Shown piece by piece: positions 1 through 64,000 of a stretch of DNA of 64,000 nt. Each line of letters opens with the position of its first letter. Position 1 is the stretch's first letter. This DNA comes from Cupriavidus taiwanensis (lineage in GTDB: Bacteria > Pseudomonadota > Gammaproteobacteria > Burkholderiales > Burkholderiaceae), in NCBI RefSeq assembly GCF_900250075.1, contig NZ_LT977072.1, forward strand, positions 273,079-337,078, read 5' to 3'. The translations under genes were made by a program, and so were the position numbers. The notes below the pieces were generated by a model that saw only the letters and a list, made by a program, of their open reading frames with translations, ran no database searches and was not told the origin of the DNA.

Positions 1-1410
1 CTCCATGCCGTCGATGGCCGCTACCGTCATGCCGATCGTCAGCTGCTGGCGCCGTCCGACGCCCATGCCGTGGACCGCCGTGAGGCAGCCCTGCAGGGTC
101 GAGGATGGTTTCTGTTCGGTGAGCTTCTCAAAGAACTTGCCCATCACGTCGCCGCTGATGTTGCGCGACAGCCCGTGCATGGCGATTGACAGGAGATAGG
201 CATTGGCCTGCTCGGCGTTCTGCGCGACCTCCTTGCGCAGGGCCTTGCGCCAGAGTTCGGTGCGGTACTGCTTCACCTTCTCCGACTCGCTGATCACCGT
301 GACAGGCTTCTCTGCGGCCGCGGAGGATTTATCGCCCTTCGTTGCCGCCGCCGGCTTGCCAGCGCCCTGCTTCCCAGCAGGTGCCTTGGCGGCGTCACGT
401 TCTGCCTTGATTCGGGCTGCCACCTTCTGCTGGTTGCAGGCCGTATCGAAGCATTGACCGCTGAACACCTTGCCCATGGAATCCGGCAGGCCGCTCACCG
501 CGGCACCGAAATTCTGGCAGGCATGGCACGCCTTGGCTTGTTCCTCGCCTACGCCGGTCGGGCCATCCACTTTCAGCTGAATGCGGGTATGGTTGTCGCC
601 GGTGCGAACGATGCGCACGATCGGGAACTCTTCCTTGAGCCCGTAGGCAATGCCTTCGAGCTTGCGGTCGTTCTTTTCGTTGTAGCAGGCCCTGTTGGTG
701 CAGTTGCCGGTGGCGATTGCCTCACCGAACATCTCCGTCTGCAACGAGGAGTTATGCGGGCAGGCGGCACAGTCGGACTTGTCGAAGATGGCCGATTCCA
801 GGCTGCACGCGGCCGCCTCGATAGTCTTCTTCAACTCCACCACCGACTTCTTTTCGCTGACGATGACCGGCAGGAGCTTGTCCTGCTTGTCCTTGGCAAG
901 CGTAGCCAGCAGTTCGGCATGGCCGAGCTGGATGACACGCGTGTTCAGTGCCTCCAGGACGGATTCGCTGCAATTCAGCAGCGCAAGGCGCTTGTCGAGC
1001 GTTGAGCGCGACCAGCCAAGGACGCGGGCCGCCTCGTCACGGTTTCCCTTCAACAGGCCAACGATGTGCGACGCCGCCACGGCCTCCTCGGAGGGCGCCA
1101 TGTCGGCACGCTGCACGTTCTCGATCAACGCCAGGCGGTCTGCATCGGCGTCAGTCAGCACCTTCAGGGTGACGGGGATCTGGTATTCCTCGCCATGGGC
1201 TGCCAGTGCGGCGCGGTAGCGGCGTTCACCTGCCACCACTTCGTACTCATGCCCATTCTCATCGTCCTCAATGGGACGGATCAGAATCGGCTGGACGACA
1301 CCATCCAGGCGGATGGATTCGGTCAGCTCAGCCATCTGGACAGGATCGAAGTACTTGCGCGGATTACGGCCAGGACGGATCTTGCCAATGACAACAGTGG
1401 GGTTTTGCAT
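1..1410 (-). CDS. PRTRC-type ParB-family protein (partial, runs off left edge)
   Basis: This is a homologue of the ParB/Spo0J DNA-binding partition proteins. It is read leftward and cut by the window edge, so the first 470 codons are seen. The N-terminus has the ParB fold with VAGERRYRAAL near residues 58-68, then ENVQRADM and a helix-turn-helix around EAARVLGWSRSTLDKRL. Beyond about residue 190 it departs from ordinary ParB: a cysteine-rich part carries CAACPHNS, CTNRAC, CHACQNF and FDTACNQQK, followed by an Ala/Lys-rich linker. That layout is known from the ParB-related protein of PRTRC plasmid cassettes. No ThiF-like or other PRTRC partner is visible, but they could lie past the edge. ATG at 1410 is the natural start. 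The gene has its own promoter and structured leader (1451-1608). A second, conventional parAB lies at 57-59 kb, so this is not the main partition ParB. Confidence 0.75.
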   Translation of the reverse strand, partial: MQNPTVVIGKIRPGRNPRKYFDPVQMAELTESIRLDGVVQPILIRPIEDDENGHEYEVVAGERRYRAALAAHGEEYQIPVTLKVLTDADADRLALIENVQRADMAPSEEAVAASHIVGLLKGNRDEAARVLGWSRSTLDKRLALLNCSESVLEALNTRVIQLGHAELLATLAKDKQDKLLPVIVSEKKSVVELKKTIEAAACSLESAIFDKSDCAACPHNSSLQTEMFGEAIATGNCTNRACYNEKNDRKLEGIAYGLKEEFPIVRIVRTGDNHTRIQLKVDGPTGVGEEQAKACHACQNFGAAVSGLPDSMGKVFSGQCFDTACNQQKVAARIKAERDAAKAPAGKQGAGKPAAATKGDKSSAAAEKPVTVISESEKVKQYRTELWRKALRKEVAQNAEQANAYLLSIAMHGLSRNISGDVMGKFFEKLTEQKPSSTLQGCLTAVHGMGVGRRQQLTIGMTVAAIDGME

Positions 1411-1450
1411 CTTTTGGGTTCTCCGGGACGGAATGGGGAACCCGTTGCCG

Positions 1451-1472
1451 CACCGGGAACAGGTTCCCGGTG
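1451..1472 (-). promoter_or_regulatory. Perfect 5'-UTR hairpin of the ParB-like gene
   Basis: Ten-base arms CACCGGGAAC (1451-1460) and GTTCCCGGTG (1463-1472) are exact inverse complements around a 2-base centre, 41 bases before the start codon. A further hairpin, GCCCC-AAAA-GGGGC, sits at 1528-1541 in the same leader. It could be an operator or an RNA structure controlling translation or ssDNA folding. Confidence 0.6.
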
Positions 1473-1546
1473 GGATGGAAAGGTGGGCTGGCCCGGCAAA
1501 GCGGGAGGCCACCAAACTGCAGAAGCTGGCCCCAAAAGGGGCGAAG

Positions 1547-1608
1547 GTCGATGCGTCTTGGACGCGGAAAGCGTTGAAAGGATAGCCGAACTCACCCTCC
1601 CCGATCAA
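1547..1608 (-). promoter_or_regulatory. Promoter with repeated stem-loop/ATCGAC leader element (copy A)
   Basis: On the minus strand a -35-like TTGATC (1603-1608), an 18-base spacer and a -10-like TATCCT (1579-1584) are followed after 13 bases by a stem-loop GCGTC-CAA-GACGC (1553-1565) and then ATCGAC (1547-1552). It drives the ParB-like gene. The same arrangement recurs at 3135-3197, 13218-13279, 18353-18390 and 20944-21002. Confidence 0.6.
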
Positions 1609-1657
1609 TAGCCGCGCGCCGGCCCGCCGTTCTGGCGTTGGGACAGGCAAAAAAAAA

Positions 1658-1676
1658 AGCCCTCACGTGGAGGGCT
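1658..1676 (-). terminator. Rho-independent terminator after the methylase-like gene
   Basis: On the minus strand AGCCCTC-CACGT-GAGGGCT is followed by a long run of T (complement of the A-run at 1650-1658). It lies just downstream of the leftward gene ending at 1782 and insulates it from the ParB-like promoter. Confidence 0.85.
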
Positions 1677-1781
1677 GAGTGCATCTGAGAGGGTTTCCGT
1701 AGCGGGGGCTACGGAAACCATCATAAGGGCCATGCCGTACCGGCTGACACCCAAAAGCTCGCCAATTTCGACGTGCTTTCT

Positions 1782-2708
1782 TCAGAACAGCGCAAGCTGA
1801 TCGTCAGGAACGAAGATTCGCGGGACGGACCTGGCCGCTGCCCGTTGCATCAGAGATGCGTCGAGTTCCAGCGCCCCTGACTCAACATCCTGCGATTGGG
1901 ACTTGCTCAATGCTTCAGAGGAGTTTTCATGATCCCGTTCGGGCATGGTCGAGACCTCCGCCCGCGCCTGGGATGCCCGCTTTCGACGTAGCTTCGCGCC
2001 CCATCCCCCGAGGATGTGGGCTGGCGTAAACCAGCTCGACCACGCTTCCACGCTCAGCGCATTGCCATGGATGACAATGGCCGGGATGTGGAGCAGCGAC
2101 AGCTGCAGATACGTCATGTGAACGCACCGTGCATCGATATCGATGCACGTAGCATGCATCGTTTGCTGGTAATTGCGGCCGGCGTCATGCAGCGCATCAG
2201 CACAGGCAATGACCATGCCGCCGGCACCGCATGCCGGCTCCTCGATCGTGACAAATCCGTCTCGATCGACGTACGGGTTGCCGTCGCGAACGTTGATACC
2301 CGCCATCAGCCGCGAAACGGTGTATGGCGTGAAGAACTGGCCCGCGCGCTCATTGCCAAGGTCGAGCATCATGTAGGTCTGCCCGAGGATATCGGCTAAG
2401 CCATCCCCGTTCGGAACCAGGCGCTGAACCCGATCCTCAAACGTCATGGTGAGCGCACCTAGCATCTCGGAAAACTTGCTCAGTTCGGCGCGATCGTACT
2501 TCTTCGCGATCTCAAGATAGCGCTTCTCACGCGGGTCATAGTGGTGTCGGTCAACAGCGTTGCTAATCGCCAGGGCCGACATCTCCACAAAATCTGAGAA
2601 GACATCGTTGGTGCTATGCCGATAGCCGAACGACTTGATGAGCGATAACAGCTCTTGATGAGGATCGGTCGCGTTGACCTCGAACTTGCGTTTGGCGGCG
2701 CGACTCAT
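1782..2708 (-). CDS. N6-adenine DNA methylase-like protein lacking motif IV
   Basis: This 308-residue protein resembles the HsdM-type N6 DNA methylases that use S-adenosylmethionine. It has the pre-motif GQFFTPYTVSRLM (about residue 122) and motif I EPACGAGG (about residue 156), followed by CIDIDARCVHMTYLQL and HGNAL. The catalytic motif IV (NPPF/NPPY), expected after GNAL, is absent: the chain goes on as WSSWFTPAHILGGWGAK and then into a low-complexity tail. No specificity or restriction subunit is next to it. It may be a cofactor-binding protein without methylation activity, for example an anti-restriction decoy, or its catalytic motif may be unusual. The role is inference. The start ATG at 2708 gives a full-length N-terminus, and a strong terminator follows at 1658-1676. 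Confidence 0.7.
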   Translation of the reverse strand: MSRAAKRKFEVNATDPHQELLSLIKSFGYRHSTNDVFSDFVEMSALAISNAVDRHHYDPREKRYLEIAKKYDRAELSKFSEMLGALTMTFEDRVQRLVPNGDGLADILGQTYMMLDLGNERAGQFFTPYTVSRLMAGINVRDGNPYVDRDGFVTIEEPACGAGGMVIACADALHDAGRNYQQTMHATCIDIDARCVHMTYLQLSLLHIPAIVIHGNALSVEAWSSWFTPAHILGGWGAKLRRKRASQARAEVSTMPERDHENSSEALSKSQSQDVESGALELDASLMQRAAARSVPRIFVPDDQLALF

Positions 2709-2771
2709 CCCTGCACCTCACGCAGAAATGGGTACGCAGAGCGATTCGATCTACTGGGTTGGGGAGGCAGG

Positions 2772-2808
2772 TGGGGAAACATGTTCCGAAAGGCCGGGAA
2801 AGTACTTC
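2772..2808. promoter_or_regulatory. Two GGGAA/TTCCC palindromes between leftward genes
   Basis: GGGGAAACATGTTCC (2773-2787) and CCGGGAA-AGTAC-TTCCCGG (about 2793-2811) lie between the small membrane-protein gene and the methylase-like gene. They are about 65-105 bases upstream of the latter. The second hairpin may also act as a weak terminator for the gene above it. The function is not established. Confidence 0.35.
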
Positions 2809-2843
2809 CCGGCGGGTAGGAGCTGGCCGGTGACCTGGTAAGG

Positions 2844-3053
2844 TCAGGCGGCGGTGGCAGGCTTGGGATCCAGATTCAGCAGCTTCGCGAGAAGCCAGCT
2901 GATCAGAACCAGAAACTCGATTTCGGCAACGATGTGCAATTGCATTGCGGCAAGACGATCGTCACCAGTGGTCACAACGAAATACAGCGCCGCGAACAGG
3001 TTCAGAACCGTCGCGAGGACGGCCAGCGTGCTGGTACGGGAGGAGATAAGCAT
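2844..3053 (-). CDS. Small two-helix membrane protein, unknown function
   Basis: This encodes 69 residues with two hydrophobic segments: LAVLATVLNLFAALYFVV near residues 10-27, and FLVLISWLLAKLL near residues 46-59. It is probably an inner-membrane hairpin protein with an Arg/Asp-rich loop (TGDDRLAAMQLHIVAE). The Shine-Dalgarno GGAG sits inside an inverted repeat, GGCTCC-ATTTCC-GGAGCC, complementary to 3059-3076, so ribosome access may be structurally controlled. It is preceded by the hairpin at 3080-3103 and by promoter copy B at 3135-3197. I do not recognise the family. Confidence 0.55.
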   Translation of the reverse strand: MLISSRTSTLAVLATVLNLFAALYFVVTTGDDRLAAMQLHIVAEIEFLVLISWLLAKLLNLDPKPATAA

Positions 3054-3058
3054 GGACA

Positions 3059-3103
3059 GGCTCCGGAAATGGAGCCTTCCCCATTGGGAAAAGCCCCAAT
3101 GGG
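3059..3103 (-). promoter_or_regulatory. Tandem leader hairpins masking the ribosome-binding site
   Basis: Two perfect inverted repeats precede the start at 3053: GGCTCC/GGAGCC (3059-3064 and 3071-3076), which holds the Shine-Dalgarno bases in one arm, and CCCATTGGG/CCCAATGGG (3080-3088 and 3095-3103). Confidence 0.5.
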
Positions 3104-3134
3104 TGGAAAAGCAGATGGCCGGTACGCCGGCAAG

Positions 3135-3197
3135 GTCGATGCGCTGAAAGCGCGGAGAATCGGGCGGATATTACAGCGAATTGACGCCGATGGACAA
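3135..3197 (-). promoter_or_regulatory. Promoter with repeated stem-loop/ATCGAC leader element (copy B)
   Basis: The minus strand shows TTGTCC (3192-3197), 18 bases, TAATAT (3168-3173), 14 bases, the stem-loop GCGCT-TTC-AGCGC (3141-3153) and ATCGAC (3135-3140). Compared with copy A the stem sequence differs but pairs perfectly, while ATCGAC is unchanged. Confidence 0.6.
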
Positions 3198-3211
3198 GAC
3201 CCGGGGCGCGG

Positions 3212-3724
3212 TCAACCTTCAGCGCGCCGCCGTCGGCTCGCTTCTCGCAGGCGATTGATGACATCCCAGCGGCGCAGGTCAACCTCTTCCGGGTTCTCCA
3301 GGTTCGAGTGATCCAGTATCGGACCGTCATCGCCAAACGGCGTGTAGTCTTCGGGCAGTTTGCCCTCCTCCTTCAGCCGCGCGGCCTGCAGTTTTGACAG
3401 CCCGTGGCTGGTTTCGCTGATCGCAACGTAGTCCCAGCGCTGCGGCACCGCGGCTTCGGAGAACCAGTCGTCGCCCTCCCCCGTCGCAACGAGAGCGACG
3501 ACGTCATAGACACTGCCTGTCGACGAGGGCAGCGCCCTGACCTCGAAGCGAACGACCTCCGGCCGTGGATGCCAGAACACCCGATCCAGATAGCGTTTGA
3601 ACGTGAAGGCATCCAGGCGCGCGATCTCCCCGTATTGCGGGTCCCCCGGAGGGATGAACTCGCGCTCGCCGGCAGGCCGGGTGCCGAGGGACACTTCGCG
3701 AAAGCTGGTGGTGGGGGACGCCAT
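3212..3724 (-). CDS. Hypothetical soluble protein
   Basis: This encodes 170 residues from the ATG at 3724. Longer versions would need a TTG start, so the ATG is preferred, although its ribosome-binding site is weak (ACGGAAAACG). The sequence is polar, with no signal peptide or membrane segment, and ends in an Arg-rich tail (NRLREASRRRRAEG). Runs such as FKRYLDRVFWHPRPEVVRF and DWFSEAAVPQRWDYVAI suggest a folded alpha/beta protein. I do not recognise the family. It is transcribed away from the helicase block that starts at 3886, and the 160-base gap between them must hold both promoters. Confidence 0.5.
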   Translation of the reverse strand: MASPTTSFREVSLGTRPAGEREFIPPGDPQYGEIARLDAFTFKRYLDRVFWHPRPEVVRFEVRALPSSTGSVYDVVALVATGEGDDWFSEAAVPQRWDYVAISETSHGLSKLQAARLKEEGKLPEDYTPFGDDGPILDHSNLENPEEVDLRRWDVINRLREASRRRRAEG

Positions 3725-3885
3725 GACGTTTTCCGTAAAAGATGGCCCCAATTCTATAGCTTTCACCGACAACTACTGCCGGCCGGGCCGGGAGAATAGC
3801 GTTTGGCAAACCTCGTCCGTCGGGCGCCTTGACTTCGGTGCGGGGCCGGTATCTTGGTCTTAGACCATCCAACTTCTTGCCGCCC

Positions 3886-4329
3886 ATGCGATTCACCCGA
3901 CTCGGACGCCACGACCCCATCGACTTTAACGCCCGCCGCGTGGCCGCCTTCGCGCGCAAACAGCAGCGCGAGCGCGACCGATACCCGCTCTTCACGGAAC
4001 ACGTGGCCGCCGAACAGCACTCCGCCGACGAGGAACTGGCCCGCCGCCAACGGCGCTCCGACAGGCTCGAAACGGCGATGCGCACACTACACGCCCGCGT
4101 CTGGCGCGAGAAGCGCGCTGTCTACTTCTCGCTGACGGCCGAGCAGCGGACGGATATTCGCACCAAGTGGCTGGCGTGGACCGGCCCCACCACCGCCCTC
4201 TACTTCGCCTACATCGTGGACACCGTCAGTGGCGAGGCTGCGCAACGCGCCGCAGCCTCCCGCGAACACGCGCTGACCATCAGGCGACGGGTCCTTGCGA
4301 GCCTGCCAGAACAACTGGAGATGGCATGA
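3886..4329 (+). CDS. Hypothetical basic protein, first gene of helicase cassette
   Basis: This encodes 147 residues from the ATG at 3886 and is rich in Arg, Glu and Ala (AAFARKQQRERDRYPLF, RRQRRSDRLETAM), which suggests long helices. A slightly hydrophobic stretch TGPTTALYFAYIVDTVSG lies near residue 105. No known domain is recognised. Its stop codon overlaps the start of the helicase gene (ATGA at 4326-4329), so the two are translationally coupled and probably act together. Confidence 0.55.
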   Translation: MRFTRLGRHDPIDFNARRVAAFARKQQRERDRYPLFTEHVAAEQHSADEELARRQRRSDRLETAMRTLHARVWREKRAVYFSLTAEQRTDIRTKWLAWTGPTTALYFAYIVDTVSGEAAQRAAASREHALTIRRRVLASLPEQLEMA

Positions 4330-5786
4330 CGCCTACCGACGAACAAGAGCGTGTCGTCGAGGCGGTACGCGCCGGTGGTGCCCTCAAGGTAAAGGCGTAC
4401 GCCGGCGCCGGCAAGACTTCCACGTTGCGCATGGCCGCAGAGGCTCGCGGCCGCGCCCGGGGCCTCTATCTCGCATTCAACAAGGACATTGCGACCGAAG
4501 CCGCCAGCAAGTTCCCGTCCAACACCCGCTGCCGGACCGTACATTCGATCGCCTACGGTGCCACCCGTCCCGAAATCACCCGCAAGCTCAAGAATCCGGT
4601 CGAGCCACCCCATCAGCTGGCCTTGCGCTACAGCCTGGGCCCGATTCGCCTGCCCACCACCATCGGCAAGGATCTGGAGCTGAGCGCCAGCAAGGTCGCT
4701 CGGATGGTGATGGACGGCGCGGCGCGCTTCTGCCGCTCCGCGCAGGGCGAGCCGCTCGCCTGGCATATCCCCGTCGAGCCCATCATCCGGGAAGAGGAAG
4801 CCGAGCACCTGCGCGAATCCCTGCTCCCGCACGTCCATCGGCTGTGGCAGGAATACTGCGATCCCGCGACGCCATCGGCCATCACCCACGACGTGTATGT
4901 GAAGCTTTGGGAGCGAAGCCGCCCGACGATTGGTGCGGACTTCATCCTGTTCGACGAGGCGCAGGATGCCGACGGCCTGATACTGTCGGTGCTGCGCGCC
5001 CAGCAGGCGCAAGTGGTCTATGTGGGGGACCCCTACCAACAGATCTATGAGTGGCGCGGCGCAGTCAATGCGATGGACCACATTCGGGCGCCCGAGCGTT
5101 CGCTCACCGAATCTTTCCGGTTTGGACCGGCGATCGCCCAGCTGGCAAGCCGGGTGCTCAAGCTGATGGACGAAGACGTGCCGGTCCGGGGCCAGGATCA
5201 CATCGAGTCCCGGATTCTGCAGGACTCCACGCCGGGACATGACCGCTTCGACGCCATCCTGTGCCGCAAGAACGCCACGGTGCTGACCCACCTCGCCCAA
5301 GGTATTGCCCGCGGCGACAAAGTCGCCGTGCGCGCCAATGTCGAGGAACTCAAGGCCTTCGCCGACGGCGCCGAATTGCTGATGCGCGGCCAGCGCATTG
5401 GTTACCCCGCCACGCTGGCACTCTTCGAGTCCTGGGAGGAGGTCCAGGAGCACGCCGAATCGTTCGCCGGGCGGGACCTGCAGCCGCTGGTGAAGCTGAT
5501 CGACAACGAGGGAGTGGACTACCTGCGCCTGATCCTCACTCGGGTGTTCCCCGAAGCCGACGCCGACTACATCGTCAGCACCGTGCACCGGGCCAAGGGC
5601 CTGGAGTGGGATCGGGTTCACCTCGCCGGCGACTTCAAGTTCAAGAGCAACGACGAAGGCGACTTGAGCATGTCGCCGGAAGAAATGCGGCTGCTGTATG
5701 TCGCGATGACCCGGGCCAAGCAGCTGCTGGACATCAGCGAGATTCGCCGCGACCTGTACACCATGTTCCGTGACGCCGGAGTTTAG
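4326..5786 (+). CDS. UvrD/Rep-family superfamily 1 helicase
   Basis: This is a 486-residue ATP-dependent DNA helicase of superfamily 1. The motifs are in order: Walker A AYAGAGKTSTL (about residue 25), Walker B DEAQDAD (about 211), motif III GDPYQQIYEWRGA (about 236), motif V STVHRAKGLEWD (about 418) and motif VI YVAMTRAK (about 458). It is compact compared with UvrD (about 720 residues), so the accessory 1B/2B subdomains are reduced. The ATG at 4326 overlaps the previous stop. A good ribosome-binding site leads into the DUF1173 gene 9 bases later. The neighbours suggest a helicase plus nuclease-like partner acting on DNA ends, but substrate and role are unknown. Confidence 0.85.
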   Translation: MTPTDEQERVVEAVRAGGALKVKAYAGAGKTSTLRMAAEARGRARGLYLAFNKDIATEAASKFPSNTRCRTVHSIAYGATRPEITRKLKNPVEPPHQLALRYSLGPIRLPTTIGKDLELSASKVARMVMDGAARFCRSAQGEPLAWHIPVEPIIREEEAEHLRESLLPHVHRLWQEYCDPATPSAITHDVYVKLWERSRPTIGADFILFDEAQDADGLILSVLRAQQAQVVYVGDPYQQIYEWRGAVNAMDHIRAPERSLTESFRFGPAIAQLASRVLKLMDEDVPVRGQDHIESRILQDSTPGHDRFDAILCRKNATVLTHLAQGIARGDKVAVRANVEELKAFADGAELLMRGQRIGYPATLALFESWEEVQEHAESFAGRDLQPLVKLIDNEGVDYLRLILTRVFPEADADYIVSTVHRAKGLEWDRVHLAGDFKFKSNDEGDLSMSPEEMRLLYVAMTRAKQLLDISEIRRDLYTMFRDAGV

Positions 5787-5795
5787 GAGGAGCCC

Positions 5796-7010
5796 ATGAT
5801 CACCGTGCGGGTTGGCAACAGCGAGTTGCCACTTGAAGATGTGTTGGAAAACCCCGGTCGGCATTCCCGCCTGCTGGAACGCGCGAAGACCACACAAGGC
5901 TTTGCCGAGTGCGGTTGCACGGCCGGGCGCCCACGACCCAAGCTGGTCATCCGGCGCCACCGCGAGATCTTCCTGCTCGCGCGCTGGCCCGAACAGGCTC
6001 AGCTGCACGGCGATAGCTGCCCCTTCCAACGCCGCAACACCGGCAAAGGCGGTACCGGCACCGAACTGGACCCATTCCCCTTCCGCAACGGCGCGCTGGA
6101 TATCCGCCTTGAAGCGAGTCAGCGGATCAGCAGCCGCACGCCGGCGAAACCGGTGCAATCCAACCCCGAGGGCGAATCGAGGAAGCCGCAGCGGCGCACC
6201 GCAGGCCTGCTTGCCTTCCTTGAGTTCGCGTGGGAGCAGGCCGGGCTGAACCTCTGGCCCGGCACGGGCGGACGGGGGTGGAGCGCTTGCTGGTCCCACC
6301 TGAGCGCCGAGCTGGCGGATTGCCGCATCAATAGCCAGCCCGCCGACAAGACGCTCCATATCCTCGAGCGCTGGGACCCCGCGCGCAAAGCAGAGATCCT
6401 GGCGGAACTGGATGCGTGGCTGGCCAGGCTCACACCATCCGCCTCTGGTAGCCGGCGAGGCCTGCTGATCGCCGAGGTTGCGTCGCACGAGCCGTCGCAG
6501 TTCGGAGCAAAGTTCGTTCTCCGGCAAACGCAGCTGCGGTGCTTCATGAGCAGCGCGCTGTACGAGCGCCTGCAGCGCTCTTACGGACCGGCGTTGGCCG
6601 GGGCTGGCCAGCCGAATCTGCGATGTGTAGCCGTGTTCCTGGTCGAAAAGCCGGTTGACAGGAACTATCTCACGATCGTGGACGGCGCCGCGTTGCTGAC
6701 GAACGCGCAATTCCTGCCCTGCGACTCCACCTACGAAGTGGCGATGGCCGATCACCTGATCGGGCTACGCCGCGCTTTCCGCAAGCCGCTGCGCCACCTC
6801 GGCAACGCGCCCGTCCACCCGGATTTTGTCCTCACCGATACGGCTGCCGAGGTCATCATCGAAGTCCTTGGGCTCACCGGCAACCCGGAGTACGACGCCA
6901 GAACGGCGTCCAAGCGTGAGCACTACCGAAGCGCCGGCATGTCCGTGGTCGAATGGGAGGCGCCCACGCAGGCGCTGGATTCGGTCCAGCTGCCGCCGGC
7001 GGCGAAGTGA
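5796..7010 (+). CDS. DUF1173-family protein with nuclease-like C-terminus
   Basis: This is a 404-residue protein. The N-terminal part (ECGCTAGRPRPKLVIRR, FLLARWPEQAQLHGDSCPF) matches the pattern of plasmid-borne DUF1173 proteins, with Cys/His positions that may bind metal. Near the C-terminus, HPDFVL, then EVIIEVLG, then a Lys in SKREHYRS look like a PD-(D/E)xK nuclease core. That reading is inference from the motif. It follows the helicase by 9 bases with the ribosome-binding site AGGAGGAG, so the two are co-translated. It could be the nuclease arm of a helicase-nuclease pair. No biochemical role is established for the family. Confidence 0.6.
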   Translation: MITVRVGNSELPLEDVLENPGRHSRLLERAKTTQGFAECGCTAGRPRPKLVIRRHREIFLLARWPEQAQLHGDSCPFQRRNTGKGGTGTELDPFPFRNGALDIRLEASQRISSRTPAKPVQSNPEGESRKPQRRTAGLLAFLEFAWEQAGLNLWPGTGGRGWSACWSHLSAELADCRINSQPADKTLHILERWDPARKAEILAELDAWLARLTPSASGSRRGLLIAEVASHEPSQFGAKFVLRQTQLRCFMSSALYERLQRSYGPALAGAGQPNLRCVAVFLVEKPVDRNYLTIVDGAALLTNAQFLPCDSTYEVAMADHLIGLRRAFRKPLRHLGNAPVHPDFVLTDTAAEVIIEVLGLTGNPEYDARTASKREHYRSAGMSVVEWEAPTQALDSVQLPPAAK

Positions 7011-7023
7011 TCGGGGGCAGCCC

Positions 7024-7458
7024 ATGAAGCGTGACGACGCATCCCTCAACGACGAGTTGTTCCACCAGGCCGTCGAGCTGGTCCACCAGCACCGCGCGGC
7101 GTCGACTGCGCTCATCCAGCGCCATCTGCGGGTCGGCTGGCGAGCTGCAGAAGCACTGCTGCAACGTATGGCCACCGAGACGATGGCCGTGCGCAAGATG
7201 CAGAACGGCCTGTACCTCTACATCCACGGCCCCATTGGCGAGGAACTGGCGCGACTCACCGGCTTCGCCCAGGAGGTGTTGAGCGCGCTGACCACGGATC
7301 GGATCGACGCGGACCAACTGCGCGCGGCCGCGCTCCGGCACGGGCTTGCTGAAGAGGCGACAGTCTCCGCGCGTTGTGGCGACGGGTGCGCTTGCGCGAC
7401 GCTGTTCGAGTTCCCCGTCGTGTGCTTCCGGCCCAGTGCTGACCTGGCCGGGCGCTGA
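7024..7458 (+). CDS. Winged-helix protein resembling the FtsK gamma domain
   Basis: This encodes 144 residues. The first half, NDELFHQAVELVHQHRAAS then LIQRHLRVGWRAAEALLQRM, fits the pattern of the FtsK gamma winged helix, which reads short DNA motifs, but no motor domain is attached. The middle (ATETMAVRKMQNGLYLYI) could be the wing. The C-terminus has closely spaced cysteines (CGDGCACATLFEF). It starts 13 bases after the DUF1173 gene and belongs to the same transcription unit. A stand-alone DNA-binding regulator or targeting factor is plausible. Confidence 0.55.
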   Translation: MKRDDASLNDELFHQAVELVHQHRAASTALIQRHLRVGWRAAEALLQRMATETMAVRKMQNGLYLYIHGPIGEELARLTGFAQEVLSALTTDRIDADQLRAAALRHGLAEEATVSARCGDGCACATLFEFPVVCFRPSADLAGR

Positions 7459-7594
7459 GGGACCACCGGGATGGCGAGCCGGTATCCCTTTCCTTGACTT
7501 GCCTGTACGCGCTACGCTGGATCGCATCCAGTTCAAGCAACCCAACCGCGCCTTCCCCGTCCATGAAGGCATTGCGAGGCGAGGAGATTCGATA

Positions 7595-7894
7595 ATGCCC
7601 CTCTTCAACATAGAACTTGTTTACCGCGCCGTCATCCAAGGCGACGACGCCGAGGCAGCGTTGGCGACCGCCAGGCGCGAGCGCCGGGACATCGAGGGCG
7701 ATTGCGCCGAGCCGCGCTACGACCTGGCGGGCCAAGTGCGCGCGCCTGCCGACCTCAAGGACGGCTGGACCGAATCCGATACCCCGTACGGCGGCGACGG
7801 AGCGACTTCCATCGGCCACCTGTTGCTCGCCGCGGAGTGGCAACCAGACCGCGACACCCGTACGATCGACATGTTCGAGGGCATGCCGGCATGA
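7595..7894 (+). CDS. Small hypothetical protein upstream of the DUF5131 gene
   Basis: This encodes 99 residues from the ATG at 7595 with a strong ribosome-binding site (GAGGCGAGGAG). The start MPLFNIELVYRAVIQGDD, the acidic/polar middle and the end TIDMFEGMPA suggest a small alpha/beta protein. No family is recognised. The stop overlaps the next start (ATGA at 7891-7894), so it is coupled to the DUF5131 gene. The 136 bases before it hold no gene and may contain its promoter. Confidence 0.55.
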   Translation: MPLFNIELVYRAVIQGDDAEAALATARRERRDIEGDCAEPRYDLAGQVRAPADLKDGWTESDTPYGGDGATSIGHLLLAAEWQPDRDTRTIDMFEGMPA

Positions 7895-8919
7895 GCGATT
7901 ACACCCGCATCGAGTGGGCAGACCACACATGGAATCCGTGGGAAGGCTGCCAGAAGGTCGGCCCGGGCTGCGACCACTGCTATGCCGAGGCCCGCAACGC
8001 CAGGTTTGCCGGAGGCATCGCCATCAACTGGGGCCCGGGCGCGCCGCGCCGGCGCACCTCGGCAGCCAACTGGCGCAAGCCGCTGCTTTGGGATGCCCGA
8101 CATGCGGCGTTTGCCGCCGTCCATGGCCGCCGGCAACGCGTCTTCTGTGCGAGCCTGGCGGACATGTTCGACAACGCGGTGCCGCTGGAATGGTTCATTG
8201 ACGTGCTGGAAGTCTGGCGCCGAACCCCGAACCTCGACAAGCTGGTCCTGTCGAAGCGGATTGGTAACGCTACGCGTCGGCTCGAGGCAGCCCTGGAGCA
8301 CCTCCTGGCAAGGGGCGACAGCGGCTCGACGGCGCAGTGGCTGGACAGCTGGCTGGAAGGTAACGCTCCCGCCGATATCTGGCTCGGCGCCACGGTGGTC
8401 AATCAGTGCGAGGCCGACCGGGATATCCCGAAGCTGATGCGCGTCCCGGCCAGCATGCGGTTCCTATCGATGGAGCCGTTGCTGGGCCACGTCGATGTCT
8501 TCTCCGTCGCCGGCGCGCCGACCATGATCGACTGGGTCATTGCTGGGGGCGAGAGCGGTCCTGGTGCACGGCCGATGCATCCGGACTGGCCCCGCTCGTT
8601 GCGCGACCAGTGCGCCGCAGCTGGCGTTCCGTTCCTGTTCAAGCAGCATGGCGAATGGGCACCAGGGTCGGGCGATTTTGGGGCAGGTCGTTACGAGACT
8701 GCGGCGGTGGCGCGCGACGGGCGCGCGGTGCATGGTGGATTTGAAGCCGCCGGCTACCCTGCCGGCGCGTCCAGCGCTGATGGCTGGTCCATGGTCCACC
8801 GCGCAGGAAAGCGCCATGCCGGCCGTCTGCTCGATGGCGAACAACACGACGAATTTCCGATCAGCAGTGCGGATATCGCACAAGCCTGTCGCCAAGCCCT
8901 CTACAAGGAGACCGCCTGA
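7891..8919 (+). CDS. DUF5131 (phage Gp37/Gp68-like) protein
   Basis: This 342-residue protein begins with the family signature IEWADHTWNPWEGC and the cysteine cluster C-x6-C-x2-C (GCQKVGPGCDHCYAE), typical of the phage Gp37/Gp68 group, which resembles iron-sulfur/radical-SAM-type enzymes. Further conserved stretches are RVFCASLADMFD, IWLGATVVNQ, FLSMEPLLG and WVIAGGESGPGARPM, followed by FLFKQHGEW. The enzymatic reaction is not known. Relatives are common in phages and plasmids. The family often has a three-Cys-motif partner, which is not seen here. It is coupled by a 4-base overlap to the small gene before it. Confidence 0.8.
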   Translation: MSDYTRIEWADHTWNPWEGCQKVGPGCDHCYAEARNARFAGGIAINWGPGAPRRRTSAANWRKPLLWDARHAAFAAVHGRRQRVFCASLADMFDNAVPLEWFIDVLEVWRRTPNLDKLVLSKRIGNATRRLEAALEHLLARGDSGSTAQWLDSWLEGNAPADIWLGATVVNQCEADRDIPKLMRVPASMRFLSMEPLLGHVDVFSVAGAPTMIDWVIAGGESGPGARPMHPDWPRSLRDQCAAAGVPFLFKQHGEWAPGSGDFGAGRYETAAVARDGRAVHGGFEAAGYPAGASSADGWSMVHRAGKRHAGRLLDGEQHDEFPISSADIAQACRQALYKETA

Positions 8920-8961
8920 CGTGGCGGGCTCGAAGAATCAGTGCACTCAACCAAGGAAGCA

Positions 8962-9234
8962 ATGCAGCATTTTGACAACGACCCATCCGAGTATCCCGAG
9001 CCCGAGACCGTTCTCGCGATCCGCGGCGCGATCGCCACCGGCAGGATGGGGGGACCTATGGGCGAGCCGGGTCACTGGCTCAATGAATTCTGGCAAATCG
9101 GCCGGGCCCTTCGCGAGCACAGCGAAATGCTCCAGGGTTTCCAGGGCACGGCCCGCCGCGGCTTGCTCAGCACCTCAACACGCTACCTGGCCATCAACGA
9201 GCCGATGTTCGAACAGCCCGACGACCAATCCTGA
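8962..9234 (+). CDS. Small hypothetical protein
   Basis: This encodes 90 residues from the ATG at 8962, chosen because AAGGAAG lies just before it. An in-frame GTG at 8941 is possible. The protein is soluble and polar, with stretches WLNEFWQIGRALREHSEM and RRGLLSTSTRYLAI, and no membrane segment or known motif. It lies 42 bases after the DUF5131 gene in the same direction. Confidence 0.5.
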   Translation: MQHFDNDPSEYPEPETVLAIRGAIATGRMGGPMGEPGHWLNEFWQIGRALREHSEMLQGFQGTARRGLLSTSTRYLAINEPMFEQPDDQS

Positions 9235-9289
9235 TTGCCGGCCGGCGGCGCAGGGCATAATTCCGGCTTTCTCCATCCCGGATCCCGCC

Positions 9290-9880
9290 ATGCCAACCGG
9301 CCTGCTAAACTGCGCCCACTGCGATGGCGCCCCCCTATTCATCGCCGGCCGTCTCCAGGCCGTCGTTGTCTGCGAGGAATGCGGTGTCTCGACGCCACCG
9401 GTCCGCCTCGAATCCACCGACAGCGACACGGCCTTCGCACAACTGCAGGCCATCTGGAACACGCGGGTGGAACACCGGCCAGCCGATGAGCAGACGATCT
9501 CCATGCTTGCCCGGCGGGAACTGACCGCCTCCGATATTCCCTATTTCCTGAACCTGCTCGCCTCCACCGCGGGAGACTGGACCTCGAACGGCCCAAAATT
9601 CGCGGCCATGGCCGCGGCGCTGGCACGGCCAGGCGTCGACTTCAGGGACGTCTCCCCGCCCGAAACGGTGCTCGAGGATGCGGGACGGTACCGCAAGCTG
9701 GTGCGCCGCTCCAAGGTCATCTATATAGATGGCGCTCCCATGGTCAGGTTCGACCACGTCCCGGCCATGGCTGCGGCGATCGCCGAGGAAGCCAAGGAAG
9801 ACGATCCATGGCCATTCCCGATCCTCGAGGAGTTTGTCGCGCGCGCCGTGGACAGTCTGCCGGATAGCGCCCAGCCTTGA
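9290..9880 (+). CDS. Lar-like zinc-ribbon protein
   Basis: This encodes 196 residues. The first 60 form a zinc ribbon, NCAHCDGAPLF then VVCEECGVST, followed by AFAQLQAIWNTR. That is the pattern of the Lar restriction-alleviation family, which usually consists of only this small domain. The remaining 135 residues (SDIPYFLNLLASTAGDW, DFRDVSPPETVLEDAGRYRKL) are extra and unrecognised. The start ATG is at 9290. The context of helicase, nuclease-like and methylase-like genes fits an anti-restriction or DNA-protection role, but that is inference. Confidence 0.55.
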   Translation: MPTGLLNCAHCDGAPLFIAGRLQAVVVCEECGVSTPPVRLESTDSDTAFAQLQAIWNTRVEHRPADEQTISMLARRELTASDIPYFLNLLASTAGDWTSNGPKFAAMAAALARPGVDFRDVSPPETVLEDAGRYRKLVRRSKVIYIDGAPMVRFDHVPAMAAAIAEEAKEDDPWPFPILEEFVARAVDSLPDSAQP

Positions 9881-9931
9881 CTTCCCGCCGGCCGCGGCAA
9901 GCTGGAAGCTCTACCTGCTTGAGAACATTCC

Positions 9932-10923
9932 ATGCTGCGCACCATAGCCGCTTCCACCCTTGCTTTCGTCCTGTGCTTCTCAGCCGGCGAGGCGAGCGCC
10001 AGGGACTCACTGCAATCCGCATGCCCCCAGGTCTTCGCCGATGGCCGGCCACCTGCCATCGGCAGGCATGCCGAGAACCGTCTCCTCTGCTTTCGTGCCT
10101 ATGCGCTCATGCATTCCGCGCGAACGCGCACGGCTGTCTGGTCGGCCGAGCATTTGACACGCGCGGCGGTCGACGCAGCCCGTGACCTGCCGCGCGACAG
10201 CGACTTCTACGAGGAACCGAGGCTCGCGCGCAACGAGCGGGCCAGCCTGAACGACTACGGGCGCGGCGCCGGGTTCGACCGGGGGCACCTGGCGCCCAGC
10301 GCGATTTTGGCGACAAGGCATCCCAGGCGGAGAGCTTCAGCCTGGCGAACGTCATCCCACAGCACCCGTTCTCCAACCGGCGCACATGGAGCCACCTCGA
10401 GACATCGACCCGGCGCCTGGTGCGCAAGGTCGGCACCGCCTACGTGGTCACCGGCCCTGCGTTTATCCGGGACGCCGGCACGCTGCGAGGCCGTATTCAG
10501 ATCCCGGACTTCGTGTGGAAGGCCATCTACGTGCCCGGGATGGGCGCCGCGGCCTACATCGCGCGCAATGACGCGACCCCGGCTTACAGCGTCGCGAGCA
10601 TCGCGGAGCTGGCTCACTTCGTCGGCGTGGACCCGTTTCCGTCGCTGCCGGCGCCCATGCGCATGACAGCGTTGGATTTGCCGCCGCCTACGCCGCACCC
10701 GGGCGAGCGTGAGCCAGGAAGGTCTCATTCGCGTGGCTGGTCGGCGCCGAGTCTGCCACAGCTGTGCCGGCGGCAGATCCGCTGCACAAGCTTGCTCGCA
10801 CGGCGAGCACCATGCTGGCGCTCGCGGCGGCTTACGCACGATAGCCTCTCCACGCCCGCACGCGAAGCATCGGTTCGCTGGGCTGGCATGCAAGGCACAA
10901 TCAGGAATTCAACGCCTCCTTGA
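9932..10923 (+). pseudogene. DNA/RNA non-specific endonuclease, frameshifted
   Basis: This was a secreted or periplasmic NUC1-type nuclease. It has a signal peptide (MLRTIAASTLAFVLCF...ASA) and the active-site block FDRGHLAPSA near residue 120. Immediately after that block the frame breaks at about 10301-10304: the reading frame goes to junk, while the next frame continues the family pattern with SLANVIPQHPFSNRRTWSHLE, YVVTGPAFI and IPDFVWKAIYVPG. Adding one G before ATTTTGG at 10303 would restore the sequence. The 3' end is also unclear: the second frame stays open to 10923 and overlaps the HU gene end, and another frame there reads a hydrophobic TMLALAAAYA. A sequencing error cannot be excluded. 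Confidence 0.75.
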
Positions 10924-11179
10924 ACTTCTGGCCCGCCTTGAACTTCACGGTCTTGGCAGCCCCGACTTCGATTTCCTCACCTGTACGCGGATTGCGCGCG
11001 ATGCGCTCGCCACGCTCGCCCTTGCTGAAAGAGCCGAAGCCAACAAGGCTCAGCGTATCGCCCCGGGCCACTGCTTCCATGATCGAGTTCAGTGTCACGT
11101 TCAGGGCCTGCTCGGCTTTGGTCTTCGTGAGGCCTTCCACGCCCGCCGCGATCGCGTCGATCAGTTCAGATTTCGTCAT
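10901..11179 (-). CDS. HU-family histone-like DNA-binding protein
   Basis: This is a 92-residue HU/IHF-fold protein that bends and compacts DNA as a dimer. It starts MTKSELIDAIAAGVEGLTK and carries the conserved LVGFGSFSKGERGERIARNPRTGEEI region forming the DNA-embracing arm, then KTVKFKAGQKFKEALN. Length and motifs are complete. The ribosome-binding site AGGAG lies before the ATG at 11179. The promoter region carries an 8-base inverted repeat (11231-11265) and a GGGAAAA box (11273-11289) also seen near parA and the transfer operons. It probably helps plasmid nucleoid structure, replication or recombination. Confidence 0.93.
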   Translation of the reverse strand: MTKSELIDAIAAGVEGLTKTKAEQALNVTLNSIMEAVARGDTLSLVGFGSFSKGERGERIARNPRTGEEIEVGAAKTVKFKAGQKFKEALNS

Positions 11180-11230
11180 GCACTTCTCCTAAGGATGCGT
11201 TACGTTGGATTGAAGGGGCAACTTATCATC

Positions 11231-11289
11231 TTGCGACATGCAGTTTCCCGGCAAGAGTGTCGCAAATGCAGCAAGCTTTTGGGAAAACT
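11231..11289 (-). promoter_or_regulatory. HU upstream region with inverted repeat and GGGAAAA box
   Basis: TTGCGACA (11231-11238) and TGTCGCAA (11258-11265) form a perfect inverted repeat 52-86 bases upstream of the HU start. Beyond it lies AGCTTTTGGGAAAACT (11274-11289), similar to 56953-56969 before parA. Confidence 0.45.
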
Positions 11290-11303
11290 GAGTTGAGCTC
11301 CTC

Positions 11304-12455
11304 TCAACCTAGGCTGGCAAGTAGCCGATAGAGCTTCGCACGCGAGATCCCGAGACGCCGTGCTGCCATCGCCTTGTTGCCATCTGCCGCGACAATCGCG
11401 GCTTTGATCTCGTCCAGCGTCGGGTCCTTCTGGCCCAAGTTCAACTGTGTCGAGTAGGTTGAGAGGTAGGCATTCGCCTTTGTCGCCCGACTATGGCCTG
11501 CTGCCTCAACGACCTTTTGCATCGCTTCCCTGTGAGCCGCCACATCGACTACCCGACCGCCGCCCTTCACAGCGGCCGCCTGGCCACTTTCTCGCTCGTA
11601 CATCTGTTGCAGGAATTGGTGGCGCAGGCCATGTGCCGTCACACCAGCACCGCTCTTGGTGACGCCATGCTTCTCCAGAACGGTATAGAAGCGCCTGCGC
11701 CAGCGATTCTGCGTAAACGACGCTGGGATCAGCGTGCCCCGCTCCGGGTTGGTCGCATGAGCCAGCGTTGCGGCCTGGCCCAGGACTTCATACTGCCAAC
11801 CAAACTCGATCGGAACACGCCGCGGCCTACCGCCCTTTGTGCCGTCATGGACATGCAGGGTCCCTGTGGGCAGTACATCGTGAGCCGGGCGCAGGCGCCA
11901 GCTTTCCTTGGCTCGGAGCCCGAAGGCGGCTTCCAGCTTGAGTTGCAAAGCGACATGCGCATCAGTCCGCGCGATATCCGCGATCAGTGCCGCCGCGTCG
12001 ATTCCCTTCCCCTCCCAAGACCGGTCTTCCGTTGCCACGTAGCCGCGCACGTAACCGTCGGGCCTGACGATGTAATCGTCGATCCTGCCAACCATACCAG
12101 CCTTGCCCATCCAGGATGCGAAGGCCCGCAGATGAGTCAGGCGCAGTTCCACGGTCCCCACGTTCAGCTTGCGCGCCTCGACCCAATGCCGCACGAGCCA
12201 GGCGATGTGCTTCTGCCTGATGCTGTAGGGCGATGTGACGGCCATGCCGCCGACCCGTCGCAATTCCACAAACATGGCCAGGAGCGACTGAATCCGCTGG
12301 CGCTGCGACATCTGCGACAGGAACCGTCCGCTCACGCGCGTACCGCTGTGCGGCAAATGGAGATTGTCCGCGGCAAGAACGGCGAACTCGTCCTTGAACC
12401 GCTCCGGTAGCTCGTATTGGCTAATGACAGCGCGGAGGTTGATCGTCTTTCTCAT
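11304..12455 (-). CDS. Tyrosine recombinase with C-terminal Fis-like HTH
   Basis: This encodes 383 residues from the ATG at 12455. The catalytic domain shows the first Arg in AAFGLRAKESWRL, HGLRHQFLQQMY, and AAGHSRATKANAYLSTY with the nucleophilic Tyr, as in phage-type integrases. The N-terminal part (LRHLRAFASWMGKAGM-like) is the core-binding domain. Unusually, the last 40 residues, EIKAAIVAADGNKAMAARRLGISRAKLYRLL, form a Fis/NtrC-type helix-turn-helix added after the active-site Tyr. It could resolve plasmid multimers or integrate DNA. No clear att or res site was identified, but the adjoining gene-free kilobase upstream is a candidate. It converges on nothing: HU follows in the same direction. 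Confidence 0.8.
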   Translation of the reverse strand: MRKTINLRAVISQYELPERFKDEFAVLAADNLHLPHSGTRVSGRFLSQMSQRQRIQSLLAMFVELRRVGGMAVTSPYSIRQKHIAWLVRHWVEARKLNVGTVELRLTHLRAFASWMGKAGMVGRIDDYIVRPDGYVRGYVATEDRSWEGKGIDAAALIADIARTDAHVALQLKLEAAFGLRAKESWRLRPAHDVLPTGTLHVHDGTKGGRPRRVPIEFGWQYEVLGQAATLAHATNPERGTLIPASFTQNRWRRRFYTVLEKHGVTKSGAGVTAHGLRHQFLQQMYERESGQAAAVKGGGRVVDVAAHREAMQKVVEAAGHSRATKANAYLSTYSTQLNLGQKDPTLDEIKAAIVAADGNKAMAARRLGISRAKLYRLLASLG

Positions 12456-13217
12456 TCTGAGCCCCAAGGCGCCACACAGTGCACGGCGCAGTTTCCCGGG
12501 CAATCACCGACCCCGATTCGGACATGCCCCTCGAGTGCGCCGGGATACCACCCCCGGCTTTCCGGCCCACCCTGGCCGGCCTTACCCACCACCTTCCTGT
12601 CCTTTAGCGATGCCAAACCGATCAGCCCTGAGCATGGAAGCAATGCGTCGTGACTGTCCGCTGCACGAAGCGCGTCGGCTTTCGCCCACACGCCGCTGCG
12701 CGGCCACCCTATCCGGATGCATCTCTCGATGCAGGGCCCTGCCGCGCCAGGATTGCGTCCTGATGCTGGCGGGCCCGCCGTGATGGGTGATTACCTGATG
12801 CGCTGTTCTGGTTCCGGTAGCGCCCTCCGGTTCGAAATTGCTCAGAAGCCTGCTATCCACCTTCTTGCGGTGCGCACATGGCTCCCCGCCCCAAAGCCAG
12901 ATCATCCCCGCCGCAGTGTGTCGGGCTTCGTGATCCGCACCCAGCCAAGCGGCTGAACGGGCGTCGTGCATTCGCGTCGATTCCACAGAGCACCTGTCCG
13001 GTGTCCGGCTTCGGAATTGTCCGCACTACGGTCTATTTTCACGAACAGACCGCCAATCGGCTTGGTATCGCGGTGTCCGGTGTCCTCACTATCCGACACG
13101 GTCCACTTGATTTGATTGAAAAAAATGCCGGGAAAATTTCCGGCTTGGTCAACTGGTGTCCGCAAGCCCTCGCCAAGGAGGTTTTGGGACTTTCATTGCC
13201 GCGCAACTGGCGGCGAG

Positions 13218-13279
13218 GTCGATGCGTCGGGGACGCGGTAGGTGCTCGAAGCATAAACCAGCGACCCACAGCGTTGCAA
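13218..13279 (-). promoter_or_regulatory. Promoter with repeated stem-loop/ATCGAC element (copy H, no adjacent gene)
   Basis: The minus strand shows TTGCAA (13274-13279), 18 bases, TATGCT (13250-13255), 13 bases, the stem-loop GCGTC-CCC-GACGC (13224-13236) and ATCGAC (13218-13223). The spacing matches copy A exactly. No start codon with a ribosome-binding site follows within several hundred bases leftward, so its product may be an RNA, or it may work on single-stranded DNA. Confidence 0.5.
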
Positions 13280-13313
13280 TGTTTGAGGGTCAAATTCGGG
13301 AGATTTTGGCGAC

Positions 13314-13496
13314 TTGACTTTGACTTGGCCAAGGTAGAGTCAGCTATGTCGATGTGCCACGACGTCCGACTGAGTTGACCCGGGACCGAGTAAGTGCCAC
13401 CAAGTGCCAAATGATTCCAGCGCCTTGCAGCGAGTCATTGGCACATGGCGCGCCCAAGACCGACTGTCTCCCAGAATCAGGTACCAAGTGCCACTT
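13314..13496 (+). promoter_or_regulatory. parM promoter region with AAGTGCCA repeats (candidate parC)
   Basis: A promoter-like TTGACT (13315), about 15 bases and TAGAGT precede three direct copies of AAGTGCCA (13392-13399, 13402-13409, 13486-13493). There is also an inverse TTGGCAC near 13438. The third copy is part of the palindrome AAGTG-C-CACTT. ParR-type proteins bind short direct repeats upstream of parM, which makes this a candidate centromere and operator. Confidence 0.4.
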
Positions 13497-13562
13497 ACTG
13501 GGACATTGGACGTCGCAGCACATCGTAGCCACCCATCACCCATTTCCTCTAGGAGAAGAGCA

Positions 13563-14564
13563 ATGAAGATCTCGACCGTCGCTATCGACGTTGGCTATGG
13601 CAACACGAAGTCCGCCTTCCCCCTCGGTTCGGAGATCGCAACCAATATGTTTCCCTCGCTGGCTCCGGTTGCGGCCACGTCCTCTCTCACCGCGCACGCC
13701 GGCGGCATGTTTCGGGCGCGCAATGTCGTCAACGTCGAGATCGACGGCGCGCGGTACGAGGTCGGCCCCGATGTTTCGCTAAGCGCCGCGCACGTCAATA
13801 CTGGTCGCTCGCTGTCCGAAGACTATGTGACGACGCCCAACTATGCCGCCCTGCTCGCCGGCTCGCTGCATTACGCCAACGCCTCCGAAGTGGACCGCCT
13901 TGTCCTCGGCCTGCCGGTGCACAACACGCACAAGTACGCTGCGTTCCTCAAGGACCGCTTCACGGGCACTCACAATTTTGGTTGGGGGAACGTTCAGATC
14001 AACAGCGTGCTGCCGCTGCCGCAGCCGCTGGGCACGCTGATCACCTACATCCAGCAAAGCGGCAACAAGTACGATCCGGACAACGCCTACCTGGTCATCG
14101 ATGTCGGCTACTTTACGACCGACTGGGTGGTGGCCCGCGGGTACACCATGGACGACACCCGCAGCGGCGGCGCGCCTGGCGGTGCGGCCCGCATTTACCA
14201 GCAGGTGGCCAGCCTGATCTCTGCCGACCGTGGCCAGCCCACGGACAGCATCGAACGCATCGACAAGGCCATCCGGGACGCAAAGCCGATGGTGTTCTAT
14301 GGCCAGGATCTCGACGTGTCGCCCTATCTCGCGGAGGCGATGGCCGTCACCCATCAGCCGGTCAAGGAAATCCAGGCGCGCGTCGGCCGCACCGAGGATA
14401 TCCGGGCCATCATCCTGACTGGTGGTGGTGCCCAGCTCCACGCACCGACAATCCGCGCTGCATTCCCGCTGAATGTCATCCACATCATGGACGCCCCTTG
14501 CTTCGCCAACGTCCGCGGCTTCTTCTCCATCGGTTCCGCCAAGCAAGTTGCCAAGGCGGCCTGA
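13563..14564 (+). CDS. parM: ParM/StbA-type actin-like partition ATPase
   Basis: This is a 333-residue actin-fold protein of the plasmid-segregation ParM/StbA group, close in pattern to PRTRC protein D. The phosphate-1 motif is AIDVGYGNTKSAF at the N-terminus, phosphate-2 is YLVIDVGYFTTDWVV (about residue 178), and an adenosine motif ILTGGGAQLH lies near residue 283. ParM polymers push plasmid copies apart using ATP. The start at 13563 has a strong ribosome-binding site (AGGAGAAGAG). An RHH-type partner follows 11 bases after its stop, and AAGTGCCA repeats precede it, completing a type II partition module. Assignment to ParM rather than PRTRC-D is inference from the partner gene. Confidence 0.8.
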   Translation: MKISTVAIDVGYGNTKSAFPLGSEIATNMFPSLAPVAATSSLTAHAGGMFRARNVVNVEIDGARYEVGPDVSLSAAHVNTGRSLSEDYVTTPNYAALLAGSLHYANASEVDRLVLGLPVHNTHKYAAFLKDRFTGTHNFGWGNVQINSVLPLPQPLGTLITYIQQSGNKYDPDNAYLVIDVGYFTTDWVVARGYTMDDTRSGGAPGGAARIYQQVASLISADRGQPTDSIERIDKAIRDAKPMVFYGQDLDVSPYLAEAMAVTHQPVKEIQARVGRTEDIRAIILTGGGAQLHAPTIRAAFPLNVIHIMDAPCFANVRGFFSIGSAKQVAKAA

Positions 14565-14575
14565 GGACAGCGGCC

Positions 14576-15043
14576 ATGGACAAGCTACAGATGACCGTGA
14601 CGCTGTCCGCCGACTCAGCACCGGATCTGCTTGCATACCTGCGGCAGTACACGGGAGCGAGGGAGCGGTCGTTCATGCTCAGGCTGCTCGCACAACGAGG
14701 ACTGCAGCAGGTGCTCAGCGCTGGCCCGGATGCGCTGCTGCGTCCGCTATCGCCAGCGCCCGCGTCTACCGGTACTCCGGCCGCGCCGCCGGGCGGCTGG
14801 AGACCGGATCAACCTGACCGGGTGCCGGCGACTCGGATGGAGACGCCGCCGGAAAGGCCTATTGGGTTGCGAGCCCCTGTGGGAGCGCCAGCTGCTGAAC
14901 CGCCACCGCCGGCGCCCGCATCACTGGCACCTGCGGTGGGATCGGTGGCCGCGCCCGTGGCGGCCCCCACAACGGGTAGCCCGGATCCGCTTGCGGGTCT
15001 CGATCTTGGCGCCCTCAATGAGGCTATGGCACGATTCGAGTAA
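14576..15043 (+). CDS. ParR/StbB-like adaptor protein
   Basis: This encodes 155 residues. The N-terminal 50 (LQMTVTLSADSAPDLLAYLRQYTGARERSFMLRLL, in pieces) look like a ribbon-helix-helix DNA-binding domain, as in StbB/ParR. The rest is Pro/Ala-rich and disordered and ends LGALNEAMARFE, a short amphipathic tail of the kind that contacts ParM filaments. Position directly after parM supports the role. The family identity is inferred from order and size rather than from a strong motif. Confidence 0.6.
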   Translation: MDKLQMTVTLSADSAPDLLAYLRQYTGARERSFMLRLLAQRGLQQVLSAGPDALLRPLSPAPASTGTPAAPPGGWRPDQPDRVPATRMETPPERPIGLRAPVGAPAAEPPPPAPASLAPAVGSVAAPVAAPTTGSPDPLAGLDLGALNEAMARFE

Positions 15044-15128
15044 TCGATATCCCCTTTGCGCAAGCTTGACAAGCGTCCTTCCGATGGCAAGCTTGTCTCG
15101 TCGGCAACAACAACTGAGGAACCGAACC

Positions 15129-15254
15129 ATGTTCGAATACCTTTCCACCAATCACGATATCAACCGCTTCGTCTTCACGGTCCTCATCGGCTGGTGCGTG
15201 TGGGAAGCCCTTCTGGTGGTCTTCAAGGGCGTCAAGTCCCGCAAGCGAGGTTGA
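15129..15254 (+). CDS. Very small membrane protein
   Basis: This encodes 41 residues. It starts MFEYLSTNHDINRF, has one hydrophobic segment VFTVLIGWCVWEALLVVF and a basic end KGVKSRKRG, which predicts a single-pass inner-membrane peptide. The ribosome-binding site TGAGGA lies 9 bases before the ATG. It follows parR after 85 bases that hold an imperfect repeat of CAAGCTTG. The function is unknown. The palindromic terminator hit by the IS lies 28 bases after its stop. Confidence 0.5.
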   Translation: MFEYLSTNHDINRFVFTVLIGWCVWEALLVVFKGVKSRKRG

Positions 15255-15281
15255 CTCGCTGATCCACGCGGACAAAAAAAA

Positions 15282-15303
15282 AAGCCCAGCAATCGCTGGG
15301 CTT
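15282..15303. terminator. Palindromic terminator, left copy (duplicated by IS insertion)
   Basis: AAGCCCAGC-AATC-GCTGGGCTT is a perfect hairpin preceded by ten A residues, so it terminates leftward transcripts strongly. The identical palindrome occurs at 16901-16922 on the other side of the IS and was probably duplicated on insertion. Confidence 0.75.
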
Positions 15304-16903
15304 CAGCTTGCTGACAAAGCCTCCCACTTTGCGGGAGGCTTTGTTCATAATGGCGTGATGCTCAAGACGCCTGCTCCTTACCAGCACGAGCTGGAGATGG
15401 TGACGCTGGAATCGTTAGTGCCAGCCGATCACCTGCTTCGCAAGATCGATGCTGCGGTCGATTTCGAGTTCATCCGGGCCAAGGTCGCGCACCTGTACTG
15501 CGCCGATAACGGTCGCCCGGCGCTCGATCCGGTGGTGATGTTCAAGCTGCTGTTCATTGGCTACCTGTTCGGGGTGCGCAGTGAGCGGCAACTGATGCGC
15601 GAAGTGCAGGTCAACGTCGCCTATCGCTGGTTTGCCGGCTTCCGGCTGACCGACAAGGTGCCGGACGCGTCGACCTTCTCGCAGAACCGCCGCCGGCGTT
15701 ATACCGACACCACGGTGTATCAGGAGATCTTCGACGAGGTCGTGCGTCAGGCGATGGGGCACGGCATGGTTGATGGCCGGGTGCTGTACACCGACAGCAC
15801 CCATTTGAAGGCCAGCGCCAACAAGAACAAGTTTGACGTGGTGCAGGTCGAGCAGACGCCGTCTGCCTACCTGGCAGAACTGGATGCTGCGGTCGATGCG
15901 GACCGTGCCGCGCATGGTAAGAAGCCGCTCAAGCGCGATAACGATGGTGATGGGCAAGCCGGCGGCAAGCCCCACACCAAGGAGACCAAGGTCAGCCGCA
16001 CCGACCCGGACAGCGGCTACATGGTGCGCGACGACAAGCCCACGGGCTTCTTCTATCTGGACCACCGCACGGTCGACGCCAAGCACGCCATCATCACCGA
16101 CACCCACGTCACGCCGGCCTCGGTGCACGACAGTCAGCCATATCTGGCGCGGCTGGACCGGCAGCGCGAACGCTTCGGCTTTGATGTGCGGGCCGTTGGC
16201 CTGGATGCCGGCTACTTCACGCCGATGGTGTGTCACGGCCTGGAGAGCCGCCGCATTGACGGGGTGATGGGCTACCGCACACCGAACCACAAGCCCGGCA
16301 CCTTCTACAAGCGGGAGTACGAGTACGACCGCTATCGCGATGTCTACGTCTGCCCGCGCGGGCAGGAACTGCCCTACAGCACGACCAACCGGGTGGGCTA
16401 CCGGGAGTACAAATCAGACCCGAAGCAGTGCCGGCAGTGCGAGGTGCGCCCGCAATGCACGAACAGCCAAAACGCGATCAAGGTGGTGGTGCGCCACGTG
16501 TGGGAGCGCGACAAGGAGCGGGTCGATGCGCGGCGCCACACCGCCTGGGGCAAGAAAATCTATGCCCGGCGCAAGGAGACGGTCGAGCGCAGCTTCGCCG
16601 ATGCCAAGCAGTTGCACGGGCACCGCTATGCGCGCATGCGCGGCTTGCGCAAGGTGGCCGAGCAATGCCTGCTGGCCGCGGCGGCGCAGAACATCAAGAA
16701 GATCGCGCTGGTGCTGGCGCGCCTTTTTATGCGTCTTTGGTGGCTGATGCCGACCCAATCCGAGCTTCACAGTTCGTTCGGGGGCCGATTCCGGATCATT
16801 CCGCAACGCCGGCCGATGCTGCGGCGGGCTGTCTGAGCGGACCTGGCCACCAAAAACAAAACCCCACACTCCGAAAAATGTGGGGTTCGTCAGCAATCTG
16901 AAG
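15301..16903 (+). mobile_element. IS1182-family insertion sequence
   Basis: The ends are inverted repeats: CTTCAGCTTGCTGACAAAGCC at the left (15301-15321), against its inverse complement with four changes at the right (about 16883-16903). It holds one transposase gene and a hairpin at each end (AAAGCCTCCC/GGGAGGCTTT and ACCCCACA/TGTGGGGT). It is flanked by direct copies of the palindrome CCCAGCAATCGCTGGG. Members of this family are known to prefer palindromes and make variable target duplications. The exact ends are ambiguous by about 3-6 bases because the target and ends share CTTC/GAAG. Confidence 0.85.
15358..16836 (+). CDS. IS1182-family DDE transposase
   Basis: This is a 492-residue transposase, complete in length. 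The N-terminal domain has LVPADHLLRKIDAAVDF and MFKLLFIGYLFGVRSERQL. Catalytic-core landmarks are VLYTDSTHLKASANKNKF (first Asp), VRAVGLDAGYFTP (second Asp) and ETVERSFADAKQLHGHRYAR (Glu), with a zinc-binding CRQCEVRPQC insert. The ATG at 15358 is preferred over the GTG one codon earlier. It is intact, so the element may still be active. Confidence 0.92.
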   Translation: MLKTPAPYQHELEMVTLESLVPADHLLRKIDAAVDFEFIRAKVAHLYCADNGRPALDPVVMFKLLFIGYLFGVRSERQLMREVQVNVAYRWFAGFRLTDKVPDASTFSQNRRRRYTDTTVYQEIFDEVVRQAMGHGMVDGRVLYTDSTHLKASANKNKFDVVQVEQTPSAYLAELDAAVDADRAAHGKKPLKRDNDGDGQAGGKPHTKETKVSRTDPDSGYMVRDDKPTGFFYLDHRTVDAKHAIITDTHVTPASVHDSQPYLARLDRQRERFGFDVRAVGLDAGYFTPMVCHGLESRRIDGVMGYRTPNHKPGTFYKREYEYDRYRDVYVCPRGQELPYSTTNRVGYREYKSDPKQCRQCEVRPQCTNSQNAIKVVVRHVWERDKERVDARRHTAWGKKIYARRKETVERSFADAKQLHGHRYARMRGLRKVAEQCLLAAAAQNIKKIALVLARLFMRLWWLMPTQSELHSSFGGRFRIIPQRRPMLRRAV

Positions 16904-16942
16904 CCCAGCAATCGCTGGGCTTCTTGTTAAGGGTTGGCGCGC

Positions 16943-17152
16943 TCAATGCAGCGTCGGCGCAAGGCAGTAGTCGAGGGCGGAATCGAAAGACAGCAGCCGA
17001 TCGAGGAACGTCATGCTTCCCGACGGATCACGGCGATACACATCAAAGAACTGCGCTTCCGACTGGCCGGCCGTGACGTCAGTCGCGGCCGAGCTGCGCA
17101 TCGCGTGGATATGCAGCTTGTTGACGATGGCGGTGAATCCCTTCTGTGGCAT
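16943..17152 (-). CDS. Small hypothetical protein in primase/SSB region
   Basis: This encodes 69 residues from the ATG at 17152 with the ribosome-binding site AGGAG. The sequence MPQKGFTAIVNKLHIHAM, then AQFFDVYRRDP and DRLLSFDSALDY, shows no known motif and no membrane segment. It is the last gene of the leftward housekeeping block. The right-hand copy of the IS-duplicated palindrome follows 20 bases after its stop but now lacks the T-run it had before the insertion. Two perfect hairpins precede it (17171-17213). Confidence 0.5.
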   Translation of the reverse strand: MPQKGFTAIVNKLHIHAMRSSAATDVTAGQSEAQFFDVYRRDPSGSMTFLDRLLSFDSALDYCLAPTLH

Positions 17153-17170
17153 TGTCAATCTCCTGAGAGA

Positions 17171-17213
17171 GCCTGCCACGGGGGTGCTCCCCCTGTGGGA
17201 AGGACCCACAGGG
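17171..17213 (-). promoter_or_regulatory. Leader hairpins before the 69-residue gene
   Basis: GGGGG-TGCT-CCCCC (about 17180-17193) overlaps CCCTGTGGG/CCCACAGGG (17191-17199 and 17205-17213). These alternative, mutually exclusive hairpins lie 28-61 bases before the start at 17152. Confidence 0.45.
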
Positions 17214-17252
17214 CAGAGGTTAAGTACGGCGCCACGAGAGGTGGCGATTAAG

Positions 17253-18326
17253 TCAGGCTGCGATCGCCTGGCAAGACATACGGCGCAACTGGTATTCGGT
17301 GCGCCATTGATCGCAGAAGTCAGTGCCCCGGACTTTGGGGCGATGCATTACGGTACGCAGCCCGGCAGCGCGCAAGCGCTTGTCCAGCTTCAATGCGTCA
17401 GCCATGCCTGGCGATTTTCCAGTCGCTGGGTCAATCTGGTCGAAATCCGCAAAGATGTGGACCGTGTGAATGCCCAGGCCTGGGGGTATCTCGAACTGGC
17501 TAAGCAACACGCGATTCAGACAATTCCAGGTCGGCACGCCAAAAAGCATGTAGGCTGCATATGCATTCTCCAGACCTTCGGCCACGCCCACTTCGCCGGC
17601 GCGTGGCGACATTAGCCGCACCGCACCACCGGAAACCGGCAAGGCCGACACATCGTTGCGCTTGGAAGGCAGGATTTCTCCATCCTCCGCGACAATCAAT
17701 GCCTTGGCAGGGGCCGAAGGGTCCAACGAGGTACGATGCACCGTTGCCATGCGCCCATCCGGTAGCGTGAACTTCGCAAGGATTGTTGGATAGCGGCCGA
17801 TGATCTGACCGTCATGCCAGTAATCCTGCATCGCAAGACGCAGCGCGCTTGGCTTTGGTGCCCGCAGGCCTGGCACGCGTGCAGCGAGATACCGCATGGC
17901 GTGATCCCCAGGCGACAGCTCCGTTGCGGCGTTCCACTTCCTGGCGATGCGGCGCAGCTTTGCTGCCGAGTCATTGATCTTGTGACGAGGCGCTGGACCT
18001 CGCATTGCGCTAGCCTCGATCGGAAGGGCTGGCCCACCATTCAGTTCCAGCAGCAGCTGTCGATACGACAAGCCGGTGAAGCAGCGTACGAGCTCCAGGC
18101 CGTCGCCAGCTTTCGGACTTCCTGCATTGCACTTGCGGCACACCCAGTCGCCGCGGCCGCGCTTGTTGTCATACGTGAAACGGTCGTGGCCACCGCAGAG
18201 GGGGCAGGGACCGGGGCGGCCCTGCCAGAAGCTGTCCGTCAGGACTTCCGCTGGCAGATAACGCCTGAGCAGACCTTCCCATTGAGCGGGCGTCCAGCTT
18301 CCAACAATGTCACTCAGATATTTCAT
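17253..18326 (-). CDS. Primase-like protein (zinc-binding plus Toprim domain)
   Basis: This encodes 357 residues from the ATG at 18326, preceded by GGAG. The N-terminal zinc ribbon is CPLCGGHDRF then WVCRKCNAG (Cys at about 41, 44, 64 and 67), as in phage/plasmid primase-helicases (TraC- and P4-alpha-like). The Toprim core shows VGVAEGLENAYAA (about residue 252) and VHIFADFDQID (about 297). No helicase domain is attached. It probably makes primers on the incoming single strand or at the origin. It has its own weak promoter with leader element copy D, and it follows the SSB operon. Confidence 0.8.
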   Translation of the reverse strand: MKYLSDIVGSWTPAQWEGLLRRYLPAEVLTDSFWQGRPGPCPLCGGHDRFTYDNKRGRGDWVCRKCNAGSPKAGDGLELVRCFTGLSYRQLLLELNGGPALPIEASAMRGPAPRHKINDSAAKLRRIARKWNAATELSPGDHAMRYLAARVPGLRAPKPSALRLAMQDYWHDGQIIGRYPTILAKFTLPDGRMATVHRTSLDPSAPAKALIVAEDGEILPSKRNDVSALPVSGGAVRLMSPRAGEVGVAEGLENAYAAYMLFGVPTWNCLNRVLLSQFEIPPGLGIHTVHIFADFDQIDPATGKSPGMADALKLDKRLRAAGLRTVMHRPKVRGTDFCDQWRTEYQLRRMSCQAIAA

Positions 18327-18352
18327 GGGATGGCTCCGTAATGGGAGGATGG

Positions 18353-18390
18353 GTCGATGCCTGAGACAGGCGTGAAGACGCTTGCTCAAA
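18353..18390 (-). promoter_or_regulatory. Repeated stem-loop/ATCGAC leader element (copy D)
   Basis: On the minus strand the stem-loop GCCTG-TCT-CAGGC (18359-18371) is followed directly by ATCGAC (18353-18358), 27 bases from the primase start. A -10-like TTTGAG sits at the expected 13-base distance (18385-18390), but the promoter match is weak. The stem sequence differs from all other copies yet pairs fully. Confidence 0.5.
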
Positions 18391-18581
18391 GGACATCCCG
18401 GCGTTGGCCAGAAGGTCGTTTCAGCATGGCGAGGGGAGAATGTCGGCGGGATCGCCGCGGAAGGAGAACTGCGACCGCCGAAGCGATCGCAGTTGTGAAG
18501 GCAGAGTTCAGCTGGCTGATGCGGGTAGGAGATCAGCAGCCGTTACACCAGAACGGGATGCCGTCCAGTGCTTACTCAAGA

Positions 18582-19109
18582 TTAGAACGGAATATCGTCG
18601 TCCATATCCTCGAAGCCGTTCGACGCCGGCTGCTGCGGACGGCGCGCGGCGCCACCCTGCTGGCCGCCACCGCCCTGCGCGCCACGGCCGCTGCCATAGC
18701 CGCCGCCCGAAGATTCACGCTGATAACCGCCGCCCCCGTGGCCGCCTTCATCGCCGCCGCTGTCGCCGCCGCCCTGGCGCGAACCCAGCATCTGCATCTG
18801 GTCGGCGACGATCTCGGTGGAGTACTTGTCCTGGCCGGACTGATCCTGCCACTTTCGGGTGCGGATGCGGCCTTCGATATAGACCGATGAGCCCTTGCGC
18901 AGGTACTGGGCGGCGATCTCGGCCACCTTGCCGAACATCGCTACACGATGCCACTCGGTGGCTTCCTTCATCTCGCCGGACGGCTTGTCCTTGTAGCGAT
19001 CAGTGGTGGCAATGCGAATGTTGGTGACCGCATCGCCGCTGGGCATGTATCGGGTTTCCGGGTCTGCACCCAGGTTGCCCACGAGGATGACCTTGTTTAC
19101 GGATGCCAT
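18582..19109 (-). CDS. ssb: Single-stranded DNA-binding protein
   Basis: This 175-residue SSB has an N-terminal OB fold ([21 protein letters not shown], then [22 protein letters not shown] and [18 protein letters not shown]), a Gly-rich spacer and the acidic partner-binding tip DDDIPF. It coats single-stranded DNA during replication and conjugative entry. The ribosome-binding site GGAAGGA precedes the ATG at 19109. It is the fourth gene of a leftward operon starting at 20747. An SSB beside a primase is typical of plasmid leading regions. Confidence 0.95.
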
Positions 19110-19121
19110 GATCCTTCCAAT

Positions 19122-19913
19122 TCAATGTACGAGGTTAATTGACCAGACCCAACGATCCCAGAGCTTTTGCACTCCGGTCGCGCGGTCCATGATGGGTGCA
19201 CCGCTCTTCTTGTCGAAGGCAGGCACTTTTTCCCGATGCAGTCTCCTGACGGCAATCCGGTCCCCCAGCTTGCAACGAGCGTCGGCCAGCGCATCCTTAA
19301 GGCCTTCGCCTTGAAGGATCTTCTCGCCGGTGGCCGTTGAAAGCTTCAGCGCGAACGACGTGTAGGAACGAGGCCCGCCCGCCTTTCGGTTAGGGAATGT
19401 CATTTCGCCCCACTCGAGCAGCTCACCCACGGTGTAGGTTTGAGAGGAGGCCTGCGCCGGCGCAGCACTTCCGGAGCCGCTGCTGGCCACCTCCTGTCGA
19501 CCACCACCCTCCGCACTCGGCGCGGAACGAGTCGGCCGCTCGCGGAGGCGGAGCTCCGGCTCCACAGCAGCTTGCGAAGGCCCCTGGGAATCAGGCGGGT
19601 TGCCGTCCTGAATGACGCTCGCAGCAACGTGTTCCAGCGACATGTCCACATGCTCGCTGACCTTTTTCCACCGGGGGAAGACTTCAGGCAGCAGCTTATC
19701 GCCATACGGGGTGCGTTGGAGCCGGTGTTCGAACACACCAACGAAGTGAACCACGCGATCACATTCCTTCCGAAGCAGATGCGGGACACCGTGAACATAG
19801 AACTGCCGTTCGTTCGGGTCCCCTCTCCCAACGGGAATCGGATCGGTGCTGTCCCCTCGTTGCTCAGGGTTCAGGACTGCGGCAACGCGCTTGATGAGGT
19901 TGAGCCAGGACAT
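19122..19913 (-). CDS. Hypothetical protein with relaxase/primase-type C-terminal domain
   Basis: This encodes 263 residues from the ATG at 19913. The N-terminal half (MSWLNLIKRVAAVLNPEQRG, then FPRWKKVSEHVDMSLEHV) is unrecognised and is followed by a disordered Pro/Ser/Ala linker. The C-terminal 90 residues (YTVGELLEWGEMTFPNRKAGG, then TGEKILQGEGLKDALADARCKLGDRIAVRRL) resemble the small beta-rich domain found at the ends of many plasmid relaxases and TraC-like primases (G-x-DL-x-AL, then GDRI). It could help tether primase or relaxase. It starts 2 bases after the previous stop, within the SSB operon. Confidence 0.5.
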   Translation of the reverse strand: MSWLNLIKRVAAVLNPEQRGDSTDPIPVGRGDPNERQFYVHGVPHLLRKECDRVVHFVGVFEHRLQRTPYGDKLLPEVFPRWKKVSEHVDMSLEHVAASVIQDGNPPDSQGPSQAAVEPELRLRERPTRSAPSAEGGGRQEVASSGSGSAAPAQASSQTYTVGELLEWGEMTFPNRKAGGPRSYTSFALKLSTATGEKILQGEGLKDALADARCKLGDRIAVRRLHREKVPAFDKKSGAPIMDRATGVQKLWDRWVWSINLVH

Positions 19914-19915
19914 GA

Positions 19916-20344
19916 TCAGAGAAGTGAGCCGCAGCACAAGCGACGGACCGCTTCAAGGTCCTCGCGCAGGCGGCGGTGGTTCAGAATCACGTCTTGCAGC
20001 GTCTCGGGGTCGACCCCCGATACCGCGCAGACGTACGTGTAGGGCAGTGCGCCGTTCCAGTATCCAAAGATCCAGCCCAGCGTCATGGAGTACTCCTCCC
20101 GGTCGAGCGTGCGATTGCGCATGCGGGCACGCAGCATCTCGGCGCAATCGATCAGGGACTCGGGCATGTTGTCGCCGCGCCTGCTGTCGCAGGCCAGGCT
20201 GATCAGGGCGTCGACCATTTTCTCCCGCACCGACTCGCTCCAGAGGGACGGGTCAGGCAAGGGGTCGAGCTTGGGGGGCGGCACCTCGATAGCGGCTGCT
20301 TCACCGAAGAAGTCCAGCTGCCATCCGGCGGTTGTGGTTTCCAT
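19916..20344 (-). CDS. Hypothetical protein in SSB operon
   Basis: This encodes 142 residues from the ATG at 20344 with GGAG before it. It starts METTTAGWQLDFFGEAAAIEVPPP and carries WSESVREKMVDALISLACDS and MTLGWIFGYWNGALPYTYVCAVSGVDPE. The second half looks like a compact helical domain. There is no signal peptide and no known family. It sits two bases before the next gene in the operon. A 9-base-arm hairpin (20384-20402) lies in its leader. Confidence 0.5.
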   Translation of the reverse strand: METTTAGWQLDFFGEAAAIEVPPPKLDPLPDPSLWSESVREKMVDALISLACDSRRGDNMPESLIDCAEMLRARMRNRTLDREEYSMTLGWIFGYWNGALPYTYVCAVSGVDPETLQDVILNHRRLREDLEAVRRLCCGSLL

Positions 20345-20383
20345 GATGGTCTCCGGGTAGGCACCCGACAGACCCACCTGGCG

Positions 20384-20402
20384 GCGGGTATCGGATACCC
20401 GC
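20384..20402 (-). promoter_or_regulatory. Leader hairpin before the 142-residue gene
   Basis: GCGGGTATC (20384-20392) and GATACCCGC (20394-20402) form a perfect inverted repeat with a one-base centre, 40 bases before the start codon. Confidence 0.5.
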
Positions 20403-20441
20403 GACAGGTGAAAAGCGCCGCCCAGAGGGGCGGCATGGGAA

Positions 20442-20747
20442 TTAGGAGCGGTCGTGCGTTCCTGTCCGGCGAATAGGCGTTACCACAGCCGAGCGCTCGT
20501 ACTGGCGCTCGGGCTCCGGCATCTCCTCAGCTTCGGGCTTCAACTTGGACAGGTTGTCCGGCATCGAAACCTTCGGTGCAGCGGGAATTGCTTTGGACCA
20601 GGCCACACCCCTGTGATACAGGAACGAGAGCCCGACGACGGTCACAAAAGCACCGACGATGAACGACTGCGAGGCCACATACAGCACCATGCAGAACATA
20701 AAGAGTTGGAACGGACGCTTGATGAGGTTCGTGACAAAGGATTCCAC
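20442..20747 (-). CDS. Small membrane protein, first gene of SSB operon
   Basis: This encodes 101 residues with a GTG start at 20747. The GTG is chosen because GGAG lies 7 bases before it and no in-frame ATG fits. Two hydrophobic segments, LFMFCMVLYVASQSFIVGAFVTVVGLSFLY (read as a hairpin around residues 14-45), are followed by an acidic/basic cytoplasmic tail (LKPEAEEMPEPERQYERS). The function is unknown. Its leader carries CCTGGC-GGAT-GCCAGG (20779-20794), and copy G of the stem-loop element lies 197 bases upstream. Confidence 0.5.
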   Translation of the reverse strand: MESFVTNLIKRPFQLFMFCMVLYVASQSFIVGAFVTVVGLSFLYHRGVAWSKAIPAAPKVSMPDNLSKLKPEAEEMPEPERQYERSAVVTPIRRTGTHDRS

Positions 20748-20943
20748 GGTTTCTCTCCAGAAACAAAAAAAGGGAATTCCTGGCGGATGCCAGGCGATTA
20801 TTCGATGCTCGGGCGAGCAAGGAATCTCTGGAGGGAAGCTGCAGCGCTTCAACGTACTTGCGTCATGCGGTAGTGCATGGCGAAAGCACGCTGGCGGGGA
20901 TGAGGGGCTGCTGCAATGGAGCGCTAGGTAACCCTAGGCTCAT

Positions 20944-21002
20944 GTCGATGCGTGGTGAACGCTGAAGTCCATCCGATCCTAATTGGACTCTGCTGTCGAC
21001 AA
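20944..21002 (-). promoter_or_regulatory. ssb: SSB-operon promoter with stem-loop/ATCGAC element (copy G)
   Basis: The minus strand shows TTGTCG (20997-21002), TAGGAT (20976-20981), 13 bases, the stem-loop GCGTT-CAC-CACGC (20950-20962; the inner pair is mismatched) and ATCGAC (20944-20949). It would drive the operon ending in ssb. Confidence 0.5.
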
Positions 21003-21030
21003 GCGGCAGAAAGCTCACCAAAAACACCCC

Positions 21031-21393
21031 GCTTTCCGAAAACTTGGCCTGAGCATGCTCATCGTTCGACCTGGCCACCGTACCCGGCGCTCCAGAACCA
21101 GCGCGACACAAACGCACCATGAGGCACCGATATTCGTCTCTTTTATCTCTGATGTAAGCGTTGTTTAATTCGACCCCTCACCTTAGGGGTAAACCTCTAC
21201 ATTTGATCGCCGGCGACGCCGATATGGGCTGCATAAGCAACCAGCTTTCTGCCATCACCGACGAAAGCCACCCCTAAAAGAAGCGCTTTCTCCGGACAAC
21301 GCGGCTGTCTCGTTTCGTAAGCTCCTCGAGTTCACTTGACAACGTTTTTGGGTCGTTACGCTGGTTGTCAGGGTCCATTTCCGAGAGCAAAGA
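21031..21393. promoter_or_regulatory. Divergent control region with transfer-type box and operator
   Basis: GCTTTCCGAAAACTTGG followed by CCTGAGCATGCTCA (21031-21061) closely resembles 40818-40850 between the two transfer operons. Further right CCCCTCACC-TTAGGGG (about 21174-21189) and the promoter TTGACA (21336-21341) occur. The promoter is enclosed by the inverted repeat TGACAAC (21337-21343) and GTTGTCA (21364-21370), 24-57 bases before the coiled-coil gene. No gene is seen in this stretch. Confidence 0.5.
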
Positions 21394-22602
21394 ATGCCGC
21401 AAAGCCAAGACAAGCCCAAAGAGAATCCGGCCGTACAGGCAGACATCGTCAATTTCCCGTTGCAACCCGAAGCTTCACGTGCCGAGTTCGCACTGCGTAG
21501 AGCGCTTGGTGGCGTAGCGGTGAACGAGGATTCGTTCAGCCGGCTACTCCAATGCGTGCGAAACCTGCAGCGGACGAGGGACAAGATTGAGCGGCTACTG
21601 CAAGACCAGGGGGCCGATCTCCAAGTCATGCACGACCATACGACCGAAATTGCAGTCGGTCTGTATGGCGACACCAGAGCCGCACACACACGTGCATGGG
21701 AGATGTTCTATACGATCGCCGAGGAGGTCTTGGGCCTGACACGCAGCCAGGCCCATTTACAGCTGAACCTGTACAGGCGCTTTCTGCAACACAACGGCGC
21801 GCTCACGAAACTGAACATCGGTGAGCTGATGATTCTTCGCCGTAGTGACTACACCGCGGAGGAAATCGACGCCGTGATCGAATTCAAAGAGAACGATCCG
21901 GCGTATCGACGTAAGGATATTCGCGAGTTCGTTGAGCGACTGCGCCGCAAACAGGAGGAAGTCCTCGATGTGCAGTCCAAGCTCGACGTCGCCACAGCCG
22001 AACTGGCGACCACGATCTCGGAGAATGCCGACAAGGACCACGAAATCCGACGTCTCAACACCGAGCTGTCCCGCTTGACGGCCGAGCGCGACACCGACCG
22101 TCTGACGCTTACCCAATTGCGGGAGGAGATGACCAGACAAAACTCCAGTTACAGTGCGCTCGGAATGCAGGTCGCAGACCTGGAGCGGGAGAAGCGCGAG
22201 CTTCAGGAGCGCATCGCATTTGCGAAGGGAAACGTCCGCCCTGAATCAATCGAAGTGCCCATCGTTCCCCCAGGCTATGCCACGTTGGAAGATGCATTGG
22301 CAGCCAAGAACGACGAGCTTACGACCGCCAAGGCCGAGCTGAACAACGTCATTGCTCACCGGCACAGGATTGAAGAAGAGCTAGCCGAACGGACCGCGGT
22401 CCTGGACAAGCGAGCCCGAGCCCATGACGAGCTGGCAAAGCTAGTGGATGCGTTCCGGCAGGCGGTCTCGAGCTTTGCGTCGGCCCAGTTGACGGTGCAG
22501 ATGGCCGGCGACATCTCCGAATTCCGCCCGACCCTGACAGTCCTCGACGGCATCGTCGGACGTCTTCAATCCGAGATTCGCTCTGCGATCAAAGCAAAAT
22601 AG
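21394..22602 (+). CDS. Long coiled-coil protein upstream of FlhDC-like regulator
   Basis: This encodes 402 residues. The first 180 are mixed helical (FALRRALGGVAVNEDSFSRLL, then MFYTIAEEVLGLTRSQAHLQLNLYRRFLQ). From about residue 180 to 340 the heptad-rich segment RLRRKQEEVLDVQSKLDV through LREEMTRQNSSY to AELNNVIAHRHRIEEEL predicts a long coiled coil with a Pro/Gly break at about 285. The architecture is KfrA-like in outline, but no N-terminal HTH is evident, so the family is left open. The next gene starts 13 bases downstream with a good ribosome-binding site, so it is co-expressed with the FlhDC-like protein. The inverted repeat over its promoter suggests autoregulation. Confidence 0.6.
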   Translation: MPQSQDKPKENPAVQADIVNFPLQPEASRAEFALRRALGGVAVNEDSFSRLLQCVRNLQRTRDKIERLLQDQGADLQVMHDHTTEIAVGLYGDTRAAHTRAWEMFYTIAEEVLGLTRSQAHLQLNLYRRFLQHNGALTKLNIGELMILRRSDYTAEEIDAVIEFKENDPAYRRKDIREFVERLRRKQEEVLDVQSKLDVATAELATTISENADKDHEIRRLNTELSRLTAERDTDRLTLTQLREEMTRQNSSYSALGMQVADLEREKRELQERIAFAKGNVRPESIEVPIVPPGYATLEDALAAKNDELTTAKAELNNVIAHRHRIEEELAERTAVLDKRARAHDELAKLVDAFRQAVSSFASAQLTVQMAGDISEFRPTLTVLDGIVGRLQSEIRSAIKAK

Positions 22603-22614
22603 GAGCAACGACCC

Positions 22615-23790
22615 ATGCAATCGCTTTCCCCAACCGCTGAGTTCGAGCGCCTGCAACTTACCCGGATGACGTGTGATCGTATTCGCTCGGCTAACTATCA
22701 CCTCACCGACCACCTGGCCGAACTTCTGGGGGCACATCCCGAGCTTGAGCAACCCCTGCACATCAGCAAAGCCGCCGTCGATCGGGTGCGCAAAGCTGAG
22801 GCGACACAGCGAGACTTGATGGGCACGCCGTTCCTCGTTGTCGTGCCCACGCTGTCCGAAGTACAGGATTGGCGGTGCCTGGCCGAAAATACTACAACGA
22901 CCCTGGCCGTCGACGCATTGCGCTCGCAGATGCCCATCTGGAGCAACGACGACAAGCTCCGGTTGTTCTACAACAATCGCCATTACATCTGGCTGATCGT
23001 TGAACTGCTGCACGTCAGCATTCTGGCCGCGCCGCTTCTCGGAATCACCAAGGAGCTGGCAGATTACCTGCGATCTCTCCCGCAGCATGTGCTCGACATG
23101 GCCATCGCACGGGTCGACTTTCCGATCTTCCGCTGGCGCTTGCATAGCAAGACCTTCTGGGTCGACTTCGACTCGAAACGGCTGGGACCGGATTCCAATG
23201 GCCATCACTTCCTCGCCTCTACGCCGATGCGCGCCGACCGTATGGCAACGAAGCATAGCTGGACCAATCTCAGGTTGGAGCCGTTTCAAAAGAAGGTGTA
23301 CAGCGAGATGATGGTTCGTAGTCACTGCCGAGCTTCCACAATCACGTCCCTGCTGGGGATTACCTCCACGCGCACGCGAACGCTCTTTCAACAGATCCAT
23401 GGGAGGTCCTCGCCATCGGGGCAGCTGCCTACCTCGACCGCATGGTACTTCGAGCATCCGACGCATCGGCTCCAGGCGACCATCATGGTTTCGCTATACC
23501 GCATCGCATTGGCCTTCGGAGCCAACGTCCCCGAGGCCTTCATCTCAGCCTATAACCTCTTCGACAAGTTCTTCGGAACTACCTCGAAAATCTCAGCGGA
23601 CCGTGCGTGCCACATTTGCCGGACCATGTCCACCGACGCACAGCTGGAACTCGCACCCTGCAGGGTCTGCAGGACCCCCTATCTCATTGCGAATACTGCG
23701 CCGCGCATTGAACTAAGCCATGCGTTCTCCTGCCCAGGCTGTAGCGGAACGTTGGGTGGTCACGGTGGATCTCTTCGTCGTCGCAAGTAA
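22615..23790 (+). CDS. Single-chain FlhD-FlhC-like transcriptional activator
   Basis: This encodes 391 residues. Residues 117-178 follow the FlhD pattern (ELLHVSILAAPLLGITKEL, then LRSLPQHVLDMAIARVDFPIFRWRL; compare the LGI-x-EEMA-x-L and VCHFRF landmarks of FlhD). Residues 220-385 follow FlhC: TSLLGITSTRTRTLFQQIHG, SPSGQLPTSTAWYF, then zinc cysteines CHIC, CRVC and CPGC. In ordinary bacteria FlhD and FlhC are two proteins forming the flagellar activator; in IncA/C plasmids (AcaCD) and SXT (SetCD) such a pair turns on transfer. Here both halves are in one chain. Activation of the pil/vir/tra operons is a strong inference. It shares boxes at 21031 and 40818. Confidence 0.7.
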   Translation: MQSLSPTAEFERLQLTRMTCDRIRSANYHLTDHLAELLGAHPELEQPLHISKAAVDRVRKAEATQRDLMGTPFLVVVPTLSEVQDWRCLAENTTTTLAVDALRSQMPIWSNDDKLRLFYNNRHYIWLIVELLHVSILAAPLLGITKELADYLRSLPQHVLDMAIARVDFPIFRWRLHSKTFWVDFDSKRLGPDSNGHHFLASTPMRADRMATKHSWTNLRLEPFQKKVYSEMMVRSHCRASTITSLLGITSTRTRTLFQQIHGRSSPSGQLPTSTAWYFEHPTHRLQATIMVSLYRIALAFGANVPEAFISAYNLFDKFFGTTSKISADRACHICRTMSTDAQLELAPCRVCRTPYLIANTAPRIELSHAFSCPGCSGTLGGHGGSLRRRK

Positions 23791-23806
23791 GCGAAGGAAA
23801 TTTGGA

Positions 23807-24142
23807 ATGCACACCTTCATCCTTTTCGTCTTGCTCTTTGTGGTACCCCCGATTCTGGCCTACCGACTGGCTCGTCGTTGGGGCAGGAGCGGCTTCAAAT
23901 GGGCGGTGATTTGCTTTTGCACGCACTACTTCGGCCTGCTCCTACTCATTCTTCTGCCGTCAAAGGCGACGCCGACGCTTCAGAACTATCGGCTTGCAAA
24001 TCCTCAATGCGCAACGAAGCACGGGATGTGCTGCAACTCATGCGGTTCCCGCAGCATTCGCATCTGGCGCAAGCAATGGATGCTTACGGTGAAGCAGTAC
24101 CACGTCTGCAATCACTGCGGTCAGACGCTCTACACCACCTGA
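23807..24142 (+). CDS. Small membrane protein with zinc ribbon
   Basis: This encodes 111 residues from the ATG at 23807 with GAAGGAAA before it. Two N-terminal membrane segments (MHTFILFVLLFVVPPILAY and WAVICFCTHYFGLLLLILL) are followed by a cytoplasmic zinc ribbon, CCNSCG then CNHCGQT. The family is not recognised. It follows the FlhDC-like gene by 16 bases. A seven-base-arm hairpin lies just after its stop. Confidence 0.55.
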   Translation: MHTFILFVLLFVVPPILAYRLARRWGRSGFKWAVICFCTHYFGLLLLILLPSKATPTLQNYRLANPQCATKHGMCCNSCGSRSIRIWRKQWMLTVKQYHVCNHCGQTLYTT

Positions 24143-24148
24143 TCAGAT

Positions 24149-24167
24149 ACCCCCCAACCAGGGGGGT
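24149..24167 (+). terminator. Possible terminator hairpin
   Basis: ACCCCCC (24149-24155) and GGGGGGT (24161-24167) form a stem directly after the zinc-ribbon gene. No T-run follows, so termination may be weak or factor-dependent. Confidence 0.4.
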
Positions 24168-24321
24168 CAAGTTCTCGCTAAGCTTGCCGTCCTATCTCCT
24201 GTCCGATCGTGTATTCTCACGCCCGGCTGGGGATTGGCGGCACTTGACTTCTTGCGCAGGCCGGTAAGCTAAGAGTAACGGTCGATCCCCGGCCGGTCCA
24301 AAGTCAGAGGAAGAAAAGAAC

Positions 24322-25338
24322 ATGCAACAATCCAAACTCGCTCTCTCGGCCCTGGTCACGGCCATGACGCTCGCTCTCGCCGCGTGTGGCGGTGGTGGCG
24401 GAGGTGATGACGGCGGTTCCAAGCAAGAGCCTAGCACCCCGACCGCGCCGACGACGCCGCAAGGCCCGACTTCGGTGCCGCCTTCGACCACCGTCACTCC
24501 ACCGACGTATGCAACGACTGACGCGCGGTTGGCAACCTTTAACGAAGTGAACGACTACCGCCTCAAGATGGGTGTAGGCGCGTTACGTCAAGATGACGCA
24601 TTGGATAAGGCAGCAGACAGCCATCTTTCTTACCAGAAGGTGAATTCAGATTTCGGGCACGACGAGATTGCTGGAAAGCCGGGATACACAGGGGTCACTC
24701 CTTACGACCAGGCAGTTGCTGCTGGAGCTATGTCGAACCAGTGGATTGCGCAGGTATCTGATCGGTCCGCCTTCTGCGTTGATAGCTTCAAGAATTCGAT
24801 CTATCACTTGCAAGCTCTCACCAGCAATCAGGAGACTATCGGTATTGCGAACCGCGATAGCCTCTGTGTCATTAATTTCGGTGTAGTCACCGGAGCCAAC
24901 GGAAGCGGTTATGGGCTTCCCACATGGGGCGGTCAACAATTGACCGAGACGGCCTTCGCTTATTCCCCTATCGATGGGGAGAATGTTTGGGGATCGTTTA
25001 TTCCTGCGGCAGAGTCGCCGAATCCTGCGCCGGACCTCTCCACCGCAGGTCATCCCATCATGTTCAGGGTCCCGTCTGCGAAGGCGTCCGATGTGCTGAC
25101 CGTATCCAGCTTCTCGCTCGCGGGTCCCGGTGGAGTCGCTATTCCGGTGCGCATCCTGGTTCCGACGAACGCGAAACCCGGCTCCGTAAGTAGCGCCATC
25201 GAAGACGCCCGTCTCTATTCGGGTGTCGCATTCATGCTCCCGACGCAGCCGCTTCCGGCTGGAACCTATACTGCTACCTTTAGCGGCGCTCGAAACGGCG
25301 TAGCCGTCAGCAAGACTTGGAGCTTTACAGCGTTCTAG
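24322..25338 (+). CDS. CAP-domain lipoprotein
   Basis: This encodes 338 residues. The lipoprotein signal (MQQSKLALSALVTAMTLAL, then AACGGGGGG, with the lipobox Cys at about 21) is followed by a Pro/Thr-rich stalk and a CAP/SCP-like domain (LATFNEVNDYRLKMGVGAL, then DKAADSHLSYQ, SDFGHDEIAGKPGYTG, FCVDSFKNSIYHLQAL). A C-terminal beta domain ends VAVSKTWSFTAF. It would sit on the outer membrane or cell surface. CAP proteins of bacteria are poorly understood. It has lower G+C and freer codon use than the transfer genes, which suggests separate acquisition. The ribosome-binding site GAGGAAGAA precedes it and a terminator follows at 25380. Confidence 0.75.
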   Translation: MQQSKLALSALVTAMTLALAACGGGGGGDDGGSKQEPSTPTAPTTPQGPTSVPPSTTVTPPTYATTDARLATFNEVNDYRLKMGVGALRQDDALDKAADSHLSYQKVNSDFGHDEIAGKPGYTGVTPYDQAVAAGAMSNQWIAQVSDRSAFCVDSFKNSIYHLQALTSNQETIGIANRDSLCVINFGVVTGANGSGYGLPTWGGQQLTETAFAYSPIDGENVWGSFIPAAESPNPAPDLSTAGHPIMFRVPSAKASDVLTVSSFSLAGPGGVAIPVRILVPTNAKPGSVSSAIEDARLYSGVAFMLPTQPLPAGTYTATFSGARNGVAVSKTWSFTAF

Positions 25339-25379
25339 GCTGACAACCACTGAGAACAGACTAAGCGTCTGCAAGACAC

Positions 25380-25403
25380 GAGCCCGCGATTGCGGGCTCT
25401 TTC
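25380..25403. terminator. Terminator between the CAP lipoprotein and the pilus operon
   Basis: GAGCCCGC-GATT-GCGGGCTC followed by TTT lies between two convergent genes, ending rightward transcription from the lipoprotein gene and possibly leftward transcription from the pilus operon. Confidence 0.65.
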
Positions 25404-25425
25404 ACGTGGTGCGGTCCCTCGGGTG

Positions 25426-25911
25426 TTAGTTGCAGACTTCGTAGAACGCAGTATCGCCGTAGTTTCCGTTGCCGAGCTCCGACCTCTTCCAGGCACCCAA
25501 GCGGTATTGGGTCGCTGCAAGAGCGGCCATCGCCTTATTGTAAAGATCCTGTTGATCGGCGATTTCCCAGTGCGACCAAATTCTGGACCACACCGGTGTA
25601 TAGCCCCCATCGTAGACGGCAATTCCCTGGCCAGCGCAGCCACCATCGGCCGAGCAGTCTCCCATAGACCCGATCGCGATAGCGACTGTTGGGTGCTGAA
25701 ACCGGCACGCTGGAGGGGGAGGAGGCGGAGGGGGCGGCGTCGGCGCGGGTTCTGGTACGCCACAGTATGGCAAACCGTTTCCCCGCCGCAACCACTGCTG
25801 ACCGGGCAGACAATCGGCAACGGTCATTGGCGGTGCGGGGAACGAATACAGTTGCGCGCTCGTTCCGGGAATACATGCGATGAGACTGCACGCCAGGATG
25901 AAGCGTTTCAT
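25426..25911 (-). CDS. Secreted Pro-rich protein at end of pilus operon
   Basis: This encodes 161 residues. It has a signal peptide (MKRFILACSLIACIPGTSA), a cysteine-containing part (CLPGQQWLRRGNGLPYCGV), an uninterrupted run of prolines near residue 57, and a C-terminal domain with CRFQHPTVAIAIGSMGDCSADGGCAGQG and WSRIWSHWEIADQQDLYNKAM. It is probably a periplasmic or surface accessory of the pilus. It is the last gene of the leftward operon, 13 bases after pilV. The family is not recognised. Confidence 0.55.
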   Translation of the reverse strand: MKRFILACSLIACIPGTSAQLYSFPAPPMTVADCLPGQQWLRRGNGLPYCGVPEPAPTPPPPPPPPPACRFQHPTVAIAIGSMGDCSADGGCAGQGIAVYDGGYTPVWSRIWSHWEIADQQDLYNKAMAALAATQYRLGAWKRSELGNGNYGDTAFYEVCN

Positions 25912-25924
25912 TAGTTTTTCCTTG

Positions 25925-27172
25925 CTAGTACATGCAGCCAGTCGTAACGGTTCCTACCAACTGCCCACCCAGCGCGCCGACATCGTTCCCGCTATACCAA
26001 GCCGCCGGCGAGATTGCATTCGCCTGCGCATACCAATAGGTGCCATAGTCGTTCATCGAGAAGTACGTGCCTTGAATCGGGGGCATGACGTTCCCTGTAA
26101 TGTTCACCATCTGCTGCTTCGGCGTGTAGAGCGCCCATGCGGTGCCGCCCGGACAGTAGTCCTTGCCGAACGTCATCCCGTCGGTCACGTTGTCGTACTT
26201 TCGCGTAACGGACATATTGCCGAGCGCATTGTTCAGCGTCACATAGCGATTGCCCTTGCAGATGTAGCCGACATTGGTCGCACCCGTCGCCAGCTGGCCG
26301 CTGTTGGTGCACGCCATCCCTTCGTAGATGTTCGCCACCGCGGTGCCGATAGGCTGCCAGACGCCACCGAAGCAGATCACGAAGCCCGTGCCGGTGTTGC
26401 TCCTGCGCGTGGATGGTTCCACGTTACAGGCCGAGCCGGTCACGGCGGTGTTCGTGATGTAGGTCTCGCCATTGCTCGTCAGCGCCGTTGTGGTAGTCAC
26501 GCGCCTTGCGTTGTTCACGTCGTTGCCCCCCATGTCGAGGGAGGTCTGCATCCGGTTCAGTTCGGGATGACCTGGCACCTGAACCCGATAGAGGTAGCCG
26601 CTGTTGGCCTGCGTGCCGGTAAAGGCGAGCAACGAAGCCAGCCGACCGCTTCCGGGGTTGGTGTAGTTGGCCAGCGGCACCTGCCAGGCGCCGTAGGCGC
26701 CATAGGCATTGCTTGCCACCATCGTCGGGTCCCCGTTCTGCCCCGGATACGGCACGAACCCACCCTGCGCGCCGGCCTGGGCCGCGATCTGCACCAGCTG
26801 GCGCGTGTCCGAGATCGGCCTTCCGCCCTGCGACGTCACCAGTGCCTGCAGCGTGTTCGGCGTGGGCTGAAGGACCTGGAGCAGCCAGGTCTGCCCGAAT
26901 ACGTTCGTCGCGGAGAACCCGGCTGGCAGGTACCCGCCGTTGATGAGCATCGCCGGGGTGACCGAGACCGGTACGCTGGCAGTGGCCTGCGCGGCAAGTG
27001 TGGCGGCTTCGTCCTGCACGAACTGCAATGCCGCCTTGTCGAAGACCAGCATTTGGCTGGCCGCGGCCGCCGTCTGCACGTTGGTGACACCGGCTTTTGC
27101 CCACGTCGCAAAGCCGGCGATGCTCAGCATCGACAGCATCAGCGCGACGAGATAACCCAGTATGGCTTCCAT
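25925..27172 (-). CDS. pilV: PilV-type minor pilin/adhesin (shufflon-type, single C-terminus)
   Basis: This encodes 415 residues. The N-terminal prepilin helix MEAILGYLVALMLSMLSIAGF has no long leader. The shufflon-protein N-terminal region follows, including LNRMQTSLDMGGNDVNNA (about residue 210). The C-terminal receptor-binding part contains Cys pairs (VGYICKG, GKDYCPGG, TTGCMY). In IncI plasmids PilV is the pilus-tip adhesin that selects recipients, and its C-terminus is switched by inversion. Here no inverted partner segments or recombinase flank it, so the specificity looks fixed. It converges on the small secreted protein gene. Confidence 0.8.
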   Translation of the reverse strand: MEAILGYLVALMLSMLSIAGFATWAKAGVTNVQTAAAASQMLVFDKAALQFVQDEAATLAAQATASVPVSVTPAMLINGGYLPAGFSATNVFGQTWLLQVLQPTPNTLQALVTSQGGRPISDTRQLVQIAAQAGAQGGFVPYPGQNGDPTMVASNAYGAYGAWQVPLANYTNPGSGRLASLLAFTGTQANSGYLYRVQVPGHPELNRMQTSLDMGGNDVNNARRVTTTTALTSNGETYITNTAVTGSACNVEPSTRRSNTGTGFVICFGGVWQPIGTAVANIYEGMACTNSGQLATGATNVGYICKGNRYVTLNNALGNMSVTRKYDNVTDGMTFGKDYCPGGTAWALYTPKQQMVNITGNVMPPIQGTYFSMNDYGTYWYAQANAISPAAWYSGNDVGALGGQLVGTVTTGCMY

Positions 27173-27179
27173 TCGAGTC

Positions 27180-27659
27180 TCAGGTATTCAGCTGGACCCA
27201 GTGGACCAGCGTCCCAACAGGAATTGACGCCGGCACGCTGTAGGCCGTGCCGGTCGCAAGATTGACGGCGGTGCCCTGACTGCGGACACGGAACCACGCC
27301 ACGCTGCCTTCGGTGCTGTTCAGCAGCACCGCGCCTGCGCCCGGAGCGACGCGCACGAATCCATAGACGTCCCTGCCGCCCGCCGGGTTGGCCACTGCCA
27401 TGCAGCCGGCACCGGCAGGTGCGACCATCCCGGCCGGCAGCATGGGAGCCACGCTCGCCCCGACGAGACCGGGCGTGGCGCCGGCGGTCGAGACGCACGC
27501 GGCGCCATAGGCCTGTGCCTGCTGCGCGGTCACTGCGGCAACGGACTCCATGCGCCCGGGCACGCCAGCGCCGGGGACAGCCTGCGACAGCTGTCGGCTC
27601 TGCGCCACGATGCCCATGCAGAACAGCACCGTGGCTAACGGCAGGATGAGGTATCCCAT
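27180..27659 (-). CDS. PilM-like small pilus protein
   Basis: This encodes 159 residues from the ATG at 27659. The N-terminal membrane helix MGYLILPLATVLFCMGIVAQS is followed by AQAYGAACVSTAG, CMAVANPAGG and WFRVRSQGTAVNLATG. Size, N-terminal helix and operon context fit PilM of IncI-like thin pili, but it lies between pilS and pilV instead of before pilN. It could instead be another pilin-like protein. It starts 36 bases after pilS. Confidence 0.5.
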   Translation of the reverse strand: MGYLILPLATVLFCMGIVAQSRQLSQAVPGAGVPGRMESVAAVTAQQAQAYGAACVSTAGATPGLVGASVAPMLPAGMVAPAGAGCMAVANPAGGRDVYGFVRVAPGAGAVLLNSTEGSVAWFRVRSQGTAVNLATGTAYSVPASIPVGTLVHWVQLNT

Positions 27660-27695
27660 GCTCGTCTCCAAGATCCCGGCGTCACGCCGCGAACA

Positions 27696-28196
27696 TCACT
27701 GGAAGGTCAGCGCAAAGGCCGCGGTGGCACTGCAGGCTGCTCCAGCGGTAACCTGGTCCGGCAGGTTGCCCTGGTCGAACGTCGTCGTGCCAACCGTCAA
27801 CGTCACGTAATCCTTCAGGCCAAGTGCCGCGCTCACGCACTGCTTTGCCGTCTGTGCGTTGCCGCCACCGAAGGAAATCACGCCCCGCGAGCCATTGTTT
27901 GCCGAAGCGAGCGTGACCGCATTTCCCCAGGGATCGACCAGCGCATTGCCGCGGACCATGTCGGTGGGAAACATGCCGCCGGTGATCATCGCTGCGATGT
28001 TTGCCGTCGTGAAGTTGGTATAGCCGTTGTTGCCTTGGGAGAACCCGGCACGGGCGTTAGTAATCAGCTGCGTGATATTGGTTGCCACCACGCTCGCCTT
28101 GTGGTTCTGGAACCCGTTGTAGCCGGCATAAGCGATGCCTACCAGTGCAAGCAGGCCCAAGACAATGGCGACGACGCGCCCGAGAATGCCATCCAT
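27696..28196 (-). CDS. pilS: PilS-type major type IVb pilin
   Basis: This 166-residue pilin has the hydrophobic N-terminal helix MDGILGRVVAIVLGLLALVG, the spacer AYAGYNGFQNHKASVVATNI and a globular domain with two cysteines (KQCVSAALG and GAACSATA) forming the D-loop. Relatives are cut by a prepilin peptidase; no such gene (PilU-like) is visible in the window, so a host enzyme may be used. It forms the thin pilus shaft needed for mating in liquid. It follows pilR by 33 bases. Confidence 0.85.
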   Translation of the reverse strand: MDGILGRVVAIVLGLLALVGIAYAGYNGFQNHKASVVATNITQLITNARAGFSQGNNGYTNFTTANIAAMITGGMFPTDMVRGNALVDPWGNAVTLASANNGSRGVISFGGGNAQTAKQCVSAALGLKDYVTLTVGTTTFDQGNLPDQVTAGAACSATAAFALTFQ

Positions 28197-28229
28197 GTGA
28201 AACTCCTATGCTGTTGAACACGCCAAGAT

Positions 28230-29270
28230 TTAGAACTTGCCCATCGACGACGTGAGGATCGATGAGAGAGAGTTGGAGCCCAGTTGCAGCACTACGAAGG
28301 CGAGGAACATCAGACCGGTGAAGGCCGCCGACATGACCATGCCTTTGGCGAGCAATTGCCGCTCGATGACCTCCGCGTTCTGCCGCACGGCGACCGTGAT
28401 CTTTTCGGTGAAGTCATCGAACCCAGCATACGCACCGATTTCGTCAATCAAGTCCATCGACGGGAAGCCATACCCGGTCTGCCGCATCGCCTCCGCCAGG
28501 TCCAGGCCGTCGGTAAGTCCGAGGCGGATGGGCTTGAGTCGTGACGCCATCCATGGCGAAGCGGTCTGGATCTGCCCCTCCAAGGCGACCACGTCAGGCA
28601 CGTTCGCCCGCAAGAGCGCTACAAACGACCTGAGCCAGGTGAATCCGTTGATCTCGCGATACACCGTAAAGGGAAAGACATGCTGGTCAAGGAAGCGCCT
28701 GCCCGAGCCGTTCCATCGGGGTAGCGCCCACCAGCTCCATATCGCATAGGCACCCAGGCTCCCGAACAGGACCGGCGCAGGCCACCCCACCGCCAGTTGA
28801 CCCATCCAGTACATGGCATAGGCCCAGTCCGTCCACTGGTCCAGCGGCACGAAGTCCAGAAACTGCGGCACGATCTGGGCACCGATCAAGAGCAGCACCG
28901 CGTATAGCGTCAGCAGGTACACCGTTGGGGCAAAGAAGCTGGCCTGCAACTTCTGACGCAGCCGGGTTGTCTGCTCGCGCACGTCAAGGACCAGACGCAT
29001 GGCCTCCGGCAACTGCCCGGCACGTTCGCCCGCATCCAGCACGCTGCGCTCCAGATCGCTGAGCCCCGCCCCCATCGCCGCCATCAGGGTCATGCCGTCC
29101 CGGACCTTTCGGGCGACGTCATGCGCGGCCTCTGCCGCTCGCTCACGCCCCCGTCGGGCCAGCCGCTCGCGGAAGTCCTCCAGAATCTGTGCGAGGCCGA
29201 GTCCGTTTTCAAGCTGGCTCGATGCCTGCTGGTACAGGCGTCGGCGCATGCTCCAGGATAGTCCGCTCAT
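28230..29270 (-). CDS. pilR: PilR, type IVb pilus inner-membrane platform protein
   Basis: This 346-residue T2SF-domain protein (GspF/PilC superfamily) anchors the assembly ATPase. Landmarks are LENGLGLAQILEDF, LDAGERAGQLPEAM, three membrane regions (FFAPTVYLLTLYAVLLLIG, PVLFGSLGAYAIWSWW, VMSAAFTGLMFLAFVVLQL) and a second T2SF repeat (LRANVPDVVALEGQI, then DEIGAYAGFDDFTEKI). The start overlaps the end of pilQ by 4 bases. Confidence 0.9.
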   Translation of the reverse strand: MSGLSWSMRRRLYQQASSQLENGLGLAQILEDFRERLARRGRERAAEAAHDVARKVRDGMTLMAAMGAGLSDLERSVLDAGERAGQLPEAMRLVLDVREQTTRLRQKLQASFFAPTVYLLTLYAVLLLIGAQIVPQFLDFVPLDQWTDWAYAMYWMGQLAVGWPAPVLFGSLGAYAIWSWWALPRWNGSGRRFLDQHVFPFTVYREINGFTWLRSFVALLRANVPDVVALEGQIQTASPWMASRLKPIRLGLTDGLDLAEAMRQTGYGFPSMDLIDEIGAYAGFDDFTEKITVAVRQNAEVIERQLLAKGMVMSAAFTGLMFLAFVVLQLGSNSLSSILTSSMGKF

Positions 29271-31072
29271 AGCTCGTCCCTGTTTGGTATCGCGTCAACA
29301 CTGCGTTCGGCATCGACCGGCGAGAGGCGGCCCGCCAGTACGAGATCCATCGCATGTGAGATCATGGGCTTGTCGGCGCCGGCGCGCTTGCGATGCTTTC
29401 GTCGGGCTACCAGCACCCCCTCCTTGATGCAGTCCTGCATCAGGTCCTCGCTTGTCACCACGACTTCGGCCACGGCTTGCTGGCCGACGATGGCATCGCC
29501 ATGGCAATGGTCGCAACCTGCGCCGCGCACGCGCACTTCCGACAGATCGCCCCATGTGCGCATGGCACGCAGCATGTATTCCGGCAAGCGTTCCGGCGCA
29601 TGCTCCAACTTCACGCTGCATTTCGGACAAAGCAACGGAACCACGCGCTGTGCAATCAGCCCGATGATCTGGTTGTGGTTGCAGATCACCTCCATGGCCA
29701 GACGGACGTGGTCCAGCATCACCAGACGGGAGAACGTTTCGAAGGGATCGGTCACGTGCAGGGTGGTCAGCACCAGGTGACCGGTCGCCGCGGCTTGCAG
29801 CGTGGCCACCGCTTCCTCGACACCACGGATTTCGCCGAGCAGGATGGCATCCGGGTCCATTCGCAGCGTCATGCGCAGCATCTCGGGGAAGCGTTCGCTC
29901 TCCGTGGTCAGCTGAATCGCCCAGTCCATCGGATACTCGGTCGGGTTCTCGATCGTGACGAGACGCTTCTCGGGGAACATCCTGGCCTGGTGCCGCGTGC
30001 ACTCGAAAAGCGTTGTCGTCTTGCCGCTGCCCGTCGGGCCTGTCACAACCACCACGCCCATCGGCCGGCGCAGCAATTGCGAGATCAGTTCCACCTGGAG
30101 CGGCGTATATCCCATCTGGCCGAGCATGAAATCGCCCGAAGGGCTATTCGGCGTGCTCAGGTCCAGTCGCTTCGCCGCCTCGATGGCGTCAGCCTTGCGT
30201 GCGCCTTGGTGGTGCTCGCGGTACTGCAGCCGCGCCACGAGGAAGCCGCCGCCGCTCTCCACTGGATAGGCGGGCCCTCGGACAATCCGCACGCTCGAGA
30301 GCCCGGTGCCAGGCAGTGCATCGCCCGCAATCTGTGCGTCCTGCACGTCCAGAGGGTTGTAGGTCGCGGCTTTCACGGTCGCCAGGCCGGTATACATGGC
30401 ACGCACCAGCCGTTCCCCCTCCTCCCGTCTCATGGAAAGCGCGCCGACCGTACGCAGGTCGCCCTGCACGCGTACCTGAATCTCGGTATGGTGCTCACGC
30501 ACCAGGACGTGGATATCCGAGGCAATCAGTGCGGCGCAGTCGGCCACCAGCCGGCGCGCGAGGCTCAGCGTCTGGAGGTCGGCGTCCAGCTGCTGGCCAG
30601 AGCCGCGCTGCTGGCGCAGAACCGCCAACTCCTGGGCGGAGACTTTGCGCACCTGAGGCGCTGCACCGCTGCGCCGCACCTTGGCTTCCCACGTCAGAAA
30701 ACGTGGGGTGCCGAAGTGGCGCGCATCCACGTATATGTCACATGCGTGCACGGCAAGGGCCTTCTGGACGGTCTCACTGGTGAGCCCATGGTCTAGGGCG
30801 AGGTCTTCCACGTAGAGGCCCGTTTCCGCTACGCGTTGGCGCAGCGCTGCAGCCTCGTCCGGCGCAAGCAGGTTCAACGTGCATGCGACCTTGTCGAAGC
30901 TGCCCACGAGCGTGCGGGGGTAGAGGATATGCGGCGCCAGCACCTCGGGCGGGGGCGGCAGCGTCAGCATGTCGGACTTGACCGATGGCTCCGATCGCGT
31001 AGCGACGGTCGCGGCGCGGTCCCCCTTGCGAGCGGCACCGCCCCACAGGCGCGAAAGTGTCCCGATCATCAT
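29267..31072 (-). CDS. pilQ: PilQ, type IVb pilus assembly ATPase
   Basis: This 601-residue secretion ATPase of the GspE/VirB11 superfamily powers pilin polymerisation. Walker A is GPTGSGKTTTLF (about residue 345), the Asp box and Walker B area is ILLGEIRGVEEAV, the His box region is GHLVLTTLHVTDP, and a zinc knuckle is CPKC then CDHCHGD. ATGs at 31072 and 31069 are both possible; the start overlaps the pilO stop, which couples the two genes. Confidence 0.92.
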   Translation of the reverse strand: MMIGTLSRLWGGAARKGDRAATVATRSEPSVKSDMLTLPPPPEVLAPHILYPRTLVGSFDKVACTLNLLAPDEAAALRQRVAETGLYVEDLALDHGLTSETVQKALAVHACDIYVDARHFGTPRFLTWEAKVRRSGAAPQVRKVSAQELAVLRQQRGSGQQLDADLQTLSLARRLVADCAALIASDIHVLVREHHTEIQVRVQGDLRTVGALSMRREEGERLVRAMYTGLATVKAATYNPLDVQDAQIAGDALPGTGLSSVRIVRGPAYPVESGGGFLVARLQYREHHQGARKADAIEAAKRLDLSTPNSPSGDFMLGQMGYTPLQVELISQLLRRPMGVVVVTGPTGSGKTTTLFECTRHQARMFPEKRLVTIENPTEYPMDWAIQLTTESERFPEMLRMTLRMDPDAILLGEIRGVEEAVATLQAAATGHLVLTTLHVTDPFETFSRLVMLDHVRLAMEVICNHNQIIGLIAQRVVPLLCPKCSVKLEHAPERLPEYMLRAMRTWGDLSEVRVRGAGCDHCHGDAIVGQQAVAEVVVTSEDLMQDCIKEGVLVARRKHRKRAGADKPMISHAMDLVLAGRLSPVDAERSVDAIPNRDEL

Positions 31073-32328
31073 GGCTTTCCTTGGTGTTGAGCCTGGGGAG
31101 CGGGGGCGGCAATTCCGTTCCGTTGGGCGTACAGCTTCCCCACCCCTTTCCATGTCTGGGTCGCCGCTTCATAACTGACTTCGGTCAGCCGCAAGCCAGC
31201 CACGTTGTCGAGACCAGCGCCCATGCCCAGCCACGGCGGCGTGCCGAAATTGATGTCCGCGGTCATCACAAGCCATGGATCGACAGGCGTCTTGCCATCC
31301 GACGGAAGCAACGCCGGCGGCATCGTGACCTGCAGCGCCATGCCGCGCGCCTGCGCATAGGTCCAAATCGCGCGCTGGGCCTCGCCAACGGCGGCGATCT
31401 CGGACGGGGACGGCAGGAAAGCCGCCCGGGCAACGGCGGTTGCGTTCGCCTGGTTGCCGTCCGCCGACAACGAGCCGGGCGCGTTGGCAGCCACGCCCCC
31501 TTCTCGCTTCCAGCTTGTCTCGATATGCAGCGTGGTCGCCGTCGCCGGCTTGCAGCGCCAGGCAGCCATCGTCCAGCCACTCTCGGCAAGCAGCTGCCCA
31601 TCCCATGCCCGCCGGCATGCCTGCAGGAAAGCCGACGGGGATGCTTCCTCCACCCACGGCAGTGTTCGCGGGCGAGCGGCTTCGTTCAGGCGCTGCGCAG
31701 CGGCGATGGCGCGATGGCGCGCCCGCTGGGCCTCGCGCTCGGCTTCCTGCTGCATGTCATACCAATACCAGCCACCGCCGGCAATCGCACCGACCGCGCT
31801 CACCGCGGCCAATGCATAGGCGGTTGACCGCCAGGGCCCCGTCAGCACATCGTGCATTGCGGAAACGCCCTTGCTCGCGCGCGCCATCGCGGCGAGGTCG
31901 CGCAGGGTGCCCTCGACCTCGGTCCAATCGCCCAGTGCACGATGGCGGGCGCGGATTGTGTCCAGCTCCTCGATGGTGCCTACCCGATCACCACCCGAGA
32001 TGATGGCGTGGCCCTGTCGAACTGCGACATACCAGTAGAGGCTGTCCTGCAGGTGAAAAAGGCCCATCCATGGCTGCTGATGCTGGCCGGCCACGATAGC
32101 GGCGAGCGGCTTGACAGCGGAAACCTTGACACCCGCCATGGGTTCGCAAAAACCACTCTGCACGGCGCCTTCGGCGCTCTGGTGCACGATCCCCCAGCGG
32201 AAGTGGCGGCCGAGTGCCATCGCGCTCGCGCGCACGGCGCTCTTGCTCGGCTGGACCTCCTCGTGCTGCCAGGTCAGCCCAATGGCGAAGGCACCTTTCA
32301 GCCCAGGAAACGACAGGATCTGCGCCAT
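31069..32328 (-). CDS. pilO: PilO, type IVb pilus inner-membrane protein
   Basis: This 419-residue PilO2-type protein has an N-terminal cytoplasmic part (MAQILSFPGLKGAFAIGLTW, then LYWYVAVRQGHAIISGGDRV), one membrane segment (AYALAAVSAVGAIAGGGWYW, near residue 185), a coiled region (QQEAEREAQRARHRAIAAAQ) and a periplasmic domain. It links the ATPase and platform to the outer-membrane secretin through PilP. It begins 3 bases after pilP. Confidence 0.8.
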   Translation of the reverse strand: MAQILSFPGLKGAFAIGLTWQHEEVQPSKSAVRASAMALGRHFRWGIVHQSAEGAVQSGFCEPMAGVKVSAVKPLAAIVAGQHQQPWMGLFHLQDSLYWYVAVRQGHAIISGGDRVGTIEELDTIRARHRALGDWTEVEGTLRDLAAMARASKGVSAMHDVLTGPWRSTAYALAAVSAVGAIAGGGWYWYDMQQEAEREAQRARHRAIAAAQRLNEAARPRTLPWVEEASPSAFLQACRRAWDGQLLAESGWTMAAWRCKPATATTLHIETSWKREGGVAANAPGSLSADGNQANATAVARAAFLPSPSEIAAVGEAQRAIWTYAQARGMALQVTMPPALLPSDGKTPVDPWLVMTADINFGTPPWLGMGAGLDNVAGLRLTEVSYEAATQTWKGVGKLYAQRNGIAAPAPQAQHQGKP

Positions 32329-32331
32329 GAC

Positions 32332-33069
32332 TCAGGGCCTCAGCGTACGCACGCGCTTGCCGTTGGCGATCTTGACGCCCCCATCGTCGATGCTGACCAC
32401 CTTCCAGCCACCATCGAGCGCGTCCCCGGCCACAACCGGCACAGTGCGCCCGTTGACATCGACCACCGCGTTGAACTGGCCGTCGAACGCGCGCAACGAC
32501 ACTAGCCTGTGTGCGTCGCCCGCCTGGCGCGGCATCCGTTCTGCAACACCTGCAGTCGGCACCGGCCCGGAGAGGGAGATAGCCGGCGCTGCTCCGGCAG
32601 GTGCCGCGCCCTGGGAAGCCGACAACAGCGATTCTTCCGCCCGTTTCACTTCCGCCTTGTATTTCGCAATCTCGGCCCGGGCCTTCCACAACGCAATCTG
32701 CGACTGCAACGCCGCGAGTTCCGATGCCTCGGTATGCCGGAGCGACGCGGCCGCGTCGACAGCCGCCGCCGCAGTGGCGGACGCCGCAGCACTCACTGCT
32801 GCCGGCGCTACAGCGCTGGCGCCGGACGGCTGCGCAGCCGGCGTGGACGCGGGCGGCGCGGCCTCCTGCTGCGATGTCGCCGGCCGCGCTGTTGGCTGCG
32901 CCGCCGGCTGTGATGCCGGCTGCTTACGACCGGCCGCTGCGATCGCAGCGGAGATGGGGTCGGACATGGAAGACGCCGCGTTGGCCGAACAAGCCACCGA
33001 TTGCAGCAACACTGCTGCGATGGCCACCCCGAACTGAGTGCAACGAAGGTTGAATGGGCGATTCTGCAT
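32332..33069 (-). CDS. pilP: PilP, type IVb pilus periplasmic protein
   Basis: This 245-residue protein has a signal peptide (MQNRPFNLRCTQFGVAIAAV, then CSANA), a long Ala/Pro-rich low-complexity linker, a coiled part (LAALQSQIALWKARAEIAKY) and the C-terminal PilP beta domain (FNAVVDVNGRTVPVVAGDAL, then WKVVSIDDGGVKI). It connects the inner-membrane complex with the PilN secretin. It lies between pilN and pilO. In IncI plasmids the order is N-O-P, so P and O are swapped here. Confidence 0.8.
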   Translation of the reverse strand: MQNRPFNLRCTQFGVAIAAVLLQSVACSANAASSMSDPISAAIAAAGRKQPASQPAAQPTARPATSQQEAAPPASTPAAQPSGASAVAPAAVSAAASATAAAAVDAAASLRHTEASELAALQSQIALWKARAEIAKYKAEVKRAEESLLSASQGAAPAGAAPAISLSGPVPTAGVAERMPRQAGDAHRLVSLRAFDGQFNAVVDVNGRTVPVVAGDALDGGWKVVSIDDGGVKIANGKRVRTLRP

Positions 33070-33085
33070 GGGAATGTCCGAAGTC

Positions 33086-34747
33086 TTACAGCAAGCGGGC
33101 TGAGATCATGATCGCGATGACGGTGTCGCCCCGCGTCGCACCGACGCCGCCCCCGAGCGCCGCCATCCACGGCTCACCCACGCCGTTGTTGGTGGTCGCC
33201 GCCTTCTGGTTGCGCAGGCCGGTGAGCACCAGGGATTCACCAGGCTTCAGCGTGATGGACTGCGTGAAGCGGTTGGTCGGCATCGTCCGCAGCTGCACGC
33301 TGGTCTGGTTGGCAGAGCCGCCCGAGTTGAACGGCTGCAGTGGCAGGAGGTCCGAGAGCGTCATGTCGAAGTTCATCAGGATCCGGCCATCGACGACCTT
33401 GGGCAGGAAGTTGACGGTGAAGCCATAGGTGACGGTCCCGGTCTGAATCGAACTGGTCGAGCCGACATTCGCGGCCAGCGTGGTTTGCGCCTGTGCAACA
33501 TAGTCCTGCAGCGTTGCGGTCTGCAGCGCCAGGACCTTCCCGTTCTGCGTGACGCCCGAGCGCGACACCACCTGCGACACGTTGCCCAGCGTCGAGAGCG
33601 CCTGGACGACGGCCTTGCTGCCGGCAAACGGCCCGCTCATGATGGTCACGCCAAGGTTCATCGGCGACGCGCCGCCGGCGACGTTTGGCATGCTGGCGGA
33701 ATTGAACGTGACACCGGGTTGCCCGCTCGAGCTCCGGTACGCGAGGGACAGGTTCAGGCCATAGTTGTCCTCGCGCGTCACGCGAACCTCATAGACCTGC
33801 ACGTCGATGGCCACCTGCTTGCCATACATGGCGGCCAGGCTCTTGACGAACTGTTCGATACGATCGCACTGGGCCGGATCGCCGGTTACCGTGAGAGTGC
33901 CCAGGTGCTTGTCCACGACAACCTCGGCGCCGGCGCCAGCAACGGCCTTCGCGGTGACATGAAGGGTCTCCCACGGCTTCATTTCGACCGACATGCTCAT
34001 CGACTGGCCGCTGCGCCCCGCCCCGCTCCCGCCATTGCCTGCCCCGGTAGCGCCGGCCCCTGCCATGCCGCTCGAGCTGCTGTCCGTCGTGGTGATCGAT
34101 CCGTTCATCGAGGACGAATCCGCGAGGCTCGGCAGCATGAAGGTGCGGGTTTCCGTCTTGAAGAACGTCACCGTGCCGTCGTTGTAGCGAGACCAGACCC
34201 CGAAATGCGCTTCGACGGCTTCCAGGAAGCCCTTGAAGCTGCCCTCGTACCGCAGGGTCAGCGGCACCGCCGCGGCCGCGGGGCTGGCCGAGCCCGCAGC
34301 GACACTGAGCGGAGCGCCCAGGTCCACGCGTGCGGTGCCGCCCATCGGAATCGGCCCACCCGGGCGACCAGCCCCTGCGGGCTGCACCACCGGGGCCGCA
34401 CTGGACGCCACCGAGGCGACGGCCGAAGGATCGACGGTCGAGCGTACGCCGACACTTTGCGCAATCCAGTTGGCGGCTTCGTTCAAGGAACCCAGAGTCC
34501 CCTTGAACACTACGTGCTTGCCGTAGATATCCGGCTGCGGCTTGCTGGCGCGGATCTTCTCACCCAACAGCCAGGCGCCTTCATGCACCCGGAACACCGG
34601 CCGACTGCGCGGGGCGTCGGCGTAGCGCGCATGCGCCTCGCTATTGATGGTGTTTTGAATCTGGCGCGTGTCCATCACGCCGCAGCCAGAGAGCAGTGTG
34701 GCCGCCGCCACGGCCGCCGCGGTATAGCGTTTGCTTTGCATCTTCAT
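33086..34747 (-). CDS. pilN: PilN, outer-membrane lipoprotein secretin
   Basis: This 553-residue PilN-type secretin forms the pore for the thin pilus. It has a lipoprotein signal (AAVAAATLLSGCGVM, lipobox Cys at about 22), periplasmic N-domains (VVFKGTLGSLNEAANWIAQ, then LTVTGDPAQCDRIEQFVKSL), a Gly/Ser-rich insert near residue 230, and the C-terminal secretin core (LNLSLAYRS, then FTVNFLPKVVDGRILMNFD and ITLKPGESLVLTGLRN). Its start overlaps the previous gene by 4 bases. Confidence 0.9.
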   Translation of the reverse strand: MKMQSKRYTAAAVAAATLLSGCGVMDTRQIQNTINSEAHARYADAPRSRPVFRVHEGAWLLGEKIRASKPQPDIYGKHVVFKGTLGSLNEAANWIAQSVGVRSTVDPSAVASVASSAAPVVQPAGAGRPGGPIPMGGTARVDLGAPLSVAAGSASPAAAAVPLTLRYEGSFKGFLEAVEAHFGVWSRYNDGTVTFFKTETRTFMLPSLADSSSMNGSITTTDSSSSGMAGAGATGAGNGGSGAGRSGQSMSMSVEMKPWETLHVTAKAVAGAGAEVVVDKHLGTLTVTGDPAQCDRIEQFVKSLAAMYGKQVAIDVQVYEVRVTREDNYGLNLSLAYRSSSGQPGVTFNSASMPNVAGGASPMNLGVTIMSGPFAGSKAVVQALSTLGNVSQVVSRSGVTQNGKVLALQTATLQDYVAQAQTTLAANVGSTSSIQTGTVTYGFTVNFLPKVVDGRILMNFDMTLSDLLPLQPFNSGGSANQTSVQLRTMPTNRFTQSITLKPGESLVLTGLRNQKAATTNNGVGEPWMAALGGGVGATRGDTVIAIMISARLL

Positions 34748-35241
34748 TGTACGACCCCGTTTTGGCTGATAATCACGGTGCGGTTGCCGCGCCAGCTGTC
34801 GCCCACCACGTCGGCGCCGTTGTTGGCCAGCTCTTCAACCACACGCTTGACGGCGAGCTCGAAGTCACCCCCATAGTCCTTGTCGCCCGGCACGATCCAG
34901 CCATCGGGGACATTCCAGACCACCGTCCAACCCGCGCGGGCAGCCCATTTCTGCAGCTGCTGTTGCAGGGGCTCGCCTTTGACGAGGCGGTAGAGTTCAC
35001 CGATCACCGGGGGTGCACTTGCTGCCGCTGCCGTCGACGGGCCGGCACCGGCCGTTGGCGAGGCGCTGTTCGCCGCCACCAGCGTGCGGTCGGCCGCCGC
35101 TGGATTCGCGCGAGCGGGTTGCAGCGACTGCCAGCCGTCGTTCAGCAGCTGGGCGGCGTGCAAGGCCGGCGCGATGAACAGACCGCTCAGAAGCGAGGCC
35201 GCAGTCAGGACTATGCGGACGGTGCGTTTGGGGTGGGACAT
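34744..35241 (-). CDS. TcpQ-domain protein (PilL C-terminal-like)
   Basis: This encodes 165 residues from the ATG at 35241. It has a signal peptide (IVLTAASLLSGLFIAPALHA), an Ala/Pro linker and a TcpQ-type domain (LQKWAARAGWTVVWNVPDGW, then FELAVKRVVEELANNGADV). In type IVb pilus operons TcpQ/PilL proteins stabilise the secretin. It is translationally coupled to pilN. Confidence 0.75.
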   Translation of the reverse strand: MSHPKRTVRIVLTAASLLSGLFIAPALHAAQLLNDGWQSLQPARANPAAADRTLVAANSASPTAGAGPSTAAAASAPPVIGELYRLVKGEPLQQQLQKWAARAGWTVVWNVPDGWIVPGDKDYGGDFELAVKRVVEELANNGADVVGDSWRGNRTVIISQNGVVQ

Positions 35242-35269
35242 AGCTATGGTCTCGATTGGACGGATAGGA

Positions 35270-35710
35270 CTAGCGCAGGGCCGCGCGCTGCAGCGCTTGC
35301 CACCGGGCATGAATCTGATTGGCGTACCGCAGCTGCTTGTCAGGCGACGAAGCGTTGTAGGCGCCAACCGCTTTCCACGTCGGTCCGAAGCGCTGAATGT
35401 TCTCGCGCAGAATCCACGCGCCGACGTACGCATTGGTGCATCCATCAAACAGGTGCGCCCGCGTGATGCCATATCGCCCCAGCCGCGGCAGATGGATGGA
35501 GTTGATCTGCATGAGCCCGATATCTTCCGAGCCGTTGGCATTGCGGTTGGTGACCCAGGGCCGCATTCCGGACTCCTGCCAGGCAATGCTGCGCAGCAAG
35601 GTCGAGCTCACGCCATGGAAAGCCGCAGCATCGTCCAGGCAGTCCGCGCGGGCGCTGCCGCCTATGAGCAACATCAGACAGCACGCTGTGGCCACTGCAC
35701 GGATCTTCAT
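35270..35710 (-). CDS. Lytic transglycosylase (PilT/IagB-type)
   Basis: This 146-residue secreted SLT-fold enzyme cuts peptidoglycan to open a path for the pilus. It has a signal peptide (MKIRAVATACCLMLLIGGSARA), the catalytic Glu in LRSIAWQESGM, and the SLT landmarks GLMQIN, then GCTNAYVGAWILREN and AVGAYNASS. It is comparable with PilT of IncI plasmids. It overlaps the preceding gene by 4 bases. Confidence 0.88.
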   Translation of the reverse strand: MKIRAVATACCLMLLIGGSARADCLDDAAAFHGVSSTLLRSIAWQESGMRPWVTNRNANGSEDIGLMQINSIHLPRLGRYGITRAHLFDGCTNAYVGAWILRENIQRFGPTWKAVGAYNASSPDKQLRYANQIHARWQALQRAALR

Positions 35711-36927
35711 AGCGCGACCTGCCCAGGTTGCTCCTTGAACCGCACCTGCGGCACACGGTCCACGTAGACCACGTTCCCGTCGGCGATCACCGTCAACCGC
35801 GCGGCAATCCCATCGAACTTGTAGTAGCGGTCCTTCTGCTCGCCGTGGTGCTGGTGATCGTCGCCGAACACCGAGACGCTCACCATCGATTTGGCAAAGC
35901 TCAGATAGGTGGCGCCGTCTTTCTCGAACACCATTTCCAGCCCTGCAGCGTTTTCGCGCGGGAACACATACTCGATCGCGGGGGCGCGATCGACCTGCAC
36001 CGACTTCCCGTCCGCGGTCGCGGTGAAGCGGTCGACCGTCGAGAACGACAGCACCCGCTGCGCCTCATCCCACTTCGTCCAGATCTTGCTGCCAGCAGCG
36101 TCGCGTAGCACCAGGTCCTTCGGTTCCTTGTCGAATCGGATTTCGATGCGGCCTTGCTTGTTGTCGCGGATCGCCACCGCGCCGAACGCCGACGCCAGCG
36201 TCGGCCCTTCAGGCAGCGGCGTGCCAGCAACCGGCAGGGTCGCCGCCTGCAGCGGACCGTCCTGCCGCGCCGGCTCGGCAACCACGGAGAAGCCCTTCGG
36301 CGGCGCGGCCCGCAGCGCGATGTTGCGTCGGATAAAGTCCACTTCCGCATACAGGTTGCGGCGCTCCAGCACGCGGGCGAGCGCCTGCAGCCAGTTCTCC
36401 CCATCGCCAAGCTCCACGGCGACATCCTCGGTCAGCGGAATGTCCTTCTGCGCGGTTCCCGTCCAGCCAGCCGGCGCGATGGACTTGATCATTTGCGCCA
36501 GCGGCAGAGACGAGCGCCCAGGACGCACCACCGGAAGCGTGGTGTAGCTGCCGATCAGCGCCAGACGCCCGGAAATCCCGGCCAGGCTGCGCGGCAGGTC
36601 GCCCGCTGGATTGGCGGGCTCCGAGGTGAAGCCGTTCGCGCGCTTCCATCGCGCCAGCACTGGCTGCCCGTTCACGGTATAGCGGACGACATCGGGCACA
36701 CCATCAACCACCCAGTATGGGCCGGTCTGCAAGGCGCCGTCGGCGTGAACAGCCTGGCCGGGCCGAGGCTGAATATACGTAGAAAGCCCGTCGTTGAAGA
36801 TGAGCGCGGGACGATCGATGGCCCGGGCAACGATGTGGTAATCGAAATCGAGCGGATCGGTGTCGGCCGCCAGGGCGCTAGCACTCGCCGTCAATACCAA
36901 AGCGCAAAGAAGGAGCGGCCTGATCAT
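35707..36927 (-). CDS. VirB9-like/TcpQ hybrid pilus protein
   Basis: This encodes 406 residues from the ATG at 36927, with a signal peptide (MIRPLLLCALVLTASASALA). The N-terminal half (HIVARAIDRPALIFNDGLSTYIQP, in pieces) has a VirB9-type beta pattern. Next comes a TcpQ-like segment (MIKSIAPAGWTGTAQKDIPL, then LERRNLYAEVDFIRRNIAL), and the C-terminal part (EIRFDKEPKDLVLRD, then YVFPRENAAGLEMVFEKDG) again looks VirB9-like. It may bridge the pilus secretin and the VirB core. The name PilL is possible, but the hybrid nature makes me leave the symbol empty. Both ends overlap neighbours by 4 bases. Confidence 0.55.
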   Translation of the reverse strand: MIRPLLLCALVLTASASALAADTDPLDFDYHIVARAIDRPALIFNDGLSTYIQPRPGQAVHADGALQTGPYWVVDGVPDVVRYTVNGQPVLARWKRANGFTSEPANPAGDLPRSLAGISGRLALIGSYTTLPVVRPGRSSLPLAQMIKSIAPAGWTGTAQKDIPLTEDVAVELGDGENWLQALARVLERRNLYAEVDFIRRNIALRAAPPKGFSVVAEPARQDGPLQAATLPVAGTPLPEGPTLASAFGAVAIRDNKQGRIEIRFDKEPKDLVLRDAAGSKIWTKWDEAQRVLSFSTVDRFTATADGKSVQVDRAPAIEYVFPRENAAGLEMVFEKDGATYLSFAKSMVSVSVFGDDHQHHGEQKDRYYKFDGIAARLTVIADGNVVYVDRVPQVRFKEQPGQVAL

Positions 36928-37718
36928 CGGAATTGTGCGACGTGATTCATGAAGCGGGCGAAGTACGGACCACCCCGCTCGGGATTGGCGCTGTGGTACC
37001 AGGCAACAGCCTTCATCGTGGAGCCGCTGCGCCGGAGGTTTTCGGTCAGGATGTCTTCCGCCACCCGGATATTGGTTGCCGGCGCCAGCGCTTCCCACGG
37101 GGAAGGGAAGCGCTTGCCGTGGTAGCACCAGTTCACCTGCATCAGGCCAACGTCGAAATCGCACCGCTGGCTGGCCAGCAGGCGATTGATCGCCATGTAG
37201 GCTTCCTCCCGCGTGGCAAAGAACATGCCGCGGCCAGCCACGTTCAAAGTCCAGGGCCAGGGCCGCCCGCGATAGGCCGATTCGTTCATCGCGATGCCGG
37301 CGGTGATCTTCGGGTCCACGCGCTGACCCATCTGCGCGAACGGCTCGGTCTTCGGCGCGCATGCCCATCCACCACGGCGCTCGGCGAGCGCTTCCTGGGC
37401 GGCCTCGGTCAGTACGGGCGGGCGCAGCCAACCCTCGCGGGCTAACAGCACCGAGATCGGCAGCGCCTTCTCGCCGATTTGGACCACAGGCCCCGCCTCC
37501 GCTCCCGCTTCGATCGGTGCTCCGATCAGGCGGGCGGACCACGCAAGGAACGCATCGAGCCCGCAATAGAGCACCGGTTTTCCTGCGATCGTGTGCAACA
37601 AGTCCTTGCCGTCGGCGTGCACGACCACCGCGGTGGGGCTAATGACCGCCTGGATCGTGGCGGCGGCTGCGTGGCTCGCTGCCAGACACGCAACGAGGGC
37701 TACCAGCGTCTTAATCAC
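36924..37718 (-). CDS. Lytic transglycosylase (VirB1-like)
   Basis: This encodes 264 residues with a signal peptide (MIKTLVALVACLAASHAAAA), an N-terminal domain of about 110 residues (VLYCGLDAFLAWSARLIG, then GEKALPISVLLAREGW), and a transglycosylase domain with the catalytic Glu in AGIAMNESAYRG, VGLMQVNWCYHGKRF and AVAWYHSANPERG. It has an extra 30-residue insert compared with minimal SLT enzymes. It is the second transglycosylase of the operon and lies next to virB10, so it probably serves the VirB channel. Confidence 0.85.
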   Translation of the reverse strand: MIKTLVALVACLAASHAAAATIQAVISPTAVVVHADGKDLLHTIAGKPVLYCGLDAFLAWSARLIGAPIEAGAEAGPVVQIGEKALPISVLLAREGWLRPPVLTEAAQEALAERRGGWACAPKTEPFAQMGQRVDPKITAGIAMNESAYRGRPWPWTLNVAGRGMFFATREEAYMAINRLLASQRCDFDVGLMQVNWCYHGKRFPSPWEALAPATNIRVAEDILTENLRRSGSTMKAVAWYHSANPERGGPYFARFMNHVAQFR

Positions 37719-38943
37719 GGTAGGCCTCCAGCACCATGTCGTGCTTAACCTGCACCACCATCTTCTGGCCCGGTTCGGTCGTAATCGTCGGCCGGATGCC
37801 TTGGTTGCGGCTCAGGATCGTGGATGCGGTCTGGGCAGCGATCTGACCGGCAGCATTGCCGTAGGTGGTCAGTCCGTTCGCGCCGACCGTGGTCGCCGTG
37901 TTGTTATCCTTAAAGGCGTGCTCGAGCAAGCCGATAACCAAGGCAGAGCCGAAGATTCTCAGGAAATGATTGTTGACATCGCCGCTGATGCCGGAATAAC
38001 CGTTCGGATCGGCACCCTGCATGCCCATGAGCGGAACGGTCTTGCCGTTCGGCAGTTGCATGCGCACAAAGGCCGCAAGGATGCGCTCCTGGCCCACTGC
38101 AATATCCGCGTTGTAGGCACCCACCAGCGTGCTGCCCGCAGGGATGACTTTGCACCGGCCCGTCACCGTGTCATACACGTCCTGCGACACGGTCGCGCGA
38201 AATTCACCCGGCTTGTCCGAATTCAGGCCACCGGCAAAGGTGGCGGGGATGACGAAGCCTCGACTGACCGTGCATTTCGGTAGTTTTCCGTCGAAGCCGG
38301 TGCGCAACGTCCTCGCGGCAGTCGCATCGCGCAGGAACTGCTTGTCGGACGAAACCGACGCTTCAGGCGGCTCCGGGAGGCCGTTGCTTGCACTGGCGCG
38401 CGCGACCGCCACCTGCTGCAAGGCGCGCATCTGTGCCGGGTCGGCCAGGTCCGCCATGCCAGCCGGCATCTTCGTGCCGCCCATCTGCGACTTGCGCATG
38501 CCCTTCTTGTAGATCGAGGCGGTGAAAATGTCGTCTTCCTCGTTCTTCTTGGCGGCAGCCGTGCTGGGCTTGGACGAGGCAACCAGATCGCCGGCCGTCA
38601 TGACCGGCGCCGCGCCGCTGTCAGGCTTTTTTTCCGCGAGGGCGCGTTGGCGCTCGGCCTCTTCCCGAGCCCTGGCGGCCTGTTCCCGAATCGTGGCCTC
38701 GAGCGTCTGCCCGTTGTCGCCGCTACTGGCACGCTGGCGCAGCTGTTCCGCGCGGTCCTGCTCCGCCTTGGCATCGGACTGCTCCTCGCTGACAGACTGG
38801 AAGTAGTAGCCGAGCCCGCCGACGAGAAAGGCCGCAACGACGCCAAGCACCATCACGATGTTGCGCGGCAACTTCCCCTTGACGGTGCGCTCCTGCGCAT
38901 CCGTCACGTCGGAGACGTTGTTGGACGACTTCCGATCGCGCAT
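37711..38943 (-). CDS. virB10: VirB10-like core-complex protein
   Basis: This 410-residue protein spans both membranes. It has an N-terminal cytoplasmic part, one membrane helix (NIVMVLGVVAAFLVGGLGYYF), a charged coiled linker (AEQDRAEQLRQRA, then EEAERQRALAEK) and the C-terminal VirB10/TrbI beta barrel (KCTVSRGFVIPATFAGGLN, VIPAGSTLVGAYNADI, GLLEHAF). It couples ATPase energy to the outer-membrane pore. It overlaps virB9 by one base (ATGA) and the next gene by 8. Confidence 0.92.
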   Translation of the reverse strand: MRDRKSSNNVSDVTDAQERTVKGKLPRNIVMVLGVVAAFLVGGLGYYFQSVSEEQSDAKAEQDRAEQLRQRASSGDNGQTLEATIREQAARAREEAERQRALAEKKPDSGAAPVMTAGDLVASSKPSTAAAKKNEEDDIFTASIYKKGMRKSQMGGTKMPAGMADLADPAQMRALQQVAVARASASNGLPEPPEASVSSDKQFLRDATAARTLRTGFDGKLPKCTVSRGFVIPATFAGGLNSDKPGEFRATVSQDVYDTVTGRCKVIPAGSTLVGAYNADIAVGQERILAAFVRMQLPNGKTVPLMGMQGADPNGYSGISGDVNNHFLRIFGSALVIGLLEHAFKDNNTATTVGANGLTTYGNAAGQIAAQTASTILSRNQGIRPTITTEPGQKMVVQVKHDMVLEAYRD

Positions 38944-39845
38944 CAGAACAACCCCAGAATGCGCCGGCGGCCGCGCTCGACCTTCACTTCCTCCGAACCC
39001 GAGCGCAGCGCCACCGTCTCGGCCAGACGCTGGACGACAAGGAATTCGCCTCGCCGAATGAAGTTCACCACCACGAAATCGCTGCCATCCTTGACCAGGG
39101 CAACGGGCCAGTCGGCCCCCTTCGGGATGCGCAGCCAGATCGCCTTGCCGTCGTCAAAGGCCGTGTCCGGCCGGAAGCTCGCGCTCCCGGAGATGGAATA
39201 GTCGAAATTGAGCTGCTCCGGTGCGACCGCGACGGTATCCGCGCTGCGACCCCCGGCATCGACGGACAGCCCATCGGCGCTTTCGGCACGCGATTCATTG
39301 CGCGCCTTCGCCTTCGCAGCGAACGACGTCGGGATGCGAAACCGCACCTTCTGGTAGAAGATCCCGCCCAGGGGAGAAGACACCAGCGTGAACTCGTAGC
39401 TGCGCTTGTTCGTGTTGACCGAGAGCGTGTTCACGAGGCCTGCCGCCTGCGGCTTCACGTACAGGTGATTCTGGCCATCGGCCTCGTAATCCCAACGCAC
39501 GCTCTCACCCCACGCGGGTTCGCCGACGATCTGCTCGTCGTCGGGAAACTCGATGGTGGTCATCTTCAGCGGTGCCGAAAGGACACGGAAGATCTGGTCG
39601 CGACTGTAGGTAAAGACAACCAGCCGGGAATCGCCGGGCAGCGCTATGGGATCCACGCCACCGTTGAACGGGTTGGCCGGGTTCATCGCATCGCTGAGGT
39701 CCCCAATGCCCAGTCCTGCCACGCCCGCGCCCGCGCCCGGCCGGCGCTGGGGCTTGTCAGCGGCATGTGCGTGCGGCACGGCCAGGCAAAGCGCCACCAA
39801 GGCGGCAGCCAATGCACTCAGCGGGGATGACTTGCGAATGTCCAT
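38943..39845 (-). CDS. virB9: VirB9-like outer-membrane-associated protein
   Basis: This encodes 300 residues from the ATG at 39845 with a signal peptide (LSALAAALVALCLAVPHAHA). VirB9/TrbG features are SRLVVFTYSRDQIFRVLSAPL, LYVKPQAAGLVNTLSVNTNKR and the C-terminal FRPDTAFDDGKAIWLRIP followed by FIRRGEFLVVQRLAE. With VirB10 it forms the outer-membrane core ring. Its end overlaps virB10. Confidence 0.9.
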   Translation of the reverse strand: MDIRKSSPLSALAAALVALCLAVPHAHAADKPQRRPGAGAGVAGLGIGDLSDAMNPANPFNGGVDPIALPGDSRLVVFTYSRDQIFRVLSAPLKMTTIEFPDDEQIVGEPAWGESVRWDYEADGQNHLYVKPQAAGLVNTLSVNTNKRSYEFTLVSSPLGGIFYQKVRFRIPTSFAAKAKARNESRAESADGLSVDAGGRSADTVAVAPEQLNFDYSISGSASFRPDTAFDDGKAIWLRIPKGADWPVALVKDGSDFVVVNFIRRGEFLVVQRLAETVALRSGSEEVKVERGRRRILGLF

Positions 39846-39861
39846 GAGCGTAGTCGCGGCC

Positions 39862-40584
39862 TCAGGCCGGCGATTTCTGAAGGCTGAAGAAGACGGGATG
39901 GACGCCGAACGGATTGGTGCCCAGCACGGCATCACTGGTCGGTGGCTTCACCTGGTAACGGAAGGTCATCGCGTAGCGCATGCTGCGCGGCTTGTAGCCG
40001 TCCTCCGTCGTGGTGGTGATGAACTCCACCGCAACCGTGCTGTCGGGCAGCACAGCGATATTGGTAACCTTGACCTCCCGCACCAACGTGGCAGAGGCGC
40101 CAACCTGGCGGAACGGCTCGTCCTCGGTCACCCAGTCCTCGAACTGCTTGCGCGACGATCCGATCATCTGTTCACGCACCGACCGCAGGTTCCGAGCCAT
40201 CCGAGAATCCTCGACCTGCGTGGTCAGAATCGGCTCGATCGTGAACCAGCGCGTGACAAGATCCTTGAATGCCCACTGCAACTGGATCCCCTCCGGCTGG
40301 AAGGCCTCCAGCTCGCGCACGATAGGCTTGCCGCTCGCGTCGGCTGACACGCCAACCGCCTTCACCACCGAGGGCGGCGGCTCGCGCGTCATGATCGCCG
40401 CCAGCGCAATGCAACCCAAACCGAGCGTGGCCACCTTCCAGTGATTCCGCTCGATGGCGATCCTGGTGGTACGGTCGAAGATCACCTGTTCAGGGCTCTC
40501 ATTGCCGTACATCCCCGGGGCTACCGCCAGGGTCTTGGCATTGCTGGAATTCTTGCGGAAGAGGGGCATGCTGCGGCAGTCCAT
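39862..40584 (-). CDS. virB8: VirB8-like inner-membrane assembly protein
   Basis: This 240-residue VirB8/TrbF-type bitopic protein has a cytoplasmic N-terminus, one membrane helix (WKVATLGLGCIALAAIM) and a periplasmic NTF2-like domain (LVTRWFTIEPILTTQVEDSRM, then VEFITTTTEDGYKPRSMRYAMTF in pieces). The ATG at 40584 or the one at 40569 may be used; the latter has a slightly better-placed GGA. It is the first gene of the leftward pil/vir operon, facing virB11 across a 400-base control region. Confidence 0.85.
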   Translation of the reverse strand: MDCRSMPLFRKNSSNAKTLAVAPGMYGNESPEQVIFDRTTRIAIERNHWKVATLGLGCIALAAIMTREPPPSVVKAVGVSADASGKPIVRELEAFQPEGIQLQWAFKDLVTRWFTIEPILTTQVEDSRMARNLRSVREQMIGSSRKQFEDWVTEDEPFRQVGASATLVREVKVTNIAVLPDSTVAVEFITTTTEDGYKPRSMRYAMTFRYQVKPPTSDAVLGTNPFGVHPVFFSLQKSPA

Positions 40585-40982
40585 TGGGATGCCGCTAATT
40601 GAAGCAGTGAACCGTCACGCGAGGACCGAAGAAAGCGGCGCGATTTTGCGCGGCTTTCTGAGATTTTCCCTGTGCCCGGTGCACATCCGTGTTGGATCGC
40701 CACGAACCGGAGCTGCAACGAGCCCCAGGTTGCCAACCGCTCGCGCGGTACCGCTACTGCCTTCAATCGGAGACCTGTCCGGCAACAATAGGGCGGAAAG
40801 CTCTCAGTTTTGACATAGCTTTCCGGGAAACCAGCCTGAGCATGCTCAGGCTTCGAGCACGGTATGCGCCGCATAAGATCGCTTCGGCAGGCTGTTGCTC
40901 GCGCGAGTTTTCGGGAAAGCTCACAAAAATCGCTCGTCTTTCGACGCCCAATTGCATTCGCGGCCCGCCAACAATAGCGGGC
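40585..40982. promoter_or_regulatory. Divergent promoter region of the two transfer operons
   Basis: No gene is seen. It contains TTGACA (40810-40815), AGCTTTCCGGGAAAC (40818-40832), the perfect 16-base palindrome CCTGAGCATGCTCAGG (40835-40850), and a second box GTTTTCGGGAAAGCTCAC (40907-40924). The first box plus palindrome recurs at 21031-21061. This is the likely target of the transfer activator. Confidence 0.6.
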
Positions 40983-42035
40983 ATGCAATCCACCGATCCG
41001 TCCCATCCCGTCCTGCAGCTCAGCCAGCTCGAAGCCAGCGCCGTTGCGATGTTCTTTGAGTCGCTGTCGCCGATCCGCGCATACGTCGAGGCGTCGGATG
41101 TGGCCGAAGTCATGGTGAACCGCCATGACAGCATCTGGGTGGAGCGCCGCGGCGAAATGACGCGCCTGGACGTCCGGCTCGAGCCCGCGAAACTCGAAGG
41201 TGCGGTCCGATCCCTGGCCTCATCGGTGCAGAAGTCGGCCGTGCGCGGCACATCACAGGGCATCATCAACGCCGGCCATAAGGGGCTGCGCATCGCTGCA
41301 GTGATGCAACCCACCGCCATCGACGGCCACGCCCTCAGCATCCGCCGGCATCGTGAGACGAACCTGTCCCTGACCGACTATGTCAAGGCCGGCGCCTTCT
41401 CGTCCCGGCATGCCCGTAGCAAGCACACGGATCAGCCCATCTTCAAAGGTGCGGTCGAAGACGACGCGCTCAAGGATGCCCTCATCGAGTTGGTCCGCCA
41501 GCGCAAGAACATTCTCGTCGCCGGCGGCACCTCCTCCGGCAAGACCACGTTCCTGAATGCGCTCGTGGAGAACATCCCCGACGGCGAGCGCGTCCTGACC
41601 ATTGAAGACACGATGGAGCTCAAGACGCGAGTGCCGAATGCGGTGCGCCTGCTCTCCAACACCGACAAGAACGTGACCACCCAGCAACTGGTGGCGCTGG
41701 CGCTGCGATTCCGCCCGGACCGCATTCTCGTTGGCGAGGTGCGCGGTGGCGAGGCCTTCGACTTGCTCCAGGCGCTCAACACCGGCCACGACGGCGGCAT
41801 GGCCTCGCTCCACGCCAATAACGCCCGTTCCGCGCTGTCTCGCATGGAGAGCCTTGCGATGCTCGGCATCCCACAGGGCTCGCGCTGGGAGCTTGACGAC
41901 ATGCGCAAGCTGATCGCGGAGTGCTTCAACTACGTCGTCCACATGCGCCGCACCGGCGAGATGCGCCACATCTCGGAAATTATCGAGATCAAGGGCTTTC
42001 GCAACAACGACTACGACATCGAACGCGTTTTCTAA
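40983..42035 (+). CDS. virB11: VirB11-like hexameric ATPase
   Basis: This 350-residue traffic ATPase energises pilus assembly and substrate transfer. Walker A is VAGGTSSGKTTFLN (about residue 180), the Asp box is IEDTMELK, Walker B is DRILVGEVRGGEAFDLL and the His box is TGHDGGMASLHANNA. The N-terminal domain (AYVEASDVAEVMVNRHDSIW) is complete. The start ATG at 40983 opens the rightward vir/tra operon; the ribosome-binding site is poor (AATAGCGGGC). Confidence 0.93.
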   Translation: MQSTDPSHPVLQLSQLEASAVAMFFESLSPIRAYVEASDVAEVMVNRHDSIWVERRGEMTRLDVRLEPAKLEGAVRSLASSVQKSAVRGTSQGIINAGHKGLRIAAVMQPTAIDGHALSIRRHRETNLSLTDYVKAGAFSSRHARSKHTDQPIFKGAVEDDALKDALIELVRQRKNILVAGGTSSGKTTFLNALVENIPDGERVLTIEDTMELKTRVPNAVRLLSNTDKNVTTQQLVALALRFRPDRILVGEVRGGEAFDLLQALNTGHDGGMASLHANNARSALSRMESLAMLGIPQGSRWELDDMRKLIAECFNYVVHMRRTGEMRHISEIIEIKGFRNNDYDIERVF

Positions 42036-42055
42036 CCACACCAGGAGCCTCTCCC

Positions 42056-42403
42056 ATGTCCCACCCCTTCATCCAACGTGCTGCCATCACGGCGCGCAAA
42101 TCCCTCCCCTCGATGCTTGTCATGGTCGGCCTGATGGGCGTCGCCACCTCGGCCGCGGCTGCCGATTTCGGCTTCCTCGGCAACCTCGGGGAGTTCATCT
42201 GCGGCATCGCCACCTTCATCAACACCAAGTACCTGTTCGTGGCTGGCCTGATCCTCATCGTGCTGGGCGCCATCGGTATCGCCAACTCCGAGTCGACCAT
42301 CATGAAGTTCGTCTCGGTGATCTGTATCGGCATCGGCCTGGCCGCTGCGGCGCCGGCGATCATGAAAACGCTGGGCGTCGCGGCTCAGTGCACCGGCTTC
42401 TGA
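42056..42403 (+). CDS. virB2: VirB2-like conjugative pilin
   Basis: This encodes 115 residues. It has a long signal peptide (LPSMLVMVGLMGVATSAAAA), then DFGFLGNLGEFICGIATFI and two membrane helices (YLFVAGLILIVLGAIGIA and VSVICIGIGLAAAAPAIM), as in VirB2/TrbC pilins. It makes the conjugative pilus fibre. The ribosome-binding site AGGAG lies 9 bases before the ATG. Confidence 0.85.
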   Translation: MSHPFIQRAAITARKSLPSMLVMVGLMGVATSAAAADFGFLGNLGEFICGIATFINTKYLFVAGLILIVLGAIGIANSESTIMKFVSVICIGIGLAAAAPAIMKTLGVAAQCTGF

Positions 42404-42405
42404 TC

Positions 42406-42735
42406 ATGCGCGAACACCACGTCAGCATCGGTCTTTCCCGGCCGCGCCAGATCGGCGGGGCCGTGCGCGGGCTGGCCATCGCCAATGGCACCGTTGTCGC
42501 CCTGCTGGTGTACGTGACCTTCCGCAGTGGATGGAAGATCCCGGTGGCCGTGGTGGTGATGGGCATGGCCTTTCACGCGCTTCTGCGCTGGCTCACCAGT
42601 CGGGATCCCTGGTGGAACCAGATCCTGAACGTCTACAACCACTACGGCGACGTGTACGAATCGATTCCCTGGCACGGCAAGCTGGGCACGTTATTCCGCC
42701 GCCCCTACGGATTCGACAGCGACCTGCCATGCTGA
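42406..42735 (+). CDS. virB3: VirB3-like membrane protein
   Basis: This encodes 109 residues. Two hydrophobic stretches (LAIANGTVVALLVYVTF and IPVAVVVMGMAFHALLRWL) are followed by DPWWNQILNVYNHYGDVY, the VirB3/TrbD layout. It lies between virB2 and virB4, starts two bases after the virB2 stop and overlaps virB4 by 7 bases. Confidence 0.88.
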   Translation: MREHHVSIGLSRPRQIGGAVRGLAIANGTVVALLVYVTFRSGWKIPVAVVVMGMAFHALLRWLTSRDPWWNQILNVYNHYGDVYESIPWHGKLGTLFRRPYGFDSDLPC

Positions 42736-45185
42736 ATCTGAAACGCCGCCCGCTCTACGAGATCGCGCCGTGGCTGACCTCGATCACCCCGGAATTGATC
42801 CTCAACAAGGACGGGTCGCTGCTTGCGACCTACGAGTTCCTCGGTGTCGATGCCGACAGCCCCGACAGCAACGACACCACGTCGGCCCGGAACCAGCTGG
42901 ACCAGGCCTGCCGATCGTTCGATAACCGCATCACCGCATGGTGGAAGGTGAGGCATCGGCGCGCGCGCAACTATATCGAAGGCGAGTTCGCCGCGCCGGC
43001 GGACGCCCGGCTGGATGCGCTGAACCGGGCGCACATCACGACCGGTAAGTACTTCCACAATACCCACTCCCTGGCGCTTGCCTATACCCCGGAGAGCGGC
43101 ATTGCGAAGTTCTTCGACAAGACTGGCTACCATATGACAGTGGGTGGCAAGTCGGTCATCGCCGCCATCTTCGAAGCGACGAAAGACACCCTCTTCGCAC
43201 GCAGCGCGTTCGCCTTCGACATGGAGAAGCTGACGACGGACGCGCGCCGGTTCGAATCCATGCTCGATGCGTTCGCGGGGGGCGTGCCGCGCCTGCGTAC
43301 GCGCCGGTTGGTCATGCAGGACAGCTACGCCGTCCTGCACCAGGCTGCCAACCCAAGCGTTCCGCCCCGCCGCATCCGATACCCGGTCACCCTTCTCGAT
43401 ACGCATCTGACGGAATCCGAAGTCACTGTCGGTTCCGAGCGGCTCCTGTTCGAATCCGCCCATGGAAAGCGCTACGCCGCAATCGTTGCCGTCAAGGAAT
43501 GGATGAGTTTCCAGGAAGCGGCGTTGGATAGCCTCATGCAGATCGACGCCGAGCTCGACGTCTGCATCATGTACCGGTTCCTCGATACGGCACGGGCGGC
43601 GGCCTACATCGAGAAGGTCCGGCGCTTCTACAAGATGGCAGCGCTCAATGTGCGAGCGATCCTGAAGCAGTACTTTGCCAAGGAAGAAGCCGAGAACGAC
43701 GAAGGGCGCGAAGAGCTCGCCAAGGAAGCGGGCAAAGCACTTAAGCGCCTGACCGCCGAAGGCACCCAACACGGATTCGCGAACATCTCCATTGTGGTCT
43801 ACGGCGATACCGAAGCGGCCCTGGAAGACTCGATCAGCGAGGTGGTCGGCGCGCTCACCAACGCCGGCTTTGGCGCAATCCGTGAGAAGGCGAACCTGAT
43901 GCCCGCGTGGAACAGCACCCTGCCCGGCCGATGGGACAAGCAGCGTCGACTTCAGTTCGTCGAGACACCCGCGGTGTCCGATCTGGCGCCCGTGCGATCC
44001 GTCATGCCTGGCCCTACCCGCAATGCGTGGCTGTCCGACAAGGCCGGCAAGGAAGTGCCTCCCCTCACCTGTCTGCCCACGCGCCATCGCACCGCGCAGC
44101 GCGTTGACCTGCACCAGCCGGGTGGCAACGGACACCTGCTCATCATCGGCCCTATCGGCGCGGGCAAGTCGGTGTTCCTCAACTTCCTGGTCTCTCAGGC
44201 AGGGCGTCACGACGCGCGCCGCATCCGCTTCGACAAGGACCGCTCGACCCGCATTCCGACCCTACTCAGCGGCGGCGCGTTCGTCGACGTTACCGGAAAG
44301 TTCCAGGCGGCGACACACGTGAACCCGCTTTCGCTACTCAACAGCCCCGCGAACTTCACTTACGTCACCGAATGGGTGACGCTGGCCCTCGAGGACGAGG
44401 ACTTCTCGCTCAGCCCCCAGCAGTCGCAAGACATCTTCGAAGCCGTGAAGATTCTGGCGGAGTACCCGCGTGAGCATTGGACCCTTGGGCGGCTGGCCAC
44501 GCTGCTGCACGACAGCCTGCGTGAACGGCTGCAGATTTGGCTGCGCGGCGGGCAGTATGGGCATTTCTTTGACCACGCGGAAGACGCGTTCGACGTCAGC
44601 GACAACCTGTCGATCGAGATGGGCGACCTCTTCGAAAAGTATCCACGTGCGGCCGTGCTGTTCTCCGACTATGCCTTCTATCGGATCAGCCAGTCGATGG
44701 ACGGCCTGAGGTACACGATCATCGAAGTCGAAGAGGCTGGATTCTTCTTCCAGCACCCCCGCTTCTACAAGCGGCTGGAAACCTGGATTACCACCATCCG
44801 GAAGCTCAACGGCGCCGTCTGGATGGCCACGCAGTCGCTGCGGCAGCTCGAGCGTGTACCGGACTTCGAAATTCTCAAGGACAACGTCGGCAATCTGATC
44901 TACCTGCCGAACAGCCAGGCCAATACCAGCAAGGACCTCTACAAGGACAAGTTTGGCCTGACCGACGATCAGATCCAGATGATCAACGACGCGGTCCCCA
45001 ACCGGGACTATCTGTGGATCACGCGCGCGCAGACCCGGATGCTGCAGAGCACGTTCTCCGACGAAATGGTTGCGATGCTGAGGTCCGACGGCGTCGCGCA
45101 ATCGATCCTCGACCGCCATTACGCCTCTGGCGCGTCCGACTGGCAACAACACTATGTGCGCGAGATGCTCGCGCGTTCTGCATAA
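42729..45185 (+). CDS. virB4: VirB4-like ATPase
   Basis: This 818-residue VirB4/TrbE is the largest ATPase of the secretion channel. The N-terminal domain has YEIAPWLTSITPELILNKDG and VGVDADSP-type turns. The C-terminal motor has Walker A LIIGPIGAGKSVFLNF (about residue 475), Walker B YTIIEVEEAGFFF (about 665) and KLNGAVWMATQSLRQLE followed by NLIYLPNSQA. The length is normal for the family. It is translationally coupled to virB3 by overlap. Confidence 0.95.
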   Translation: MLNLKRRPLYEIAPWLTSITPELILNKDGSLLATYEFLGVDADSPDSNDTTSARNQLDQACRSFDNRITAWWKVRHRRARNYIEGEFAAPADARLDALNRAHITTGKYFHNTHSLALAYTPESGIAKFFDKTGYHMTVGGKSVIAAIFEATKDTLFARSAFAFDMEKLTTDARRFESMLDAFAGGVPRLRTRRLVMQDSYAVLHQAANPSVPPRRIRYPVTLLDTHLTESEVTVGSERLLFESAHGKRYAAIVAVKEWMSFQEAALDSLMQIDAELDVCIMYRFLDTARAAAYIEKVRRFYKMAALNVRAILKQYFAKEEAENDEGREELAKEAGKALKRLTAEGTQHGFANISIVVYGDTEAALEDSISEVVGALTNAGFGAIREKANLMPAWNSTLPGRWDKQRRLQFVETPAVSDLAPVRSVMPGPTRNAWLSDKAGKEVPPLTCLPTRHRTAQRVDLHQPGGNGHLLIIGPIGAGKSVFLNFLVSQAGRHDARRIRFDKDRSTRIPTLLSGGAFVDVTGKFQAATHVNPLSLLNSPANFTYVTEWVTLALEDEDFSLSPQQSQDIFEAVKILAEYPREHWTLGRLATLLHDSLRERLQIWLRGGQYGHFFDHAEDAFDVSDNLSIEMGDLFEKYPRAAVLFSDYAFYRISQSMDGLRYTIIEVEEAGFFFQHPRFYKRLETWITTIRKLNGAVWMATQSLRQLERVPDFEILKDNVGNLIYLPNSQANTSKDLYKDKFGLTDDQIQMINDAVPNRDYLWITRAQTRMLQSTFSDEMVAMLRSDGVAQSILDRHYASGASDWQQHYVREMLARSA

Positions 45186-45195
45186 GGAGAGACCC

Positions 45196-45933
45196 GTGAA
45201 AGGTTGGATTGTCCGTGCTGCCTTGGTGGCAAGCCTCGCAATTTCCTCGAATGTTCAAGCCAGCGGGCTTCCGGTCATTGACGTCGCGAACCTGATGCAA
45301 ACGACCAGGACGGCGCTGCAGTCGCTCAAGACCGAGATCTACGAAAACACCAACATCGCCTACCAGTACCGCATGATGGCCAACCAGTTGCTGCAGGCGA
45401 CTGGCATGGACCCGGCCCATCTGACCGAGCAGCTCGATGCAATCAAGGACGAGATCGGCAAGTTCGATCTCTACGGCGTAACGCTGAACGACCTCTACGG
45501 GGCCGTCTCCGACAACGCGGATTATTTATCCAAGGTGCGCAGCATGGTCAAGGCTTCCGGCAAGCCCAGCGGACAGTGGCTCGAGGATCAGCGCACCCTG
45601 TTGGCAAATGGCGACAAGACCGCGAAGAACCTGTTCGACCTGGGCAACTCGGTGGTCAAGAACGTCCAGTCCCAGGCCAAGCGCCGCCAGAAGATCCAGA
45701 AGGAAATGAAGCTCACTGGCACGGCCCAGGCCGCTGCGGAAGCGACTAACGAGATGCTCGACGTCCTTGCGAACCAGAACTCCGACCTGCTGCAGATGAT
45801 GAGCGCCAAGGTGCAGTCGGATGCCGACAAGGACCAGAAGGCCTTGGCGGTTGAAACCGAGTCGCTCGACACCGCCCGGCGCCTGCAAGCCGAGCGGGAC
45901 CAGCAGCGTCAGAAGATCCTGAACCTCAAATGA
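45196..45933 (+). CDS. virB5: VirB5-like protein
   Basis: This encodes 245 residues with a GTG start at 45196, preceded by AAGGAGAG. It has a signal peptide (IVRAALVASLAISSNVQASG), DVANLMQTTRTALQSLKTEI and a long helical domain (SVVKNVQSQAKRRQKIQKEM, then MLDVLANQNSDLLQMMSAKV), as in VirB5/TrbJ. It is a minor pilus-tip component. The stop overlaps the next start by 4 bases. Confidence 0.85.
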   Translation: MKGWIVRAALVASLAISSNVQASGLPVIDVANLMQTTRTALQSLKTEIYENTNIAYQYRMMANQLLQATGMDPAHLTEQLDAIKDEIGKFDLYGVTLNDLYGAVSDNADYLSKVRSMVKASGKPSGQWLEDQRTLLANGDKTAKNLFDLGNSVVKNVQSQAKRRQKIQKEMKLTGTAQAAAEATNEMLDVLANQNSDLLQMMSAKVQSDADKDQKALAVETESLDTARRLQAERDQQRQKILNLK

Positions 45934-46979
45934 TCGGGATGTTGACCATGGGAGTCTGGGTGCGCTTGCGCTTCGTAGCGCTGCTTCTCGCCGCGCTTTG
46001 CCTGCTGCCGCAGCCAGGCAATGCCCAGGAAGCGACCGGCGGCAATCCGCCCGTGGCAGCGGCAACTGCTGGCAAACCGGGGGATATCGCCACCGGGATC
46101 ATGAAGACGCTGAACAGACTGGACAGGATGCGCAGCAGCCTGATTCAGGCCGCCGCGTCGCTCAGCCAAACCACCGTGGAGGACGCCAACAAGATCGCGT
46201 TCGGGCTCGGAGTCATCACACTGGTCCTGGCCGGGCTTCGATTCGCTGCCACCTCCGATCCCGTCAGCGCCTGGACGGATCTCTTCGAGACGATTCTGGT
46301 ACTCGGGATCTTTTCCGCCCTCTTTGCCAGCTACACCAGCTTCTCTGCGGGCCTGTTCCTCTGGTTTGCGCACCTTGCCGACTCTATCAACGGTGGGGTG
46401 AGCGTCTATAACCTTCCGGCATCCTTGGCGAACACCGGCGGAAAGTTTGTCGATTCGATCGTGACGAACCTGAAGGCTGGCCTGATCAATCCCCTGTCTC
46501 TGGTTGACGCGCTCGTCGCCGCAATCCTGTTTGCCTTCGCCTTCATCGCCGTCTTGATCGCCGCATTGATCTATTCATGGTTCATTCTTGTCGGGCATTT
46601 GCTGGTAGCAATCGGCATTGTTGTCGGGCCCCTTGCCGTGGCCTTCGGCATGGCTGATATCTCCCGACGGTTCTTCAACGCCTGGCTCGACTACATGGTC
46701 ACCGGTTCGATGTACATGGTGGTGGCAGCCATCATCTCGCAGCTGGTGAGCAAGTCGCTGATCAGCATGGTGTCGGACGTTGGCAAGGTCGGCACGGACA
46801 CGACCATCGCGGCCAGCTATGCGCTGAGCACCGCGATCATTCTGGTCTTCGTTGCCATGGAGATTCCGAAGATCGCGGGTTCCCTCTTCGGGACCGGTGG
46901 CGGCGTGGGTGCGACGGGCGGCATGAAGATGCTGGGCCGCGGCGCCTGGAACCTCGGCAACAAGCTCGCTGGAAGATGA
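45930..46979 (+). CDS. virB6: VirB6/TrbL-like polytopic membrane protein
   Basis: This encodes 349 residues with a signal-like N-terminus (LRFVALLLAALCLLPQPGNA) and at least six membrane segments, including FGLGVITLVLAGLRFAAT, TILVLGIFSALFASYTSF, ILFAFAFIAVLIAALIYSWF, LLVAIGIVVGPLAVAFGM and YALSTAIILVFVAMEI. The GPLAVAFGM...FNAWLDYMV block is typical of TrbL/VirB6. It lines the inner-membrane passage for DNA and protein. Confidence 0.9.
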   Translation: MIGMLTMGVWVRLRFVALLLAALCLLPQPGNAQEATGGNPPVAAATAGKPGDIATGIMKTLNRLDRMRSSLIQAAASLSQTTVEDANKIAFGLGVITLVLAGLRFAATSDPVSAWTDLFETILVLGIFSALFASYTSFSAGLFLWFAHLADSINGGVSVYNLPASLANTGGKFVDSIVTNLKAGLINPLSLVDALVAAILFAFAFIAVLIAALIYSWFILVGHLLVAIGIVVGPLAVAFGMADISRRFFNAWLDYMVTGSMYMVVAAIISQLVSKSLISMVSDVGKVGTDTTIAASYALSTAIILVFVAMEIPKIAGSLFGTGGGVGATGGMKMLGRGAWNLGNKLAGR

Positions 46980-48217
46980 TGAACACACACGTCCACCTGC
47001 CGACAGATTCGCTGCTGGCGTCGTTCTCCGATCGTGTCGCGCTCATCCGCCAGTATGCCAATGAGGCGGAAAGCGACGACTTCGCCAGCAAGTGGCTCGA
47101 TGTGCTGGAACGCTGTGCTACGTGGTTCTCCAGTATGCCGCTGCGGCCCGGGGAGCACGCTGAGGCCGGCGGCGCGTTCCGCGCCACCGTGGAAGCGGCC
47201 TACTTCGCCATGCGCCTGTCCGGTGCACAGAAGTTCGCCGCCGACCAGACGTCGGAACGCCGCAGGCAGCTGGAACCCCAGTACCTGTATGCCCTGTTCC
47301 TCGCCGCCTGCTGCTCTCGGCTGGATGAGCCATGCCGGCACTTCCAGTTTCATCGGGATCGTGATGGCATGGAATGGATTCCGGCCATTCACGGCGCTTT
47401 TGGTCCATGGCTCGGTGGCGGTACGTATGGTGTCACGCGCCGCGAGACCGCGCTTCCCGTCGAGCGCATGCGCACCGCGCTGCTCGCACGCGAGATCCTC
47501 GGCGCTGAGCGCCTGGCAGGATTCGATGGCCAGGTGCTCGCCGACCTGTTCGGCGCCATCAATCCGGAGCAACGACCCAGCGGACTCGAAACACTCCTGC
47601 ACAAGGTTGTTCGGCAGGCTATCGACACGGTCACGCAGTTCGAAGTCAAGGCGCGGCGCGCTGCCTTCGCTCCGGATACGACGCCGGCCCCGAAGGCAGA
47701 TTTGCTGAGTGCCGCCGCGGCCGATGCCACGGCACAAGCGAAGCCGCCTGTCACCATTGCGACAGTGCCGGCCGCGGTGGCGCCGACCGAAACCCTGGCA
47801 CCGGTCCCGCCCCCCTCTCCCCCGCAACCAGCAGCGCCAGCGACGGCACAGGCGCCGCGCGACGCCGCGCCGAGCGCCGTCCAGCTCGACGGCTCGCGAT
47901 CGCTCCGGCCGGAACAGGCCACAGACCCGTTCAAGGAGGCACTGGCGGGCGCATCGAACCTGATGCGTGAGTTCTTCCGTGCCTTGGTCCAGGACGTGGC
48001 GGCCGGGAAGGTGAAGGTGTCCTGGGTCGACGACCGACTCGCCATCAGCAAGCGCATGTTGAGCAACTACGGCATCGCCTCGGAAACGCTCATCGAAAAC
48101 CTGCGCAAGTTCCAGCTGCTCTACAAGATCGTCGGACAGGACATCCTGCTGGTCGACAAGGTAGCCAACCTGATCGCAACGCGGCCGCAATCCGCCGGCA
48201 ACGAAGTGGACGCCTGA
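46976..48217 (+). CDS. TraI_2-domain (MOBH relaxase-like) protein with degenerate HD motif
   Basis: This encodes 413 residues. The N-terminal 200 follow the TraI_2 pattern of MOBH relaxases (SLLASFSDRVALIRQYANEA, then AGGAFRATVEAAYFAMRLSG), and the C-terminal 100 follow the TraI_2 C-terminal domain (LMREFFRALVQDVAAGKVKV, then LRKFQLLYKIVGQDILLV). A Pro/Ala linker joins them. In family members the first part has HH-x-GGLLxHTLE and a later HD. Here the positions read EHAEAGGAFRATVE and AACCSRLDE, so the metal-binding His/Asp are mostly missing. It lies between virB6 and traD with overlaps at both ends. Either the motif has diverged or the protein is a non-catalytic transfer factor. Confidence 0.65.
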   Translation: MMNTHVHLPTDSLLASFSDRVALIRQYANEAESDDFASKWLDVLERCATWFSSMPLRPGEHAEAGGAFRATVEAAYFAMRLSGAQKFAADQTSERRRQLEPQYLYALFLAACCSRLDEPCRHFQFHRDRDGMEWIPAIHGAFGPWLGGGTYGVTRRETALPVERMRTALLAREILGAERLAGFDGQVLADLFGAINPEQRPSGLETLLHKVVRQAIDTVTQFEVKARRAAFAPDTTPAPKADLLSAAAADATAQAKPPVTIATVPAAVAPTETLAPVPPPSPPQPAAPATAQAPRDAAPSAVQLDGSRSLRPEQATDPFKEALAGASNLMREFFRALVQDVAAGKVKVSWVDDRLAISKRMLSNYGIASETLIENLRKFQLLYKIVGQDILLVDKVANLIATRPQSAGNEVDA

Positions 48218-50073
48218 TGCACCACTACATCAATCATTTCCGCCCCATCTACGAGTTCCGCGCGGCGGCCGGATGGTTGCTTGCTGCGGTGCTCATGCTT
48301 GCCAGTGGCATGCCGGGGGCGGGGTATTTCTCCCTTTTCTGCCTGGCCATGCTCCTGTTCCGCTCGGTGCAGGTCTGGCGGGCGCTCAAGTTCCGGCTTG
48401 CCATCTCGACCAAGTGGCTCGCCGTGATCCCTGTTAACAAGCTGCTGGCACTCAGCGTGCAAATGCGGAAAACGGAGAACGCCATGTATCTCGGCACGGG
48501 CTTCGAGTGGACACAGAAGCATTGCCAGATCGCACACGACATCCTGCGCATGCCCTCGAGCGACATTCCGGGGCTGCCGCGGTGGCTGCCGCAGCCTGTG
48601 GTGGGGCGAGTGGAGTCGCTGTTTGCCCCGCCTGGAAGCATTCCCGACCAGTCTCCGCAGGGAAAATCATGGATTCACGGCATGGAGCCACGGAAGATAG
48701 CGATCCCTTTCCATTACAAGGCGATGCCCGGCCACACTTCGGTGAGCGGCACGACGGGCGCCGGCAAGACCCGCACCTATGAGGTCATCTCGACCCAGGT
48801 GATCCACAACCCCAATGACGTGCTGATCGTGGTGGACCCGAAGAACGACGCCGAGTGGGCCGCTCGGGTGAAGCGGGAGTGCGAGCGGGCGGGACGCAAG
48901 TTCCTCTATTGGAAGCAGGCGGCGCCATCGCAATCAATCCGCCTGAATCCGCTGGAAAACTGGTCGCAGCCGTCGGAGATTCCCACCCGCATTGCGCAAC
49001 TGATGGAGGAAGGCCCGTTCCGGCAGTTCGCGTTCCTGTTCATCGACCGCGCGGTGAAGGGCGAGCTGTACGTCGGGGACAAGCCGAACCTCCGCTCGAT
49101 CCTGCAGTACGCCCAAAACGGCATCAACAATCTGCTGGACCGCGCCCTCCAGCGCTTCTTTCCCGAGGCCGGCAAGCCGGACTGGGAGGAAGAGGTCACG
49201 GGTTACATGCAGCAGGTAGGACAGCGTGCCGGCGGCACGAAGCTTGATGCGATGGTCCGCCTCTACATCGAGCGCTTCTCGAACAAGGGCCAAGGCCATG
49301 AGGCCATCGACGGCCTGATCGCCACGTTCCAGCACGACCGGGATCACTACGGTCGGATCATCGCCTCCGCCCTGCCCTTGCTGCAGATGCTGGCCACCGG
49401 CGAGACAGGCCTGATGCTCGCCCCGAAGGCCGATGACTTCGACGACAACCGCGAGATCTGGGACATCGACAAGGTCATCAAGCAGAAGGCTGTGCTCTAT
49501 GTTGGCGCGGACTCGCTGTCGAATTCCCTGGTGGCTCAGGCGGTCATGTCGATGCTGCTGGCGGACATCGCTTCCGTGGCCGGCGCCATTTACAACTTCT
49601 ACGCCAAGCCGCCCGAGGTTGTGCTGATCATTGACGAGGCGGCCGAAGCGATCAACGAGCAGATGCTGCAGATCCTAAACAAGGGGCGCGGAGCAGGCTT
49701 CAAGGCGTTTGTCGCCTACCAGACACGCTCCGATATGACGGCGAAGCTCGGAAACGTTGCCAAGATGCAGCAGGTTTTGGGCAATTTGAACAACCAGATC
49801 GTCTTACGATTGGAAGATATCGACACGGCACAGTGGTTCTCCGAGAAGGCCGGCACGACCGCGATTCGAAACATCGTCGTGTCGAGCAGCACCAGCACCG
49901 GGACCGAGGCTCATGTCGGCGAGTTCAGCGGTTCGGTCTCGCGCTCGATGCAGCTCGAGAAGGCGCCGCTCATTCCGCATGAGCTGATCATGCAATTGCC
50001 CAACCTGCAGTACTTCCTGCGCATCTCTGGTGGCTCCGTCTACCAGGGTCGAATTCCAATTATCCAGGACTAA
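48217..50073 (+). CDS. traD: TraD-type type IV coupling protein
   Basis: This encodes 618 residues. Two N-terminal membrane helices (WLLAAVLMLASGMPGAGYF and the following LFCLAMLLF) precede the motor domain with Walker A SVSGTTGAGKTRTYEV (about residue 187), LIVVDPKNDAEW and Walker B VVLIIDEAAEAINEQ (about 468). It is closest in pattern to the TraD group associated with MOBH systems (SXT/IncA-C/PFGI). It brings the relaxosome to the channel. The start overlaps the stop of the TraI_2 gene by one base. Confidence 0.92.
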   Translation: MHHYINHFRPIYEFRAAAGWLLAAVLMLASGMPGAGYFSLFCLAMLLFRSVQVWRALKFRLAISTKWLAVIPVNKLLALSVQMRKTENAMYLGTGFEWTQKHCQIAHDILRMPSSDIPGLPRWLPQPVVGRVESLFAPPGSIPDQSPQGKSWIHGMEPRKIAIPFHYKAMPGHTSVSGTTGAGKTRTYEVISTQVIHNPNDVLIVVDPKNDAEWAARVKRECERAGRKFLYWKQAAPSQSIRLNPLENWSQPSEIPTRIAQLMEEGPFRQFAFLFIDRAVKGELYVGDKPNLRSILQYAQNGINNLLDRALQRFFPEAGKPDWEEEVTGYMQQVGQRAGGTKLDAMVRLYIERFSNKGQGHEAIDGLIATFQHDRDHYGRIIASALPLLQMLATGETGLMLAPKADDFDDNREIWDIDKVIKQKAVLYVGADSLSNSLVAQAVMSMLLADIASVAGAIYNFYAKPPEVVLIIDEAAEAINEQMLQILNKGRGAGFKAFVAYQTRSDMTAKLGNVAKMQQVLGNLNNQIVLRLEDIDTAQWFSEKAGTTAIRNIVVSSSTSTGTEAHVGEFSGSVSRSMQLEKAPLIPHELIMQLPNLQYFLRISGGSVYQGRIPIIQD

Positions 50074-50081
50074 TACGGTCA

Positions 50082-50588
50082 ATGCCCTCCACCCTGTTCC
50101 GACAAATCGTCAAGGAATACAAGCTCTCGGCGAAGCTCTCACCGATGTTCATCGTGTCTCCCGACCTGGATGACATCTGCACCCGTGTGGTCGATTACAT
50201 CGGCGTGAATTTCCGGGTGCGCGACGAACCGCTGGTCAAGGAGATGCTGACGGACGCCATCGCTGCGTGGCGCGCGGCGCGCAAGCACGGCGATGCAAAC
50301 GTCGCCTTCATGCAGGGTCTGTTCGCGCGCGCCCATGATCTTTACGCGAAGCGCTACGCCGCCTTCAAGGGCGAAAGATACAACGTCTGGTATCCGTACC
50401 ACGAATCCATCCCCGCGTTCGAGCAACGCCAGCCCGCTGGCTATGTCTGCCAGGTCGTCGACGAACCCGTGCCGGGAAACATCTCGCAACGGTGCGCCGC
50501 ATTCCAACTTGCCGCTCGCGTCCTGACTGGCTACAGCTTCACCCGCTACTTTGAGACCTACGATGTCGCTCGAGACTATTCACACTAA
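50082..50588 (+). CDS. Hypothetical transfer-region protein
   Basis: This encodes 168 residues with no signal or membrane segment. Landmarks are FRQIVKEYKLSAKLSPMFIV, FMQGLFARAHDLYAKRYAAF and FQLAARVLTGYSFTRYFETY. I do not recognise the family. It starts 8 bases after traD and overlaps the next gene by 26 bases, so it belongs to the transfer operon and probably supports mating. Confidence 0.6.
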   Translation: MPSTLFRQIVKEYKLSAKLSPMFIVSPDLDDICTRVVDYIGVNFRVRDEPLVKEMLTDAIAAWRAARKHGDANVAFMQGLFARAHDLYAKRYAAFKGERYNVWYPYHESIPAFEQRQPAGYVCQVVDEPVPGNISQRCAAFQLAARVLTGYSFTRYFETYDVARDYSH

Positions 50589-50853
50589 GGCCGCGCGGTC
50601 CTTGGCAAGCCTGCGCGAGGCCCCGGTCCGGTGGACGGCGCGGATGTTCCGCGTCGATCTCGCGCTCGCACGTGAGATGCAGGCGTGGCTCAGTCAACCC
50701 GTATCCGGGCCGATGCCCGAACACTTCAGGCATGGCAATGCTGCAGCTTGCTTCGCCCTGATCAGCATTGCCGCGCGCAAGCCGGGGATCTTCTGGGGCG
50801 CGCTTATCGCCATCACGGCACTCCCGCTGCTGCTTCTGCTGCGTTGGGCCTGA
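50563..50853 (+). CDS. Small membrane protein of transfer operon
   Basis: This encodes 96 residues from the ATG at 50563, inside the end of the previous gene. It has a basic N-terminus (SLETIHTKAARSLASLREAP) and a single C-terminal hydrophobic region (IFWGALIAITALPLLLLL). The family is not recognised. It stops three bases before the DUF4400 gene. Confidence 0.55.
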   Translation: MSLETIHTKAARSLASLREAPVRWTARMFRVDLALAREMQAWLSQPVSGPMPEHFRHGNAAACFALISIAARKPGIFWGALIAITALPLLLLLRWA

Positions 50854-50856
50854 ACC

Positions 50857-51474
50857 ATGGCCAGCTCCCGATTCGTCTCCCACGTCCGCGTATGGCTGCT
50901 GGTGTCGCCACTGATGCTCTGCGCGCTGATTCCGTTCATCCAGAACGATGCTGCCTTCGAAGTCAGCGATGCCGAACAGGCCTCGGTTTCGCACTGGATC
51001 GGCCCGGCCAGCGCGCGCGACGCTGCGTCCTTGGCGAATGACCGGTTCGATCGCTGGTTTGTCCAATCCGGCGCCCTGCAGGCATCGTTCGCCGGTTCCG
51101 ATGCGGACACAGCACTGCCGGATGCCGGTGCATCCGAGTTCGGCCGTGGCTGGATGCGTCGATTCTGGTTGACCGTCTACCGGGCTGTCTATCGCGCGAC
51201 CGTCGCCCATCACTGGCTTCTGGGCGGGTTCATCCTCTTCGCTGCCCTGCTTAATGATGGGGCGGTGTCGCGCAAGATTCGCGCCGCGGGCGCCGGATTC
51301 GCCAACCCCGTCACGTTCCACGTGGCGGCCCACGGCTTGCTGCTCTGCTTGGGCCTTGGCGCCACAGCCCTGCTCTTACCGGTTTCCCTGTTGGCCCATT
51401 GGTGGACGCTGGCCGTCTGCCTCGTGGGCCTCTTCAGTTGGCGCCTTGCGGCGTCTTTCCATGTCGGCAAATAA
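50857..51474 (+). CDS. DUF4400-family membrane protein of conjugative elements
   Basis: This 205-residue membrane protein has an N-terminal helix (VWLLVSPLMLCALIPFI), a periplasmic part, then AVYRATVAHHWLLGGFILFAALLNDG, a conserved feature of DUF4400, and two C-terminal helices (HGLLLCLGLGATALLLPVSL and LAVCLVGLFSWRLAASF). Relatives lie next to traD in integrative conjugative elements and MOBH plasmids. The function is unknown. Confidence 0.75.
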   Translation: MASSRFVSHVRVWLLVSPLMLCALIPFIQNDAAFEVSDAEQASVSHWIGPASARDAASLANDRFDRWFVQSGALQASFAGSDADTALPDAGASEFGRGWMRRFWLTVYRAVYRATVAHHWLLGGFILFAALLNDGAVSRKIRAAGAGFANPVTFHVAAHGLLLCLGLGATALLLPVSLLAHWWTLAVCLVGLFSWRLAASFHVGK

Positions 51475-51535
51475 CCGACACCCAGTCTCTATGACCCTCA
51501 ATGGCCTCGAATGCTGGCCACTCCAGGAGAAATGA

Positions 51536-52399
51536 ATGACCACCACGGAACTGTCCATTGCCGAGTCGCCTGCTGCTGCGGCCGATATCCCCACTCTTTC
51601 GACGGATATCCCGTCCGTTGCACCAATGCATTCTGACGTGGGCACCGCGGGCGCTGCGGACCGAGACGACGTCGAAACCGAGCTGATCGAGATGGAGGCG
51701 TCGGCCAACGCGCTGCGCAAGGAAGGTCTGATCTCGACCGCTGACCTCGAGAAGAAGAAGGCTGAAGTCGAGCGCACGCGCAAGCTCTTCCGCGAACTGC
51801 CGCCGGAAGACCGCCAGGCCATCGTGCGTCGCCGGCGCGAACTCGGTCGGCAGATCCTCGATCGCGAACTCGCCGGCGCGGCGGTGGTTGCGGTGAGTCT
51901 GAAGCTCAACCATACCCGCCTGCGTCCGCTTTTCGAGCAGTGGTGGCCATATATGAACCGCATGTCGCTCAACCTGCAGCGCTTTGGGCAGTCGACTTTT
52001 TCCCGGAGCGAACTGACGACGATTGAGACCTTCCTGGAGCGAGAACTCGCCAAGCTGGAAGACTATGTCGATGAACAACTGCGCGTAGCCACCGCCTACC
52101 GTGAGCAGCGGGAAAGCGAGATGCGGGCCAAGGACGACGTCATCTTCCAGCCGACCATCACCCGACCTTCCGTCGATATCGAAGTCCAGGCCTTCTCGCG
52201 ATTCGCTGTTCGCGCGCTACAGGTGCTGATCAAGTTCGACAGGGCCATGGACCAGTTCGATTTCATGGTCTGGAACGGCATTCGCGATATGACCGACGTG
52301 AACGATGAAGTGACGCGCTTTCTCCGCAAGTTCCAGCCGCTGGGGCTGCGAAGCTACACGACGCACCTTAAGCTCATGACGACCGTGCGCGGGGTGTGA
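51536..52399 (+). CDS. Hypothetical helical protein at end of transfer operon
   Basis: This encodes 287 residues with the ribosome-binding site AGGAGAA before the ATG at 51536. A disordered acidic N-terminus is followed by a coiled-coil segment (ALRKEGLISTADLEKKKAEV, then LFRELPPEDRQAIVRRRREL) and a helical C-terminal domain (FSRFAVRALQVLIKFDRAMD, then FDFMVWNGIRDMTDV). The last part has the flavour of DUF1845-type conjugative-element proteins, but the match is uncertain. It is the last gene before the hairpin at 52432. Confidence 0.5.
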   Translation: MTTTELSIAESPAAAADIPTLSTDIPSVAPMHSDVGTAGAADRDDVETELIEMEASANALRKEGLISTADLEKKKAEVERTRKLFRELPPEDRQAIVRRRRELGRQILDRELAGAAVVAVSLKLNHTRLRPLFEQWWPYMNRMSLNLQRFGQSTFSRSELTTIETFLERELAKLEDYVDEQLRVATAYREQRESEMRAKDDVIFQPTITRPSVDIEVQAFSRFAVRALQVLIKFDRAMDQFDFMVWNGIRDMTDVNDEVTRFLRKFQPLGLRSYTTHLKLMTTVRGV

Positions 52400-52431
52400 C
52401 TGTCACGCAAGCCTGCATGGTGGTAGCGGGT

Positions 52432-52456
52432 TGCCAAGCGCACCATGCGCTTGGCA
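52432..52456 (+). terminator. Perfect hairpin ending the vir/tra operon
   Basis: TGCCAAGCGCA (52432-52442) and TGCGCTTGGCA (52446-52456) are exact inverse complements around CCA, 33 bases after the last transfer gene. Only TTT follows, so it may be a terminator or an operator-like palindrome. Confidence 0.6.
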
Positions 52457-52712
52457 TTTGGCTCCATGTGACACATTGAAGTCCATTGGACGGGCAAGCG
52501 CCACGTTCTAGCACTGTGTCGGCGCATCTGCCCCATCATGCCACTTGGGGTCAGCGTCATTGACTTCATTGGTGCCAAGCCCGGCCAACTGGAGCTTGCT
52601 CCCAGTTTCGAAGGCCTCCTTAGTCGCCGGCATCTGCCTCGACGTACCACTTCCGCGAACTTGCTATCTCGAACCGGCACCATGTGCCACGTACTCCCAC
52701 ATTGCACTCGCC
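52457..52712 (+). promoter_or_regulatory. Upstream region of second helicase gene
   Basis: No gene is seen in these 256 bases. The region contains several TGCCAC/GGTGCC words. Just before the helicase start, CCATGTGCCACGTACT (52690-52705) and the following ACATTG resemble the sequence upstream of parM at 13484-13507. Confidence 0.35.
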
Positions 52713-54440
52713 ATGTCGCTCGACAAGGTATTGGATGGACTGAACTCGGCCCAGCGCGAAGTTGTTGATCTCCGCCAGCACTGTGTTGCCGTCGCCGTCC
52801 CAGGCGCCGGGAAGACGGCCACAATTGCGGCGAAGGCAGCTGTGCTTCTCGCTGACCCTGGCATAACCGTTGGTGCTGTAACCTTCAGCAAGGACGCCGC
52901 TATTGAACTACGTGAGCGCATTCTGGCTCTCGCAGGCAAGGCGGCAAAGCCTCGGCTGCTCGCTGGCACATTTCATTCTCTCGCCTATCGCCAACTGGCG
53001 ACACCTACTGGCAAGCGCCCCGACATTGCATCGGAAGGGCACCGGGCCGCGATGGTCAGCCAGGTACTCCACGACCTCGGATTGGAGATGAAGCTCGAAG
53101 AGGCTATCGCCATTATCGATCGCCTTAAAATGAGCCTGCATGAGCCAGCGGACGGAGGTACTGAGAGCCGTCTGTACCATGTGTATCAGAAGGTGCTGGG
53201 GCGCACCAAGCGCCTAGATTTTCAAGATTTGATGCGTCTTTCCGTCCAAGGGATGGAGGGCGGCACCATTGCACCCTATCGCCTCGATTACCTGCTTGTC
53301 GACGAGTTTCAGGATTGCGATGAGCTTCAGTGCCTTTGGACGGCGATTCACACCCGAAACGGTGCCGTCACTTGCATTGTAGGCGACGACGATCAGTGTA
53401 TTTTCGCGTGGCGTTCGGCGCTGGGCTATCGTGGCATGAGCGCGTTCGCTAGCGAATTTGGGGCACGCCAGGTGATTCTTGGAAAGAACTACCGATCGAC
53501 ATCCGAGATCCTGAGCTTAGCGGACCGCGTCATCCGGAATAACAACGACCGGATCGACAAGGAACTTGTGTCACATCGCGGGCCGGGCGGGTCCGTTGAG
53601 TTTCTCCGTTACGACGACGAGTACAAGGAGGCTGTAGCTGCGGTAGAGTTTCTGGCCCCGCTACTGCGCGGCGGTCACACCGCGGCAATCCTTGCTCGGA
53701 CCAATCGGATACTAGATCCGGTAGAAGCAATATGCCGCTCCCATGGGGTCAAGTACTACCGTGCAGCTGGCAAGTCGATTCTGGATCAGCCTGAAGCCGC
53801 GCTGTTTGCAGGCCTGCTGCGTATGCTTGAACGGCCAGCAGATGCGAGCCTGGAAAGCCTTCTCGCGTTTGCTGGACTAGATGAATCGGAACGGCAGCTG
53901 TTGCATGATTCGCTTCATATGGACAAGACACGCCTAGAGGTGAAGAAGAAAGACCTAATAGCCTTGGGTCTTTCGGAGCGCTCCGCCGACAAATACCGGG
54001 ATTTCCTTAAGCGACTTTCCGAGTGGGGTTCGCTCACTGCGCGGGGCTTTCACTCGCTCGTGTTGGACGGTGTCCGTGAGTGGATGCTTGGCCTGGCCAC
54101 TGTTGACCGTGCAAAGCGTGCGATCAACACCACGTATGATGTCGTGTCCAACCTAAGGGGCGCCTTTGAAGAGCGCCTGAGCTTCCTGGAGCGCCGAAAT
54201 AACGAACCAGCAGCGGATGCAATCGTTTTGACGACAATGCACGCGTCCAAAGGGCTGCAGTGGTATGCGACGGTGCTAATCCGGTGCGAGGAAACCATCA
54301 TCCCCGACGACGGGAGCGTCGAGTCTGAGGAGCGCAGGCTGTTCTACGTCGGTATGACCAGAGCACAGAATTTCTTGCGCATGTCGACGGCAAAGAAGAA
54401 CCCGACGTCTCGCTTCGTTGTTGAGGCAGGGTTGGCATAG
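52713..54440 (+). CDS. UvrD/PcrA-like superfamily 1 helicase
   Basis: This encodes 575 residues from the ATG at 52713. Motifs are Walker A AVPGAGKTATI (about residue 30), GTFHSLAYRQL, Walker B VDEFQDCDE (about 196), GDDDQCIFAWRSA (about 224), the Q/R region LGKNYRSTSEIL, TTMHASKGLQW (about 507) and FYVGMTRAQNFL (about 542). Base composition and codon use look less G/C-biased than the transfer genes, which suggests a separate origin. It is not part of the upstream operon because a long gap and hairpin intervene. Its role is unknown; plasmid replication or defence are possible. Confidence 0.88.
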   Translation: MSLDKVLDGLNSAQREVVDLRQHCVAVAVPGAGKTATIAAKAAVLLADPGITVGAVTFSKDAAIELRERILALAGKAAKPRLLAGTFHSLAYRQLATPTGKRPDIASEGHRAAMVSQVLHDLGLEMKLEEAIAIIDRLKMSLHEPADGGTESRLYHVYQKVLGRTKRLDFQDLMRLSVQGMEGGTIAPYRLDYLLVDEFQDCDELQCLWTAIHTRNGAVTCIVGDDDQCIFAWRSALGYRGMSAFASEFGARQVILGKNYRSTSEILSLADRVIRNNNDRIDKELVSHRGPGGSVEFLRYDDEYKEAVAAVEFLAPLLRGGHTAAILARTNRILDPVEAICRSHGVKYYRAAGKSILDQPEAALFAGLLRMLERPADASLESLLAFAGLDESERQLLHDSLHMDKTRLEVKKKDLIALGLSERSADKYRDFLKRLSEWGSLTARGFHSLVLDGVREWMLGLATVDRAKRAINTTYDVVSNLRGAFEERLSFLERRNNEPAADAIVLTTMHASKGLQWYATVLIRCEETIIPDDGSVESEERRLFYVGMTRAQNFLRMSTAKKNPTSRFVVEAGLA

Positions 54441-54519
54441 CTTGAGGGCCCGCCGGGGGCGAGTCCAGTCAACGCGCGGCAAGCCCCTGATGTCAGCAAC
54501 TAATCAGCGTCGTCGATAG

Positions 54520-55917
54520 CTAGGCCACTTGGGCCTTGAGCCTGCCGAACACAAACTGTCCGAGGTACCAAGCCAGATCCGGCGTCGTAAGGATGATGTC
54601 TTCGGTGATAGAGGATGCCTCCAGCTTCATTCGCCTCAGCACCAGCTTGGCTTCCCTCGAGGCAAGCCAAGCTCGAATATGCTCGCGCTTCGCTTTTGCG
54701 TCAGAGGCCACGAATTGTTCCTTCCCTTGGCGCGACTCTTCGTTCATGCGCGCGCGAGTTTCATCGTCTCGTGATGCCACGCTGCGCTCGACAGATGTCT
54801 GCACTGCAACCTTCGCGGCCGCCTTCTCCGTTTCGTCGGTGAGCAGCTTCGTCTGGACCTGGACCATGGTTCGTTCGGCTTCGGACATGCGCCAGTTGTC
54901 ACGCAGGGCTTTCATCAGATAGCCAGACGGACTCTTTTTCACCTGCCCACGATTGAGCTTGAAACGCGTGTATTCAATGGCTTGGAGGATCCGGTCATCG
55001 TTCCATGTGTCCCGGTTATCGGAGATCTCAGTGAACTGCCGCGTGGAGAGATTGAACTCGTCCTTCAGGATCTTGTAGATCTGGCTCGCGTCCGACAGGC
55101 TGGCCATCACTGCATCGGCGGTATCTTTACGCTTGAGGAGGAACCGGATACGGTCCACCTTCTTCGATGACGTCGATTCGGTCCGGGTCTCATAGGACAG
55201 TTCGATGTCGGAGATCTCATTGATTTCCCTGACTGCCGGCTCGAGCCAGTCGCGCTTGAAGTATTTGAAGATGCTGGCATTCGCGCCCATCTTCCCGGGC
55301 CAGGTTCGCATCTCGTCAAGCTTGATCCAGTCGGTGCGCCCTGCAGGAACGCTGGGTAAGACCTTGTCGTAGATGGCGCGCGCCAAGCTGCGGGTAAAAG
55401 CGGTCGAGATCCGCAAGCTTAGCCAGTGCGACTTGCGTGGGTCCCGTATATGCGGGATGAGGCTGTGGTGAACATCGAACCGGATACGACCACGATGCAT
55501 CGCAACCATGCCGATCAACTGCACTTGCACCCAGATGTCATCCTCGGCCGGCTCACGGTCCGACGGCGTGTTGGTCACGCGGATTTTCGCGTTCTGGGCT
55601 TCATCGGCGATGGTGCGCAGATGTTTCAGATTACGGCTGTCATACCGCATCAGCCATTTGAAATAGTTCAGTTCAACGTCGTACTGGTCAACGGCTTCGG
55701 GTTCTTGCGCAACGATGAAATAGGCGGCATCCAGGAAACGTCGCGCCGCGAGGCCCATGTTGACAATTTCCGTGAAGAAATTGTTGCGCTGATATCCGAT
55801 TTCGCGGTTCGCCTCGCTAATGGACGTGCCGAGGTCAAACATATCTTCGAACAAAGCGAGCGCCATTTGCCTAGGCGTGGTCCTCGCTTTCATTTCGGTC
55901 GGATTCTCGGCCGCCAT
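54520..55917 (-). CDS. Replication initiator protein (Rep_3 family)
   Basis: This encodes 465 residues from the ATG at 55917. The Rep_3 core lies in residues 20-260: FTEIVNMGLAARRFLDAAYF, NYFKWLMRYDSRNLKHLRTI, then IRFDVHHSLIPHIRDPRKSHWL in pieces and LRISTAFTRSLARAIYDKVL, followed by DEMRTWPGKM and FKRDWLEPAVREIN, the second winged helix. A C-terminal extension of about 200 residues is charged and helical (ESRQGKEQFVASDAKAKREH). It binds the iterons immediately upstream and opens the origin. A 10-base inverted repeat overlaps its promoter, as in other autorepressing iteron plasmids. It converges with the helicase gene. Confidence 0.85.
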   Translation of the reverse strand: MAAENPTEMKARTTPRQMALALFEDMFDLGTSISEANREIGYQRNNFFTEIVNMGLAARRFLDAAYFIVAQEPEAVDQYDVELNYFKWLMRYDSRNLKHLRTIADEAQNAKIRVTNTPSDREPAEDDIWVQVQLIGMVAMHRGRIRFDVHHSLIPHIRDPRKSHWLSLRISTAFTRSLARAIYDKVLPSVPAGRTDWIKLDEMRTWPGKMGANASIFKYFKRDWLEPAVREINEISDIELSYETRTESTSSKKVDRIRFLLKRKDTADAVMASLSDASQIYKILKDEFNLSTRQFTEISDNRDTWNDDRILQAIEYTRFKLNRGQVKKSPSGYLMKALRDNWRMSEAERTMVQVQTKLLTDETEKAAAKVAVQTSVERSVASRDDETRARMNEESRQGKEQFVASDAKAKREHIRAWLASREAKLVLRRMKLEASSITEDIILTTPDLAWYLGQFVFGRLKAQVA

Positions 55918-55962
55918 ACTTGTGGTTCCACTTGTTTTAGGCTGGTCAGACTCTATCACGTC

Positions 55963-55997
55963 ATGGTGAGGTGGCTCAACACAATGAACCTCACCAT
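55963..55997. promoter_or_regulatory. Inverted-repeat operator of the rep gene
   Basis: ATGGTGAGGT (55963-55972) and ACCTCACCAT (55988-55997) are a perfect inverted repeat built from the iteron half ACCTCACC. It lies 46-80 bases upstream of the rep start. In Rep_3 plasmids such repeats bind Rep dimers and repress rep. Confidence 0.65.
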
Positions 55998-56269
55998 GGC
56001 CGTCCACTAGCGGGACCGTTACGCACTAACACAAGGGACCTCACCTTACGCACAATGAATCTCACCATGGCGCGTCGGGATTGGTTGTGGCGCTAGCTTG
56101 AAGCCTAGGGCCGGCAGACATATCCACAGGCCCCGCACAACTCACCTCACCTTCGCCCAGCCCGCACAAAGAACCGCACCTTGGACAACAATGCATCTCA
56201 CCATCGCCGCACAACGAACTGCACGTTTGCGGCACAACAAGCCTCACCTTTGGCACATTGCACCTCACC
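55980..56269 (+). repeat. Direct iteron cluster (about 9 copies)
   Basis: The core consensus is CACAAnnAACCTCACC, 16 bases, at 55980, 56030, 56051, 56136, 56165, 56187, 56210, 56233 and 56254. The clearest copies have a G before and TT or AT after. Spacing is about 21-23 bases in the tight part (56165-56269), i.e. about two helical turns. Copies at 56165 and 56210 are variant. Confidence 0.8.
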
Positions 56270-56545
56270 TTGATCATGTCAAGCGATTGATTTATAAGGA
56301 GATTTATTTTCTCTGTTTGTTGGTTAGGTTGTTTACTTCAAAAAAACATACAAACACTGAGCATCCAGCCTCCCGAAACCGAAAGCCGAAGCCGAGGCAC
56401 ATGAAGCAACAGGAGCCTCCGCATCCATGCCGGGGATTTCGTTCCCTTCCCAGATGTATATGCGTGGACTTGAGCCCAGTTTAGATGTAGCCGGTTGGTG
56501 CCCATTCCCGCTTGCAGCGATGCGAACCTCCACACCGTACTTGAA

Positions 56546-56845
56546 GGTGAGGTTGTATGTGCGTAGGCATAGGTGAGGTTTATTGTGCAAGAGCTGATTA
56601 GGTGAGGTTGATTGTGCGTGCATATTTCGCGAGCACAAAGCATCGGGCTGTTCACTGTATTGCTTTTTCCGGCACGGCTGTCGCCCTGCGAGGGATCACG
56701 GCTCGAACTCCACAGACCGCTCTCGCCCGGACGCACCGCCGATGTTGCCGATAAGGTGAGGTTGCTTGTGCACAATCCTGCAATTTTTGCGGTACACGGA
56801 ACGGGGCGGCGGGTCTTCGCGCCTTGGATGGTGAGGTCATTTGTG
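56546..56845 (-). repeat. Inverted iteron cluster (5 copies)
   Basis: The inverse form GGTGAGGTTnnTTGTG occurs at 56546, 56572, 56601, 56755 and 56830. These match the direct iterons on the opposite strand. The first three are 26-29 bases apart and the others more distant. Confidence 0.8.
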
Positions 56846-56944
56846 CAAAGATCCCGAGGCGCAATGGAGAAATATCCACGTACCTGAAGCTTCTGTAATC
56901 GCCTATGGAGGGCAAGGCGCCTCTTTACCGCCTCAAAGTTCAGC

Positions 56945-57056
56945 AAAGCTGTAGCTTTTTGGGAAAATTGGCTTAAAAAACAGCGCTATATGAGGCGTTA
57001 CTTAGCCGTTTCCTGTATTCTGAGGTTTCCGGAATTTTGTGAAGAAACCTCAGAAT
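56945..57056 (+). promoter_or_regulatory. parAB promoter/operator
   Basis: ATTCTGAGGTTTC (57017-57029) and GAAACCTCAGAAT (57044-57056) form a perfect 13-base inverted repeat that overlaps a -10-like TATTCT and the first base pair of the parA start codon. AGCTTTTTGGGAAAAT (56953-56968) lies further upstream. ParA of this type, with an N-terminal HTH, usually represses its own promoter at such a repeat. Confidence 0.7.
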
Positions 57057-58266
57057 GGTGAAAACAAGCCAACTTCCTGCCGTTGACCGAACTGTCCCGC
57101 TCGAGCAGATCTCCCAGTTCGCGGAAAAGGTCACGATTTTCACGGATGAGCTTCGCGAGACGATACTCGCGCCCCGCCCAAGAAAAACCGCTCCAGTCTA
57201 TAAAACGGGGGAGATTGCCGAGATGTGCAACATCTCGCATTCCCAGGTCCAGTATCTCGCCACCAAGGGGGATGGCGATCTGCCGCCAGGTACTGCCGCC
57301 GGAACCGGTCGCACGCGAACTTTCACGCTCGAAGAAGCGCGCATTTGGGTGCAGAAAGTCTCAGACGTGTATCAGACGCCTTTGGTCACCGGGACAAGGG
57401 AGCCTCAGGGCAAGATTATTATCACGGCCCAGCTGAAGGGTGGGTCGGCCAAAACCACGACCACGATGTGCCTCGCTCAAGGGCTGACGCTGCGCGGCCG
57501 GAAAGTGCTGGTGGTGGACCTGGATCCGCAGGCTTCGCTCTCGGAGTTGTGTGGGTTGTACGCAGAGAAGGACGTTTCGCCGGACGACTCCGTGCTGCCT
57601 TTTATCTATGATCAGCAGATTGAGGGGGGCTTGCTGGGCCAAGTGCAATCGACCTATTGGGACGGCCTGGACCTGATTCCCGCGCACACCGAGCTGATCG
57701 GGGCTGAGTTCCATTTGCCTGCCATGCAAAAGGTGAAGCCGGGTTTCCGTTTCTGGACTGTGCTGAGGGAAGGGCTAGAGCCGTTACGAAGGCACTATGA
57801 CTATATCCTGATGGACACGTCGCCTTCGCTGTCGTATCTGAACTTGAATGCGCTTATGGCGGCCGACGCGATGGTGATGCCGATGGTTCCGGAGAACCTC
57901 GACTTCATCAGCTCGCTGTCGTTCTGGCGATTGTTCTCGGATGTTTCCAAGAGCTTTATCAAATACGAAGCAGACAAGAAGTACGACTTCGTATCGCTGC
58001 TGCTGTCCAAGGTCGACTATGGGCGCACGTCGTCTGCGCCCATAGTGCGGGCGTGGGCCCAGAGCGCTTACGAAAGCTGGCTGCATTCGATTGAAGTGCC
58101 CGCCAGCTCCGTGATGAGCACCGGGGCTTTGGCCTTCTCGACCGTATTTGATGTGAGCAGTACTCATAGCGCAGCGAAATCGCTGCAGCGGGTGCGCCAG
58201 CCGATTGTGGACTATTGCCGATGGCTGGATGAAATCTATGCAGAAAAATGGAGGAACGCGCAATGA
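57055..58266 (+). CDS. parA: ParA partition ATPase with N-terminal HTH (type Ia)
   Basis: This encodes 403 residues. An N-terminal extension with a MerR-like helix-turn-helix (YKTGEIAEMCNISHSQVQYL, then TRTFTLEEARIWVQ) is followed by the Walker ATPase: deviant Walker A LKGGSAKTTTTM (about residue 130), A' VDLDPQASLSEL (about 158) and Walker B YILMDTSPSLSYL (about 248). This is the P1-type layout, in which ParA also regulates its operon. The ribosome-binding site is weak and buried in the operator repeat. The stop overlaps the parB start by 4 bases. Confidence 0.93.
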   Translation: MVKTSQLPAVDRTVPLEQISQFAEKVTIFTDELRETILAPRPRKTAPVYKTGEIAEMCNISHSQVQYLATKGDGDLPPGTAAGTGRTRTFTLEEARIWVQKVSDVYQTPLVTGTREPQGKIIITAQLKGGSAKTTTTMCLAQGLTLRGRKVLVVDLDPQASLSELCGLYAEKDVSPDDSVLPFIYDQQIEGGLLGQVQSTYWDGLDLIPAHTELIGAEFHLPAMQKVKPGFRFWTVLREGLEPLRRHYDYILMDTSPSLSYLNLNALMAADAMVMPMVPENLDFISSLSFWRLFSDVSKSFIKYEADKKYDFVSLLLSKVDYGRTSSAPIVRAWAQSAYESWLHSIEVPASSVMSTGALAFSTVFDVSSTHSAAKSLQRVRQPIVDYCRWLDEIYAEKWRNAQ

Positions 58267-59234
58267 GCAATATGCGAGAGCAGCTATTGGCAAAGACGGC
58301 TGGTATCCGTAAGACGTCGGCGATTCAGAAGGACGAGATTAAGCGCAACGATCGCACCCAAACGGCGCCGGGACTGGCAGGTGCCTTGGCTGTCGCACAG
58401 ATGCGGGTACAGGAGCTCGAGGCCGCCGGGGTCGCTTCGCAAATTGCAGTTTCGGAGATCGGCCCGAACCCCTGGCAACCACGGCGTGTCTTCAACGATT
58501 CGAAGCTCTCCGACCTGGCGGAATCAATCCGTGAAGTGGGATTGATGCAGCCCATCGTTGTGCGCCGCGCCGAATCAGGCTATCAGATCGTGGCCGGTGA
58601 ACGGCGGTGGCGGGCCCACAAGATGCTCGGCGCGGATACCATCAAGGCGGTAGTCGCCGAGCCTTCTGACGCAGATATGGCGGTACTTGCGCTCGTTGAA
58701 AACGTGAGCCGGGATGACCTGTCTGACTATGAGATTGCGCTCTCCATTCGGCAAACGGAGAAGGAGTTTCCGTCCCGCGCCCGTCTGGCGGAAGCCCTGG
58801 GGCTTTCGCGAAGTGGCCTCTATCGTTTCCTCAGCTTTGCCCAGCTGCCTGACTATGTCATTCGGGATCTGGATCTTCAGCCGAACCTGCTCGGCGGGAC
58901 GGCTGCCGAGGCCATCGTCATGACGATCCGCAAGTACGGTGAGGCCGGCGATGCTGCGGCAAGGGAAATCTGGCCGCTAGTGGCGTCGGGCAAGATGGAT
59001 CAAGGCAAGGCGGCAGGTGCGATCAAGGCGCTAGCGACTCGCCGGGCTGAGGCCGCCAGTTCAGCAAGCGAGCGTAGCATCGACAAGTTTTTTTCCGGTA
59101 AGGAACATGCGGGCTCGATCACGAAGGACGTCAATGGCTTCACTGTGAAGATCAAGGGCAATGTTCTTAGCGAAGCCCTCGAGACCCAGATTCGCCAACT
59201 GATCAGCGAGACGTTTCATCACCAGCCGAAGTAG
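58263..59234 (+). CDS. parB: ParB partition protein
   Basis: This encodes 323 residues from the ATG at 58263. The ParB N-terminal domain has SEIGPNPWQPRRVF (about residue 66), the CTP-binding box VAGERRWRAHKML (about 115) and ENVSRDDLSDYE. The central HTH is RARLAEALGLSRSGLYRFL, and the C-terminus (FSGKEHAGSITKDVNGFTVK, then LETQIRQLISETF) forms the dimer domain. It loads at the 17-base palindromes downstream (59363-60982). A terminator follows at once. Confidence 0.93.
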   Translation: MSNMREQLLAKTAGIRKTSAIQKDEIKRNDRTQTAPGLAGALAVAQMRVQELEAAGVASQIAVSEIGPNPWQPRRVFNDSKLSDLAESIREVGLMQPIVVRRAESGYQIVAGERRWRAHKMLGADTIKAVVAEPSDADMAVLALVENVSRDDLSDYEIALSIRQTEKEFPSRARLAEALGLSRSGLYRFLSFAQLPDYVIRDLDLQPNLLGGTAAEAIVMTIRKYGEAGDAAAREIWPLVASGKMDQGKAAGAIKALATRRAEAASSASERSIDKFFSGKEHAGSITKDVNGFTVKIKGNVLSEALETQIRQLISETFHHQPK

Positions 59235-59253
59235 GTGGGTGAGCATGGCAAGA

Positions 59254-59277
59254 AAACCCGCCGATGGCGGGTTTTTT
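59254..59277 (+). terminator. Terminator of the parAB operon
   Basis: AAACCCGCC-GAT-GGCGGGTTT followed by TTTTT is a classic intrinsic terminator 20 bases after parB. Confidence 0.9.
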
Positions 59278-59362
59278 GTTGAGCGTCTTATTTTGATAGG
59301 ATTTCAGCGGCCTCGAGCGCGGCTTTTCCGGCGTGACTCTGCAATGTGTTGGGCCTACAGAG

Positions 59363-60982
59363 TGTCCCAAGTCGCGACAGTTGCATGTACCACGGCTCCC
59401 TAAGCAAAAAGCAAAAGAGGTTGTTCACCTGCATTCGAGAGGAACGCAGCGGTGTCGGCATGCATAGTTGATGCTGTCCCAAGTTGGGACACAAATGCCA
59501 AGCCGATGCACAGGAACATGCCAGTGACATTGCCTAATTCCAATATGGCTGCGCTCGGATTGCTTCGTCCGTCTCGGGCTTCAGACAAGCAGCTGGGCAT
59601 GTGATAGGACAATTCATACGAGAAGTTATCGGCAGGCCCGTGTCCCAAGTTGGGACAGCTCCGTGCGGTACGATGCGCCAAGGAATTCTTGGTGGCCACG
59701 CGTGGGACGGCGCGGCCTTCGAGGTGATCACATGAATGATATTGCGTCTCGCAAGCCTTCTGTTGCCAGGGATTCCAGAAGGCAGCCCACTACTAGCGCC
59801 GGTTCTTAGGCAGTGAAGGCACTTCAGTACCAATGCGTCGCCTAGGCTGTCCCAAGTAGCGGCCTTGCATAACTTTAAGGTGACGGTCCCAAGCTGGACC
59901 GTGTGAAGCCCCGAACCCTATATTGGCCCCTGCAGGGATCGCCCACATCCACGCCTTGAGTGGACTGGGCCCCACCGACATCGCCTGGTACGTAGGGGTT
60001 TGGCAGGGAGATCCAATCGCCACCCGTGTATTGCCGTGAAGGGGCCCCCTAGACGAGGTCATGTCTTTAGGACCCGAGTTAAACTTTAGACGAGCCGGTC
60101 CGGAGTCTGCCGGGATCTCTCTCTGGCCTGCCATCCGCACCTTGCCTAGAGCGCCTCTGCCGCCCGGTATCAAGGCGATTTTGGACAGCGTGGTGTCCCG
60201 ACTTGGGACAGTCGCGGGCAACGGCCTCGATGCGAGGTCGACTAGATGTGAAGCGTCAAGACGTCCTTTCTCGGCGCTGGAAGTCAGGACATGGGCGCAC
60301 GGCCACCGATGCCGCTATGTGGTCGGTGCCAGTTATAGTGTTGCTGCCAACCGAATCGCGGCGGTTGCCGGTCACGCGGTGCCTGGGCCGCTCCAATGCG
60401 ACTGAGCTTCTTGGTGTCGATGTGCGGCAGGTCCCCGACGCGGCGTGTTCATAGCACATGACGGGTTCGCGTGGCGGCAGATCGGCGAGCCGGGACAGGC
60501 CAGCGCGCGCGAGCAACCGGCTGACAGTGGATTCGGAAACACCAACACTGCGGGCGATTTGCCGCTGGAGCATCTGCCACTCGAAAATCAACAGGGCCTT
60601 GGATGGGTCAATGGTCCGCGGCGAGCGCCGGCACGCCACCTGCCAGATGGCGGCCCAGCACCACTTGCGAGCCGTGAGTGCTGTAACGCCATGGCTAGCG
60701 AATGTCTCGCGCACACTCAGGCCATGTTCGGTGATGTCTTGGACCACCTCGAGTCGACGGCCAAAGGTGAGTCGGGCATTCTTATGGGTGTTCATCCGGC
60801 CGAACTCTTGGAGTCTGGGTGTTTGGTGACTTTCCGTTTCCAGACTCAGTTCGGATGAGTCATGAATTCAAGGTATTGGAGCGTCACCATTAGGTAGTTC
60901 TAATGAACTGCCTCAGGAGGCTGTCCCAAGTTGGGACAGCCTCTCTACGCTTCGCGTTCGGCCCATTCCCCAGGTCGGGACA
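59363..60982. repeat. parS: Scattered parS-like palindromes (up to 8)
   Basis: The 17-base palindrome TGTCCCAAGTTGGGACA occurs exactly at 59475-59491, 59641-59657 and 60922-60938. Near copies are at 59363-59379 (TGTCCCAAGTCGCGACA), 60194-60210 (TGTCCCGACTTGGGACA) and 60966-60982. Decayed halves lie at 59849 and 59885. Position just after parAB and the symmetry make these the likely centromere sites. The stretch 59280-60250 has no convincing gene. Confidence 0.75.
60256..60795 (-). pseudogene. IS481-family transposase fragment
   Basis: The N-terminal part matches the IS481 pattern: MNTHKNARLTFGRRLEVVQD, the HTH LSVRETFASHGVTALTARKW, SPRTIDPSKALLIFEWQML, then SVGVSESTVSRLLARAGLSR and HRVTGNRRDSVGSN. 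It stops matching near 60350, before the DDE core; the internal section is also shortened (about residues 50-60). The upstream end, with TTTGGTGACTTTCCG near 60821-60836, may be the inverted repeat. The fragment sits inside the parS array. Confidence 0.75.
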
Positions 60983-60996
60983 CTGCAAGGCCAACC

Positions 60997-62865
60997 CTAC
61001 TCCGAATTGGGAAAAAGTTTCGCTACGGCCATGAGGCTACGGGCTCGCTCTGCCCGCACATACAATGATGTCGTCTGCAGCGAGACGTGGCCTAACAGCC
61101 GCTGTAGGACATCCGGTGGCATCTCGTTGGCTACCGCATGCGTGGCAAAAGTATGCCGCAATGCATGCGGCGAGACTTGACGCAGCAGACTACGTTCCGC
61201 ATCCGCCAGTGGCAGCGTTGCATCCTCGGCGATGCGCAGCAACATTGCGGTGAGCAACTGGTACAGCCCGTCCGGTGAGAACCCCTTTCCGGTCAAAGCC
61301 TGCTGGCCGTCTTCCCGGCTGAGGTGCTTCGCCCGAGCCGTGGGAGTGGCCGGTACCACCACGGGTGAAAGCAACGACAGCGACTGCGTCCCGTCCTCGA
61401 AATCATGACCTCTGTCATTCCAGTGGGCACGCAATGCCGCAACGACCCGCTGCGGAAGAAACACCGTGCGCCACTGGCTGCGCTTGCCAAGCAGCGCCAG
61501 TTCCCAGAGACCTGCGGGCGTGGCCGCCTGCATTGGTACGGGCTTGAGGTGGCAACGCAGCGCGCGGGCGGCCTCCTCGCGGCGCGCGCCGGTGCACCCC
61601 AACAGCAGTACCGCCGCCCGTGCCAGCCGGTACTGCGCCCCCGGTGCGTCGGCGTCGTTTGCGGTCAGTGGAGTGGCCCGCACACTCTCCGGCGACGACG
61701 CGGGCCACTTGGCGCAGAGCTGGTCGAGGATGCCATCAGGCCGAGCGAGCGTGTCCCAGAGGCTGTCTGGCAACGCCTTTTCGATCGCAAGCGGCACGTC
61801 GCGGCGCGCCGTCAGTGGGTCGTGCACCAGCAGCCAGGGATTGCCGCCGAGGTAGCGCACGCCAACCAGCCACGCAAAAAAACCGCGCAGCACCAGCACC
61901 GCGTAACGCTGAGATTCCGACTGAAGAGGGCCCGCAAACGGACGCCAGCGTGCCGAACTTCGGGGAACCTTGGGGCCGATCCAGGCCGCATCCGGCTGAG
62001 CCAGGAAATCCTTGTAGCGCTCACAATCCTCGGCGCTCACGCTGGACAAGGCGGTGCGGCGCACCCCCACGCACCACAGCAGGAACCGCTCGAGTTCCTT
62101 CTGATAGGCACGGGCCGTTTTGTCCCGGTCGTGAAACCGGTAGAGGTACGCCTGGATAGCCTCGAGATCATTGCGCGCGGCGATGAGACATAGGCCTGGC
62201 GCGCGATTGCGACCCTGGCTGCCATCGAGTGCCGGTACTACCCGTCGGATCTGCTCGAGCGGCACCAGGTTGCGAACGATATCCGGGGCCAGTTCGACCA
62301 ACGCTGTCTGCGAGGTGTCGTCGGCGACTACGAGCGGACCCAGCGTGGCGGCATGGCCCTGTAGCCAGCGCTCGATCGCACGCGCCTTGCCCGCGCCCAA
62401 CCGCGGGATCGGCAGGTACCAGCGCTTGCCCCGCGACTCAATATAGGCTTGTAGTTGCGCAAGCGTGTGGATCTGCTCCGCGCGTAGCGTCCGGAAGACA
62501 ATTGGCCGCAGCCAGGCGGAGACCGGATCGTCAGGTTGCGGCCGAGAGAAATCCGCGTCCGCGGCCCTTACTAGGTAATCGATCGCCGTCTTCGGCCAGC
62601 GGTGGAAGCGGCGCGCGTCGGCCAACGTTTGCGACAGGTACGGATTCGCAAGACAGACGCGCTCAACCAGATGGTCCCGCATCGCGTCGAGCCGCGCCTC
62701 CAATTGCGCCGGGGTGTCGATACCGGCAGCCTGCAGCGCCTCCTCGTCATATACGCGCGATAGGATGTCGGCGGTGGGGATCCGGTTGAGGCGGAAGCGC
62801 AGCGCCGTGAAGTCGGCGCGGGTATAACGAGGGTGGGTGGAGGCGACGTGATTATGTTGAGCCAT
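60997..62865 (-). CDS. Large phage-type integrase (DUF3701 N-terminus)
   Basis: This encodes 622 residues. The N-terminal 230 (RYTRADFTALRFRLNRIPTA, then PQPDDPVSAWLRPIVFRTL and KRWYLPIPRLGAGKARAIERW) match the DUF3701 extension. The core-binding part contains KTARAYQKELERFLLWC. The catalytic domain has the first Arg in LLGCTGARREEAARAL, the Lys region LLGKRSQWRTVFLP, HALRHTFATHAV, LLGHVSLQTTSLYVRAE with the nucleophile Tyr. It is full length. It lies beyond the parS array and probably belongs to a mobile segment whose att sites I could not define. Confidence 0.9.
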   Translation of the reverse strand: MAQHNHVASTHPRYTRADFTALRFRLNRIPTADILSRVYDEEALQAAGIDTPAQLEARLDAMRDHLVERVCLANPYLSQTLADARRFHRWPKTAIDYLVRAADADFSRPQPDDPVSAWLRPIVFRTLRAEQIHTLAQLQAYIESRGKRWYLPIPRLGAGKARAIERWLQGHAATLGPLVVADDTSQTALVELAPDIVRNLVPLEQIRRVVPALDGSQGRNRAPGLCLIAARNDLEAIQAYLYRFHDRDKTARAYQKELERFLLWCVGVRRTALSSVSAEDCERYKDFLAQPDAAWIGPKVPRSSARWRPFAGPLQSESQRYAVLVLRGFFAWLVGVRYLGGNPWLLVHDPLTARRDVPLAIEKALPDSLWDTLARPDGILDQLCAKWPASSPESVRATPLTANDADAPGAQYRLARAAVLLLGCTGARREEAARALRCHLKPVPMQAATPAGLWELALLGKRSQWRTVFLPQRVVAALRAHWNDRGHDFEDGTQSLSLLSPVVVPATPTARAKHLSREDGQQALTGKGFSPDGLYQLLTAMLLRIAEDATLPLADAERSLLRQVSPHALRHTFATHAVANEMPPDVLQRLLGHVSLQTTSLYVRAERARSLMAVAKLFPNSE

Positions 62866-62902
62866 AGCTAGAGCGCAATGTCTGTTCGAAGTTCGGCTTA
62901 CC

Positions 62903-63174
62903 TGATAACAATATTAAGGCTTGCCGGCGTTAGAGTCTTACGTGCGCGGATGGTGTCTGGGCTCACGGGTTTCCTGTCGCGGAAAAGCGGTGGCGCCTGC
63001 GGCATTTTGTGGCTACACTGGGCCCGCGTCTCCTCGGATCTATCCCGTCCGCAGCGCGCCGGGCGGCCCCCAAAGCCGATGCCGTCACTCGTTTCCCCTA
63101 GGTTGATCCCAACGCACCCTGAAAAATGCCGCATTCGGTGGAATAATTCAAACCTGATAATACCAGTTATCAGG
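62903..63174. promoter_or_regulatory. CCTGATAA motifs upstream of the integrase
   Basis: CCTGATAA occurs at 62903-62910, about 40 bases before the integrase start. It recurs as the perfect inverted repeat CCTGATAA-TACCAG-TTATCAGG at 63153-63174. It may be an integrase operator or attachment-site core. No gene is seen in 62866-63234. Confidence 0.4.
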
Positions 63175-63234
63175 CAACAAAAGCATCAGGCGGTGCAAAG
63201 TTACGCACATCAGACTCGCTCCCACAGCGGACGG

Positions 63235-64000
63235 TTACTACCTGATGTTGTCGCTGCTCGCGGCGATGTCGTTCGCGCAGACGACTTCAAACCGGGCGAT
63301 AGCGAAGCAACGCGGACCGTAATCCCAGATAGCGGCTCGGGGTGTTTCGCCAACTGCATGACTTCGCCCGTCGCACAGGCGCGCGACAAACGCGCCGACA
63401 GCTTCTCGGTAAAGCCAGAACCTAGTGCCGCGCTCTAGCCCGCCGAGCAGGCGCCGCCTGCGGAGGGCGCCGGCCGGGTCGAGGGCGGCAGCCACCGTCC
63501 ACCCGTGAGCTTGCTATTGCGCGATAATGGCACGCCGGCGGCGTTGACGGTGCCGCATGGCGCGATAGCCGCGCGCTGCCTTGTCAGGCCGGGCGATTGG
63601 CGCCATGCCTCGCGCCGGCAATAACCGCCTAACGAGGCAGGCAGCGTGGCGGCGCCTGCACTCCACCACGGCCCCAACGGACCGGTCGCGATCTCGTCGG
63701 CGTCCGGCGCATGCAAGCCGCCGTCCGCAAGCGTATCGCGGACGCGCCGCTCCGCCAGCGCTCAAAGCCAGGCGTGGGGTCCAATAGCGTCGGCCTGCGA
63801 CCACCTCTGAATACGCGAGGTACGTGAGCACGTCGAGCCACACCACCAACGAATCCATCGCCACCATGTCCGCCGGCACCATGCGAGGGTGGCGGCACAA
63901 CTCGGGGGCAAAAAGCGCAGCCGATCGCAAGGGGCAGCTGCCGGGCGGGCCGTCAGGATCCGACAACGTTATTGGAAACGCCCGGCCGCAGCGACACTCC
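63235..64000 (-). other. Possible decayed leftward coding region
   Basis: No intact gene is found. Leftward, short stretches in different frames look protein-like (MVAMDSLVVWLDVLTYLAYSE at about 63810-63875; ATGPLGPWWSAGAATLPASL at about 63640-63700; RGTRFWLYREAVGAFVARLC at about 63370-63430) and could be pieces of one gene broken by frameshifts that begins past the right edge. The identity is not recognised. Confidence 0.3.

Follow-up and report, generated by a model that had tools for sequence, protein, structure and literature searches.

A repeated hairpin-plus-tag element in the leaders of PRTRC megaplasmid backbone operons that looks like a shared mRNA control element

Results

The locus and its copies of the element

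The DNA analyzed here (the window, 64,000 nucleotides) is part of a Cupriavidus PRTRC megaplasmid on which 13 copies of a hairpin-plus-tag element lie on one strand within 43 kb, six of them inside the window. Each copy consists of a small hairpin (SL1) followed by the six-letter tag ATCGAC or a close relative. The features around the six window copies, here called A to F, are listed in Table 1. All five of the stem-loops that the original prediction had reported, with their adjoining ATCGAC tags, are present in the minus strand; the single inner mismatch that it described in the copy at 20962 is also real, and only the innermost pair is lost there. The sixth copy, F, was absent from that prediction; it forms a tandem pair with copy E before the ssb operon (E first), and look-alikes of it are present in pBVIE02 (locus L030) and in locus L037.

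Table 1. Features of the six window copies and of the genes that they precede
Feature	Position	Strand	Basis or remark
PRTRC ParB gene, served by copy A	1..1410	-	start codon 1410; extends beyond the window
Copy A SL2 GCCCC-TTTT-GGGGC	1529..1542	-	sequence
Copy A tag ATCGAC	1547..1552	-	sequence
Copy A SL1 GCGTC-CAA-GACGC	1553..1565	-	sequence, exact and relaxed scans
Copy A predicted transcription start	near 1572	-	prediction from the -10-like hexamer
Copy A -10-like hexamer TATCCT, 13 nt from SL1	1579..1584	-	sequence and consensus among relatives
First gene of copy B, 69-aa protein	2844..3053	-	hydrophobic stretch (by eye)
Copy B hairpin GGCTCC-ATTTCC-GGAGCC, just 5' of the start codon	3059..3076	-	would pair the Shine-Dalgarno; sequence, fold of ortholog L056
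Copy B SL2 GCCGG-CGTA-CCGGC	3118..3131	-	
Copy B tag ATCGAC	3135..3140	-	sequence
Copy B SL1 GCGCT-TTC-AGCGC, compensated stem	3141..3153	-	sequence, relaxed scan
Copy B predicted -10-like hexamer TAATAT, 14 nt from SL1	3168..3173	-	sequence
Copy C tag ATCGAC	13218..13223	-	sequence
Copy C SL1 GCGTC-CCC-GACGC	13224..13236	-	sequence, exact and relaxed scans
Copy C predicted -10-like hexamer TATGCT	13250..13255	-	sequence
Primase-type zinc-ribbon protein	17253..18326	-	start codon 45 nt past copy D SL1 start
Copy D tag ATCGAC	18353..18358	-	sequence
Copy D SL1 GCCTG-TCT-CAGGC, directly upstream of primase-type gene	18359..18371	-	sequence, relaxed scan
ssb operon	18582..20747	-	101-aa protein (start 20747), 271-aa protein (19122-19937), SSB (18582-19109)
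Copy F tag ATCGAA	20801..20806	-	sequence
Copy F SL1 GCTCG-CC-CGAGC	20807..20818	-	sequence
Copy E tag ATCGAC	20944..20949	-	sequence
Copy E SL1 GCGTT-CAC-CACGC, 4/5 pairs	20950..20962	-	sequence, relaxed scan
Copy E -10-like hexamer TAGGAT	20976..20981	-	sequence

PRTRC ParB, ThiF, B and F proteins are encoded beside the elements and score above their NCBIfam cut-offs (TIGR03734, TIGR03736, TIGR03737, TIGR03742); the element-bearing replicon is a PRTRC replicon. An ICEclc/PAPI-type element, suggested by the gene order, was rejected, as the genes proved to be those of PRTRC and of a VirB-type conjugation system with Rep3-like and ParA-like proteins.

Distribution of the element

The exact pattern GCGTC-N3-GACGC-ATCGAC occurs nine times in the 6.77 Mb genome (reversed-pattern controls gave 0), always on the same strand of the same contig and between 250.9 and 286.3 kb, and a relaxed scan of that contig gave 12 credible copies. 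The exact motif is present in 69 of 299 Burkholderiaceae genomes, in which the reversed pattern matched once. This clustering on one contig, together with the finding that 44 of the 45 genomes with a PRTRC ParB gene carry at least two copies versus 5 of the 254 without one, supports the proposal of a shared regulon of plasmid backbone genes and of a promoter-leader module. Within each of the window replicon, pHG1, pMOL28 and pBVIE02 the copies found are all on one strand, and in all four they lie near ssb, primase-type and ParB genes.

Outside the family, a single match was found in one of 387 genomes (398 searched, less 11 listed as own genome, genus or family), as against two matches of the reversed-pattern control. 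A pattern scan of genome contigs gave 55 loci, 47 of which carry Burkholderiaceae genus names. Seven of the other eight (six named sphingomonads and one MAG) have in common a conserved stretch, open in a single frame, that presumably resembles argC; the eighth is an Intrasporangiaceae MAG. Ten viral-contig matches look isolated by eye. The highest score of model R1 in these 18 non-Burkholderiaceae or viral loci, which were picked for holding the motif, was 31.1 bits. Most true copies reach at least 28 bits with this model, which gives copy D 23.4 and copy E 12.7 bits and misses copy F; in 150 genomes of the order, leaving the own genome aside, no listed match exceeded 27.4 bits. The E-values of model R1 are too generous (89 of the 150 genomes "match" at 0.001). 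Distant PRTRC plasmids of EbN1 and Polaromonas were examined for a diverged form of the element: 42 kb contained no hairpin-plus-tag repeat, a loose pattern gave only unpaired matches in the whole plasmid records, and the repeat was not found in two divergent PRTRC loci.

Conservation of the hairpin and the tag

In 76 loci (1.07 Mb) a perfect 5-3-5 hairpin followed by ATCGA occurs 164 times (152 distinct copies), whereas 119 permuted tails counted alike gave a mean of 2.8. The stem is GCGTC/GACGC in 126 of the 152 distinct copies (83%), a frequency biased by the fact that many of the loci were fetched for holding that form. Of 25 stem rows unlike it, we judged 14 to be genuinely compensated, while two are wobble-paired and three lack one pair; the remaining six were discounted, either as due to chance or because they pair in a different register. 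The original prediction that stem bases change in compensating pairs therefore holds for most changed stems, but given the prevalence of the one stem the covariation rests on a minority of copies. Its "invariant" ATCGAC is better described as a near-invariant AUCGA(C/A) (137 of 152), since ATCGAC itself is present in 120 copies and ATCGAA in 17.

Other hairpin sizes also precede the tag. Hairpins that start with GC and have 4 bp and a 4-nt loop were found 13 times (0.57 expected), those with 4 bp and 5 nt ten times (0.55 expected; some of these are 5/3 copies with a weak inner pair) and those with 5 bp and 4 nt four times (0.35 expected). A 5/6 form is present on the window's own contig and a 6/3 form at an apparent primase leader in a pMOL28-like record. 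With copy F included, the loop ahead of the tag ranges from 2 to 6 nt and the stem from 4 to 6 bp. The scans demanded contact between hairpin and tag, and the flush junction of the two is thus partly built in. In the predicted folds of 58 leaders SL1 is paired with a probability of 0.99 and the tag is unpaired with a median probability of 0.82. Judged from these variants SL1 is conserved as a structure, and because so many stems are GCGTC the stem is conserved as a sequence too.

Sequences upstream of SL1

The 141 core copies were reduced to 115 representatives that are below 80% identity. Eighty-two of these have a -10-like hexamer 12-14 nt upstream of SL1, in 68 cases at exactly 13 nt, compared with a chance rate of about 14% obtained by arithmetic at equal base use and not from a shuffled control. 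In most copies the predicted transcription start would thus lie about 8 nt before SL1. The -35 element proposed 18 nt farther upstream fared less well: TTG... at that spacing is legible in the copies originally lettered A, B and H, but the one conspicuous base among the relatives is a T at -42 (47 of 68). No promoter was called when 15 kb with six copies were scanned strictly for sigma-70 promoters; shuffles gave a mean of 2.4. The remaining copies show no -10 element; there SL1 is preceded by a terminator-like hairpin and a short stretch rich in U. A terminator scan did not flag the hairpins that precede these promoterless copies as terminators. On the minus strand of pMOL28 (numbered as in a 171,459-base record) the primary starts are predicted at 90669, 84558, 83384, 75119 and 130858, and 5' ends that would arise by processing are predicted to lie a few bases at most from 82676, 78883 and 134330.

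Architecture of the leaders

In most leaders SL1 and its tag are followed by a covarying second hairpin (SL2), next by a stretch rich in pyrimidines and then, as far as the start codon, by more hairpins. Four of the 115 representatives (L077, L081, L047 and L048) were removed as chance matches by context, and for 90 of the 111 that were left a start codon accompanied by a Shine-Dalgarno-like sequence could be called no farther than 330 nt away. The distance from the beginning of SL1 to that codon is 90-125 nt in 58 of these 90 leaders, although some of the called starts are wrong (several ParB leaders were assigned an internal ATG or GTG). Exceptions to this 100-nt plan are the primase copy (45 nt), parB (155 nt) and copies C3:257588 and C3:286314, whose start codons are several hundred nt away. 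The 90 leaders fold better than their shuffles (median z -3.4, 20 shuffles each).

In a MAFFT/RNAalifold consensus built from 22 mixed leaders, SL1 and three more distal pairs were all that emerged, since the remaining hairpins vary in both sequence and register; SL2 was therefore measured leader by leader. It has at least five pairs in 47 of 58 leaders, versus 18% of shuffles, and is absent from the other 11; its arms comprise 24 different strings, some of which overlap. At one orthologous locus (nine sequences) compensatory changes affect 9 of 50 predicted pairs. A last hairpin was found by a strict rule in 35 of 58 leaders, against 34% in shuffles. The Shine-Dalgarno is predicted to be slightly less accessible than in control genes, with a median unpaired probability of 0.22 versus 0.30 (control genes lacking a Shine-Dalgarno-like sequence were skipped). 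This modest shift gives p = 3e-6 over the 58 leaders, when relatedness is ignored and with a Shine-Dalgarno rule slightly wider than that of the controls, and p = 0.048 within three plasmids (n = 8 leaders versus 66 controls).

Comparison with known RNAs and motifs

Rfam 15 covariance models gave no match in the window at the curated threshold. When 12 motif-centred loci were searched to E = 5, two sbcD RNA matches were above threshold and none lay over the element; the two begin about 270-280 nt downstream of SL1. Small hairpins near mobile-element promoters are familiar from the put RNA of phage HK022 and the Frpo single-stranded promoters of F, but as commonly described neither their anatomy nor their setting could be matched to SL1 here.

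The sbcD RNA motif (RF01757) is a structured RNA of Burkholderiales (Weinberg et al. 2010, PMC2864571). It occurs on the same plasmids as the present element, where it lies about 270 nt from the SL1 start of copy C3:257588, downstream and in that copy's transcript, but the matches to its 155-position model do not cover SL1-AUCGAC, and there is no sbcD match beside the window copies or those in loci L001, L002, L004, L005 and L008. The same paper's Burkholderiales-1 motif, named once in its main text (in a table), is a Burkholderiales candidate RNA without an Rfam accession (PMC2864571), and may or may not be the same as our element, which is not in Rfam. The transfer-competence motif of ICEclc, a 27-bp motif of bimodal promoters, is similar in that one motif common to many promoters of one conjugative element makes a regulon; it belongs to another element family, and the main text of that report has no mention of "hairpin", "stem" or "palindrom" (PMC9286271).

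Discussion

About a dozen backbone (housekeeping) transcription units of PRTRC megaplasmids begin with SL1 and the tag, but at what level would such an element act? Its features suggest a new control element, shared by these units and active on mRNA, and we lean towards the view that it serves as the 5' module in a family of structured mRNA leaders, common to PRTRC backbone operons and read by a common factor. Primary transcripts would start about 8 nt upstream and carry a few unpaired bases and then SL1. The mRNAs of promoterless copies may be cut in the U-rich stretch after the terminator-like hairpin, which would give processed mRNAs the same kind of 5' end as the primary ones. A putative common factor of plasmid or host, either an RNA-binding protein or a small RNA, would then recognize SL1 and AUCGAC and jointly set the translation or mRNA stability of the whole gene set.

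The GCGTC-N3-GACGC palindrome could instead be bound as double-stranded DNA, at about +8 to +20, by a dimeric repressor or activator that controls the regulon, and a repressor operator was one of the two mechanisms originally offered. The predominance of one stem, its fixed distance just past the -10-like element and a gene set that amounts to one regulon are all in keeping with this. However, the near-invariant ATCGAC is on one side only, the half-site spacing varies with the loop and stem lengths, the two arms change together even where the half-site becomes quite different (GCCTG, GCTCG), SL2 covaries as well, and one class of copies shows no -10 element to repress; the fixed half-site spacing and symmetric conserved flanks of a dyad operator were not found, and we consider an operator improbable. 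No more probable is a plain 5' stabilizer, a terminal hairpin that shields mRNAs from 5'-end decay with no regulatory factor: it would suit the position of SL1 at the predicted 5' end and the fact that several different stems of its shape serve, but leaves the near-invariant tag unexplained.

A cis-acting antitermination or polarity-suppression RNA, similar in logic to the put sites of phage HK022, in which SL1 and SL2 of the nascent transcript modify RNA polymerase to pass terminators in long operons, is a little more credible than these two but still unlikely. In its favour are the two hairpins close to the promoter and the copies that sit within operons directly behind terminator-like hairpins, a place where reloading might help. 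However, antitermination needs neither the 90-125 nt that commonly separate the element from the start codon nor extra hairpins that reach the ribosome site, and the terminator scan flagged none of the hairpins ahead of the promoterless copies. The other original mechanism, a single-stranded DNA promoter or establishment signal active in the incoming strand during conjugation (zygotic induction, in the style of F-type leading regions), is unsupported and appears very unlikely. The one-stranded arrangement of the copies near ssb, primase-type and ParB genes on four plasmids speaks for it, but the -10-like element of most copies is of the conventional kind and lies outside the hairpin, and the orientation of the elements, judged against the relaxase gene, is inconstant: the two are on opposite strands in the window replicon, pHG1 and pMOL28, and on the same strand in pBVIE02.

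If the mRNA leader reading is extended to the whole plasmid, one trans factor would read the tag on some dozen mRNAs of the backbone (those for partition, SSB, primase, SbcCD and membrane proteins) and act as a joint switch of translation or decay, with the promoterless copies equalized by processing; we put this forward only tentatively. When 30 backbone and regulon proteins were scanned with Pfam, no recognizable RNA-binding regulator turned up apart from SSB and helicases. A small RNA partner within the sbcD RNA was also considered, and no complement of the tag stood out when its alignment was searched by eye. The usual picture of a plasmid backbone regulon is a set of operators; if the RNA regulon is true, a megaplasmid would control its whole backbone after transcription and not by operators. 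The repeated hairpin-coded mRNA tag of pMOL28, pHG1, pBVIE02 and their relatives would, if confirmed, offer a way into the coordination of maintenance genes by PRTRC megaplasmids, and its natural variants would be a ready set for finding the factor that reads the tag.

Copies of the element and its upstream settings

All five hairpins (SL1) that the original prediction placed on the minus strand of the window, each with its directly adjoining tag ATCGAC (copies A-E), were found at their predicted positions. An exact search with the GCGTC stem gives nine copies genome-wide, always on one strand of the window's own contig (C3), and the reversed-pattern control gave none. When other stems are allowed there are 12 credible copies between 250.9 and 294.0 kb of C3, and a further copy (F, table) makes 13, a total that excludes a far copy with a six-base loop at C3:192.8 kb and another, decayed one on C14. 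ATCGAC itself is present 71 times on the two strands of the window (37 expected from shuffles), far above the number of element copies, perhaps a matter of Ile-Asp codon usage.

The GCGTC/GACGC stem is present in 121 of 146 distinct near-matches (two control tails gave two rows between them), and the 25 with other stems were judged to be 14 genuine compensated stems (GCGCC/GGCGC, GCGCT/AGCGC, GCCTG/CAGGC and GCTCG/CGAGC), two wobble-paired stems, three lacking one pair, and six chance matches or matches in another register. Loop letters are free except that G is scarce (9, 3 and 8 of 142 by loop position). Geometry scans that demanded ATCGAC directly after the hairpin found GCGC-N4-GCGC in several plasmids, GCGTC stems whose loops have 4, 5 or 6 bases, and, in a pMOL28-like record, a stem of 6 bp.

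The predicted -10-like element about 13 nt before SL1 was also recovered: 82 of 115 representatives (copies below 80% identity) carry, 12-14 nt ahead of SL1, a hexamer whose second base is A and whose last base is T, against about 14% expected by arithmetic at equal base use rather than from shuffles; in 68 of the 82 the distance is exactly 13 nt. Transcription probably starts at an A at position -7 relative to SL1, present in 59 of the 68. Of the 33 representatives with no qualifying hexamer, four are judged by context to be chance matches, and another three carry AATACT at 13 nt, left out solely by the first-base rule; the rest, by eye, mostly come after a hairpin plus a short T-rich run that ends in TTTYACC. 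At one such hairpin-preceded locus, which has no hexamer, nine orthologs have compensatory changes in the upstream hairpin, in the leader hairpin SL2 and farther down, and the SL1 loop changes freely.

The leader downstream of the tag

Leader structure was measured in the 58 leaders whose start codon lies 90-125 nt from the start of SL1. SL2, which begins 1-6 nt past the six-base tag, is present in 47 of them versus 18% of shuffles; its arms take 24 different sequences, and the interval between it and the next hairpin, SL3, is 70% pyrimidine. SL2, SL3 and a last hairpin occur together in 25 leaders versus 2.4% of shuffles. Ensemble probabilities are 0.99 for paired SL1 and 0.82 for unpaired tag. 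Over the wider set of 90 leaders with a start codon found, the median folding z is -3.4. Shine-Dalgarno pairing in the leaders is suggestive only. Upstream of a divergent PRTRC parB (loci L114 and L115), a hairpin that by eye is of the same style lies over the ParB Shine-Dalgarno sequence and there is no SL1-AUCGAC; since this ribosome-site hairpin seems to be kept where SL1 is absent, it may represent a layer that predates the tag.

Distribution and association with PRTRC

GCGTC-N3-GACGC-ATCGAM is present in 69 of 299 Burkholderiaceae genomes, and reversed-pattern controls gave one match in total. In 20 of these genomes there is just one match, which may be chance, and 49 have two or more, usually clustered on one contig and one strand among the places listed. 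When genomes are sorted by a PRTRC ParB match (E <= 1e-60), at least two copies are present in 44 of the 45 that have one versus 5 of 254 others (Fisher p = 7e-46, relatedness ignored). Further copies lie in related plasmids: pHG1 and pMOL28 each have seven GCGTC-type or compensated copies within 42 kb around parB, several of them at matching genes, and in B. vietnamiensis pBVIE02 copies precede parB, sit at the ssb operon and precede the gene that follows ssb, which only its position marks as a primase. No copy was found within the 42 kb examined in Aromatoleum and Polaromonas PRTRC plasmids, and searches of genomes outside Burkholderiaceae gave no convincing copy. At seven loci, mostly from sphingomonads (L132, L144, L152, L154, L155, L166 and L167), the motif's 22 fixed bases lie within one conserved reading frame, apparently by coincidence.

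Mode of action

Sequence comparison shows a hairpin and tag under structural constraint, shared in position by the leaders of one defined set of genes. Is the element read as DNA or as RNA? The original prediction allowed a shared repressor operator at about +10. A dimeric DNA-binding protein on the SL1 palindrome would require fixed spacing, whereas that of SL1 varies, and has no need of a one-sided tag; the compensated stems, variable loop and stem geometry and one-sided tag therefore disfavour an operator and argue for a hairpin. The prediction's other reading, a structured RNA/ssDNA promoter active in the incoming strand, has the inconsistent orientation of the elements mildly against it, as they lie on the strand opposite the relaxase in three plasmids and on the same strand in pBVIE02. 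Three features lead us to favour RNA over single-stranded DNA: the wobble pairs, the extra hairpins, and a location downstream of the predicted start site but ahead of the start codon. Acting as RNA, the element would give primary and processed mRNAs one 5' end design, AUCGAC would be recognised by a common factor, and the output would be translation or stability. A Pfam scan of 30 backbone and regulon proteins gave no candidate regulator.

Relation to known RNAs and promoters

No Rfam family covers the element in the window or in 12 loci centred on the motif. The structured sbcD RNA (Weinberg et al. 2010, PMC2864571) lies downstream of copy C3:257588, about 270 nt from where that copy starts. 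Because conservation runs from SL1 through the whole ~425 nt to the end of sbcD (88-89% to pHG1/pMOL28 and 72-73% to two other relatives), the Rfam model may span just the 3' part. We found no earlier description of the element in open-licence papers; the Burkholderiales-1 motif, itself undescribed, could be the same. In C. metallidurans CH34 a TAnAAT promoter consensus is reported in PMC7563307 for pMOL30 and not for pMOL28, which differs in this from the other replicons; the leader module may be partly responsible. The full start-site list of PMC9045368 is in its supplementary table.

Replicon and gene setting

The window sits on a 361 kb contig of the 6.77 Mb genome. The closest match shown for the first 21.5 kb of the window is a plasmid record of Cupriavidus taiwanensis (93% of query covered, 100% identity); pHG1, pMOL28 and other plasmids match less closely.

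Features in and around the window and at related loci
Feature	Location	Strand	Remark
Copy F	window 20818-20807	minus	before ssb operon
Stretch past copy C (SL1 13224-13236)	window 12507-13236	minus	~740 nt
PRTRC ThiF, B, F and ParB genes			adjoin motif copies
Primase-type zinc-ribbon protein, integrase-domain protein, SSB			genes adjoining motif
VirB-type conjugation genes, Rep3-like protein, ParA-like protein	farther along replicon
TraI_2 relaxase match	contig position 320147
sbcD RNA (RF01757)	L021:17164-17316 = C3:257164-257316 (outside window)		in long leader of copy C3:257588
Decayed second copy of lipoprotein leader	L113 (contig C14, 5.9 kb) 3366-3418		tag ACCGAC
Two group II intron matches in a relative	L033:10690-14792	plus	between element copies, downstream on opposite strand

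The stretch past copy C has no recognised gene and is 85% identical to pHG1, versus 75% for the integrase-domain gene that comes next; it contains the repeats CCGGACAC and GGACACC, and could be an origin or other regulatory region.
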